Both the position numbers and the translations under genes were made by a program. Below the pieces are notes generated by a model. The model searched no databases. It was not told the DNA's origin and saw nothing but the letters and a program-made list of their open reading frames with translations. DNA of 64,000 nucleotides from Sipunculus nudus (taxonomy: Eukaryota > Annelida > Sipuncula > Golfingiida > Sipunculidae), in NCBI GenBank assembly GCA_026874595.1, contig CM049316.1, positions 11,088,839 through 11,152,838 of the forward strand, in the 5' to 3' direction. How positions within the stretch are numbered: position 1 is the stretch's first letter; each line of letters starts with the position of its first letter. Below, piece by piece: positions 1-64,000 of the stretch.

Positions 1-74
1 TTTCTCCGCGAAAATAAGCAAATGAAATTCACTGACCGTCAATCGAGACGTGAGTCTGATAAAGTGTACATTTG

Positions 75-119
<45 letters not shown>

Positions 120-1876
120 GATGATGTACTTTACACTGTAGACTCTCTCTATTCTATACTATGGGTTAGAATCATCTATATTATATTTTACGGTCATTAT
201 CTCGTTATTATGCAAGTCGTGCAAGTTTAGCCAAGGCACGGAAGTGTCCAATACATGATTTGATTTATCGGGTAAATTTGATATCACTAGTGTCAGGAAA
301 TGAATATACACCGTACCTTGATCGATACTCTTAAGACTTGCAAAAAATGTAAGTTTTGTGAACAAGGCCATTTCCATTTCATATATGGTCCCCTCTTATG
401 ACAGGTTACATGTCATAATGAAAGCATCGGGCTGACACTGAGCTGTTCTTCACATGTTTTAAAACTAGAATTCCCTCGTAAATAACTCTTAGAAAAACCG
501 TCATTGGACAGGGCGGTGGATGAACCAAGCAGTGTGTATGAAGGATTTATATTGATTTTAACCATATGAGGTCCTTTGATATATAGTCAATAAGAGCTTC
601 CATCCTTTTGCAAAAATATATTCCTGAAGGAGTTTTGACAATCATTACAGTAGCCACACGCAACAGCTGATGAACCAAGCTTCAATTTCAGACAAAATAC
701 TTTTTTCATTCTTTTTTTTTTAATCAATACTTTCATCTGTTTGGATGGGATTCGGGTGCTTTTTCTAGGAATTTATACAATGGTGTACGCATGGCTCAGC
801 ATCTTTCAAACACGATAAAAAAAAAACACAAATACTTTTGACAAAATGGCAACAGTATTTATCTTAATAAAAATTTAAGGCAGTGACTTTCACTGTTTTT
901 CTTTTTCTTGCCAATTATGAGAGTCCTTCCGACTCTTTATGTTGCTTTTGAGGTGTCCTGACATATAATGATTGGATAATTTTTTTAATAAGCAGCATAT
1001 AGTACTTATTTTCAAATATTCATTTAGAATGTAAAAAATACATCAAAACCTGGAGAAAACTGAGCCTTTGTTATGGGAAGTTTGTATGGTCCCAGGAATA
1101 ATTACCAAGAAGCACGTGCTGAGCAAGAAAGAATTCTTGCTGAAATTTCTTGTCACATTGTAGCGCATTAAATAAACGCATGGTATGTACAGGTGACTTG
1201 TCGGGCGGACTGTAAAAAAGTCTCTAAGAATTATGATTTCGATATGGCTGATGCAGATTCATGAAGTATAAAAGCCACTCGTATCTGAGATATGCATTAA
1301 TAAAAATGACAGAGTTGTTACGTATCCTTTGATTAGTTTGGATTTTAATGGCATCGACAGGTGTTGAGGAATCTTCATTCAGGTTTGCAGATTCAATTCT
1401 TCAATTCGAATCAGGGACTAGTCTACCCTTCTGGTATGCGTAACATCATTAATTCAACTTTGTATTATCATAGAGAATCCTAAAAATATATTAAAAATGG
1501 TATGTCAAGGGTATTCTAATTGTTATCGTTTTATTACATTTTGAATAAACGATTAACCTGGAGACCCTCATATCTCTGCCTTATATGAAATTTAATCCTT
1601 TTTTTATTATTTCAGGTAGATTAGAGGTTCAATTTTCCCAGATCTATTCCTTATACAGACAGAAAATGTTAAAACGGATTTATAAGGATTCTGTAGAAAG
1701 GGATTACTGAATCTTAAAGGGCTATTTTTCAAATAGAAATCGTAATTTTTCCATTATATAGAACATTTGTAAAGAATTAACACTGATATGTTTTGCTTTA
1801 AATGAAGCAACAAGTCAACCGATGTGAAAATACAGAAACTTGAAAACAAATAAGACTGATTATTAACTACAACAAG
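1..1876. repeat. Tandem-array copy A, first part
   Basis: This stretch is collinear with 10147-13230 (copy B). Matching blocks are 1-80 with 10147-10240, 190-260 with 10330-10400, 415-545 with 10939-11070, 575-760 with 11105-11270, 905-970 with 11420-11480, 1085-1160 with 11995-12070, 1370-1450 with 12590-12680, and 1503-1660 with 12725-12895. Parts also recur in copy D (1503-1660 with 26590-26750) and copy C (661-730 with 19180-19250). By eye, identity is roughly 65-85% with many indels, so the duplication is old. I see no open frame that stays intact in both copies. A pyrimidine-rich run followed by CAG at about 1600-1616 resembles a 3' splice site and is kept in B, but copy D lacks it, so I do not call an exon. 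Orientation and order are seen directly; duplication as the cause is inferred. Confidence 0.75.
77..116. repeat. (TA)n microsatellite
   Basis: This is an uninterrupted dinucleotide run of about 20 repeats. The homologous position in copy B (about 10235-10250) has only a short AT-rich stretch, so the run expanded after the two copies separated. Confidence 0.97.
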
Positions 1877-4667
1877 TGACCCAGGGGTCATGACGCTCAG
1901 CTGACCAGGAAGACATTGACAAAAGTAATTTTATCTTCTGAATGTCAAATGTGAATGAAATACTTTTTCCAAACTTGACCTTTTGAATAAAATCATCCAA
2001 TATTCATTGGGGTACTATGGAGCTCTGTAGCATGAAGGATATGGGTAACAGACACCTATTTTCAAGGTTTACAAGATGACTTTTCAGGGGTCTCCCAGCA
2101 TGTCAAAAAATAAAATTCTAGGTCCAGTTATTATGATGTGTGCCCTGTTAACAGATGACCAAATGTTTATTCTGGGGGGTATTTCAAAGCCGCATAGGAT
2201 GAAGGATATTGGTAACAGAGATGTAATTTCAGGTGCACCAGGAGACTTTTCAGGGGCCTCCAAGCATATCAAGAAAGGAGATTCTAGGTCAAGTCATTAT
2301 AATTTGTGCTCTGTTAACAGATGACCAAATCTTTATTCTGGGGAGTACTTCGGAGCCCCAGAGCCTGAAGGATACGGGTAACAGAGACCTAATTTCAGGT
2401 TTCCAAGTTGTTTCATGGACCTCGCTGCATGTTAAGAAAGAAGATTCTAGGTCAAGTCATTATGATTTGTGCAAAGAACCATGGGGGAAAATGCATCAGT
2501 TGTTTGGATACTTGAGCTTTTGTATCAACTTTTCCTTTATTCAGGGGGGTACTTCGGAGCCCCATAGCATGAAGGATATGGGTAACAGAGACCTAATTTC
2601 AGATTTCCAAAGAGACTTTCCAAAGGCCTCCCTGCATGTCAAGAAAGAAGATTCTAGGTCCAGTCATTATGATTTGTGCCCTGTTATGTATGACCAAATC
2701 TTTATTCTGGGGGATACTTCAGAGCCCCATAGCTCACAGAATATGGGTAACAGGGACCTTATTTCGGGTTTCCATGTAGACCTTTTATGGGCTTCCCTGG
2801 AGGTGAGGACAGAAGATTCTAGGTCCAGTCATTATGATTTGTGCCCTGTTTACAGATGACCAAATGTTTAAAAATCACAAAAATTAGAGAAAAAAAATCG
2901 TAAAAAATAAAAAAAATATAGGTGGCGCCACCAATCCCTAGAAATTGATGAAACACTCCATGATCAATATCCATGCAAAGAATCGTGGTGATTAATGCAT
3001 TAGTTGTTCAGATACTTGAGCTTTTGTATTAAATTTTGCATTATTCTGGGGGGTACTTCAGAACCCCATAGCTCAAAGAATATAGGTCACAGTGACCTTA
3101 TTTCAGGTTTACAAGGAGAATTTCCATAGACCTCTCAGGATGTCAAGTAAGAAGGTTCCAGGTCTAGCGGTTAAGATTTTTGCCCTGTTAACAGACAGAC
3201 GCCTGTATGGCCGGACGGACGACGGACAAAAGGTGATCCCTATAGCTCAGATGACTTTCAGTCAGCTGAGTTAAAAATTGAAAAAATACAGGTGGCGTCA
3301 CCAGAATGCAGAAACTGATGAAACATTTCATGATCAATATCCATGCAAAGAATCATGGTGATCAATATAATAATTGTTCAGATACTTGAGCTTTTGTATC
3401 AAATTTTCCATTATTCTGGGGGGTACTTCGGAGCCCCATAGCTCAGAGGTTATGGGTAACAGAGACCTAATTTCAAGTTTTTAAGGGACTTTTCATGGGC
3501 CTCTCAGCATGTCAAGAGAGAAGATTCTAGGTCCAGTTGTTACGATTTGTGCCATGTTAACAGATGACCGCATCTTATGAGGTCTCAAAAATAGAGAAAA
3601 AAATTCGTAAAAATAAAAAAAATACAGGTGGCGCTACCATACTGCAGAAACTGATGACACATTCCATGATAAATATCCATGCAAAGAATCATGGTGATCA
3701 CTGCAATAGTTGTTTAGATACTTGAGCTTTTGTATCAAATTTTCCATTATTCTGGGGGGGGGGGGGTACTTCGGAGCCCCATAGCTCAAAGGTTATGGGT
3801 AACAGAGACATAATTTCAAGTTTCCAAAGAGACTTTTTATGGGTCTCCCTGCATGTAAAGAGAGAAGATTCTAGGTGTAGTAGTTACGATTTGTGCCCTG
3901 TTAACAAATGGCCGCATCTTAAGAGGTCTCAAAAATAGAGAAAAATATTGGTAAAAATCGAAAAAATACAGGTGGCGCCACCAGTCTGCAGAAGCTGATG
4001 AAACACTCCATGATCAATATCCATGCAAAGAATCATGGTGATCACTGCAATAGTTGTTTAGATACTTGAGCTTTTGTATCAAATTTTCCATTATTCTGGG
4101 GGGTACTTCGGAGCCCTATAGCTCAAAGGTTATGGGTAACAGAGACCTAATTTCAGGTTTCCAAAGAGACTTTTTATGGGCCTCCCTGCATGTAAAGAGA
4201 GAAGATTCTAGGTGTAGTCGTTACGATTTGTGCCCTGTTAACAAATGGCCGCATCTTAAAAGGTCTCAAAAATAGAGAAAAATATTGGTAAAAATCGAAA
4301 AAATACAGGTGGCGCCACCAGTCTGCAGAAACTGATGAAACACTCCATGATCAATATCCATGCAAAAAATCATGATGATCAATGCATTAGTTGTTCAGAT
4401 ACTTGAGCTTTTGTATCAAATTTTCCATTATTCTGGGGGGTACTTCGGAACCCCATAGCTCGAAGAATATAGGTCACAGTGACCTAATTTCAGGTTTACA
4501 AGGAGAAATTCCATAGACCTCCAAGGATGTCAAGTAAGAAGATTCCAGTTCTAGCGGTTACGATTTGTGCCCTGTTAACGGACAGACGGCCGGACGGCCG
4601 GACGGACGACGGACAAAAGGTGATCCCTATAGCTCAGATGACTTGCAGTCAGCTGAGCTAAAAATGG
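1877..4667. mobile_element. 2.8 kb insert with satellite array, bounded by an 11-bp inverted repeat
   Basis: Copies A and B align up to about 1876 (B 13233-13242) and resume at about 4668 (B 13243). B has no counterpart to the material between. Near the left edge is GCTCAGCTGAC (1895-1905) and near the right edge its exact reverse complement (4648-4658), giving an 11-bp terminal or subterminal inverted repeat. Between them lie about 100 bp of unique sequence and ten tandem satellite units. The right end carries a GACGG/CCGG-rich stretch (4581-4612) followed by a segment that also occurs inside the array at 3201-3272, so the array holds an internal copy of the element's own end. No transposase frame is visible, and I could not define a clean target duplication. 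It is most likely a non-autonomous TIR element with an expanded internal satellite. The superfamily is unknown. Confidence 0.65.
2009..4640. repeat. Ten-unit satellite array in 165-bp and about 338-bp forms
   Basis: Each unit opens with a G-rich TGGGGGGTACTTCGGAGCCC-type segment, then GGTAACAGAGACCTAATTTC, then GATTCTAGGTCCAGT and GTGCCCTGTTAACAGATGAC. Units start near 2009, 2173, 2338, 2542, 2708, 3047, 3417, 3753, 4097 and 4434. The first four are 164-204 bp long. The later complete units are 336-370 bp because they add about 170 bp containing an A-rich run, the palindrome GGTGGCGCCACC, and a segment ending in a stretch that reads TTGAGCTTTTGTATC. The third unit carries only the end of that extra segment. 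A 13-base G run (3754-3766) starts the eighth unit. Open frames within the array (for example 2233-2859) follow the repeat and are not evidence of coding. Confidence 0.93.
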
Positions 4668-5520
4668 TCGGTTTGTGTGGTAAAAGAGAAATTCCAGAAC
4701 TTTCCCTAACCATAAGCAAAACTATTTTTGCCGCCTTCTTTGTTTCTCAATCCTTCATCGGAGCATGTTATAGGACAAATAAATGATTACCTTGTGATAA
4801 AAAAATCGACTTGTCTGGATGCAAGCAAAGCCCAAGTAACCCCATGGTAGGTGAATGTATCATATGTATGACATAGATTAAAGGTTTATCGTACAACAGC
4901 ATTATTGGCCAAAGACATATCTTACTACATAAGCCACAGACAACATTTCCATGAACTGCAGAAATCTCTACAACTGTTTTAAATTTTCTTAAAGGATATG
5001 TGAAAGACCCGTTTGTGACGCTGCCTACTGACTGAATATTAATGTATACATACAAAAAGAATGGTAAGGTATTTTAGCCTACTGGATTTCAAGTTTACAT
5101 GGATAACCCAGAAGTCCGGCACATAGTCCCGATTCAGGAATGTCATCAAGGAATTGTCATTAATCTGCAGTAACTTACGCCAAATAAGTGAATCATGGAG
5201 GCTTGCATTCATTGGATGGCAGATTTCTTGTCTATAATTTGATTCGTATTCCGATATTTGCCGAAATATACATTTGTTGAAGGATATGGCTGATTATCTT
5301 TGTTAACTAATTGTCACACTGGGACATGATGAAATGATCATTCCATACTATCATGGATGTGAATTCAAAGGACAGAAGCCAGTACTGGTACCGTCAATGG
5401 TTCACATATTTAGTTTATTTAGTTACAGGCAGATGTCGCTCATCGTAATGAATCTCCCGAATCCACGAGACATGGCCACCTGACCGCGGCAGTCACTGTC
5501 ATCGACCGTTTCATAAGGGT
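4668..5520. repeat. Tandem-array copy A, second part
   Basis: After the insert, homology to other copies resumes. Blocks 4680-4750 match 13252-13320 in B and 27526-27590 in D. Block 4805-4850 matches 27680-27730 in D. Block 4990-5120 matches 27950-28080 in D, both ending in a segment reading ATTTCAAG/ATTTCAGG followed by a shared CAGAAGTC motif. Block 5460-5515 matches 13498-13555 in B (both share ACCGCGGCA). No frame stays open across the copies. Confidence 0.65.
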
Positions 5521-8500
5521 TAAATAATAACATAATGGAAACATACATAGCATTAAAGGAATTTAAACCGCACTCCGATGTTTTACTTTTTATGCCCCAT
5601 TATGATGTTTATATTGCAGTGACTTTAAAATAGTTTAAAATAGCTCATGTGAGGTTAATCATGTGAGTGATTCCAGGCCATCATAAAAATCAACATGGCA
5701 GATTCACTTACAGATCTGAGAATACGTACTCTTACGAATATGATGTCGAATGGAAAATCTGTATTTGAAATAGTGAAACAATTTGGTCCCAGCTGTATCA
5801 TGTCCGCTATTTTACAGGCGACTGTGAGCACTGTAAGCCCCTCCCCCGATTTCTTGGTTTGCGAATTATGCCAAAGTAAAAAATAAATAGAGTGTTACCC
5901 AGATCTATTACCTTTAACTACTGCTTTGTCCAGTGGTAAGTTTTGAAAATCAGATCTAGCGTAAACACGGACAGAAGGAAGATAAATGCAAAACGAGGAA
6001 AATGGAATCGATGGTTCTGTACTATAGGGGATCATTCGCAATAAATCGACCCATTATTAATACAGAAGTAAAATGCTCAACCTCCATAAACCTCCCTTCT
6101 GAAGGGATGGGGGTTGTAATTCCGTTACCGTGTTATTGTTTGTGTTTCAACCTTAATGATGTAGGAATGTCTCGCGAGTCCCGAGACCAGGAGTATGGCG
6201 TTCCATTAAAAGTTGTTTTCTATGTATTCCTCAGAACGGCCTTTTATTTAAAGTCTTCATGGAGAGCTCCATAAACCACGTCTTTCTATTTTTCTTACAG
6301 AAAACGCCCCTTTCAGACATTAATTGTTAAACAGCTAATAGACTGGTACCCAGCTCATTTACGTTCCCTTTTAATTATGACTTTGTTACGTTGTGATAAA
6401 ACAGACCTTTGTTATCAGCTAGTGGGGCACGAAGACGTTAAGATTTATTTTTATTTCCTGACATACTAGAAAGTAACTTTTGCCTGAAATGGGGCAAATG
6501 TGTTTGATAACAGACGCACATGGCCAAATACTGTCTGAAGGTGTATATACAACTTAAATAACTGATAAAAAACCAAGGAGTGGATGTGTTACCCCAATCT
6601 GTCCAAAAAGTAGCGCTTGGGTGGCAAGCCGCAGCTAATAAGCAAACGGAGACACCCAGAGACCAAAAGAATGGTGTGTAGGGTGCAGCTTTTTATTGAT
6701 TATTGCTTTAATACTTACGGGTCTCGTGATGTGTTTTGTCAGACAAATGCAGATGAAGAGATTCTACGTAAATCTGCACTTTGCAGTCAGGGGCGAATAG
6801 CAGATTTAATAATGCGTTGGAGGAGTTAAGGGGGTTGGGGTAGGTACAGGATAGGCGTAAGGAAGATGAAGTGTGTATTAAATACTTTTGTAAATTTAAG
6901 GCTGTAATTGTTTTTTTTTCTATATTAAGCGGTTAGTGTCCAATACGACATATTTTATGCTGGGAAAGGCAAAAGGCGAGGATGGGGGCGTCTCTTAATC
7001 TGCACTGCCTGCCTTTTTTATTTTTCGAAAACGGAATGACCTTATGGGAGTGATCAATGTGACATATAACCCCTAGCCTAGGGCGCCAAGTGGACTGTAT
7101 AACTTTTAGAATTGAACTGTTTCCAACAACAAAGATGCTTGTGTATCATGACTAAGATTTTTACTCACATAAAAAAACTAATTTACAGTTTAGACCATCA
7201 TTTAACCTCACACGTTTGTGCTGTGGAATTATCAATTTATTAATTCTAATCTGGCTCCAAAAGTATCATATCCAGGATTTTTCAATATACATATATAACG
7301 TTAACTGGAAATTGATGAATTAGTGTCTTGAGGGACAGATCGTAAAAACTTAAACAAGTGACGTAGAAATAGAAGCAAAAAATATTCAAATAGGAGTAAT
7401 CTTCCACCGAGATTTCATAATTAACCCCACAAGGTGTGCCAGAGATAATAATTTGATATTTTTTTTATAATAATGTTTGTGATTTACGGCATTTGTAAAA
7501 CACGATTTAGGCCTTTTAGGCAAAATAAACAAATTTAGTTAAAATAATCGACAAGCTTGAAGTCAGTGATGATGTAAGTGTCCTCTTATCGGTTAATCGA
7601 ACACCTGAACTCACAATGGTAATTTAACAGAGGAACGCAAATTCTAAAATACGATAGGCCAGCCTGCCACCTGGGACCCAAAAGGTTTAGGCCACATTTT
7701 TATTATTCACGTTTTCGATGTCGCTGAATGTCAGAGCGAGGTGTCTTATGTTTCGATAAACTGAGATTTGTTTCAAACCCAAAGGTGAAAATCGAGAAAT
7801 GTAACAGACCATTTTACCTGATTATATATCTAATGTTTATGTTTACCAGATTAGGTACAATTCACAATGTAACGTGATCCAATTATTTACCTGTATATTT
7901 GTAAAACATAAGAGCGGAATATATCTAAAAGGAGTCCACAGTGCGTAAGATTACGAATTATCGCACGGGATTACGGGGCACCCACCCATCCTGCCACCCA
8001 CAGCCTTCAAGAAACATCACGTCAGCTAGTTCTATTCGACATAGCGTCGTTTAAGTCTAAATGCAATAGTGTATGCTTTCACGTGTATGTAGATTTTTGT
8101 TTTATTTGCTTCTTAATGTTAGGATTCGAAGAAAAAACTGGCCATTGTCTTTTAGTCGCTGTTCCCAGGGTCCATCCGTCTTGGCCCTTTCTGTGCTTTT
8201 TCATAATGTCATCCTCCGTTTTGTCATCTCGTCGGCCGATATCAGCTGATCCGGCTTAAAAATGTCCCGTTTAAAAGCCAAGCCAGGAAACTAGACATGC
8301 TGCTTATTATAGTAAAATGTAGACGTAAAGGTCACTATTTCAGGTACCAGATGGCGAAGAGGAAAACCAAGATGCCCTAACAAAGACGGGAGTGATAGGC
8401 AGATTCCTCGACAGACTCTCGATGCATAACCGCTCAGCTTTATGATTTAAGAATACATGATGGGGACAGGTGCAAGGGGACAGGTAAATACCCAGGCGGA

Positions 8501-9730
8501 AAAAGGACACCGCAATATCGAAGAATAGGAGAAGCATTAACATTATAGGTAAACAGAATACACCTGATGTTGCAGAGTAAAGGTGGCATTAGTAAAGCAA
8601 AGTAAAGGAGTATGATGAATGTGTATTATACCCCTGTTTCAAATTGATGACAGCTTAAGCCCTAACTAGTGCCAATGACATACCACAAAATCTCCGGAAA
8701 TTCACTGAATTGGCAGCTGACGTCATATCAGACATTTATATGAATGATTAACCTATCGCTGCGTGAATATTTCATGAAACAAGTTGGCATGACGTCAATT
8801 ATGGCAGTTATAACAATTTACAACCATTGAGTCATGGCAAATGTCCCTCCATCAGAAAAGCTCATTTCAAGACTACAGCACATGTTCTCTCGTCTTATCA
8901 AAAGAAAAAGATTCGGATAATGCGTCATTGAAATTATCATTAACAAAGCGGGTAAATGGTCCGTAAGGGATGAAGACGGGCAAAACAGAGGGGGTGAAAG
9001 CCCGCGATTACGGGCCAAGTATATTATCTGTATTCTAACGAGGAATGGTACGTGACTATCCTAAAAATTAAAGAGTGAGGATAATATTTAAGTAAATATA
9101 ACTTAACGGCGTGTGTTTTGCAATAACTCATTTATATTCATTTCGATTGTCAAAACGATTATTTGATGACTCTATTAACAGATAATGGTATTTTGTGATA
9201 TTCTACCAGAGGAGGCTTCTCGATTTCTTCATGGTTTAGAACATGAAAAATGATATGGTGTAACATCAAAATCTAACAGTCATGTTTCAATTATTGATAT
9301 ATCTCCATTATATTGCTCCGTATTTCTTTCTGCTTTCATTTGCAGATACCACAAAAAATTAAACTCAGATTAAGTGACGTAACAGGGTCCTATATTATAA
9401 TTGTGATATGGATCAAAAAGAGATATGATGAACTTAATAACATTTATAAAGCTTGGGATATGATCCGACGAATTCCGACAGATGGAATAACATTAATAAC
9501 ATAGAGTTATGAAGCTGGATGATTAGATAGAAGTGTTATATAATTGCACGGGATCTGACAGATATAACAAAAGAAGACCGAGTATGTAGAGAGCCGTCAG
9601 GATATTGTCAGTCAACCTCCTTAGACACGTATTCAGTAAAACATATAACATGACCAGAGCTTGTAAATAAGAGTAAAATTTAAATTGTAATTCTAAAGCA
9701 TATCATCAATGATCTTCTCGAAAGGATGCA
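5521..9730. other. Interval without recognisable genes or repeats
   Basis: I see no array homology, TIR element or convincing coding region here. The longest open frames are at 6002-6274 (90 codons), 6617-6829 and 8340-8543, and none resembles a known domain. A short frame at 5695-5886 on the plus strand has a good start context and a segment resembling a helix-turn-helix; it is discussed as a finding only. Old array copies may have decayed beyond recognition here, since A and B start about 10.1 kb apart while the basic spacing elsewhere is near 3.5 kb. Confidence 0.5.
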
Positions 9731-10146
9731 AAGTTTGCCGACAGCCTCGTTTCTAAAATGTCAACGGAGCAACGTTTCGGGGCCAGTACATAAATAAAAT
9801 ACTAAGAGCAAGTGGGAGTATACAGGTCTATTCGGTATAATGAACATTTGGTTTTTTAGCCGAACATGTCTGCAAGCAAGACCGTCCGGTTTACCTCGCT
9901 GATTTTTCATGATAAATGATCTGTCCACAGCCCCTGGACGCCGAGCATTAAATAATAAACGTTCAGCGGGTCTCTCATACGGCTGTACATATACTTTTCC
10001 CTGGTTTAGTCTGCAGAATGAAGATAACATTTCCATCAGATTAGCTTTGATACATGACAAGCTTTCAGCGGTGAGTCACAACTAACAGGAGTTATGGTCA
10101 TGTTTCTAAACTTCCATTCTCTCAGATATATGCTGGATCCTTTAAA
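9731..10146. repeat. Array fragment preceding copy B
   Basis: This segment matches 21430-21740 in copy C. Shared pieces include ACCTCGCTGATTTTTCATGA-type sequence (about 9893), TCTCATACGGC/TCTCATGGGCC (about 9972 and 21577), the ATTCGGTA element and a final TTTCTMAACTTC piece (about 10105 and 21710). Shorter parts match 4805-4850 and 27680-27760. A minus-strand frame of 99 codons (9761-10060) spans the block, but the C copy is broken by stop codons in the same frame. Confidence 0.6.
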
Positions 10147-13100
10147 GTTTCTCCACGTAAATAAGCGAATAAAATTAAAATGACCGTCAATCGAGAGGTG
10201 CGTCTGATGAGGCTAATATAAAACTACATTTGTCATAAATATATTTATTATCATGTTCATCAAAAAGTAGGCTCTCCCTATTCAATGCCATGGGTAAATC
10301 ACATCTATTTTGTATTTGACGGTAACATAAATCGTTGTCATGCAAGTCGTGTAGGTTTAGCCAAGGCTCGGAAAGGCCCAATACATGATTTGATATGTCG
10401 GTAATGATGTTAAATGTGTTTTAAGGAGAGCCGTTTTCTGTAAATCAATGGGAATTTGACCCTTTAGGGGATATATGGTCGTGGGTATATCTCATCACCA
10501 TTTATCAGAAACTACGCTCGTGTATCATGCGGGTGAACTCATAAATATTTTTTGACAAAGATATTGCATGTTTTCCAGGAAGCTGATATCAAGCTTTTTC
10601 CGATCGATTAAAGAGCATCGTTTTCTTTATCCCTATCAAAAAGATTCAGTAAATAATGAACGGATATCGTAATGCATAAAAAGAAAGGGTGAAGTTAAAC
10701 GTCCGTTATATAGGGGATATAAATATCTACAGAGAGTGAGCATATTAATTTGCTTAAGTCAGGTAAACAACCGTTCTCTGCAAGTTGAAATAGGTTAAAT
10801 AGATATCACTCCTGCCAGGAAATGAATACAAACCGTACCTTGAACGATACTCTTAAGACTTGCAAAGAATTGTAAGTTTTGTGAACAAGGCCGTTTCTAT
10901 TTCATATATGATCCAATCGTATCACAGGTTACATGTCATAATGAAAGCACAGGGGTAACACTGAGCTGTCTTTCAAATGTTTTTAAAGTAGAATTACCTC
11001 GTAAATACCTCCTAGAATACCCGTCTTCTGACAGGGCAGTGGATGAAAACAGCAGTGTGTATGAAGGATTAATATGCATTTTAACCATATGATGTCCTTT
11101 GATATATAGTTAATAAGAGCTTTCATCCTTCTGCAAAAATATCTTCCTAAAGGAAATTTGTCAATCATCGACGCTGATACATCAAGCTTCAATTTCCGAC
11201 AAAATACCTTTTTCATTTTTTTTCCTTCCAATCGATACTTTTATCTGTATGGATGGCATTCGGAAATTTTTTTTCTAAGAATTTATACGATGGTATCCTC
11301 ATGGCTCAGCATCTTTCAAACATGGTATAAAAACACTTAAATACTTTTGAAAAAATAGCGAAAACTGTTATCGTAATCAAAGATTTAATACAGTGACTCT
11401 TACTGTTTTGCCTTTCCATGTCATTAAAGTGAGTCCTTTTGACTCTTTGTGTTGCTTTTGAGGTATTCAGATAAATAATGAATGGATAAGTTGTTTAATA
11501 AGCAGTATATAGTACTAATTGTCAAATTTTCATTCAAAATATAAAGGATGCATCAAAACCTGCAGACAACTGAGCCGTTATTATGTGAAGACAAACAATA
11601 AATATTCTGTTTCTTTTAATTTTTACTTCAACCTTGTATAAAGGCACACAATTTGTAAATAATTGATTATAAACATTGTATATACGACATATTTTCCCAT
11701 AAAAGGGAGTAGCTTCTTAAGAGAGTAAACCTGTTAGTACAGGTAAAATATGCAATTTATCAATGAGATGCATTAGATGGTATAATATGCCGGACCAACA
11801 ACTTCATGATCACTTTAAAAATAATAAAATAGATATTTTAACAATCTTTCAAGTTTCAAGTGATGATTTTCTTATTATAAATATTCAGCTTTCCTATTTC
11901 AGCTTTAACCAGCTGATATAGTTATCTGTTTATAGTTTTATAATATGAGTATTTTTTTATGGATCTGCATCTTAGCAAACAAGATGGTCGTTCCTTTGTT
12001 CCCTGGAATGATTACTAAGAAGCACTTGCTGAACAACAAACAATTCATGCTGGAATTCCTTGTCACATTTTTGCGCAAAAATAAACGCATGGTGTGAACA
12101 GGTGAATGCGTATACTTTTTCTTTAAAAAAAAACCAAAAAAAAAAACCAAAAGTAACATCGCTATTTGACCATGGGAGATTTATTTTACGAGAGGTGCTT
12201 AGGTAGGAAAGCAGGCTCATATGACTGCAGTTCAATAATCAAGGAAATTTCATGTAGAAGAAATGAAGAAGAGCTCACCCATATAATTGTACTTCAGTAT
12301 TTCGTAATGGTCGAACCTTTCCAAGCTGAATACTTTTGAAGTCTTCGTTAAAAAAAGTATATTGGTAAATGTTGAGGAAGAAAAATCGTAACGATTCATA
12401 TTTTGCGTTTTCGGCCTTCCGGTGAACTGTTATACGAGTCTCCCAAAATTCTGATTAATATGGCCGATGCAGAATCATGCAGTATAAAATCGAGCCACTG
12501 GTATCTGAGGTATGCATTAATAAAAAGTTGCCACTTTTCCTTTGATTCCTTTAGAGCTTTATGGCATAGGCAGGTTACGAGAAATCTTCATTTAGTTTTT
12601 CAGATTCGATTTTAAATGGGTTGATTTTAAATGGTTATATCGAATCAGGAACCCTACTGCCATGCGGCAACATCATTACTCATCTTTACTTTATCTTAGA
12701 TAATCCTAAAAATAAAATAAAATTTGGAAGTTTAGGATGTTCTAACGTGTTGTTGTTTTATCACATTTGAACAAACGATTCACCTGGATATGCCTCATAT
12801 CCCTGCCTTATATGAAATTTAGTACTTTTGATAATTTCAGGTAGATTAGAGGTTTAATTTTCCTTTGATTCATTCCGTACACAGACCTTAATCGTGTATG
12901 ATTCAATATTGCGTCCATTTATAAGATCTAATATTTTTGTTCTATTTTATTTTCGTCACAAATGTTTGTTCACTCCTTGAAGATATAACATTCGTGAAAA
13001 CGGTGAATAGTACTTATTCTGCGGGAAAGAGTTACTGTCCGCTGTCTTTCTTCAGTTTTAGACAACCGGACCCTAAACGGACAATATTTTAAATATTAAT

Positions 13101-13718
13101 CGCAATTTTTCCTTTATATAGAAAGTTTTCTAAAGAATAAACACTGATATTCCTTGCTTTTTAAGAAGCAACCAATCAACCGATGTTAAATATAGAAACA
13201 TAAAATAAAACTGAAAGGACTGATTATATATCACAAAACAAGGTTGCTCTGTGTGCTAAAAGAGAAATTCCAGAACATCCCTTACCATAATCAAAATTGT
13301 TTTCGCCGTCTTCTTTGTGTGTCTGAAGTGTCCCTTTAAATGCTAAAAGATCTCTCTGAGACAAGAATGCAAGTATAATCAGCTGTTTGTAACGTGTGCT
13401 GTAGATGATTCGACATGTCATATTACAGATTCAATTTTTAATGGGTTGATTTTTTCATGATTATATCGAATCAGGGACTAAATTACCTTACTGGTATGCG
13501 AGATTTGGCCATATCACCGCGGCACTCACTATCATTGGCCGTTTCATAACGTCTTCTGTGACACAAGAATTAAGTAAAAGAGTAGAATGTAACGGATTAG
13601 GTAAGAAAATAGAGTGGATCGCACGAGTAAGCTTTGTCAGTTGACCCGAGAATGGTAGTTACGTTAACTTCTTTCTTTTTCTTCGTTCGCATGCAGAGGA
13701 ACAAACCAGATATATATA
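10147..13718. repeat. Tandem-array copy B, first part
   Basis: This is the collinear partner of copy A (see the first entry for block pairs). It also matches copy C: the 11440-11480 block pairs with 19425-19460, 11750-11910 with 21040-21190, and 13310-13410 with 22140-22240 and 28229-28330, the last set sharing GTGTGTCTGAAGTGTCCC or a close variant. Near its end, 13575-13665 matches 29675-29740 of copy D (both contain ATCGCACGAGTA). The motif with GGGTTGATTTT and TATATCGAATCAGG occurs twice (about 12613-12650 and 13441-13480), so B seems to hold parts of two basic units. I see no supported gene. Confidence 0.72.
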
Positions 13719-13720
13719 TA

Positions 13721-14656
13721 CAGTAGAACGCCTGCTAACGGCCACGCCTCAATAACGGTCAATACGTCTATAACGGTCAGATTTTCCGGTCCCGAATTTT
13801 CGACCGTTATATGTCATTATCATTTTGTTGTCAATTACGGTCACTCCTCTATTCCGTATTACGGCCAGGTCTCTCGGTCCCGCAGGCCGGGAAACGCCTC
13901 AATTACGGTCAGGGGCAGTGACTCCGTGACATGGGCTCAACAAATCGAGCGGCCACTTCTGACCACAATATCATTACACAAGTGTCCGCTCTCACATATT
14001 CCTGTCTGTTAATGAGAGGCACTCTTCCGTGACTGAGACGTTGACACGTAGCCAGCGTCGTACTACCCCACTCAGCCCCATTAGTATGCACAATAGTAAG
14101 GTATGTGTTCCCACCTGCGTGTACGTTGGGAATCAGTCGTGCGAGCCGGATCTTAATCAGGGTGTTTCTCATTTAATTAACGAATGACAACCAGCGGGTC
14201 CCGATGATTATGTCTACAGAAAAACGTTAGACAAACTGTAGATCTTTAAACTTTCTTAAATGTCCTTGTGAACACATATATCAAACGAAACCAGTGCGGC
14301 AAACATCGCACAATTTACTCATACTTGAATAATTATGAATGCAAAATAAACATTAAAATTGTACAAATATTATGGATATACAATCTGTAATTTAATAACA
14401 AACACTGTATTTTATATATTGTTGGTAATTGTTATAAATAGGGTTGACGTGATTGTAAATATTTTTTTTTATTGATAACAGTAAATATACTTATACTCTG
14501 TATATACGTTTATTTTATTGATTGTAATAAAGATTTGAACTTGGTTTTGTGTTACATTTTAACCCCCCTATCCTGGTGTCCTGTATAACGGCTACTCTTG
14601 TATTAAGGCCACTTTCATCCAGTCCCGATGGTGACCGTAATACAGGCGTTCTACTG
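13721..14656. mobile_element. Tigger/pogo-like non-autonomous DNA transposon, 936 bp
   Basis: The element begins CAGTAGAACGCCTG (13721-13734) and ends with the exact reverse complement (14643-14656). Similarity continues inward in looser form, with repeated ACGGTCA-type motifs at both ends. Both ends abut TA (13719-13720 and 14657-14658), as expected for the TA target duplication of Tc1/mariner-type elements. CAGTNNAAC ends followed by AACGG or ACGGTCA motifs are typical of the pogo/Tigger group. No transposase is evident: the longest internal frame (13909-14172, minus, 87 codons) shows nothing I recognise. Copy D lacks the element at the homologous place (29742-29845). Calling it Tigger-like rests on termini only. 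Confidence 0.8.

Positions 14657-14711
<55 letters not shown>
14657..14711. repeat. (TA)n microsatellite abutting the transposon end
   Basis: About 27 TA repeats with one extra A near the start directly follow the right terminus of the preceding element. The left terminus also follows a short TA run (13711-13720). The element therefore either inserted into a TA tract or its TA duplication seeded the expansion. Confidence 0.95.
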
Positions 14712-14713
<2 letters not shown>

Positions 14714-14828
14714 GTGAGCGTTTATTGACACATACAGATACAATTACATTTGTCCTGCAAAAAGCCTCTCCGATAAAAAGAAGTCTCTTCATAGGTTCTA
14801 TGTCATTATAAATCACGTTGGTAAAAAC

Positions 14829-15782
14829 GGCAACAGGATAACTACCCCCGGGACAATTACCCCCCGGACGATTACCACCCGACAATTACCCCCTGGACAA
14901 TTACCCCCCGGACAATTACCCCCTAGGACAACTACCCCCCCCCCCCCAAACAACTACCCCTCGGACAATTACCCCCCGGTACAATTACCTCCCCGGAGAA
15001 CTACCCCCTGGACAATTACCCCCATGGTATAAATTACACATTTTAACATTTTAAGTACACGTTTTACATTTTAATATATTCTGTGTTGCTAATGAGTAGC
15101 ACAGAATGCCAAAGAAATAAATGAAATTAATTGCAAACAAAAATTAAAAAGAAAATAACTTAAGATGATAATATCATGCTATTACTTATTATGATATTAC
15201 TTATAGAGTAATGGATCAGAATTAAAGGTATTCCCTATTTGAATGGAATTATATTGTAAGCTTGCAGGTGGTTATATGGACCATATGTTTACAAAACTTT
15301 TGTTTTACAACTTGCCAATGTCAAGCATATTTCATATAATGGACTTTTTTACCATATATTTACAATTTTATTTTACAATACACAATACAATCAACTGAGA
15401 GGCATTGTCCAGAACTAGTAAACAGCTACTGAAAATTTAATGTATTGGATTTTTTAAATATTTTTACAATACACATGATGTATGTACCTATGCTTGGTTT
15501 GAAATATATTATCACCGGTATTTGTTTTACTTACAATCGGAAACTTTTACTTTTAGTTTGTACTATGTGCACTTTAAAAGTGTTGTTATACCATGGGGTA
15601 GTTGTCCGGGGGGTAATTGTACCGGAGGTAATTGTCTGGGAGTAGTTGTCTGGGGGGGGGGGGGGGGGTAGTTGTCAAAGGGGGTAATTGTCCTGGGGGT
15701 AATTGTCCAGGGGGTAATTGTCGGGGGGTAATTGTCCGGGGGGTAATTGTCTTGGGGGGGGGGGGGTAGTTGTCCTATAGCC
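14829..15782. mobile_element. TIR element with minisatellite arms and 9-bp target duplication
   Basis: The left end reads GGCAACAGGATAACTACCCC and the reverse complement of the right end reads GGCTATAGGACAACTACCCC (17 of 20 identical). It is flanked by a perfect 9-bp direct repeat, GGTAAAAAC, at 14820-14828 and 15783-15791. Each arm is a minisatellite: ACAATTACCCCCCGG-type units on the left (about 14840-15025) and their reverse complement on the right (about 15590-15770), with 13-17 base C or G runs. The inner edges also match in inverted orientation (CCATGGTATAA at 15023, TTATACCATGG at 15586). The central 560 bp is AT-rich with no transposase. A 9-bp duplication would fit a Mutator-like or Merlin-like element; I cannot decide. 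Copy D has no counterpart at about 29845. Confidence 0.82.
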
Positions 15783-17300
15783 GGTAAAAACACGAACAGC
15801 ACTGAAATACAATAAAAACCGGGTATTTAAGGGAAAACCTTTACTACACAGAGCTGATTATCACAAAGTATGTTTAAAGCTGTAAGTTACTCATAAACAA
15901 TTCCTTCTCTTCCCTGCAGATGATGGCAGTGAGAGCGGAGCTTTACGTTTGAATGGCCAACTTTCTTATTCTGTGTATTTCTTAGTTATGTGTTTAGGAT
16001 AAAGAGTGCCTTAATCGTTTTGCAAGAAGGTCTGTAGGCTGAATAAAGTTGGCTAATGATACAAACAAACGTTGATAAATTACCTTGTATTTTCCCTGTT
16101 CAATTTCTTCTTTAGAAATAAGTGGAGTCGTTTTCCAACTATGTGTCAGAATTTAAGAAGAATACAACAGAATTAAAAAGAAATCTGGGAAGGAAAAATA
16201 TAACTAGTTTTTCTGTATGGACGCATTGCTTGCTTTTTCATCTGTTTTATATATTATGATGTTGGTGTGTGTTGATAAATATAATCCGTAGGTCTGATAA
16301 CAACAATACCGCGTGGCCAAAATGTACGATATTGCGCATGCGCGGAAACGTGTACTCAGAAGAGGAGGAGGATTTATTTGAATAAAAAAATGATTGTATT
16401 TATTTACTCTTGAACGCATACTTGATCTATAACAGTAGTACAGGTTGCTATGTCTATATTCTCCTCTCTGCCGTTATCTAACTTTCAGATGGCTTGCTCT
16501 GTCGTCACTGGTTAAAATGTGTCATACACATTTATTTACTGTTGATCGCCAACTTGATTGACACCTGGGCTTGCGCTGCGCGGGGCTGATGGTAATCTGA
16601 CTGGGAATGCCCGACAGAAACAACCAGCAAGGGTGTCCTAGAAAAAAAATTAAAGAAAATAATAGCCTTCACAGTTAATGACACAAAATATACAACCTGC
16701 TCTAGGTGTTTACTGAGAGAATCCCTTGCGGGTTTCTGAAGAACTAAACGATGCAAAACATATCCATCCGGTTGGCCGTTTGTTCTAATAAACATAAGCA
16801 AAGCAACATTGTGGTACCAGTTCACTTACAAGCTTCTCAATATATCATGTTTGCTACACCTTTTTCAATATCAGGAGTGTATCATTAATACTTCCATCAT
16901 AGCCTTCTCTAACGACATCTCACTTTCAAATGGCTTCCTGTGTCGTCACTGGTTTAAATGTGTGAAAACACATGATGTAGACAAACTGTTGAGAACACGT
17001 TCATATACAGATTTTCTGTTGTTGTGCAGTTTTGTTTTCTTTTTTTTTTGTCAACAGGCTTTTGACATTTTGCCTTTCTCTTATCATGAAAGATTTAGTT
17101 TCCTGCTCACTCTCCAGGGGGATTTCCTCTGAACTACTATAGTAATCATCGTCAACCATTATGAACCGATGCCATGTTTTCACCGATCAAGGAAATAGGA
17201 AAAAAAACATTTTGACACATCATATGTACTTTGTTTGCGAAGGATTTACTACTATTAATGTAATGCCATTCTTCAAATTATTTGTTTTTTCAGATATTGG
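15783..17300. repeat. Tandem-array copy B, distal part
   Basis: Blocks recur in C and D. The 15800-15900 block matches 29867-29945 (both contain CTGAAATACAATAAAAACCG). The 16000-16030 block with TTTTGCAAGAAGGTC matches 22350-22365. The 16570-16640 block with GGGGCTGATGGTAATCTGAC matches 23070-23130 and 30635-30690. The 16930-17210 block matches 23210-23400 and 30880-31110, including CTCTGAACTACTATA/TTCTGAACTACTATA and ATCATCGTCAAC. Two overlapping frames (16532-16825 minus, 16809-17132 plus) lie here, but the paralogous C and D sequences do not keep them open throughout. Confidence 0.7.
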
Positions 17301-17904
17301 TCCTTGAACTGTGAACATTGAATCACAAATGTTTCATTAAATTCTGTTTAATTAGTATATGTTTGGATGCTGTAAATTTTGTTGTGAAGTATTATCATTG
17401 TGTGTTTTATAAAAACGTTTACTTAATATCAATGATGAATTAAACTTGGATTTCACAATCTCTGAAGCCAAACACTTTTGAGAAGTTATGAGTCACAGCC
17501 TCTTTCCTTACGTGTACAACGAGGATTTATATAATAAGATTAAAAGGTATAAAATATATTGATTTTATGCCCTCAGGAAAGGGGCAATGAAATACGATCT
17601 CTCTTACTACAATACACCTTTGCCTTATCAACTTGGTTGAGGGGAAGGGGACAGAACCTTGATTGTTCTTGTTGAACATCATTTCACCAGTTACATACCA
17701 CAATATATCAGCAATCTCAGGACTCAAAACAATGAATAAATGATAAATGATACTGATTATGGAAAGTAAATTGCTCCGAAACTATTCTTTCATTATTTTG
17801 CATTCAGATTGATTCTGCCGTTCTTAACACTTTTTTTATATTCTCAGTTTATAAACGTAGCTATTGATCTCATTTATCAACATTCTGCTTTAAATTCTAT
17901 CTAA

Positions 17905-18215
17905 TGGTCGCGGGTGCCTATAGTAATGTAAAAATCAAGGTTTTCCGTCTGTACAAACGTCCCCCACCCATCCATCCGTCTGTGAGAAAAGTTCTTTGCC
18001 GCATTAACGAGAACAGTTCAAGCTATTGCCTTGAAAACGTTTTAACAAAAAATTGATACTTATGAGAGGATGTGCCTTATCGAATTTTAAACGAATTGGA
18101 AATCCAGTGTGGCCGCAAGGCAGCAATCTTGGAATGCCTTGTGCGGGCATTATTCAAGAATCGTTTCAGCAGTTACAGTGAACATATTTTCACATACTAA
18201 TCACATATTTCAGTG
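17905..18215. repeat. Dispersed repeat, copy 1 of 3
   Basis: The sequence shares a family signature with 36200-36450 (GCCTATAGTAAT followed by a CCGTCYGTC-rich stretch, then ATTGCCTTGA and GATGTGC/AATGTGC) and with 25018-25230 (GAGGATGTGC, CGCAAGGCGGCAATCTTGGA or a close variant, CAAGAATC). All three copies have the same orientation. No coding frame or terminal repeats are evident. It is probably an old interspersed element whose class I cannot name. Confidence 0.6.
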
Positions 18216-18481
18216 GATCGCTTATAAATATATAAATTGTTCAAGACTGTTGGTTCTTCGTATTTCGTTTTAAATAATTTTGATATATTATAAATATGTT
18301 TACATTTATTCCATTAGATTTTAATTTCTTTACTGTCTTGACCGTCGAGTGTTACATGTCATTGGAATAATAACTGACTTTTCTAATGTTTTGGTATTGC
18401 ATTAACAATACCATAATATTCAATAAAAGTTATGCTTATCTTAAAATTCTGTTTCAAATGCTCTATTGATAGGATGGCTCA

Positions 18482-18565
18482 ATTCATAGTCAAGTTCCTG
18501 ACACGTAGAATCCCCGCGTTGTCATTCATAGTCCAGTTCCTGACACGTAGAATCCCCGCGTTGTA
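18482..18565. repeat. 42-bp tandem duplication
   Basis: Two adjacent copies of a 42-bp unit contain the shared core GACACGTAGAATCCCCGCGT. They differ at only two positions (AAGTTCC versus CAGTTCC near the middle, and the final base). The low divergence indicates a recent duplication compared with the surrounding old array. Confidence 0.93.
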
Positions 18566-19099
18566 CCAATGTTTATAATATGTTTATTATATTAACTTAT
18601 GTACCCTTATGTGTCGTTATAAATTTGTTATCCAGGTTGTCTCTTTCTCGACATTTAACAGCTGGTTGGCAATGCGTAAGATCGAATTTTTTTAAGCGTG
18701 GTGATAACATTCTCATAAACAGATAGTAAGACTAAAGGAACATTAAAAAAAACATCGACTTTGAAGTATATCTTTGAAAGACATAAAATCCTACCCTTGG
18801 TATACATTTACTAAATTTCCTACCACCGAGTCAGGTCTGTCCAAGGTGTTGCTAATCGAGCTAACCTTTATTGCTTTCTTTTGAGTTTCTATATCTGGAA
18901 GCATTTAACCACCTTTATGAACTGCCCTAATCAACACATTTTGAATTTATCCGTGGTAGTTGGTTATTCCATATAAATGCATTGATTGCACTTTGCCTCT
19001 TTTATATATAAATATGGTATATTAAACGTGGACATGCAATACATTAGCTGTTACAAACATATGTTTTGGTAATTATTGCCTTTAGTCTACGACGCAATG

Positions 19100-19694
19100 A
19101 ATTCAACAGTATTTTCATTTTTTCTATTCTTTAAAAATAGCATACTAAAGGAAGTTGGTCAACATCTGGTACACCGCACGCAACAGCTGATAAATCATGT
19201 TGCAATTTCAGACAAATATTTCTTTCCAATCCCAGTTTTCTCTTTAAATCCATACTTTCATCTGTATTTGTGTCATTAATACATGTATACCCATCGTACA
19301 TTCATGTTTCAAATACACGTATATGTATACACTAAATAATTGATAAATACTGTACCCCATGCAAACTATAAATGCCTTAACATAAGACGTTCATTACCTT
19401 GTCTGTTTTGCCAATAGGAAGAGTCCGTCTATGTTGTTACTGAGAGTATTGTGGCAAATAAGGAATTATCTGAAAAGCTTTAGAATTAACAGAGCCTTCA
19501 CATTCGATCAATTTTGAAATGTTCATTAAACACGTAAAGAAATTACAACATTAAATGAATAAACCGGAACCGTTCATAATGTAAAGAAAATACAAAAGTA
19601 AATGAAGAAAATGAAGAGATTCAACTGTATCGTCCCTCTTTAAATCTGTCGCTGTCATGTGCGATGTTTGTTCATATTCATTATATGTAGAGTA
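19100..19694. repeat. Tandem-array copy C, first part
   Basis: The 19140-19265 block matches copy A 630-740 and copy D 25745-25835: a GGAAG/CTGAAGG lead, CACGCAACAGCTGA, a T-rich run, then CATACTTTCATCTGTAT. The 19400-19460 block matches A 915-970 and D 26025-26080. The unit is interrupted at 19695 by the hAT-like element and resumes at 20976. Confidence 0.65.
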
Positions 19695-20114
19695 CAGAGT
19701 TGGGTACAAGTTCAATGAAAGTACTCGAGCGCGAGTATTGAGTACTTATAAAGTACATAGAGTACAATTTCTAGTATTTAGTTTTTTTATGATAGTTCCC
19801 CAAATGTACTCATAAGTACTTTCATGAGTACTTGCAGCAGTAAAACAAAAGATGCGGGGTGAGTACCAGAACCTGATATGCGATTGGCGGTAATGATATT
19901 TGAACATCATATAAATATTAAAAACATGTCTGCTACCAGGCAACAAATCATTACAACAAATGCAAGCATGAGCAGGATACACATAAGGGCTGCATCCCGT
20001 ATAGTAATACAAAATTTTATTAAGAGGTTTCTGTGCGTTAATTTAAAGTTATATATATATATACATATATCTTACATACAAACATATATACATACGCCTT
20101 CTTAGTATTCCTGG

Positions 20115-20168
<54 letters not shown>

Positions 20169-20975
20169 AGAAATAGGGAGAGAAAGAGAAGCAAGAATAC
20201 ATGACAGCCATGAACAGTGACTATGAGTGTGACTACGTGTACCATAAGTAGTTCTAACACATTATATAACAAGTAGCGATGCTGAGAAAGACAGAGGGTA
20301 GAGAACACCAGCAAGAACTCCTAAGATCCTGTATTGATCATTAGCTTGATGAAGTCTATTATGACTGGCCAGCTAGCAGTGAATTGGGGTTTCGACTTCA
20401 TGTTAATTATCTCCCTGCCACCAACAACCCTACCACCATACTTTACACCTATGACTGAGTGTGAAGCACTAATTGGGATGTGGGTTTCATCTTATACGTC
20501 AGGCCCGGGCTCTAATAGACACATTCATTATAGTACTTGGCTCTCAGGTTTTGAATTGGTAAGCATTGACCAACTGGGTGATCTTTTACTGTTTGTCAAT
20601 CTTGTGTCAATGCTATGTGCATGAAATAAGAGTGTTTGACTCTCCAGAAACAATGTAAGCAGTGGAGAAAACTTAACTTCAGATGTTTCCATACGTCTGA
20701 GGTTCTGTATGAATGTCTGAATGCATAAATGTATGTATAGATGTATGTATGTTTAATTTTTTTTATAAATATTTTAAATTTTATTATTATATGTATTATG
20801 TATATATAATATAGCACTCAAAAGTACTCATAAAAATACTTCCTTTTTATGAGTACTTTCATAGGACTCGAGAACTACTATGAGTACTAAGGTAATTTTG
20901 AAAATAGTACACGAGTAGGAGTACGGAGTTCTCTAAACAGTACTCATGCGTGCCAGTACTTCGGACCAAACTCTG
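19695..20975. mobile_element. hAT-like non-autonomous element, 1281 bp
   Basis: The left end is CAGAGTTGGGTAC and the reverse complement of the right end is CAGAGTTTGGTCC. Both subterminal regions (19695-19840 and 20820-20975) are packed with AGTACT and GAGTAC motifs in mutually inverted arrangement. The CAGAGTT start fits the CAGRG-type ends of the hAT superfamily. The flanking octamers GTAGAGTA (19687-19694) and GTTAAGTA (20976-20983) agree at six of eight positions, consistent with an aged 8-bp target duplication. Copy B lacks the insert at about 11680-11700. The interior has a (TA)n run and no transposase; its longest frame (20334-20624, plus, 96 codons) is not recognisable. Confidence 0.75.
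20115..20166. repeat. (TA)n microsatellite inside the hAT-like element
   Basis: About 25 TA repeats with a single G interruption, followed by a purine-rich stretch (20167-20195). It accounts for the IYIYIY-type frame on the minus strand at 20102-20314. Confidence 0.95.
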
Positions 20976-22448
20976 GTTAAGTATGTTTTCGGATAAATCC
21001 AGATAGCAAACAGCAGATATGTTATTACAGATTTACGACACACTTTGGCAATGAGATGTATTAGGTGTTATGATATACCTGGCCAACAAGCACACAAAAT
21101 AAAGTAGAAATTTTAACATTCTATCAATTTTCAACTGATGGTTTTCTTTTCTTAATGGATTGCAATATTCAGCCTTTCTGTCGCGAACTGTGTTTCAGTG
21201 AAAACTTTAATACTGTGATAGGCGGTACATAGTCATATGGTTGGTCCGGTGGAATATGAGCAGGCTGTTACGTGTTCCTTATCCAAGAAAACAATACTGC
21301 TGTTGGTATAGTCCTTGGTATTATTACTAAATACCATGGTAACCAAAATTAATTTGTTGTCTTCTATGTTTCGAAATCTCTCACCGGAGCGAGTTTAGGA
21401 GAAATTGCAGAGAGTAAAATCATTTATACAGGTGTGGTCAGTATTTTTAGCAGAAACGTTTCTTCGAAGCTTGTCTGGGTAAAGCAATGCCCCGAAAACC
21501 TCGTTGATATTTCATGATGATTTGCGGTCGCCTATCTATTGAACGTCAGCAGTGAATAGTAAATATCCATCAGTTCTCTCATGGGCCATAGGACATGTTT
21601 TGACCAGTTTATTCGGTACAATGCAGTTTACATTTTCATCAAACTAGCTGAAATAGATAGCATGATTTTGCCGGTAAACCGTAACTAATATATAAATAAG
21701 GCCACGTTTCTCAACTTCAGACGTTTGGGAGGTTTCAGTGCGTCATGTCTGAGGATAACACGTTCTCAGTCTCATGACGAATTGAATTAGAATTTGAAAT
21801 CCACCGATAGTTCATCGTGCAACATTTATGTTGACCATTGTCTTTTGTCACATTTCAGTAAATGCCAATATGTTTTGACTCATCGAGATTTTCTAGGCAG
21901 TAAAATATTTCTAAATTTGTTCAGTATTCTTAGAAATATTTTTCTATTCTTTCAAGGATAGGTCCATGACTCGTCGATAAAACTGTCTTAGGAATGAAAT
22001 TGTATCCAGCACTTGGGAAGTTTGGAACGGGGATGTCGAATTTGCGACCTTCCTTTTTTTGGAGTCAAATGCTTAGTTATGAGACCACGTCCTACCCGAA
22101 ACTAGGACCCCGAGTGCTAAAACTGTTTGTAATATGCGGAGTGTGTCTGAAGTGTCCCTTTACGATATCAAGATTCCTCTCAGAGACAAAGACGCAAATA
22201 ACATGAATTTGTTTGTAACGTTCACTGCGTATGAACTCAAGAGTAGTGAAGCTGAGATACATATTTAAATGTTTGAACAGCCAACTTTTGTCGTGCATTT
22301 TGGAAATTGGAGTTCCATAAAAAAGGTTAATGAGTGCCGTTATCATTTTGCAAGAAGGTCCTCCTGTAGAAAATTTTCCAAATATTTCTCCATATCCATA
22401 TATATTTTTTTTCATAATTGTTTCTTTGATATGCACCATATCCAGCAT
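20976..22448. repeat. Tandem-array copy C, middle part
   Basis: Homology to other copies resumes after the transposon: 21040-21190 with B 11755-11910, 21240-21350 with A 1085-1160 and B 11985-12070, 21430-21740 with the fragment at 9810-10130, and 22140-22250 with B 13310-13400 and D 28229-28330. The 119-codon minus frame at 22092-22451 lies in this block, but the matching stretches in B and D are not open. Confidence 0.68.
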
Positions 22449-22797
22449 CACGAAATGGAGCGTAATGGCGTAATGGTTAGAGTGCTGGACCTATGACCGA
22501 AAGGTTGTAGGTCCGCGTCCCGTTCGACCGCCGTCTGAGCTTAGACTCCTTACCAAAGTCTTTACCACTGCGCTATATCGACCCAGTAGTGAATGGGTAC
22601 TGGTCATGGGTGGCAGGCAAATATAGAACAAATAACCTTCTAGCGCTTGATCTGGCTGCTTGGGTTGTATGCTACCTGGAAGCCGAGAAAAGCTACAAGA
22701 ATGAACATGTCCGAAAGACCAGGAAGGCAGTGATAATTCGGATGAGACTGACTTCGTCGGTGATATCAGACTAAAACCCTCACCTTTATCGTTTATA
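22449..22797 (+). mobile_element. tRNA-derived SINE
   Basis: A tRNA-like head runs from about 22457. It contains a box-A-like TGGCGTAATGG (22466-22476) and a box-B-like GGTCCGCGTCC (22510-22520), 44 bp apart, which is normal spacing for an internal RNA polymerase III promoter. The head does not fold into a proper tRNA. A tRNA-unrelated body of about 270 bp follows. Copy D preserves the empty site: CCATATCCAGCAT precedes the insertion here (22436-22448), and in D the same bases (30355-30367) run directly into sequence matching 22798 onward (GTGTCAACTACAG here, CCTGTCAACTATACAG in D). I cannot see a clean target duplication or poly-A tail. The SINE family is not identified. Confidence 0.75.
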
Positions 22798-23400
22798 TGT
22801 ATGCGTATACAATATATGCTACGTGTCAACTACAGAAATCTCTATCAAACGGCCTAAGTAAAGGTTTAACCATAAAGAAACTTTTGCTAAAGGGGGCTTC
22901 AGCTGATCTTGTATTTAACGGTATGTTATACCTTTTGTGTAGCCATGGAGGGTTATAAAGAAGGAGGCTCCATTGTTAGCAGGCACCTTGATGGTTATTA
23001 CATTCGGAACGTAAAGAAACAGTCTGTTTTATCAGCAGCCCCACTGATTTCCTCAGGTTAACATTTCGGATTGCGCCGGGCTTTTGGTCATATGTCTGGG
23101 AACGCCCAACGGAAACAATCATCAAGGCAGCCCCCCCCCCCCCCCACACACACACACTTTTATCACAGCCCCCTGTATGACGTCCTATGATTTCAAATGA
23201 CTTATTCTGTCGTTGCTGGTTTAAAAGTGTGAAACTCGTGATAAAGACAGATGAGAACAGGTCCATATGCAACTTGTTTTTGTGTAGTTTTATTATAATT
23301 TTTTGTCTTGTGGTCTTTACATTTGACCTCTGTCACTTGTGACAGATTTAATTTCCTGGTCATTCATTTTGGGATTTTTTTTAACTAATATACTGTAGAT
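22798..23400. repeat. Tandem-array copy C, distal part
   Basis: The 22820-22900 block matches D 30380-30470, sharing AGGGGGCTTCAG. The 22975-23130 block matches D 30535-30690, both with GTTTTATCAGCAG and a GCGC(C/G)GGGCT motif. The 23210-23390 block matches B 16930-17150 and D 30880-31040. A 15-base C run followed by a CA repeat (23131-23156) sits where copy D has a C run followed by an A run. Confidence 0.7.
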
Positions 23401-24848
23401 CAGATAATATCGTGGTTTTGTGGAAACGATTATCGTGGGGCATTTGAAATTTTGGACTGAGGATAACAATTTTATCAAATCATGGGTTATAAATGTCTAC
23501 ATTTACGCAATGATTACAAGAACACATTCACCTAATACACTTGGTGCTCGACTCAGATGCTTATCAGACGGCCTGTCTGCAATATGTCAGTACTGAGCAA
23601 ACGTGCCTCGCCCGCCCGAGCCTCAACCGGAATAAATCAGCCGTAACGGACGTGTCGGGCCATACATTGGCGCTAAGTTACCACGTCCAACCCTACCTTA
23701 TTCACAGAGAATTTATACCCTCACTTGTTTAGAGGAAAATTAAATGGAACCGTCCAAAGAAGGTTTTAAAGGTGCCCATTCACCAACCTTTTGAAAAAGA
23801 ATTTATGTGATTTGTCTTCTTCTGTGTATATATTAATGATCTAAGTAATTTTGGTTATGAACTGTTCTTATAAGGCCTCTGTGAAGGATGTATGAACTTG
23901 TTTATCAACAACATTTTTGTAAACAAAGCAATGTTGACAAATGGGAAAAACATGAACATGAACGCCATTTGCAAAGCTCTGACTTATCTGATTTACCGCC
24001 GAAGTCCCTGTTGAATTTGTTTTATTTTGGCGGGCCCTCACATATTATAATCACGTTGATATAAACAAAACAAGCCGTCTGTGTGAAGTAAGATTTACGT
24101 TTTCTGGCCTATTTTTAAAAAGTTCTCCTAGGGATTACCTTTAGTTTATATTGGCCAGATAGGTGATTGGGCCCCTTTAAATTTTCAAATCCAATAGTCA
24201 CATATAGCGCTCGTAAGTCTCTGAAGGTAGTCGATAGACAAAGGTACGTTTGGCATGCAGGTTTCAACGTGCAAACCATTTGAAGATTTTCTAGCATTAG
24301 AAATCGAATTAATGGGCCGACTAGACAGAAAATTTGCTGATCTCAAAATTAGCAGGGTATATTTTGCATAGGCCTACTTGTCGGCATTCTATCGGCAATA
24401 GTCGGAAGAAGCTCCGCATTTTTTATTAATGGCTCACATTTAAGCACGCAACTGTAGTTTGCACTGATCAGATTAAGTGTTCTTGACATTCGCTTTCCGC
24501 TGGAAATGCAATAAAATAACATGGTCAAAGTCTTATAAGCCAAAGAAAAGCCGTGCCGCGGCAACAGTGGTTACGAGCTTTGAAAAATGCGTACCGTTCT
24601 TGTGATGCATTAGTCGAGACTACCGCTTTGCGTGATAGAAATGTGATATTGTTCTAATTTTTTTCATTCGAAAATATTTACAGTTTAAAGTAGAGGTTTT
24701 AAAACTTTATTTTCTAAACATTAAGCTTTTAAGCCGTGTTTGTGCGATATAAGGAGAAATAATGGAATGCACAACAGAATATTTATAAATTACGTACAAT
24801 ATTGGACAGTAAGTAATATATAGTTATCAACATGATACCTGTAATTTG

Positions 24849-24890
<42 letters not shown>

Positions 24891-25017
24891 TTATTCACAT
24901 TTTGCCTGTAATTTTATATATAGAATGCCTAGATGTGTTTTTTTTCGTCAGGCCCTTTTGCTCATTATTGCAGAACAATTCCGGATATATTGCCTTTAAA
25001 CATTGAGCTTGATATGT
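23401..25017. other. Interval without recognisable genes
   Basis: I see no array homology or TIR element. Short frames (24115-24297 and 24349-24564 on minus) have no recognisable features. The interval holds a (TA)n run at 24850-24888. Confidence 0.45.
24850..24888. repeat. (TA)n microsatellite
   Basis: About 18 TA repeats with one C interruption at the left edge. No transposon end adjoins it on either side, unlike the runs at 14657 and 32342. Confidence 0.93.
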
Positions 25018-25230
25018 AATAGAGGATGTGCGCTGTCACATTTCAGACCAATGGGAAATCAGGTTTAATCGCAAGGCGGCAATCTTGGAATTCCTTGCGC
25101 AAAAATTACCTCAAGAATCATTCAAGCTATTACCGTGGAAATTGTACTTTTGCTAAACATCTATTAGAGGAGGTGTGCGACCGATTTTCAGACCCATCGA
25201 AATCCAGTATATCCTAAAGCCTGCCAGTTA
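25018..25230. repeat. Dispersed repeat, copy 2 of 3
   Basis: This is the 3' portion only of the family seen at 17905 and 36200. It starts at GAGGATGTGCGC and shares the CGCAAGGCGGCAATCTTGGA region and CAAGAATC with copy 1. The 63-codon frame over it (25026-25217) is not shared by the other copies. Confidence 0.6.
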
Positions 25231-25499
25231 TAGAAACTGGGCATCGCCGGGACCAAATGGAGGACGTTAATTGTCTGAATCATCAAGTTTGGACTCGCTG
25301 CTAGGAAAATCGATTTGTATTATATTATTTTAAAGTATGATGTTAATATTTAGCATAATTTATTAAAAATTTCATCATTATGTAGGTGCTTGTGTTCTTC
25401 CCGCTTCTCTTTGTTGGTCGTACTAATTCATCAAGAGGTAAAGTGATTACTTGACCAAGACTATCCGTCACCGTCCATTTAACAATCCACCTATAGCTA

Positions 25500-28400
25500 T
25501 GTGACCAGTCATTAAGACAGGATTTGGAACAAGCCGTGTTTTAGCTGGTTATGTACGATGATCGGTCATATCTGTTGACCACAGGGCTAACACCGAGGTG
25601 TCTTAGAAATGTTTTATTATAAGCAAGAATTCTCTCGTCAATAACCCCTTTTCATATTCGTCAGTTGACGGTCGGTGAGAAGGATCATCATTCTACATGT
25701 ATTTTACCATCTTGGTTACTTTAATAATTAGTCAATAAGAGCTTTCAGAATGTTTTCCTAAAAGAAGCTGGCCAGTCAAATACTTTTTTTTATCATGCCC
25801 TTTTATCTCTTTCAATCCATACTTTCGTCTGTAGGGATGTCATTCGGGTCTTTTTGGCGTTGATAAATTAATGCCAATCGTCTCAGCACTTATAAATAAA
25901 TGTATATGTGCAAATTGCAAACCTGCTCGACAAATACTGAAACTAAGTGAAATGGAAATGCGAAGTCTTAAACGTAATCAAAGGTTTTCCAAACAGTGAC
26001 TTTTAAAGCCTCCCCCATTTTGCCAATAAGCAGAGTCAGTTTTGACTCTCTGTGATGTTATTGAGGGTATCCTGGCAAACGATTTTTGGTCTTATATCAG
26101 CAGAGCTATGACATTTTACTAATTTTAAAATTATCATTCAGAATATAAAGAAAATACAACAGAAAATAAAGACAACTGAGAATTTGTTCTTGGAAGAAAG
26201 ATTATATTTGTTCAGGGATGATAATGTACATTATATGTACGGTATATTTTCGGAGAAGTTCAAATAGTTTCACGGCGAGGTTTAATAAAAATAGAAACTT
26301 AAAAAAGATTTAAGTAGGTATTTCATGAGTTTATGCCTAACAACAAATAAGAAAAAGATTGTCTTCCATAAAGTCTCAGGAATTATAAATAAATAAAAAT
26401 TGCTGAGCAACGATGTACTCAAAAAGAAATTTCTGGGGTGTTTAGGTTGATTGGATTTATTTTCCTTAAAAGAAACCAAATTTCAGTGTTGCATCAGTAT
26501 AACGATTTTCTTATATTTAGATTTTTAAGCATGGAAGGCGCTCTCCATACTAATACACGTAAATTATCTCCATGGTATCAAAAATAATGCTGATGGTACG
26601 TCAAGTTTTTTCTTACTTTGTGTCATCTTGGAACATTTTGAATCAACGACATACCGGGAGTTCCCTCGTATCTCTGCGAAATAGGAAATTTGGTGACTTT
26701 TTGTCACTTTTGGTAGATTATGGTTTAATTTCCCCAAACAGCCCTATAATTTTAATGATCCAATATTGTTGGTTTTATGAAGTAATTAATCGTTTAAATG
26801 GCCTCCTCTATCGTAGATGGTGTATAAGGTGTCAAACTCTTTTTGAGGTCAGGGCTGTTGTTGTTTCGCAGTTTGGCGTTTTTGGTGGTAGGTACATAGT
26901 ATAACACAATGAGGATATGTTTAAACCTTCTTGTCCTATTTTATGTTCGTCACAAATAGTCGTTCACCGGATGAAGACATAAGTGTTATTAGGATTCTGC
27001 AGGGAAGGAAAATATTTCATTCTATAGAAAACCATACACTAACGGACCATATTTCAAATATTAATCTAAATGGTTTTTACCAGTCATTTCTATTTTTTAG
27101 AACATTGTTTTAGAATGAAAACTAAAATCCCTTTCTTTCGATTATGCAACGCTTGGCTTAAACTTATGAATGGCGTTACAGGTTCCTGTTTTATTTGGAA
27201 ATCACCCACAGAATAAAAAAAAAAAGCCAAAATAGAAATGGGAACAAATAAATGAGCAATTTATAAATTATATAGAAATGTTTTTCAATCCATAATTGAA
27301 TAAGGATTCAGTCTTATGCATTTTGACAGATGACATGAGAATTTATTAGAAATAATAAAACTGTTCTATGGCAGACATGAGTGATATTTTAAGCAATAAG
27401 ACAGATATTATAAGAAAACAAACAACCAAAATGTCAGTTGGTTGTTTGGTTCATATCACAGCGTCAACTAGTGTATACCTGTCATAGAATCTAGATAGAG
27501 AAAAACGGGTTTGGTTTATGTTCCAAGATGGAACTTCAAGAACATTCACTAACCATAACCAAAATTATGTTTTCATCTCTATGTCTCAAACATGATCACC
27601 GCATTAAGTTTATGTATACCCGAATAGAACAGAATATATCTATACAATTTATGATCATTATCATACGAGAAGAAGTTCATTCGAGGCTTATCTTGATGCA
27701 AGCAAAGCTCCGGTAACCTCGCTGGTATTTCATCATTAAGGCTACCTTTTGACGGTTTGACTGGTCCTGCATAAGGATGTCACTTTACCCGTCTCCTGAC
27801 GAGGGAGGGAATAACATCCACCAAAAGTATATCATTATTGGCTGTTATAAATTGCTTTTTTATTCATCAGGATTATATATACACATATAAGATATCTGAA
27901 TTTTATGCAAACTGCACAGCATTTGTATTATATTTTTGTATCTATTTTATATAAGGATATGTCTTCGGTGACACTATACACTGAATGTTAATGAAGTAGC
28001 CATACAAAAAACTGATATGCGTACATTAAACTTTCTGGATTTCAGGTCCGGGAACATGGAAAACACAGAAGTCAAAACATGTCGTTAAGTTTTTTTTTAA
28101 AGCGAACCTCTTAAGTCTTATTGAAATTTGACCATCATTTCCTTTAGGAGTATGGACCGGGGATGTCGATAAGGAGTGCTTAAAAAAACTAGAGTTAAAA
28201 AAATGCAGATCTGTTCCTTGTTATATGCGGAGTGTGTCTGTGGTGATCCCTTAAAATGTCAATGTTACTTGACAAGAAATCGAATAACATGAGTTGTTTT
28301 TTACGTGTACTGCATATGAACCAATTTTGCAGATGCAGCAGGACCAGTCAGACTGCAGTCCGCTAGGCTTTAAGAAATAATCCGAGTTATTCAGGAATAA

Positions 28401-28700
28401 CTGAATACAGAAAAGAGGTGACCATAATGATGGGTGATTATTTAATATTGAATGGCAATTATTAGTGATTATGTTTTCATGTCTTTATGTCTTCGATCTG
28501 TTATTTGTGGATTTCTTTGCAAAATTAATCTGCCCTGGGAGATGGGGAACTTATTACACTGTAAATATGTGTAGTGGACAAATGGCAGTACTTTCTGGCA
28601 TTAGGTAAGCGATGTCTATATTGCTGAATTAAATTATTATAGTAAACTGGCAAGATGAAATTCGAGGTTTACACAAAGCTTACCCATATGTGTAGCTTCA
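25500..28700. repeat. Tandem-array copy D, first part
   Basis: Collinear blocks: 25575-25690 with A 425-540, 25725-25880 with A 580-775, 26025-26085 with A 920-970, 26590-26760 with A 1500-1660 and B 12725-12890, 27526-27600 with A 4685-4750, 27660-27760 with C 21440-21540, 27950-28085 with A 4990-5120, and 28155-28330 with C 22030-22240. The 2.8 kb satellite insert of copy A is absent. No gene is supported. Confidence 0.7.
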
Positions 28701-31190
28701 GGCTTATGTTCCTGGCAAAGATTGTTTAATTATATTTAAGAAGTTTGAACCAATACGAGGCATTCTCCCTGGCTCCATGAAACCATCAACCACAAACTTT
28801 GACGAACCATTACAAAGCAGAATGTAACTGGCTTTAAAAAACACCGTAGATGCGGATTCAGTATAGCCATTAGCAGTTCCTGTGTAAGATGTATTAAAAC
28901 ATTGAAAAGGCAATTTTTTTAATTTTCAGACATCTCCATTATTTTTGATTAAGCAAAGGAAAATATGAATATATATCCCCCCCAAGCTTTAAATTTAAAA
29001 AGGTATTTCTTGTTCTTGATGTAAACATTTATACATTTCTTTCATACCTTAAACCTTTCTCACTGATACTAGAGTTCCAACTTTATCATTTGATTTACTT
29101 CCTCCGATTGGAAGTGAATATGTAATACATTTGTATTTTTTTCAAGTGTTGAAGCCCTGCTTGTGACCAAAGCATATTATCGTTGCTCATATATTGCTTA
29201 TAACATTTATTGCTAATAACTAAAATAAATGTCAGGTGGGTTTATCATATCGTACCACGCTGCCGTACTGATTCAGCTTTGACCTTCACATTAAACCTTT
29301 ATAGTCATTATAGTATAACTGTAACGATGACGTTATTTGGGTTTAATTTGTTAAGCGTTGTATTTTGTCCATTTGAATGTTATGATTTATTGTAGGTATA
29401 GGTTGAATATATGGTTTCAGAGAATGTTACCTTGTAATGTCTGCATTGTCAGGTTGTGAATCTCACAGTGAACGAGCTAGTTGTTGTTGGGATAATATTG
29501 AACTTATTTACATTTTAATTTATCTCTCAATGAAGCTTCAAAAATCAGATTTGTTTACATGTAGACATGTTTAAGAAAGTCTGTAACGTAACAACGGAAG
29601 TTACTTGATTATTCTGATAAGAGGACGTCATGGCGTTTTGATATAAATGAGACTGTACAGGCATATGGGGAACAGTGGAATGGAACGTATTATAAAAATA
29701 AATTGAATCGCACGAGTAGGCTTGGTAAGTTAACCCGAGAGTGAAAAAATATTAAATTATTGTGATATAATCGTATGAGTAAGAGATAGACGTTTACACT
29801 TTTAGTTAGTTTGTACTGTTTCAAGGTCTTGTGGAGGTTAAACGGGGGTTAAAACAAAGACATAGCTGAAATACAATAAAAACCGATTCACCCAGAGCTG
29901 ATCATCACATGTTTTGTTTAAAGCTAAGAAGAACTCATAAATATTCCCTTGTATACCCACAAGTGAATAGTAGTGAAACTCATCTATATGTTGAATGCAA
30001 ATTTGAAATAGGGTTTATTAAAAAAACCGGCTAATGAGCGCCTTTCTCCTTTTGCCAGAATTTCTTCCTGTATAAACTTGTCAAATAACGAGCAACACTA
30101 ATAAATCACATTGTATTTTCATTCTTTTTTTTCATAATCTCTTTCTTCCTCTGTTTTTTTTAAATATGATTCATTCATACCCTATCCCCCCCGTTCCATT
30201 GAAAACAGCATAACCGTGTGTTATTATAATTTGAATTTCTTTGGAAAGCAGCAAATCAGCACCTTAATAATTTTGCAAGAAGTTCAACCTAAAGAAAAAA
30301 GTGATCCATCATAAGGGGCGTTACTTTCGTTCTGAGTTGATTATTTAATATTCACCATATCCAGCATATGCGCTAAATTCTACCTGTCAACTATACAGAA
30401 ATCTCCGCTCTATCAAAGGGCATAAGTAAAGTTTTTATCATAACCAAATGTTTGCCAAAGGGGGCTTCAGTTGCTCTTGTATACAACGGTCCGTCATACA
30501 TTATCTGTTGTCTTGGAAGGAAATGAGACTTAATGGTATCAGGCAGCTTGGTAGTATTTACTACCTGGACGTAAAGAATGTTCTGTTTTATCAGCAGTCC
30601 AACTGTTTTTCACAGGTTGACAGCTTGCATTGCGCGGGGCTGATGGTAATCTGACTTGGAACGACTGTCCAAAACTTTCAGCAAGGGACCCCCCCCCCCC
30701 AAAAAAAAAAACTGTTAAAAAATATTAGTATTAGCTTCAAGGTCATTAAAACACAGCATACAACCGCTCTATGTATTTTTTTCCTGACAGAATCAACTAC
30801 GAACTGAACGATAGAAATCATATCCATCCTGGTCCGCCATTGATCTTCATTTAACAGCAGCCGACCAGCATTGTCTCTGTGGTGGAAACAGGACTTTTGC
30901 CAGCTGTTCTGTTGTTGCGCAGTTTGTTACTGTTTTTATTTTATCAACTGGACTTTCACATTTGACCTTAACCTTGTTGTGACAAATACAGTTTCCTGCT
31001 AACTGTCTATGTGAATTATTCTGAACTACTATATTAATCATCGTCAACATGAATGAACCGATAACATGTTTTCACGGGCCTAGGAAATAAATAAAATTTT
31101 AACGCATCTTAGTTTCTTGGTACACATACTGCGAATGATGCAACCTCATCTCCAAATTAACTGAATTTCCTATCGTTCGTCTTTGAATTG
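28701..31190. repeat. Tandem-array copy D, distal part
   Basis: The 29660-29745 block matches B 13580-13665. The 29867-29945 block matches B 15800-15900, without the two transposons that separate these blocks in B. The 30030-30180 and 30240-30300 stretches each resemble the AAGAGCTTTCATCCTTTTGCA-type landmark of other copies, so part of a unit is doubled. The 30345-30700 block matches C 22430-23145 minus the SINE. The 30870-31110 block matches B 16930-17210. About 28701-29650 has no partner that I could place. Confidence 0.65.
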
Positions 31191-31198
31191 TAAACTAC

Positions 31199-31430
31199 GG
31201 AGCCCCGTTAGGGACATGAGTAAAAAAATATTTATTTCGTGCGCACGACTTATTAATTTGTGCGCACGACTTATTATTTTGTGTGCACGACTTATTTTTT
31301 GTGCGCACGACTTATTATTTTGTGCGCATGAGTTATTATTTTGTGCGCACGACTTATTTTTTGTGCGCACGAGTTAATTAGTGGTGGAAACGAGGTATTA
31401 TGTCAATTTTGTCCAGGCGCATATGGCTCC
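31199..31430 (+). mobile_element. 21-bp minisatellite element, copy 1
   Basis: A leader GGAGCCCCGTTAGGGACATG (31199-31218) is followed by about seven units of roughly 21 bp, TGCGCACGACTTATTATTTTG, and a tail that ends ATATGGCTCC (31421-31430). The outermost GGAGCC and GGCTCC form a 6-bp inverted repeat. An inverted copy lies at 35438-35707. Because 21 is a multiple of three, several frames stay open through the repeat on both strands. I see no target duplication. Confidence 0.75.
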
Positions 31431-31528
31431 ATCTCACCTTTAAGTTGTAAATATAGGTCTTGAACAATACTATACTAGTACACATTCAGTGGGCGAATTC
31501 CTGTCACCATTTAATATATATATATATA

Positions 31529-32338
31529 CAGTGAAACATCGTTGTGTCGAAGTCGAAGGGACTGGTGAATTTACACAACCGGAGTTCGAGACAACCGGTG
31601 TTCATTATATTTAACCTTCTTCAGCCGTGATTATTATCGATAAATATACTGCACATGTATAGGGCCTATATCATATAGTTCTCACAAATGTTTGCGTGAA
31701 TCCTTTAGATTTCTTTTTAATTATTTCTTTTCATATATTTATTTTGTTGAAACGATATCTTTTAGCCTCATAGAATTTCAAACAGATTATGTTTGGTTTA
31801 TCAAAAACTTCTTATTAATGCTTTGTTGACGAGAGGAAAAAAGCATGATCATGAGTGACTAATTGGCCAAATAGGTAAACAACGGACTAGGTATGTTAGC
31901 CATCGCGCTTGTTGAGTGAGATCCTTGCCGGTTTTAATTATGTAACTGGTCATCGCAGCCGTAGGTATGGTTGTTGGACCGTGCACATCTGTTGTCAAAA
32001 CATTAAAGCGGCATGACCTTAAGTCGAGCGACAAACCCATCGCGCTTGATGAGTGAGAGCCTTGTTGGTATTGATTAATTATGACTGGTCATCACGGCCC
32101 AATCATGATTGACGTGCCGTGCACAACTGTTATCCAAACATGACTTCGAGTTAAGCGATAGAAATATGAACTGTGGACCAACAAAACACCTTGACACATC
32201 AGGGTTTTCGACACATCTGACTTCGACACAAGCGGAGTTAAATTAGTAAGGTTTTAACTGTTTTTTGCACGGACCACTCATTCGACTTCGACACATGCGG
32301 GAATTCGACTTAACCGAGTTCGACACAACGAGGTTTCA

Positions 32339-32341
<3 letters not shown>
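31529..32341. mobile_element. Tigger/pogo-like non-autonomous DNA transposon, 813 bp
   Basis: The left end is CAGTGAAACATCGTTGTGTC and the reverse complement of the right end is CAGTGAAACCTCGTTGTGTC (19 of 20 identical). The motif GTGTCGAAGTCGAA recurs further in. Both ends abut TA (31527-31528, 32342-32343). CAGTGAAACCTCG termini are characteristic of the pogo/Tigger group of Tc1/mariner. Two diverged tandem copies of about 130 bp fill the centre (about 31902-32035 and 32038-32160), both starting CATCGCGCTTG and sharing CCGTGCACA. No transposase is present. Confidence 0.83.

Positions 32342-32378
<37 letters not shown>
32342..32378. repeat. (TA)n microsatellite abutting the transposon end
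   Basis: About 18 TA repeats directly follow the right terminus of the Tigger-like element; a shorter TA run (31513-31528) precedes its left terminus. The arrangement parallels 13711-14711. Confidence 0.95.
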
Positions 32379-32382
<4 letters not shown>

Positions 32383-33060
32383 CAAAGTCAAAATACACAG
32401 CAAAATTATCTTAATGTACCTCGCAGGTTTGTTTAAATATATATTCCTAAGATAATAATTATTTTCTAGGAGTTCTATAGTAGAAATATGTTTCATGTTT
32501 CAAGGCCAGCCACAGTTACAGTAGCTGGCCATTCAGTTACCAGCAAGTTCGTGGGCCACGACCGACCGTCTGTTATTAGCATAACGGTATGCTGTAAAAG
32601 AATTGGTCATACAGACAGACAGACATCTTTTATATATGACCATGCATGTGAGGTCATGGAGACATAAATACCTCAATGGAGGTAGCTCAGGAGAAGTGAT
32701 TATAAGTTTAATCAGATCATGCGATGTGTTTATGATATTGATATCAAACATTGCAGAATGTTATACATTTTGTATCGATGGTGTAAATCATGATTTCGGA
32801 GCACAACGAGCCAAACTTGTGCAAATTAGACATCATTATATGCGATTGTAGTGATGAAAGTTCCAGTCTAATGGATATTTTATCTGAAAACATGCAGAAA
32901 TGATATCAAAGTGACCTAATTTAACATGTGAAAATAGATCTTACCAAAAGTGAAGAATACATAAATAGCCCTGAGAAACGGTGTCATGTTCAAGGTCTTA
33001 TAAAAATTGAGGGCCAGATATTTAACATTTTCATTCTTTATCACACAGACTAACTGTAAC
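32379..33060. other. Interval without recognisable genes
   Basis: There is a short imperfect palindrome at about 32504-32530 (GGCCAGCCAC and GTAGCTGGCC arms) and a CAGA tetranucleotide stretch near 32611-32626. The 82-codon plus frame at 32603-32851 has no recognisable motif. I see nothing else. Confidence 0.45.
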
Positions 33061-34275
33061 TTTGTTTTACTTGTGAAACTAGGTCATGGGAGTATTAATT
33101 GTATCCCCAGACAAAGTCGGGAAAGTATGGTTTAAGCACGGTCGCGCCGCCGCCGCAGAGATTTCGTTTTGACGCGATTACTCAAAAAAAATTTTCTACG
33201 GATCTTTACCAAACTTGGCATTTGCATAGATGTTGGTGAGAGGACGAAGCTTATTTAAAATGGGGTCATGACTCACTCTATGAGAGTGGCCTTGACCTTG
33301 GATATTGCCATATACGGTTAAAATCACATACAATCATAAATATCTCAATAAGGAATGCATGGATTGGATAGTGTTGTCATGTACCAGAAACTGGTGGCAC
33401 CACCTGTTATCCTTTTCTTTTTTTTCCGTGCCGTTTAATACCCCTATCATTGCCACTTAACAGTACTGTGAGCATTATAAGTCAAAAACTAATGGACGGA
33501 ATTATTTCATATTATGCATATACATAGACATGGGATATGGGATGATGTATAAATAAAATGGGGCCATGGCCTTTCCTATGAGAGTGGTCTTGACCTTGAA
33601 TATTGCCATATATGGTGAAAATCACAAAAATCATAAATATCTCAATAAGAGATGCATGGATTGGTCCAAAAAACAAATTGATCGAATATCTTGGATAGCG
33701 TTGTCTTCTGCGAAAGACTGGTGGAGCCTTTGTCCTTTTCTTGTTTCGGGCCTTTTAATTCTCATCATTGCCACTTGACAGTACTGTGAGTATTATAAGT
33801 CTAAAAGTAATGGACAGTTTAGCTTAAATTGTGCATGTCCATTGATTTTGGATACCTCCGCCTTGTATTCGAAGCACGTGTACTTTGGGTGAAAATTGCT
33901 CATATCTCCGGTGTGGTTCAAGGTATAGGTCTGAAATTTGGCACGTCAATCCATCTTGGAAAATTTTCTTATAAACCAGACAGGTGGCGCTACCTACCTA
34001 CCCGTTTTTGTAGAATAAATTAATGCCCTTTTCTGAGGAGTGATTTGCCTTATTGGCCTGAAATTATGCATATCCATAGATCTTTGACTACTCCATCTTG
34101 TGCTCCAGACCAGTGGCTCCATCTGCTATTGTTTTGATGTGGCGTCTATCTGTACATGTGCTTTGCGTGAAAATTGCTCATATCTCCGAAGTGGTTCAAG
34201 GTAAAGGTCTGAAATTTGGCATGTCTATTCATCTTGGAAAATTTTCTTATAAACCAGACAGGTGGCGCCACCCAA
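33061..34275. repeat. Complex tandem repeat with two diverged unit pairs
   Basis: The first pair (about 33190-33450 and 33500-33770, about 318 bp apart) shares AAAATGGGG, TATGAGAGTGG, CTTGACCTTG, ATATTGCCATATA and AATATCTCAATAAG. CAGTACTGTGAG then follows each unit (33461 and 33779). The second pair (about 33800-33997 and 34050-34275, about 278 bp apart) shares GTGAAAATTGCTCATATCTC, GGTCTGAAATTTGGCA and AATTTTCTTATAAACCAGAC, each ending in GGTGGCGC(T/C)ACC. The left edge has an RTCGCGCCGCCGCCG-type GC-rich stretch (33143-33160). This is likely part of a repeated element, but I cannot delimit its ends. The frames at 33829-34023 and 34098-34283 follow the repeat and I do not call them genes. 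Confidence 0.8.
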
Positions 34276-35297
34276 TTCCATAAAAGATATGAATTTAAAA
34301 ATCTAAGTTTAACATCTAATATTCGAAGCCAGGTCTCAAATGTTTACTCATATCCACCTGTATAAAGCATTGCCTTTGTACCTTACGCGTCTCCCAGCCT
34401 GATTAGGTTTTGGCCATACGTGGATGATTTTTGGATTTTTTATCAGTTTTTAAAAATATGCGTTGCAATGTCTTAAACAAGTATTGCTCATCCCCAAGTC
34501 GTATTGAAGTAGGAAGGGTATCGTTAGCCTCTCCCATAATCTGATAAGTTATTTGGGATCCGACTCTATTCACCAAGACGGGTGTTTATACATTTGGCAG
34601 TTGTGTCAATTTTTCTCATACTATTATATCAGCCAAAACACATATATCTCACATAACAATTTGGCGGGGGATTTTGTCCTTTAGTTTAACTACTCATTGT
34701 AGAATAACTTCAGCAGAGAAACACTGTTCACTGGTAAACAATTTTGAAAACAAGTGGCTCATGAGTCAGGACACTGAAGTCCATGATGTTAGTTGAGCCA
34801 ATGAAATCAAAACGTAATACATTATTTGTTGACTCGGATTGCGAAATAATCTCTTATGTGGGATTTAGGCAGCATATAAGTAAACAAGGCATAAAAAACA
34901 ATATTATAAATGATAATTTGTAAAGAACATACAAAATAGTCTTTATAAAATATCCTACAATATCTCGGTGGGTCACTGTTTATCCAGGTACAAATTAATA
35001 TGTATGCGTAAATACCAAAGCCGTAGGGCTTTACACTGTCGAATGAGTCATTGGCCAAATAATAGTTCAGTCTTTTAACGAAATACTGACGCCGTTGTGA
35101 CACTCTTAAGGTGGGAAGTCGGTTTTCTACACCCTGAGGATCCAATATCCTCAGAAATTCCCTAACTGTCTCCTTTTGGACAAGCATTTTTTATATCCAG
35201 TGGTAAACATGCATAATTGCTCTGCCTCTCAGCGAGAACTACAATCTCCTTAAATTTGAAACCTAACTTTAAAGTAAAATTACACACACGCACACAC

Positions 35298-35299
<2 letters not shown>
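34276..35299. other. Interval without recognisable genes
   Basis: A 121-codon minus frame (34822-35187) is among the longest in the window, but its translation shows no motif I recognise and its length is within chance expectation for AT-rich sequence. I found no paralogous block. Confidence 0.4.

Positions 35300-35351
<52 letters not shown>
35300..35351. repeat. (TA)n microsatellite with flanking CA run
   Basis: About 26 TA repeats are preceded by a short ACACAC-rich stretch (35282-35297). It produces the IYIYIY-type minus frame at 35162-35377. Confidence 0.96.
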
Positions 35352-35352
<1 letters not shown>

Positions 35353-35437
35353 CCATTTCAATGCCAAATATAGCCACAAAAGCATTTTTCTACAAATGAA
35401 GGCAAATACCCCATTTTATATGATACTTGGTCGATTG

Positions 35438-35707
35438 CTACAGAGTCATATCCATACGTCTCTGCCTTTACGTACATAATTGAGACAATATCCGCACATG
35501 ACTTATAAACTTGTGCGCACGGAATAACAAGTTGCGCGCACAAAATAATAAGTTGAGCGCACAATATAATAAGACGTGCGCACAAAATAATAAGTCGTGC
35601 GCACAAAATAATAAGTTGTGCGCTCGAAATAATAATTCGTGCACACAAATTAATAAGTCGTGTGCACGAGATAAATAATTTTTTACTCATGTCCCCAACG
35701 GGGCTCC
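35438..35707 (-). mobile_element. 21-bp minisatellite element, copy 2 (inverted)
   Basis: This is the reverse-complement relative of 31199-31430. Its leader, read on the minus strand, is GGAGCCCCGTTGGGGACATG (35707-35688), one base different from copy 1 over 20 bases, followed by about eight units of roughly 21 bp. Its tail (35438-35495) is more diverged from copy 1. The minus-strand 122-codon frame at 35358-35726 runs through the minisatellite as a seven-residue repeat. Confidence 0.75.
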
Positions 35708-36199
35708 GTAGTAAACCGTGATTCAAAAATATTAAATTAAATTTTGTTGTATTAGTATAGATATAGGTTACTATTGGGATATTGTTAATTTATGTATTGT
35801 GGAACACATAAAAATTTATTACCTTTGTGTTTTTGAATAAAAAATGAATAAACTTTATATCAATGGTGACCTAAACATCATTGCACAATATAAGAGGCCT
35901 TAAAGCCTTCGGATTACTGAAAAAGGTCGCAGCCACTACCTACGCTAAAAACAAGACTTTATATGATTTTTGTTTGAAGGTATATAATGATTTAAATTAA
36001 TACACTCTGGAAACTGACAAGCAAGTCAGTGTAAAACACCTCTGCATGGTTGGCGGCAATCAGAAAGAACTTCAGTTGCTCTTCTCAGGAGTTATATGCT
36101 ACCATTAAAACTCAAGACGCAAAAATTGTATTATAATGTAAAAATGTATAAAAACTTATACAACTGAACATTAAAACATATTCTGCTCCCAAGCCATTG

Positions 36200-36450
36200 G
36201 TTGTATTGACGGGAGCCTATAGTAATATAATCAGTTTTTCGTCCGTCAGTCTGTCTATCCTACTGTCCGTCCATTTATCTTTCCGTGTGAGTCACGCTCT
36301 TTCGCGAATCATTTAAAAAATGATCAAGATATTTCCGGGAACATTTACCGAAGATTGCCTTGAGAGAATGTGCGCTATCCAAAATCAGACCTTTTGGAAA
36401 TCTGATAATCTGTATGGCAGCTATCTAGGAATTCCTTTCGATTTCGTCAG
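36200..36450. repeat. Dispersed repeat, copy 3 of 3
   Basis: Shares GCCTATAGTAAT, a CCGTCNGTC-rich stretch and the ATTGCCTTGAGAGAATGTGC region with 17905-18215, in the same orientation. The 71-codon frame at 36320-36535 overlaps it but is not kept in the other copies. Confidence 0.55.
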
Positions 36451-36799
36451 CATTATCTTCCAACAGATGAGGTTCGTTAATGCTTTTCAGACCCAGTATA
36501 TACAAAAGTTTATCAGTTGGAATAACTGGACTTAATCAAAGACGTTTAGTGTAGCAACCATCAGTATCCTTGTGACTCGTAAATAGGCCAAATCAGTATG
36601 ACATCTCCCTTTTTCTTTCTCATACTTCGATTTAAATATTCATCCAAGCATTATAATGCATTGGACTAAAATAATGTAACTCGTATTTGAAGAAACTTCT
36701 TAATTATGTATGATTTTTTTTTCATCCTTGGGGAATCAAAATCTAATATGAATAAAAAAAGACAGCGGCTGTCTCATGTAGCTTGTAACCTTTGATATA

Positions 36800-39700
36800 T
36801 GAGACAAATATGTATCCATGCAGAACGCTTTAACTAGTCTGGATTTAAATTGTTGACATATATATGTGTAGAATTGATGAAGATTTAGTCCATAAGCTGA
36901 AACGCATTGCAATAGTTCATGGGAAATTTCGATTGTTTATGACAGTCCTTAATAATCAGTGAAAGTATCACATGGTTTGACCTTCAAGTGTCAAGAACCA
37001 GTAAATATAGTATAATACTGATGCCAGAAGAAATGCCAGAAGAAATTAATCAGCGTCTGCATGGTCCCACAAACACTCTCGCTGTATAAATTGGAAAACA
37101 AGAGTCGTATATCTGATACACTAGCTGTATGATTCTTACATTAATTGCTTACTCTTCTAACCTGGATAAGGGAGTCATGGTTAAAATAAGCACATAACAC
37201 CATGCAAACAGAGCCTCAGTTCTTAAAAATTCAATTTGGATTGCATGGAATCTTCTGGACTAGGTTCTTTGTGAACCAATATATGTTAATTTAAATTAAA
37301 TCACAACAAACGCAACGTACCAAAAACTCCTTTAACCAACTGATAAAAATCAAAGTTATTATCAAAGGGACGACCTTTCAAGCTATCTGAATGTGTCATT
37401 TATCATTTTGGCCTGACCTTTCATGTTCAGGCACGCTGTCATTTCTAATTGAGAACTAAAAAAATAAAGGCAGAAGATTATCTTTATTTTGGTGTTGCGG
37501 CATGTTGAACTTATTATGAAAGTCATGTTCTGGTTATATCGCCCATAAAAGCCTTCAGTTCACTTATCTATACTGTTTTTCGGCTGTTTGGCGTGTAGGA
37601 AAAGACGTTTTACCATTGTAAGAGATCGGTAGAATCTAATACATGGCATTATCACGTGGTGCGAGGAAAACGACTTATGTTAAAACAGTGTTAAACTAAA
37701 ACTGGCTAACATACAATTACGGTTGATCCACAGCCATTACGGAACAACTGAAGGTGAGTTTCAACAGAAAAACAACCTTAGAGATAAATTCAACACATTA
37801 ACTTAAACCCTGTTCGCCGATTTATGTAAACTTTTAATCAAAATGTTCTCTATTGATTACATGGGTCAAATATAAAACATTTCATATATCCCAGTGTCTT
37901 CGCACACGAGGCACTATATCATAGCGAGACGGAAGATGTTGCCAGATATTTAAGAAATCAAAAGATATCAAAGCTAGGAAAAGAGTAAAAAAATCCAAGA
38001 ATAAGCCACGTATCAAGGGTCATTAATGCATGCAGAATCACGCTTTATTAGACGTTATCTGACATCATCTGTGTCGGCAAAAGCATGCGGGCTCGAGATG
38101 TCTGTTAAAAGCTTGAAGCAAGCTATAACCGATATCACTTGCTGAAGGATGAATTAAGCAATACGCTTCAATACTCAACATTTTTTCGCTCTTTCTTCTG
38201 CACCTTCAATTTGGTTTCTTTGATAAAAGGAACTTAAAGAGTTTCACTTTTGCAGGAGGATGTTCATCCTATAGAATATTGGTTAATCATAAGGAACGCT
38301 AAACGCAACAGCTGATATTTTCAGACACATTTTTTTAAAACCTTTTAACTTCAATAATCCATAGCTTCATCTTCTATGTGATGCCAATAAGGTGTATTTA
38401 CTTTTATCTAAAAATATATACCTATCATTCATTCCAGATGTCCAAGAGTAATCAAAAACATGCATTCACAAATACTACCTGACAAAAACAATCATCATTT
38501 ACAAATCATCTTAAACTGCACAACGGATTTATAGGTTTTATTATAAGCAATCATTGCCAAAAAGGTGCTTTCCGTTGAATACCAAAATACCGGTCAGTCC
38601 GATATTTATTGTTTCATGGAGATATCCTGGCGAATAATGAAATTACTGCAAGTTCTGAATATGATTTAGTCTTATTTTAAGAACATATTTTCACGCACTT
38701 TGCAAACTACACACAATTTTACTCATTACTGGCACAACTTGTACAGCTGTCTTAAGAAATACCCGGGGTAAAAGTTTACCTTATTAACACACACATACAT
38801 ATACATATACGAAAAAGACGGGATCTATAAGACTTTACAAAATATGTCAATTGTTTTTATAAAATAAAACTGAATATTAATATGCCGCCTCTCTATTGTA
38901 CAAAGTACTTTAAGGAACTCTCTACCTCGTGAAAACAGCAATACACACGTCTTTGCTAAGGCCGGTGCAGTATGAGTAAGCAGTAACCCACAAGGGATGT
39001 CTCAAAAGACACTGAGAAATGTGCGTGGCCAACCAGTACTGCACGGGGTTATTGTAGGAAGAGTTAAGGATAGCGTGGTAAAGTGATATATTTTTATACC
39101 GTTTCTCTCTGTTCTCGGAGGCCATGCCTGTCTGGCGGCTGAACCTGTATTTTCGATACAAACATTTACTCATTCCAGACCATCTGAGGTGAATTCTCTT
39201 ATAAAGCAGCCCCTGTACAAAACACGCATACCCAACGAGTTTTTGAATTTTACTACAATTGCTGTGTCTTCGCAGTTCGCTTGTTCTGTTCTGGCTGGAA
39301 ATAGACTGAACTTTTGTTTTTTATCGACTGGATCAGTTTAACTGCTCATCATGTTTAGTTGTTTTACACTTTCTATCATGATCAACATCAATATATCGAT
39401 TCCATGCTTAAAACCGGTCGAGGAACTAGAAACAAAATGCACGTTTACACATTATTGTTACACGTGTATATGAGAAAATGGTGCGACGTTTTTATCTTAT
39501 CCAACTTATTAGCACTATTGACTCGCATTGTGTGCTTTGGACTACTTTGTGCAAACGGTCATTTTATTCCTATCAAAGTAAAGGAAATCAGAGAAGTAAA
39601 ATTGATTTGGAAGTCATAACCTTTACTTCCACTAAGCTCCATGCGTATGTTGATATGATTGGATGTCGTATGGAGATAAAGCTTCACGCTTCACATCTAG

Positions 39701-39960
39701 CTGATCTAGATTTTTACAGTCGGTCCCGCAAAGGGTGAGCGCTCTGCAGGCTTAACAGAAAACATGCCAACGGCCGTGTTTAACTCACAAACGAATGCGT
39801 TTTACGGGGGTTCATCGGTGGTATGGACCCGGAATGAAGACTATGCATAACCTGGGCTCACAAGTGCAGTAGTCACCAGATCCGGTTAACACCAGGATGT
39901 AAATTGAGAGAGAGCGAATGCACGTACTTAGTTGAGCTAGCATTACAAAATGGAGGCGGG
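36800..39960. repeat. Tandem-array copy E
   Basis: E is the near neighbour of copy F at an offset of about 3.2-3.6 kb. Pairs are 36985-37025 with 40215-40260, 37220-37300 with 40455-40530, 37385-37465 with 40605-40670 (TGACCTTTCATG and CAGGCACGCTG in both), 37560-37680 with 40985-41080 (TTTTTCGGCTGTTTGGC, GAGATCGGTAGAATCT), 38015-38330 with 41565-41885 (GGAGGATGTTCATC), 38560-38640 with 42090-42170, 38925-38990 with 42415-42470, and 39930-39965 with 43315-43350. The 39240-39330 stretch recalls the distal block of B, C and D. No frame is conserved between E and F. Confidence 0.75.
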
Positions 39961-40149
39961 TACCTCCAACAAAATATATAAAACGAAAATAAGTAATTTA
40001 TGCACAACAAAGTTAAAATAAACCGCTGCTGTCTCGTGTTATTTTTAACTAGTAATACATACCTGTCCATGTAGATAAAAAAACACTCATCGATGCATGA
40101 TTTGATTAGTTGAAAATATCATGCAGAATTGATGAACCATTCCCTGGTA

Positions 40150-43100
40150 TTCTTTGTTACAGTTCCTGGGCTGAAGCGATTTACGCGGCAAATTTTGTGT
40201 TCTACACATGACTACAAATATCTTTAGGTGTCGAGGACCAGTGAATATAGTACCATACTGATAGGAAAGTTATTAATGGGTTGTCTCGTCGATACCTTAC
40301 ACATTCGTGAAGTACAAATTGGTTGACAAGACTGGTATTTCATAAACAATCGGTATATGTATGCTTCTTATGATCATTGTTTTCTCTTCTAGTATTTTAA
40401 AGGGTGTCTAAGATACAATACGCGCAATACAACCGTGAACAAAGATCCTAAAATCTTATTAATTCAATTTGAATTTCGTGGATTTCGGGACTAGTTTATT
40501 TGTGAATCAATATCTGTGAATTCAGTTGAAATCCCAACAGCAGCACCATTACAAAAACTCCACATACCATATGATTAAACCAAAGTTGTCATCAAAGGGA
40601 TGCCTCTGTCATGTATCATTTCGGACTGACCTTTCATGTCCAGGCACGCTGCCATTTCTAATAGAGAACTGTCTCATCATATAATTTTTTGTCTTTCTTC
40701 TCCTCACCAAGATCGTTTGGCTAGTTGATTGTACGAATCAGAGATAACCTGGGTCCTGTTCCACATTCCACATTCCCACCATAGACATGAGCAATCGATC
40801 AATCGCCTGTTAAGTAACGACAGGATGAGCCCTATACAGGACAAGAAATGGATTTAGTCGTCCGTTAATAAATTCAATCCATATAAGTCAAAGGAATAAA
40901 AGCAGATTTTCTTTGTTGTGGTGTTGTGGCAGGTTGTACTAATTGTGAAAGTCATGTTCTGATTATATCGCCTATTAAATACTTTTTTTCGGTTTTTCGG
41001 CTGTTTGGCTTGTAGGATATAGATTTTTACCATAATAAGAGATCGGTAGAATCTGATACATGGGAAAATTGCACGGTGCGACATAAAATCTTTATCTAGA
41101 AACTTAGCTTCATACGAAAACAGGCTGACATTGACATTACGGAACAAATTTAGTTTAGGTCAGTTTCAAAGGATTAATGGCACTGGTTGGTTTAGTTTCA
41201 TCGTGGTTTAAGAAAAAAATATATACTATACAGATACGCGATTGTACATGAAACACGTTAACGTAAGCTTTGTTCTCAATTCAGTGTTATTTTTAATTTA
41301 AAATTATGTCAACTGATCCAAATGAATGGAAATACAGAAAATGTTATATATAGCGATTTCTTTTCATATGACCCGCAAAATGAGAGCGAGACGCTTTGAT
41401 TCAAATGGAAAGAAACAGATGATTTTATTTAACCTAGATTCTTTGCTTAAAAGCCGCTAAATTATAGCCAGGCGAAAGTGTTGCCAGATTTCACAGGAAA
41501 TGAGAAATACATCCAAGAATAAGCCATGTAGTTTTTTAAATATGTATTTCATCATATGAACAAGGCGGGCGGGTCATTAGTGCTTGCAGGTCTTACCACA
41601 AGTCATCTATCATCATAAAAACATTGAGCTAAAATCATGTGTCGGAAAAAGCATGCGATCCCCGATGTTTTGTTAGAAGATAGAAGCTTGTTATAAATAA
41701 CTTTACCTGAATGCAAATGAATTCAGTCAAACGCCTGAATAATCATCATTACCTTGCACCCTAAAGTTAGGTTTATTTTAAGAAAAGGTAACTCGCAAGA
41801 CTTTCAGTGTAAAGGAGGATGTTCATCAAATAAGAAATTTGTTTAATCATAAGAAACGCTACAGCAACAGCTTATAAATGACGTCGTATTCTCAGACATT
41901 TTTTACCCTTGTTTTCTCTTATAAACAATACTTTCATCTTCTATGTGTCTTTATTTGGAGTTGATATTCGACATTCAGCGTTTATTCCAGACGTCCAGGT
42001 TACTTAAAATTCCATACACAAAAACTACTTGACAATTAAAATATTAATAGTTTAATTAAAATGCATAAGCTATTTCAGGCGTTATCATAAGGCTTTCACT
42101 GAACCTGTGAATAACGGCCAGTCCGACTTTGTGTGTTTTAGAGAAGGATATCCCAGCAAATCACGAAGTTCTCAATTGGATTTAATCTATGTTTAGAAAT
42201 CATTTTGTCACGCACTTTGCAAACCACAACCCATTTTGCACATTATTGACACAGATTGTTATCCAGCGTAAAAATCTACATGATCAACGAGCATTTACGA
42301 ATGTGAAAGGATTTGAAAGAAGGGATATTTTTTATATATGTTAATTTTCATTAAAAAAACTTAATATTATATATTTTTATTGTCCAATATACGTAATGAA
42401 ATATTATATTTTGTGAAAATAGCAATACACAAATCCTTGTTAAGTTCGGTGTAATACCAGTAAAATGTTACACAGGAGGGGTGTTCGATACTGAGGTTCA
42501 CTCAGGCGACCAAATGTTGACGTTATTCATATATGTTACACTTTATGAAACAAATATATAAAAAAATGATGAGGTCAAACGCAGCCGAGAGCCATTGTTA
42601 CAGAATAAAAGCCTAATTGACAGTCCATTCGCAGCTTATCTTTGTTATAGGTTTTGTTAAATTTCGATTGCCCTTGACATCTTTCATGCCCTATAGTAAT
42701 AAACAAAAATAACAGGGAGTATATGGCCTTAAGGAGCTGGGGTCATTAAATAATACACATTATTTACGTATTATCATATACGTAATCAATGTGCTTATGC
42801 ATGGCATCGATGACGAGCGGAGCATCACTCGGTTTGAAAAGGCGTCACTCGTTCCTGCAGAGGGTTATTATATAAACTACGAATTCTCAATGGATGTGAA
42901 TCTAATGTGTGGTTACAAATATCCTTCAAACGACGCTCATTTCTTTAATACACTAAATTAAAATGCAGCCATCCCTAATTTAAAGAAAGTAAAATCTTAC
43001 TGTTATACCGCATAGGAGGTCGGATGTTTTGATTGCAAAGTATTCTGTGTTCCAAGGCGTTTCTGATCTGGTACAATTTCTGTATTCTGGAGATGTCAGT

Positions 43101-43380
43101 TCAACTGAAAATATACATACAGTAAGAAATGACATATGCCTTTGGACCGTGTATCTTTGTCTTTTGTTTATCAAAGTTACTAAGGAAAAAAAATCGATAT
43201 CAGATGTTAATTAATTAAGAAAATGGTTTGATCAAGAGGTGGGTCCTATTAGGCTGTTTAAAATTCATTGACACCAACAAAAGCCTCTTCTGCAGATGTA
43301 CATAATACTTAGTTATGCAGGCATTAAAAAATAGAGGCGGTTACCTCGACCAAACCATCTTTCAGATAAAAGAGACTCTT
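40150..43380. repeat. Tandem-array copy F
   Basis: Partner of copy E as listed there. The 42620-42720 block also matches G 50875-50975 and H 61310-61400 through a CCATTCG(C/A)(T/A)GCTTATCTTTG core. Its end (43315-43350, GAGGCGGTTACC) pairs with E 39950, G 51595 and H 61930. Two overlapping frames near 42980-43214 have no recognisable content. Confidence 0.72.
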
Positions 43381-46300
43381 ATATTATACCCAAAATATAT
43401 TATTTAGGTGAGGCGTAGGATATTCTTAAGCCATGGGAGCTTCTACACACATACATTGCTTAACAAAGTGTTAAACTTAAAAAACTAATCAATCTGGATT
43501 TGCTCATAGAAAAAAAAAACTAAAAGACATGACAGATGATTTAAGAAATGTTTCAAATTACAAAACCTGAGATATTGTATTACACTGTACCTTGATAATG
43601 GTGGTGCGGCTATAAAAAGTAAGTTACAATGTGAAATTGATTCCTAATTCATTACTATTTTTTAGATGTTTGAAAAAATCTCAACAGGCATCATATCTGA
43701 ATATAAGCACACTCGACACGTCCCAGTTGGATGCAAACGCGTACCAAAGGTTTTAACAAAGCAGATTTAAGTTAAAGTTCTCAGGCCCTTACTATGTCTA
43801 ATTGATTGGAAAGTAATAATTAACAAACTTATTTCTCCTAATTAGACCTTTTCCCTTACTACGGCAGATCAATTTTTATATATATTCGAGCAAACGTGTG
43901 TATGGCTGAGGTTAAACGTTCACCAAAGAAAATATCTCATTCAGGTTTCAGTGCTTATCATAAACCCCATAAACATAATTCTTTCTTTCAATGTCACAAG
44001 ATTGAAAAGAAAATCACGTTTCAATGGACAGTCTGCTGTTCTAAAAACTATTTTCTGAAATATTGGTTTATCATGTTTATGCATTTAATTTTGTACCTTT
44101 GTCTGAAAGCAAAATAAAGCCTCTACTCATATTGTACCGCCAAGTACACTATTCCAACGCTGTGTGAGATTTCTTTTCACCTTCTAATTAACGATATCTT
44201 ACTAAAGAAATATATTTCATGGTTTCATAGGAATAAAATCGCTGTTATTCACTATATTATCAGTGGAGCAGGAAAGGGGTTTTCAAAGGTTGAAGTAACG
44301 TCGTATTTTAATATGAGATTCTATTCTGGCATGACAGCAACTTTTCTATCGTACAACTCTTAGGCCAAAAAAAGGTATGGTTCTTAGGCACTTTTTTCAT
44401 AAATCAGTGCAGGCGGGTGATATTTTATTTTTTACCTTTTCTTGTATGTTTTGATAAAAATGTCATTCTCAGGGAAAAGCATGAAAATTACAGATTTGTT
44501 TTCCTTAACAGGTAAAAAACAGGACGTAACAAAGGAAATCTTGTCAAAATTTTATTAGTTTATCTTCTTGAAAGATGAAATTTAAAATTTTTGATGCGGG
44601 GTTTACAAAAATGACGCGGGCGGTGCCTGCGAACCATATATTTTTTGCCCTTAGTCCTTTTCTTTAGATTATCTGCTGTTTAATAAAAGTATGAATAATA
44701 ATGTTTATATTTCTTAATGAAATACTTTTGTTCATAGTTTATCATCTTCAAATTTTAAATATAAATATGATCATTATTAAGATATGTGACAGTTTTTGTC
44801 ATTTTGAAAAAAAGATTTAAATTTAAAATTAGTTTTTTAAAATAAATTTTGTTCTGTTAAAATCGAATAAAATTCAGATTAACCACCTTTGACACGAGAT
44901 AATAGGAAATGGAACACATCATGTTGAAAATATTATATATAATAATGATAATAATATATTGTTACTAATTTTTCATTATATAATACTCGCAACTATAGGC
45001 CAATATTCATTTGGTTAAAGCTTATTCCTTTATTCGAAATATATACGCTTTGGGAAGAAGATAAGTGGTGTTAGGCTTCGAACTAACGATAATCTCAATT
45101 TAAGCTTCGACAATTTTCTATAATTATTAATGCGCATTCCTTGGTATACTCAGTATTTTAGATATTTTTTTTCAATAGTTACGGTGGTGTTATGGTGATA
45201 TCTCAATACACGAAATTGTGAGTTTGAATATAGAAGAGTAGTTGTATGTTAAACAAGGATATATCATTTAACTGGGAAACGTCAGAAAAAAGTTTTCTGG
45301 CATCGGGCAGGCCCCATTGTGGCCGTTGCCGTGGACTGTATTAATCTAATTCTGGAACTGGAGAAAACAATCTTTTTGATCAGCAGCAATGCTGGCTGTT
45401 CAAATGGACACCTAGGAAAGCCAAGTGTTGGTTTTGTCAATGTAACCCCGACTCTGACAGGAAATGACCCATACGTCAGGGGAAAAATGTACAGCTTTTC
45501 ACTGGAATTATAATCTATTGGTTTCTCCATCATCAACTTATAATGTAAATTTCAAAAGTCAAGCCAATACATGCATTGCCTTCATTTCACAACGGCGGGT
45601 TACCAACGTTTCTACGAAAGAAACTTGACTTTTATATAAAACCAGATTCTCACTTCTTTTACTGGTTTTCTTTCTCACGGAGTGTGACAGAGAAGGGTGT
45701 AATGATTGGCGGTGAGAACCCTTCCAGGCAGCTGCATGGTTCTTGCTATCCTTTTACAGAGACTGGGGATAGTTTGACCTTTTTCCCACTGCGACAGAAA
45801 CCGTTTTCCTGCCCACTTTCTGTGGAATTTCTTTGAAGGTACTATTTATCACCGCCACCTTTAATGTATCAGTGCTAAGATTTTGCCGATATTGGATTGA
45901 AAAGTACTGTGACGCACTAAGGTTCCACCACTACAGAAGTGAACTTTGTAAGCGGATCATGCAACGCCGTTATTTTATATTCCAAACCGATCCTGAACAC
46001 CGTCACTTGTGACTGCTATTTTCCCTTTCCTTCATACTACTTTGAAGCATGTCATTAGGTGATTCCCATTGAGGCAAATAGAAATGGCATAAGTATAAAA
46101 AAATTAATAATGGGGCACCGCCGTTTTGTACGCGCAAAATTAGCAATTTCATGTTAAATAGGTAAATTACTCTCTTTGTACATGGAACCAGAACAAATTC
46201 CTCCGTTGCAAATTAGCTCAGACTAGACATTTGGCAGAAGTACAGATAGATAAAAAGCAATGACCTTCTATCTGCATACATAAAGTTTAATGATAATGAT

Positions 46301-48239
46301 AAAGTTCCTTGACACACACACACACACGATTTTCTTAATGTAGCTTTAACAAACATTCGACACTTTGTGACTTCGTAAAAATGCTTCGACTTCTTGAAGA
46401 TGTGGGATTTCATATACCGAAGTATGTACGGAAAAATACAAATAAGAAAAACAAATATGCCTCGCCAGACCTATTGAAGTTAACTACAAACATATCGATT
46501 GGACTTAAAATATGGATGTGTTTTTGGTAAACGGTAGACCGGGTAAACAGGCCACTATAAAATATTGCCCGAAACCCGGCCAGGAAAGCTGACTTAAAAT
46601 CTATGTAAACCTCGATCGATACCGCCAGAATACCTGACAGCCACTTTGGTCGAGAATTTAGCTATGTGAGACCTATTGAAGAGAGATGTTCATTACTGTA
46701 TAAACGTAGTCTTATCACCAGATACTTGCCATATATAACGTTCATGATGACAAAGCGGTATATAAAATTGAGTAAAGAGGGAAAGTTGCTGCCTTGAATC
46801 TATTTATCAAGTGGTTCGTCTCATCCTAGGATGCATAAGCTCACCTTCTTATCTGGCTGATCAACATTCATCTGACAGTTTAACTTTTTGTTTTCTTTTT
46901 AAACAATTCTTATGAACCGAGCATCAAGTATTATTTTAACAATAAGTACAACTTCAAGAGGACAAGTCATCGTGACTCATTGCGTTTTAAATAAATAGGC
47001 AATATTTTCTATAAATTGCCAAGTACCTGGGACTCGATGTTTGCTGAATCCAATATGAAGTCAACAATTTCCTTTTTATATTTTTTATTTATACTTCCAT
47101 ACAAGTGTTCACTCATGCAATACAATATAAGTATGTATTTGAATATCTTTGTTATAATCATGAGAAACTTCGATTGTCTATTACAGCTTTCATATATCCT
47201 ACCCATCAACGGAAATATTTCAAGATTGTACCTCTTAATAGTCTGCAACTGGTAATTACTATACAGATGCCATGCTGATGCCTGATGTAATTTATCTCCT
47301 CAGTATCATAAACGCACTCGATCATAAGTAAAGGTATGTGTAAATAAATCGTTGATCTTTCTTGACATTAGATACTTTACTAAGGTTGAGGACGACAGTA
47401 TACCTAAAGAGTGCTGTTAAATTAACTATAAATTTTGCAAACGCTAGATTGCCGTTGATAATACCCTCAAGGAGACCTATATAATATTTAAAGCCCTCCT
47501 CCTGGAAAATAGCATATTACAAACCCTCCTCTTGGAAAATAACATATATCAAGCCCTCCTCCGGGAAAAAAGTATTATATTACGAGTCCATTAATGACAT
47601 CAACAGGTTTTAATTAAAACTATACCATCAAGTTCTCAAACTTTAACAAAAAGTACAATAATTTACCATCCTTGTAAAATAGAATCTGAATGTATATATT
47701 TTTAGGCATTGGCCTGATGTTTTAAATGTTAAATATGCTGAAAATTGTTGTTTAAAGCTCCCGCTTATATTATATGCCGAACATTTTATCCAATCCCCGA
47801 AACATGCTTGCAGAGAGGAATAATAACAGCTGAAGAATTAAAAGAAGAAATGAAGCGTATACAGCGTGGCTCTTTATCTAGGACAAACCGATAGATAGCA
47901 AGATACTAGTTTTATCACTCATAACAGATGACAAATTGGAGGTGGTGGTTACTTCTGTTGAAAATCTGTTGATTCTTGATTTTAGAAAATAAAACAAAAT
48001 TATTTTGTAATTTATACACAAAGGGTATATCATAGGATAAATTTTGAATTTCCGAAGGGCAGATGCATGAACGGGCCCTTCAGTAGTTAAAACAACTTCA
48101 CATATTTGATGCTGGGGTCAAATTAAACTATTTAGTCCATATTTTGGTATAAACAACTCATGGTACTAAGGAATGGTTTTGTAAACTTCAAAAGTAATTT
48201 GGGAAACATCTCATTTATCTTGTGTCATAAATTATCATC
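43381..48239. other. Mostly unassigned interval with array fragments
   Basis: Only fragments of the array are recognisable. The 45290-45420 stretch (TTCTGGCATCGGGCAG and GATCAGCAGCAATGCTGGCT) matches G 50110-50195. The 44010-44035 stretch matches 63945-63970. The 47935-47960 stretch resembles the GGCGGTTACC landmark of E-H. The frames at 45282-45536 (minus) and 45319-45513 (plus) overlap the fragment on opposite strands. An imperfect CA run occurs at 46313-46327. No gene is supported. Confidence 0.45.
47491..47580. repeat. 30-bp tandem repeat, three copies
   Basis: Three consecutive 30-bp units each start AARCCCTCCTC and continue into GGAAAA and an AT-rich end. Divergence grows from unit 1 to unit 3. 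Confidence 0.9.
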
Positions 48240-49405
48240 TTTTTCTCTTTTGTATATATGGTGGTGCCGTGGCTAACATATTGGAGTTCAACTCTGAAAT
48301 AGATACAAAAGTCGTATGAATTCAATTTGAGTTGAAGCACCCAATATCTTCAGGACTGGTTAACTTGTGAACAATAGTTTAGAAGTCCAGAGGGAAATTA
48401 CAATAAACAACCCGGCAGGACACAAGCTAGGACTCTGCATACCAAAGGGATAAGATCAAAGCTATTAGCCAAGGTGTCGATTTGTTCACGCTCTCCTGCT
48501 CTGTCATTTATTATTTTGCTCCGACCTTGATTAAAGCGCACTGCCATTTGTAATGACAAACAATCTGATATCAATATTCTTTTCTTATTTCTCTACTCCT
48601 AGATATCTTCATTGGCTGAATGTACGGGAAAATGACATATGGTTCTTTCTGACTCGTAACATAAATATATATCACCGATCAATAAGATTGGAGATTGCGG
48701 TCCGAACTGTTCAAAAGTATGTTTACTTAATTTGTTTCGTCGACTTTTAAGAATATACAGCAAAGTAAGGAAAATAAATAAAAGTGGGGATAAGCTGGAA
48801 AATAAGAAGGTTTTGGCTAGATATTACTGAGACTGATCATTTTGGGTCTCCAATTAAGGAGAACACTTTTGAAAATGACAAAATCGGTAGCAGGCTCTGC
48901 ATATTGCAATTATTTTTATAATAACTAAAAGTGAATTGCCCCCGTGTGTTCAAATAAATTTGCCGGTCAGGCAGGCCCACAGGGGGCGACACAATAAAAA
49001 ATGGTGCTGCACTCTATCACCTTTCGGTTGACACTTTACACTCTTTGTGGATGTAGATCGCCCAACCATCACAAGCTAGCGATCCCAGGCTAGACAAAAG
49101 TGACTTTCAAATCGGTCTATATAGAATGATTTGTTCTAAAGCGCCATATATATATTTACTCACACTCGTCGACCATCAGGACAACGTATGTGTGATAGGA
49201 AAAACACACGCGAACCCAGTTTTCCCTCCTCCACCAATATAAAGCACTTCAGATAGGCAAAACCTAGGGGTTAACTTAGGAATGTGCACCTTGTATAAGC
49301 TGAATATTGGTTATTGATAGAGCTGTGCCACATGGGAATATTAGAAGATCTGCGTATATATTAAAGGACTTTCATACCCGAACATATACAATATATTACG
49401 TGCGG

Positions 49406-49465
<60 letters not shown>

Positions 49466-52270
49466 ATTTATTTTCCGTTTTGTACCTTGATTACCAATAA
49501 GGCTTTATGAGATATTTTCCTAACAGGAATTTAACTGCAGTTTATTACTATTTAAAAAGGAAAAACACAAATCCATCTAAATTCTACAAATAAGACAGGT
49601 AAATGACTGTCTTATTTCTTTGTTTGTTTCGAGGCGTAAATGTAATAATAAACAAACTGCAGAATCGGTTCGACGGATCATTTTCCTAAGAGGAAATTGC
49701 ATATCATTCAAAAATGACCGTGCAGATTTAGGAAACAATATTTTACTCCTGTTCAACGGACATTTGTTAACAAAATGCTCACCTGGCAAACTATTGCGCA
49801 TGATCTATCTTACAGAAAATGCTTAATGCAAAGCTTTACAAACATTTTCATCGGCACCCCTTGAATTTAGGCTAGGCAAAACGCATGCAATTTAGTCAGT
49901 TTACTGTTAACATGGACTTCATGACGACAACTTTATTTGTTAAGTATCATGAAAATATATACACGCTTTTTTATTGTAGATATGCTTTGGTCATGTGGTG
50001 ACCATTCTGACTAATTAATTAGAAGGTATAGGTGGACGTTACAACAGCTGATGTTTGCCCACGCCTGACTTTTCATCACACTAGGAAGATATAGGAGAAA
50101 TTTGTGTTCATTTCTGGCATTGAGCACGTCATATTCGTTCATTCGGGAACTGAGGAAAAGAGTTTGTTTGATCAGCAGCAGTGCAGGCTGTATCAGATTG
50201 GCGACTGGTATAGCGCGGGACTAATTGAAACCATGTAACAGTTGCGTCTAGTATAAAAGCGCTAGACAGACATCAATCGGAAGGGAGCCGGAAATAAATA
50301 AAATAAAATAATTTGCGTTAGGCTTCATGCTGCAGGACACAAGACGGACTTCCATAGATACAAACATCCGCATAAAAGAGAGGAAGCCGTTACGGAATTT
50401 TTCCTGGCAGGTTGGCCTATTACGGCAAATATTGTGCCATACCACTTATTCAAGCCATTAGTATAACAGCAGACCTATATCTTTGATGTTTCAATATGAC
50501 TGTTTCACGTGGCTTTTGATGTTTTGACTCTTGATTATCTTAGCACTTCAGTTTCTTTTAGGGACAGTTCCTCCATTGCATCTTTTTGCTATAAGTTAAC
50601 TATGATCTGATGGAAATTGGTTATTGCGTAGCACCGCATGTTTAACCCTTTATTCATAGATTTATTTGTAAGCATATGTATAAATAGAAAGCCCCTGGGA
50701 GCCGCTGTTAATGGAAACGAATTAAAAATCCATGTTTTTATCTTAACTCATCAGAGTTAAATATTTAATCACAATTTACGCCTATCTAACTACACAACAT
50801 ATTACAATGCTGAGGTCATATGCTGTTTGGAGCTACTGTTACGTGACGCATACATGTCAGATTTGCCCAACTCAAATCCATTCGCTGCTTATCTTTGCTA
50901 TAGGTGTCGAGAAATGTTTTTCATTGCATATATCATGTTCCATAGTCATATGTGAAATCATCACGGAGTTTGACCTTTAGGAGCTGAAGGACAAGTCAAT
51001 ATGCCAACATACTGAAGCCAGTAAAGAATAGCGGCGAGTCTCCAAGGGGATATAAACATTCTTGATCGTAAAAAGAGGTGTGTGCTTATGCACATGTTGC
51101 TGAGCCTGGTACCAAAATAGGATCTTCACTTAGTTTGAGTCGCGATCATTAAAGTTGATTCTTCTCTAGCTGATTTTTGTTTATAATATTCTCCAGATGA
51201 AGAATATCATACTAAAATTAACTAATGCCATCAAAGGACTGAATTAATAGCGGTTATCTGCACTTTTCTCTGAACATTAAAATTTTAACACGGAACACTT
51301 AAATGGTAACTGCATATATATTTATACAGAACGCAAAGGTTTAGATTTTTATATTTTAATTGCTGGATATATTTAAAAGTCAGAGAGTGCATTTTCGCAA
51401 TTCCGTAGCGAAAAAACTTGCAGGAAGACTTTACAATTGCATTTGCGCTTAAGAAATTAAAAAGATGCGCTTAGGCTTAATTTTAAAAAGGTGGCCCTTT
51501 ACTACGTCCCTTTAACTAATAATATTTTGTAGATTTTTTTTTTCAGTTGGACATAGGTCTGTACGCTCTTAACAAAGGACAATGGCGGACAAAGGGGCGG
51601 TTACCCACTGGCCATTACTATTCTGAGATTCCACTGACACCTTAATTTGATATGTTCATAATGTCTTATTAAAATTTTACAGTAAGAATGATATACAATA
51701 TTTCCGTTCACTTTTAAATTTTTTTTCTTAAGCCTTAACATGCTTCATTTGAATTACTTCAGGATAGAGGTACGGAGTTCTCTAGATGTCGAAGGCACTT
51801 ACTTGCTTAGCAACCAAGGTGGGCAAACTACGTAATTTGTTCTGTGATTAGCTGGATATGCTATTAAGAAAGACCAAAAGCCATGGCGGATGATATCTCA
51901 TTAAGGTAATTTCAGTAATTGTTTTCTCTTTTGACTTTCATATATGGAACCACTGTAGCCCTAGCAAGCATTTGTTGTATTTACTTAGGAGGAATATCCG
52001 GGGCGGATTTATTGGGGAACCATTATTTAAGAGACACTCGGAAATATTACGCCAGACACCACAGTTAAATAACCAAAAACCCGGCATACAGGTCGGTTAA
52101 AATGAAAGTTTATAACAAAGAAACCCACTTTCAAGCTTCTACCCCGTGCCATGCATAATTTTGTTATTAACTTTGGGGTTAGGTGCGCTGTGATTCTTTC
52201 TATTCCCATGGTGCTACAGTTTCACCAGTGGTCACTAACATTGCAGGACAGAGTCAGGAAATATTCAAGG
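48240..52270. repeat. Tandem-array copy G
   Basis: Collinear with copy H. Pairs are 48400-48545 with 57065-57210 (GGACTCTGCATACCAA), 48825-48930 with 57440-57560, 49160-49310 with 57770-57930, 50040-50360 with 59845-60745 (after removing the H insertion), 50870-50990 with 61310-61430, 51575-51690 with 61910-62010, 51845-51930 with 62160-62260, and 52015-52260 with 62360-62620 (CACCACAGTTAAAT, CTTTCAAGCTT, GCATTGCAGGACA). Internal landmarks recur 3.66 kb apart (about 48330 and 51990), so G spans more than one basic unit. No conserved frame was found. Confidence 0.78.
49408..49461. repeat. (TA)n microsatellite
   Basis: About 27 uninterrupted TA repeats inside copy G. The homologous part of H (about 58030-58110) has only short AT stretches, so expansion followed the G/H split. 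Confidence 0.96.
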
Positions 52271-55200
52271 TAGAAATTATTCGCCGAACGAAATTGATTT
52301 AGTAGTCCGCTGAAAGATTCCAGCAAAATAATACAAGGTTATAGATTCATTATTGTTGTATTTTGCAAGCTTAATTAATATTGAATTGCGTGTTTCATTA
52401 GAATGCTTAAGTAAGCCACCAGGATATATTCATTGTGAAATACATCATTATTTCAAACGTTATCTCAGCAGCAGTAAGTGGTGAGTCTTTAGTGTATGAT
52501 GGAACCAACACATATTGCGGCACCTCTGGACACCGGTTGGCAGCACCTCTCTGGACAACATCGGGCGCTATTTGTCTCCAACTGGCGGCTTGCTGGATTC
52601 TGGACTCTACACGCTCCACAGACTGTCCTCACAGCGGCCCTCTTAAATATACTTCTACCCTGGAAGCTCATTTATATTCATAAGACTAATACAAAGCCTG
52701 GGACTGCTTCGTTACTAATCAAAAGTGCACTGAATACTAAATAGTTGGAAACAATGTTCCTGCTACAAAAGTATACATCGAAGCGGCGAACTGGGTGACC
52801 ACTTTTGAATGTCCCATTGTCTCATAACACAATGACCCTGACCGGCGACCCTAGCCTACTTGCAACACATACAAGGATACAGCTAACCCGAGAAATAATA
52901 ATAAAAAAAAACATGATTAACAGAACGACATGATTCATTTCATGACAAACATGCATATATAAGCTACAGGTGACACCGCTTATGATAGACAAAAGCTGAA
53001 GTGGTATTTTAGTTTGACTATATTATTGTATTTTTACAAATCCTCAAGCACAGTTTTGCATACAGTTTTTTTTACCTTTATTCATAAGACTGGAGATGTT
53101 CAAACTTAATTTTCAGAGGGCGAACACTTATTGAAAACCACAAATTATAATTATTGTAAGATTTTCTACAAATCCACTTTGAAGGAATCCCTATAAAGTG
53201 TAGAAAATATTAATCTAGAATGCAACAATAACTGAATGTTCTTAAAATCATGCATAAAATATACCGAACGAAATGTGCTCCAGGTAACATTCAATAGATC
53301 ACAACGCCTGATTCATCAATCTCTGTGTAAGATTGCGTCAGCATTCACTATGTCCTTGTCTATGGATTATCATAATACAAAGTACCATTTATTAAAACAC
53401 GCTCCTGAGCTGTAAACAATAGGTTAAGATAAAATAGGTAATGTAAGACACCATTGTTTACTATCTAGAAGTTTAATCTATATCTTTTTGTCTATATATT
53501 TGCAGGTGTTCCTTATCTACACTTGTGTTGGCAAAGGAATCATGTCAAAGTGAAACTAATACCATTCCGTTATCGAAAGCTTCTCTGTGTTTTTAATAGC
53601 TGGGACTCATATACAAAAACGGTGGGCGCTCTCATAAGGCTTGGCACCCTACATTGAAGTACTGCTGACACAACAACCTGCATTTGTCTGGATAGTCATA
53701 CTGGCATACTGCACAAACAAAATTGATGATAATATGGGTGCCTTAAAAATAATTTATATTTCAGTTATTTAACATATATTTAAATACAAATGCACACATA
53801 AACATGTAGTTCACCAGTTTTTTTTAATATTTATTTAAAAAGAGAACAATTCACAGAAACCTTTTGAAAATACATGTATATTCAAAAATGGATCCATACT
53901 ACCTATTGTTTGCAATGCATGCGCAGTTAAAAAAAATACATACTTTATGATATTCGTTCAAAGAAGGATATTCTTAGCCTTTACTACACGGTTCCTTTAT
54001 ATTGGAATTCTAAGCCGCTGGTCGCAGACTTAAAAATGTGAGAGGACTGAAAAGGCACTGGATTCATTGGTATTCAAGAGACGGGTTTGTCTACTTTCTT
54101 TGAGCTAACATTTGCGTTCACCAGTATTTCCGGTGGATATACACGTCATCTGATTCCGTAAATAACAAGATAGAGAGTTCTTTTACAACTTGTCACGGTC
54201 TAGGATCTCTCATGTCGTCCAGTAGATCGCTTTCTGCAATCTAAGAAAAGAAAAAAAAGGTCCTTGAGGGTATTATAATAACCCGCGTGGTTCCTTCTTG
54301 AGCTCTTTTCCCGATGTAAACGTCCCACAGGGCACTCAGAGTGTCGTGCTCTAACAAGGTTTAAGATGGAACCTGTGTTGTGAAAGGGTGTCCCGATAGA
54401 TATATCTTTTATCATGCTATTTTATCATGCTGGTGCAATTTATGTTTGTAAAACGTTTCTGATAGTACTTGTCATCACACTTGTCATCGTGATAAATTAT
54501 AGTGTTAAGCAAGAACTAAAGATTATAATATTGGTACCCTGAACAGCAAACTCAATAAACAATGCAAAGGCCAACAGGATCCAGTTACGATCGATACGCA
54601 AAGTTTCCGACACACAAATGTGTACAACATGGAGCTCAAACGAAGGTTGGAGGGTGTGATTGCTCATTACGGGACTGGTCGAGATACATCTCGTCACAGT
54701 GGAGTGATTGTGTGATTTTGTTCAGTTTATCCAATGGTCTGTCTCATATGTAACACAAATTAGTCTAAACAGAGAAAACACCTTAAAAAGATTAAAAGCT
54801 GTTATATCGGTAACACACACACACACAAATAATACCAATACCTTACCAGTGCCCTCAATAAACCATATATATTCTGAAAGTTTATTTAATGTAAATGTCA
54901 GCGCCCATGCGTCACAGGTGTTTGTTGTATCAACATGTAAATCCCTAACAACAATCTAGAAAAAGGGTCTAGATTGTGACCTTATGGAACCGTGAATAAT
55001 TGAACCGTTCATCTTGTAAGCCAATCTATACGACGTGCGTATGAGGGTTAAAGGTAAATTTAGCTCAATATGAGACATGGCTTTAGTTTTTCTTTGCAGA
55101 ATGAGTAATGCTTGCCTTTTGCCGGTTTACGAATTTCTAATTATCCCTCATGTCCTGTTACTTGAAAGATTAATCGTAAAAGATATAAAAACCATGTATC

Positions 55201-57039
55201 GCAAAGATCAGTCGTATTAAAATCGCTTTAACACTGGTTCAAAGTATACAGAACCACAATCAGCAGAAGATAGATATGAAGACACTACTTAATTATGTAT
55301 TCTTTTGTTTTCGGTGTATCTTTGTAGATGTCTGAAAAAGAATAATAAATAAACAAAAACTTGATAATCTGAAGGTGATAGAATTTTATCGACTTTCTGG
55401 TCCTCCACCTTTGCATGAAAATGTGATTACCAGTGGGGATACATAAAATGGAGAAAATTTGATATTGCTACATCAGGGTATACGTGAACGTCCACTGAGA
55501 GAATAACCTGGGAGTTTTACTTTGTAATCCGTGGTGCTGGACATAGAAGACGTCAGCTACAAGTTGAATCCTAGAAGTGGCTAATGAGGAAGAGGAATGG
55601 GGAGATGAATTATGAACCACATTGTTCGACTGAAGGCCGTCCCTGGAGTGGCGCATCCCTCTTGGATCAAACCCTGTGGTCTGGACGCCAGGTCACTATT
55701 GAGTTCCATGTTTAATCCAAGCAACCTGGATTTGCCAGACCCTTTGTCCTGTGTTACCAAGAACTAAAGAAGATCATGCAAAGACAATGGCTCATAACTG
55801 CTCCAGTCACTCGTTTTACCCTATATAAAGGAATTACATTCGAGAATCTCCGAGGGCTGTTTATCATATCTTCAGGATCGTGGCTGTTGTCCCTCCAAAC
55901 AAGAAAATATGGACTTATGGATCTGTTACCAGTATCGTCGGTGGACATGCTATGTACTTCTGTGGAAAACATCAATTTATATATCATGAATAACCACTGA
56001 ATGGGACTTATTTATTGTGAATTACTATATATTATTAATCCTTGAGTTAATCCTATATATTATTATGTGTTATTGTACATGATGTATATAATACCATGTT
56101 TAAGGTAAACAGAGCACCTTTATACCACATAAAACGTATTAAATAACCTGTGAGGATACTTGTCAGGTTTGCCGCATGAATGAGGACCGTTACAACATTC
56201 TTCATTGTAAAGCAAATGGTATAAAGTTTTGCAGATAATAATGCAACCAACCATACAAACATACTCCGACTGCGTTTTTTAAGATTTTTTTAAAATATAT
56301 TTTTATTCATTCCGCTAATAAAATATACATCAAATAAACATAACATGTAATACAAACATAGAAACAATTAAAATTTAGGCACAATACATATATGGAAAAT
56401 TTAGTTTTATCCGAATGATTTCAAGAGACATAAACATATATAGAAAAATAATTTATTTCTATCTAACCGGCCATTTCATGATTAATATGAAACAATGACC
56501 ATCGTTTTCTAAAACATTCTAATTTCCTATTATTTCAGCTATTTCATCGTTAATTCTAACATAATCCCATAACATGTTTTCCCATAACTGTTTAGTTAAA
56601 CTATATTAATGTGCTAGAGGAACTACTTTTTTAACCAAGACAAAGCAAAATGTATTTTTAATTGACATGTGTATATAACAACATAGCAGTAATGATTTAC
56701 ATTAGACTTCTAATGTATGTAAAACAATTAATAATTAGTATTTCATTTGTAACTAGACATATCCTCTATATATGCTCTTATAATTCAATAATACTGACAC
56801 TTTTGACTTTTAATAAGATGTGGGAAACTCCCGCCATTGCTGCCGGACCGGATACGCACAACAATATCCTGCTTCTTGGTGTGACAGGATTAAGGTGTAA
56901 AGGGGGGAGTAGATTAAGATTAATGATACGAGTCTGGACAAAGGTTCAGTTTAAGAAAATTAGAAATACCGGAGATCTAGCCTTAACATGGACGAAAATG
57001 GGCGATAATGGAGAACCAGCAACGCTGTGTACAGACGAA
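52271..57039. other. Interval between copies G and H without recognisable genes
   Basis: I found no homology to the array. A GC-richer patch at about 52480-52640 is open in four frames (see findings). The minus frame at 54497-54697 has a hydrophobic stretch but nothing diagnostic. The plus frame at 56662-57057 (131 codons) starts in very AT-rich DNA and has no recognisable domain. A CA run occurs at about 54813-54826. Confidence 0.45.
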
Positions 57040-60000
57040 AGGTCGAGACAGAACTAACAGTTCACCAATTTGAACAAAACTGAGGACTCTGCATACCAAG
57101 TTTATAAGATCAAACTTATCAGTGAAGGGATCGATTTTGTTACGCCCTCTCGTTCTGTCATGTAACATTAAACTCTGACGTTTTGTGTCAAGCGCCCTGA
57201 TAAACATTCCTATAGCATTACTATTTTCTTTTTGCCTGTCCCAGATACGGAAAATAGACATAAGGGTTCTTTTAACCTCGTACCATAGATATAGTATGGT
57301 AGGTAGCATGGTAGGTAGCGTTAGGAACTGTCGATAGGAGTTACGTTTACGTTAAACAAAAATCATTTGCTTTTTAAAAGATTCCATACAAATAAGGAAA
57401 TGATGGTATTAATGCGAGGTACTAAAGATTTTTTTTTTATTCCTGAGATTGGTCATATAGGGTCTGTAACCAAGGACGATTTTTTTAATAGCTTGCGTCA
57501 GATATAGGCCCTTTGGTAGCAGGATTTTCATAACACATATTTATTAGCAATTGATGCAAATGTACCTTCTTGTGTCCTACTAAATATACCGTTGGCGACA
57601 TAAGAAGTATTTATTTTTTTCACCTTTTAGAATTGAAATTTTACACGGTTGGTGGATGCAGAACGCTTACCAGTCTCAAACCAGCCATGCCAAACAAGAT
57701 AAAGACGACTTTAACGGATGGTACTGAAGGTACACCTACTTGAATGCACAATATTCAGCCATTCGAATAGGATAACGTACGTAGGATAGGGATGCCACCA
57801 TGCATGCAACTAGACGAGAACCAAGTTTCCCATTGTCCACTAATATAAATCATTTCAGATGAAGACAAAAAAGGGGGGGGGGGTTACCTAGGAATCTGCA
57901 TAATGTATGAATTACAAGATGTTTTCATACAATAGTTGTATCTCATGAGAATAAAAGAAGGACTTTTTTAATATCCCCCTGATGTCTTCGGCACAAATCA
58001 ATTCGAGATTCGTTTTAAATCAATATTACATACACAAGGTATTGATATTCTTACCTCCAAATATATCTACTTATGAAATCATAATAAACCCTTATAAAAT
58101 ATATATATAAAAAAATTTCTTCCTTTTCATGTACACTATTTCCATCTTGCTTGAAAAAGTCCATTTCTTTATCTGACGTGAATTAAATACAGATAACATA
58201 TAAACCTTTCATAATAGTGCCTTTCCGTCGGCGCAAAGGTTGTCAGTTCTGTTCATATCCATCTTTAGGAAACGTTGTGGTGGTGGTGCTGATAATACAG
58301 CATACATATCCAAAAATACATCAGGAGGACAAATCAGACGAACCATAGTTGTGAAAATGGTACGAAATTTGTCCGAACAACAATTCAACCAATGTATATG
58401 AAGTCTACTACGTACGGCCATTTTTTTCAGTTTGTCACCATTTTTTATTTACCAATAACCTGGTTATAAGCAGGCTAGTACACCTGCACGGGGCGATATA
58501 AGAAAATTTCCTAGCGAGAATTAACTTGTTCATTACTTAGTAAAACGGAAAAGAGCACTTATCCATTTAAAATATACAACTATGGAAAGTGAATGTTGTC
58601 CATTGTCGGTTGTGTCATTGGTAATACAGAACGCTTTATTGAGAACAATCCGACGTTCGAACAATGAATCCGTTGTTCTAATTTCCTTTGACAGGTGGAA
58701 CGTTGGTAATATGGCGGCAGCATGTGTAAGTGGATAAGGTCATACTTACTTAACAAAAGCAATTATTTCAAACTTTTTAGATCTGTAGAGTGAATTAAGC
58801 TCTCTAGCAACAGTATTTACAAATATATGTTAGGATCACGTAAATTTATATCGTAACGTTCCTAGGTGGTATAACGGACGAATCAATTTTTGACAGACAG
58901 ACCGTTAGTTCACCTATGAACAGCTGTGTAACAGGTTTCTGATATATCTTTCACATCATTTTATCTGTGATATGTGACCTTTGTGTGAAAGTAACCCACT
59001 CTCTGGCATTTCTCTTCAGCTAATATGAATCCCTGTCACCACTTATAAATACATGCCATGTCTTTATATGACGAGGTACCAGGAGAAAAGTGTCATGTTG
59101 CATTTATTATAGTTCCAATACATTTTGACTTTCTTATAACGATGTGGTCGTGTTTAAATATGATTCTAACATCTCATGACGGCTACTTTAATATTGTCTG
59201 ACCTTCACCTGTGATGAGGTATCAAACTCAAGTAAAAGTGAAGTCATATACATCAACTAAAATGTCACATATACGTAATAAGGGGTTTCACTTAACGCCG
59301 ATGTCAGTGTTATAATAGGGGAAGGGTTTTCTAGTCGTGACACGTCACAGGTATATTTCGTTTTTACTGTGTCCAAGAGAAAGCACCAAGGTGTGATGTG
59401 CAAATACAGAAGATTCGAATTAAATAAAACAGGATTAAAGAAAAATGTATCCTCTCGTATATCTGACACTTAAGTATTTTGATTTCAAATACAAAAGTGG
59501 GGCGATGAGTGAAGGAGTGAATGTCTATCGGTACAATGTTCAAAAGAGGGTTTATCACTCAAAGTCACCAGATATTTTCATAAACGCTCATATTGTACAC
59601 TATAACGCTTAAGAGAACTATGAGTAAAATTTAAAATATGAAACAAGGGACACATTCTATCTACACCGTGAACTAGGCTGAAAAGAACGCATGATATTTG
59701 GCAAATTTATTATATAAACGTGAATGTCAGGAAAATGTTGTGGATAGATTTTAGTAAAAATATGTAAAAAAGCTTTCTGATTGAAGATGCAGAGTGAGCC
59801 TGTCTGACTATCGAGTTGGTATGCTGGTATGTATGGGTTGGGCATGACAACAGCTGATGTTTGCCCATACCGGACTTTTAATCAAATTAGGATGGTATTG
59901 TGGGGATTCCTGTTATGGCATGTGGCAGGTTCCATCATAATCGGCGTCATTCATTCGGAAACTTGAGGAGGGGAACTTGTGTGGTCAGTATCAGGGCGGG

Positions 60001-60125
60001 TTGTCTCAGACCTACGATTGTGACAGTGCAACCATGTAATACTCGCATCTAGTAAAGAAGTGCCAGACGGACACAAACCGCAAAGTAGCCGGCAATAAAA
60101 CAAATAAAAATATTAATCAGTGTTA

Positions 60126-60682
60126 AGCCTGCCGCTCACTGATGATTTTTATATGCGACCAGTCACAGAAAGTCGGCGATCGTCTGCGACCGCTTGCGAC
60201 CGGCAGTCGGCGAGCAGTCAAAGACTAGAGTTCACGGTGTTTCCCGTTGTTTATAAAATTATGTAATTTGGAGATAATAAATTTGTGTAAGTACACATAA
60301 AATTGATAAAAAAACTTTCAAAATATCAGACACAATGCAAAATAACAGCTAAAGGCCAAGCCTATCTCTTTACATGCCCTTACGATTGGGGTATTCGGGC
60401 GGAGTCTGGTTGTACCGAAACAGTGTTTGGTTCGACATCCACATCAATTCATCTTCCTCTTCAGGAGACCGAAACGACTTATTTAGGGCGATGCCACAAA
60501 CCACACATACAAGTTCAGTCTGCAACAGATGATTGCGAGAGTCGCAAGGAATCGCAGGGGATTACCAAGGTTTTGCCACTTGCGATTTACAGGTGATTAT
60601 AATCGACGACCAGACGCAGCTCCCTTGCGATTTCAATCGTTTCACATTGCGTCGCAACAAAATCCCCAGTGGGCGGCAGGAT
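60126..60682. mobile_element. PIF/Harbinger-like non-autonomous element, 557 bp
   Basis: The left end reads AGCCTGCCGCTCACTG and the reverse complement of the right end reads ATCCTGCCGCCCACTG (14 of 16 identical). It is flanked by TTA on both sides (60123-60125 and 60683-60685). Copy G holds the unoccupied site with one TTA (50318-50320) in GCGTTAGGCTTC, where H reads GTGTTA, element, TTAGGCTTC. A TTA duplication is the hallmark of the PIF/Harbinger superfamily. The interior is rich in TGCGAC and CGGCGA motifs and has no transposase. The 97-codon frame at 60303-60596 lies within the element and I take it as chance. Confidence 0.87.
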
Positions 60683-62513
60683 TTAGGCTTCACACTTAAG
60701 GAATAAGACGGACATCGATACATCCACATACAAGGTTGGCAGACGCTAGGGAATTTAAAGGCAGTTATGGGCTCATAGTGACAAATATTCAGCGATCCAC
60801 TTATCCTAATATATCGACATTTTTTACTATTCATTCAACGCAACTCTTGTTTTAAATTATATATGCTTTCAAGATACATTGGACTTACGTCGTTAATGGT
60901 TAAGTATAAATGTCACGTTAAAGTGACCAAACATTAAAATAAATGAAAATAACTAAAATATAACTCGTAAAATTCTTGATTGGTGTAGTCTATCAAGAAC
61001 ATGTCCACAAAGCTTAGTTATGGCTGTGGTCTCTACTATGACGTAATATAATTTCGCGAGTACAAACGCCAATCTTCAAAAGATCCCATTTTTATAACCT
61101 TATCTAAATGTTTTATAATTTTCTGTACACTGCTTTAAAAAATGACGTTATTTGAATCAAATTTGAGAGAAGGAAAACGTTCTGAACAAATGTTAGATAA
61201 ACGATTTTCACTGAATAAACTTAACAGTTAACTAAGCTTATTTTTAAGGAATAAGGTACGGTTTTATTTCATTACTTATTCCTCTTCATCTTAAATATGT
61301 ACTTTGGATCTACACTCCATTCGCTGCTTATCTTTGCTTTACGTGATCCGAAATTTCAAATATGCATGGCATCTTTATTAAAGTACGTAAGTTTGACCTT
61401 TAGGAGCCGGACGACAGGGCAATATACTACCTTACTGATGCCAGAAAAATTACAGCGCCTCTCCACGACGCTCTAAATATTCTTGATAATAAGGAGGAAC
61501 TTGCCTATCTACAATATGCTGAGCCTTTTTTGATAAAAGGATCTCCATTTAGTTTCAGGAGAGACGGGGGCTGTTATATACACCATTAAATTACATGATG
61601 CTCTGGATGATTGTGATTTGTAATATTCTCTGGCTGAAGGTATTCTTATTACAACTGATTACTGACAAAAGATAGAATAAGAAAGCGGCCATCTGCAATT
61701 TAAAATATTAAGTAAAATATTTGGCCTTAACACTTAAATGGAAACGGCATATATTTGCGTTCAGAATGTTTAAGGTATGCATTTTGACGTTTCAACTGTT
61801 GGACAGATATTTTGCATGCAGTTCCAAGATTGCAAACGATTTTCACAGTTCCCTAAACATGTTCTTTGACAGAATTATTTGTTAGCGTGGACATAGGTCT
61901 TATCACTCTTATCACTCGACAGTTGTGGATTAAGAGGGGGTTACCCGCCGCTTACCATATAGAGAATTTAATTTGATCTGTCCTTTTACTGAATGACAGT
62001 AAGGATGACGCGTATTCTAACTCAGTTCGCTCTTAGATTTCGATTATTTAAACATTCAGATGCATGATTCTCGCAGGATGGAGGTACTTTAGACGTCAAC
62101 GGCACCTACATCTTTATGTTGCTTAGCAACTTAAGTCGACAAACTAGGTAATTTATTCTGTGATTAGCCGGATATGCTCCTGAAGAAAGACACAAAGCCA
62201 TGACTGGTGATCTTGGATATATTGAATTTAGCTAATTTCAGGAATTATTTTGTATATTGACTTTGATATATTTTGGTGCTTTGACTCAAGAAAGCAAATT
62301 ACGCCTAATGTCTGTATTAAATTGTTGGAAATTTCCGGGGCTGGTTGATTTGTGAACCATTATTTGAGAGACTCTCAGAAATATCATAATAAACACCACA
62401 GTTAAATGCCCCAAAACACCGCATACAGATCAGATAAGATGAAAGCGAAATCAAAGGAACTCTCTTTCAAGCTTTTTACTCTGGACCCGTATCATTTTGT
62501 TATGAACCTTGGG

Positions 62514-62547
62514 GTAAGACGGGACGTCCCGTAAGACGGGACGTCCC
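62514..62547. repeat. 17-bp tandem duplication with GGGACGTCCC palindrome
   Basis: Two perfect adjacent copies of GTAAGACGGGACGTCCC. The homologous place in copy G (about 52175-52190) has no duplication or palindrome, so it arose in H. Confidence 0.93.
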
Positions 62548-62620
62548 CCCTCTATTCTGATGTTACTGGATTTCATACATAGCCATGTCCAATTAGTCAA
62601 TAGCATTGCAGGACAAAATA

Positions 62621-64000
62621 ACTTACTATCCAAGATATTATTATTAAGTAAAACAAATTTTATTATACGTCCATTAAATCATTCCGCAAAAAAACATTGG
62701 GTTATAAAGGCAGGGAATCTTTGTTTTAATATTGTGTTCTTTATTTGTTAATATTGGATGGCGTTTTCTGATTATATTTCTTAACTGTGCCTTAGTCGAT
62801 TTATTCTTTTATTTATTATTCAAATATTTTTTTTAAATATAGTTTTTCAGTAATACTTAGTAGTGAGTTATATCCACAGTTTTAGCGTTTCGATATTATG
62901 CCTGTTGGAACCACCACAAAGTACAATGTATTCAAATTCTAAGCAACATCTAGCTAAAATACACTAAAATATGTACCAATATATTGAATGAACGAATGTT
63001 CAACGGAAGTTTCAGGAACTGACACTAGCTCATTCATTTTAATCGAAGTTAGAGAATAATTTCATAAATATGATGTAATTTATGAAATATAGCCCTTTAG
63101 GATATGTCAGTTCAAATCTTTTTATATATCTCGCCATTAAACCATAGCAACCAGGTTTAGAGGTGTAGTTGTGATTTTTTAGCAGGTTGTGTATGCATTT
63201 ATTGTATTGGCAATTGAAGGTGTTGTGCTATCTTGTGTGCTAATTACTTATTCATATGCCAGGCATTCTATTTTACAAATAACACCATTAGACGACAAAG
63301 AAAATATTGCCCATAATTTATATATACTACTGCTTCGAGATGACATTTTACAGGGTAAAAATAACGCCTATTTTAATATATTTTATAATCACATATAAAT
63401 TACATGTACGGTGTAATGTCAGTGTATGCAAGTCACTTTGCTCTCTCGAACCAGCAATGACATGCCAGACAGTAATGACGTTCATATCGGCCTATATTCA
63501 ACGGGCAATAATAAAAGCCCAACTTGTACGTACTCGCATACCCTGGTTTGTCATAGGAAGAAATAGCACATGTAGAATTCGTTGCTCCCTAACACCAATG
63601 CAGCTTATTTATTGGGTCGATTTAAGCTACACATTGAGTGCAAACCCTGTGTTTTCATGTCTAAGTAATATAATCTCGAAAAACTTTAAGGCTTTCACAT
63701 ATATTATTGTTAATAAACCATGATCAGTATTCTTCCCTCCGAGTTATAACAATGCATAAGCTATAATCAATTAATGCAATTATCAACAACTGTTGCGATT
63801 GCTATTAACTGGCTTCTAATGAAGCCAACAAATTATTCCATTTAAGATTATTCTTGTTCTTGTTAGGTATATGTAGTTGTGGGTACCGTTGCGCCATCAT
63901 GTCAGTGCGGAGACAGAGATAGTTATATAAACGACCGTTTCCGTGAATCACGTTTTCATGGACAGTCTGCTGCGTTTCAGCGATTTATCGTCAATGGCGG
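62621..64000. other. Terminal interval without recognisable genes
   Basis: The longest frame of the window (63307-63723, plus, 138 codons) lies here. Its translation is hydrophobic and patternless, and its start lies in plain AT-rich DNA, so I treat it as chance. A piece at 63945-63970 (AATCACGTTTTCATGGACAG) matches 44010-44035. The window ends inside unassigned sequence. Confidence 0.4.

Follow-up and report, generated by a model that had tools for sequence, protein, structure and literature searches.

The window, that is, the whole stretch of 64,000 nucleotides that was analysed (C11:11088839-11152838 in a genome of 1.43 Gb and 153 contigs), lies within a direct tandem array, the copies of which span about -36 to +109 kb, or approximately 145 kb in total over the window and its flanks (100 kb were added on either side, and the long comparison covered 190 kb). 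The original prediction had placed such an array over most of the window; the array is real, but it exceeds the window and contains inserted stretches. To its left lies a transglutaminase gene on the - strand, with the array on the 5' side of the gene and approximately 16 kb between the array and the nearest detected exon. ORF L007:1465-1842 matches transglutaminase structures (E 8e-21), and a weak match to the C-terminal part was obtained for ORF L006:9122-9529 (E 0.003). Pfam scanning of the flanks covered 99 of the 276 ORFs of at least 75 aa (7 more cross locus borders) and six-frame translations of -40..0 and +64..+84 kb. Among the ORFs, it detected RVT_1 in three, Transglut_N in two, endonuclease families, and Transglut_C (0.0053), besides six weaker matches. 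On the right flank, the ORFs scanned within 100 kb yielded nothing conspicuous other than reverse-transcriptase and endonuclease types, which by eye lie at +87-89 and +150-155 kb. The features of the locus are collected in Table 1.

Table 1. Features of the array and its surroundings (window positions unless given on contig C11 or in kb)
Feature	Position	Strand	Remarks
Transglutaminase C-terminal piece	-60.5 kb		
Transglutaminase core	-58 kb		
Transglut_N exons	C11:11036912-11037082, 11035914-11036093		-51.9, -52.9 kb
U1, type I	1..5560	+	collinear with 10148-13549 in 8 blocks, 75-85% identity; split by insertion
Minisatellite-bearing element	about 1873-4660		in U1; interrupts the unit
Rest of 9-12-kb higher-order unit	5468..10147	+	other copies left of the window
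U2, type I	10148..15782	+	from self-matches and chains; carries MITE-like element
MITE-like element	14843-15758		in U2
U3, type II	15783..19100	+	matches U5 (283 bits), U7 (455 bits); neighbours U2, U4 = 0
U4, type I	19101..22200	+	matches U2 (194 bits), U6 (196 bits)
U5, type II	22201..25560	+	matches U3 (283 bits), U7 (380 bits); carries tRNA-SINE-like insertion
tRNA-SINE-like piece	about 22450-22790		in U5; seen by eye
U6, type I	25561..29846	+	matches U1 (377 bits), U2 (471 bits), U4 (196 bits)
U7, type II	29847..36700	+	matches U3 (455 bits), U5 (380 bits); split by transposon relic
Transposon relic, about 4.5 kb, long inverted terminal repeats	about 31196-35711		splits U7
U8	36701..40014	+	36755-39000 matches 40015-42484 at 61-64%
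U9	40015..43300	+	matches adjoining U8 (557 bits)
U10, weakly preserved	43301..47138	+	45349-45421 matches 50141-50214 at 76%
U11	47139..50876	+	matches U13 (347 bits); adjoining U12 = 0
U12	50877..55300	+	50877-52486 matches 61316-62868, also copies at 69-81 kb
U13	55301..61315	+	57074-57960 and 59582-60804 match U11
U14, runs past window end	61316..64000	+	matches U12 (373 bits); 61875-63084 matches 80562-81748 at 72%

The short landmarks from which the array had been predicted were found at the expected positions. In the window, CAACAGCTGAT occurs at 661, 19181, 38306, 50042, and 59848, always on the + strand and never on the - strand, with a mean of 0.0 occurrences in 20 shuffles of the extended array; when one mismatch was allowed, 11 sites were found (8 on the + strand and 3 on the - strand) versus 2.5 expected. 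TCAGCAG has ten + sites, among them 23032, 30591, 45380, and 50172, and one - site, while GGGGCTGATGG is present unchanged at 16582 and 30636 and in diverged form at the homologous position near 23073.

Beyond these landmarks, an all-against-all comparison of the window (E <= 0.01) yielded 89 direct and 2 inverted matches with minisatellite pairs kept, and 75 direct and 3 inverted matches with the minisatellite masked. Five dinucleotide shuffles gave no direct and 0-1 inverted matches each, and the reversed sequence gave 2 matches. At E < 1, there were 99 direct and 22 inverted matches, and 26,806 of the 64,000 bases were covered by a direct match when the window alone was compared. Between the window and the flanks, 182 direct and 17 inverted matches were obtained, and over 190 kb at E <= 1e-4, simple and dispersed repeats included, 472 direct matches (205,730 bp) stood against 135 inverted ones (29,844 aligned bp). 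The inverted matches were provisionally attributed, as a group, to simple repeats and dispersed elements. Iterated profiles built on two segments of the unit gave direct matches only (11 for segment A and 10 for segment C in the window), and over 190 kb all 16 matches of profile A and all 24 of profile C lie on the + strand, 5 and 14 of them, respectively, beyond the window. Once known insertions had been masked, direct copies of at least 100 bp covered a fraction of 0.00 of the interval from -50 to -40 kb and became sparser towards the right; in the same interval, the unmasked comparison showed direct matches over 749 bp and inverted ones over 389 bp. The comparison and the chaining of the direct matches thus bore out a single orientation and a collinear order, not isolated dispersed repeats lacking collinearity.

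For the description of individual units, the window was divided into 15 stretches at author-set borders read from the matches, and the matches were then chained between stretches. Parts of the unit occur in approximately 12 copies in the window (nine units by profile A, those at 49773 and 59582 by direct match, and one at 45349 weakly), which revises the earlier count of at least eight. The closest units are 3.1-3.7 kb apart, close to the predicted local spacing of 3.2-3.7 kb: the unit starts at 15783, 19122, 22202, and 25580 are 3.1-3.4 kb apart, and the offsets between U8 and U9 (36.8-39.0 kb versus 40.0-42.5 kb) are 3228-3568 bp. However, the interval of 4.3 kb from 25580 to 29847, as well as U12 (about 4.4 kb) and U13 (about 6.0 kb), for which no insertion was identified within the author-set borders, do not fit this spacing. 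Part of the irregularity is accounted for by insertions. The clearest case is U7, in which 29847-31195 matches 15783-17316 and 35711-36437 matches 17311-18140, in order, U3 having the uninterrupted order of the sequence that is split in U7. No tRNA was predicted by ARAGORN, the SINE-like piece included. The SINE-like and MITE motifs had 0 hits each in viral contigs, and the minisatellite-bearing element, by its resemblance to what PMC5139131 describes, prompted a mere guess at a bivalve or another mollusc as the source.

The simple order of a single unit is overlaid by a nested one. Type I units (U1, U2, U4, and U6) and type II units (U3, U5, and U7) tend to alternate, and further to the right U11 goes with U13 and U12 with U14. 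Six pairs of neighbours score 0 (U2-U3, U3-U4, U4-U5, U6-U7, U11-U12, and U12-U13), and two others match weakly (U5-U6, 31 bits; U13-U14, 35 bits). Since matches join alternate units and are absent from most neighbouring pairs, duplication often proceeded by dimers, although the strong match between the adjoining U8 and U9 indicates that growth was not all of this kind. In the left part of the array, five copies of a larger block lie 9-12 kb apart with 74-79% identity over the longest matches: at 74-77% identity, 6937-10401 matches -3182..271, 6217-9893 matches -12929..-9285, 7402-12781 matches -34891..-29549, and 8080-13318 matches -22096..-16843. The predicted collinear order therefore stands, with a nested order of dimers and 9-12-kb blocks added to it.

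No gene had been visible in the unit, and the possibility of overlooked exons or of the remains of a gene family had been raised. In a six-frame self-comparison, the best translated matches were spread over all frames and both strands. Codon periodicity of mismatches reached p < 0.05 in 1 of 41 blocks (about 2 expected; best p 0.003), indel lengths modulo 3 were distributed as 104:432:190 and 88:323:124 and were thus mostly frame-breaking, and the variable columns of a five-copy alignment at 8150-8500 fell on the three codon positions as 28:25:28. The dN/dS comparison proposed earlier was performed on jointly open segments of at least 24 codons, with overlapping tests, and revealed no coding constraint: the medians were 0.81 (39 segments) and 0.82 (231 segments), and the lowest p values among array segments, 0.001 of 39 and 0.0004 of 231, are modest for overlapping tests. 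Transglutaminase paralogues on the same chromosome at 57.8 Mb, with matches of 66-84% identity, served as a positive control. In the pair L028-L030, a segment of 71 codons had dN/dS 0.13 (p 5e-9), and in L028-L029 one of 73 codons had dN/dS 0.14 (p 9e-5), whereas L029-L030 gave a best p of 0.0027 (33 codons) and 0.009 for its 74-codon segment, the longest on the + strand; L031-L030 had no match, and L036-L037 repeats the L029-L030 pair. Because only two of the three informative pairs gave a clear signal, the power of the coding test is limited, and an exon under weak constraint could not be told apart from the best segments of the array. Within these limits of power and segment length, no signal of shared exons under purifying selection was found in the unit.

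Pfam scanning of the window covered 320 of its 352 ORFs of at least 52 aa, the 32 omitted ORFs being mostly minisatellite and low-complexity, as well as a six-frame translation of the entire window in which stops were replaced by X. No convincing domain was found in the window or in the scanned parts of the flanking array. The matches in the window (Vps23_core 0.0013, PGAP1_3rd 0.0029, DUF6095 0.0052, DUF7772 0.0085, Pox_F15 0.01, DUF2554 0.012, and 6PGD 0.038) involve one member each, are at about chance level, and lie under the curated cut-off where one is shown; those in the flanking array were Bfc (0.042), FcoT, and DUF7026 (both 0.08). Thus, the absence of a visible gene from the unit is supported by the coding tests and the domain search, at the power given by the control. 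A tandem gene family, living or relic, whose exons are very short or evolve fast (for example, those of small secreted peptides) and whose introns would form the visible repeat, is an unlikely alternative. Tandem arrays often arise around genes, the transglutaminase paralogues have flanking or intronic DNA in common besides their exons, a few segments of low dN/dS exist, and a test that left one control pair without a clear signal has limited power; nevertheless, the lack of codon periodicity, the frame-breaking indels, the domain search, and the strong signals of the other two control pairs argue against such a family, and the suggestion of missed exons gained no support. A conserved order over tens of kb need not imply a hidden gene.

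A non-coding locus with a function also has to be considered, whether as a multi-copy lncRNA, as an enhancer array, or as an architectural array; it might lie in the first intron or the 5' region of the transglutaminase gene on the - strand. The position of the array relative to this gene would suit such a role, and the authors of PMC3218863 infer a conserved role for DXZ4, a macrosatellite whose 3-kb units form a non-coding array. At the RNA level, no Rfam family reached the gathering level in the window, and the 18 microRNA look-alikes (E <= 5) were sub-threshold and located in AT runs or repeat arms. RNA folding covered three segments of the unit. RNAalifold returned 0 consensus pairs on alignments A5 and A6 and 62 pairs on A11, the conserved block, where 1 pair has a double-sided change, 19 are broken in one of five sequences, and the covariation term is unfavourable (+2.44). 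With neither a family nor covarying structure in the three folded segments, the features of a structured RNA array were not seen, and the earlier suggestion of a non-coding RNA locus is unsupported.

Conservation along segment A was uncorrelated between independent pairs of copies (rho -0.24 to 0.29 in five comparisons, with 18-90% of shifted nulls at or above; no column could be used for the contrast 5 v 7). In the five-copy alignment, conservation was slightly clumped (SD 0.091 in 50-column windows versus 0.068 expected), and the best window, 0.88 at 10027, equals the 95% shuffle limit. CTCF-like sites, based on a general consensus, occurred at chance frequency (with up to 2 mismatches, 7 sites where 6.7 +- 2.9 were expected; with 3 mismatches, 82 sites where 74.6 +- 8.4 were expected). 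These results, together with the distance from the array to the nearest detected exon, make a functional locus of this kind quite unlikely, although the mildly conserved part of the block at 8150..8900 (+) speaks in its favour. This block is the best conserved of the higher-order unit. Within it, the 60 bp at 8280-8340 are conserved at 94%, compared with 79% on average, and 8180-8460 is the best candidate for a retained element. That some units, foremost 8180-8460 and its four copies, might retain a regulatory or architectural element whose dosage was raised by repeated duplications of several units 5' of the transglutaminase gene is very doubtful; if true, the array would be an invertebrate counterpart of functional macrosatellites. 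The unit may still be intronic or regulatory, as suggested earlier, and the importance of the array would be greater if expression or cross-species conservation revealed a function.

Genome-wide, the probe 8150-8900 found at least 5 places (itself and four copies at 76-84%) and the probe 22813-23141 at least 2, and all of these (5 of 5 and 2 of 2) lie in the array; hence the array is not a dispersed transposon, nor do these unit probes behave as members of one known transposon family. A dispersed repeat or transposon family clustered here by chance is highly improbable, since transposons and minisatellites are indeed inserted in the array but such a family would be expected at many loci and in both orientations, whereas the probe places are confined to the array and the profile matches keep their order on the + strand.

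Taken together, the evidence argues, with a probability of roughly 0.72, for a tandem array that is confined to one locus and has a non-coding unit of approximately 3.2 kb, which on sequence grounds would have formed by local head-to-tail duplications followed by near-neutral decay. Copies may have multiplied locally by unequal exchange or by slippage between older copies, each duplication often comprising two or more units and giving rise to alternating types and larger blocks; the copies would then have diverged by substitutions, indels, and insertions, near-neutrally and with little homogenisation. We infer unequal exchange as the mechanism, as well as the neutrality of the whole array and its lack of function.

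In satellite higher-order repeats, alternating diverged monomers of nucleosome size are amplified as dimers or larger blocks. The array resembles them in that alternating units have been multiplied in dimers or bigger blocks, but differs in its monomer of approximately 3.2 kb, its little homogenisation, and its lack of a known centromeric setting. Similarity is also found to macrosatellites, for which PMC3218863 gives units of 2 to >12 kb at one or two places, those of DXZ4 and D4Z4 being 3-3.3 kb. The large head-to-tail unit of the array falls within this range, both unit probes place it at one location, and, like DXZ4, it is not obviously coding. On the other hand, DXZ4 is described as uninterrupted (PMC3218863) and homogenous (PMC3491370), whereas most of the aligned length here is 60-80% identical and carries MITE, transposon, SINE-like, and minisatellite insertions; moreover, the array is not G+C-rich (about 36% G+C) and shows no CTCF enrichment, unlike macrosatellites. 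Because the homogeneity described for DXZ4 is lacking, the array is called macrosatellite-like and not a macrosatellite. It also resembles tandem segmental duplications in its adjoining direct copies of nested ages at one locus. Duplication blocks are described in the abstract of PMC5880603 as mosaics of older copies, and the duplications that this abstract concerns are >10 kb, unlike the many-copied base unit of about 3.2 kb here, in which no gene was seen. To call the conserved order unusual, as had been done, was an overstatement, tandem arrays of large non-coding units being a known kind already.

The array displays a stepwise build-up of non-coding DNA, through dimers, 9-12-kb blocks, and one near-identical copy, and its decay with little homogenisation. 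The near-identical copy is a tandem duplication of 6,251 bp at 67674-80179 with 99.98% identity, which suggests that the duplication process is ongoing, unless it is an assembly artefact, and is suggestive, within one assembly, of a variable copy number. The sequence at 49.6-50.4 kb matches inside this duplication at both 69.1 and 72.0 kb, so that the duplicated segment probably represents two base units.

The insertion in array unit U7 is a transposon relic whose inverted terminal repeats are composed of ~21-bp subrepeats with the core GTGCGCACGA, and a 6-bp direct repeat lies on either side of it. Its minus-strand ORF at 34825-35190 bears a faint likeness to integrase-like sequences; a 121-aa ORF within had no Pfam match at E<=1. 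The inverted arms of the MITE-like element in unit U2 are built from GGGGGTAATTGTCC repeats.

Features within the array (window coordinates; negative values, left flank)
Feature	Position	Strand	Details
Further minisatellite	-25084 to -23231 (left-flank piece L010)		period ~161 bp; array's left part
Minisatellite-bearing insertion	~1873-4660		166-bp and 337-bp minisatellites
MITE-like element	14843-15758		inverted arms
Transposon relic	~31196-35711		~4.5 kb; inverted terminal repeats, flanking direct repeat
ORF in relic	34825-35190	-	

In the minisatellite-bearing insertion, a 208-aa open frame (2233-2859) is maintained by the repeats. This insertion resembles bivalve pearl-family elements that carry internal satellite-like repeats (PMC5139131).

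Right of the window (67674-80179, pieces L013-L014), a tandem duplication of 6,251 bp with 99.98% identity represents either a very recent event or an assembly duplicate. Elsewhere on the array's chromosome (C11), further transglutaminase N-domain exons were found at 57.78-57.86, 19.92, and 60.65 Mb, with an apparent tandem cluster among them.
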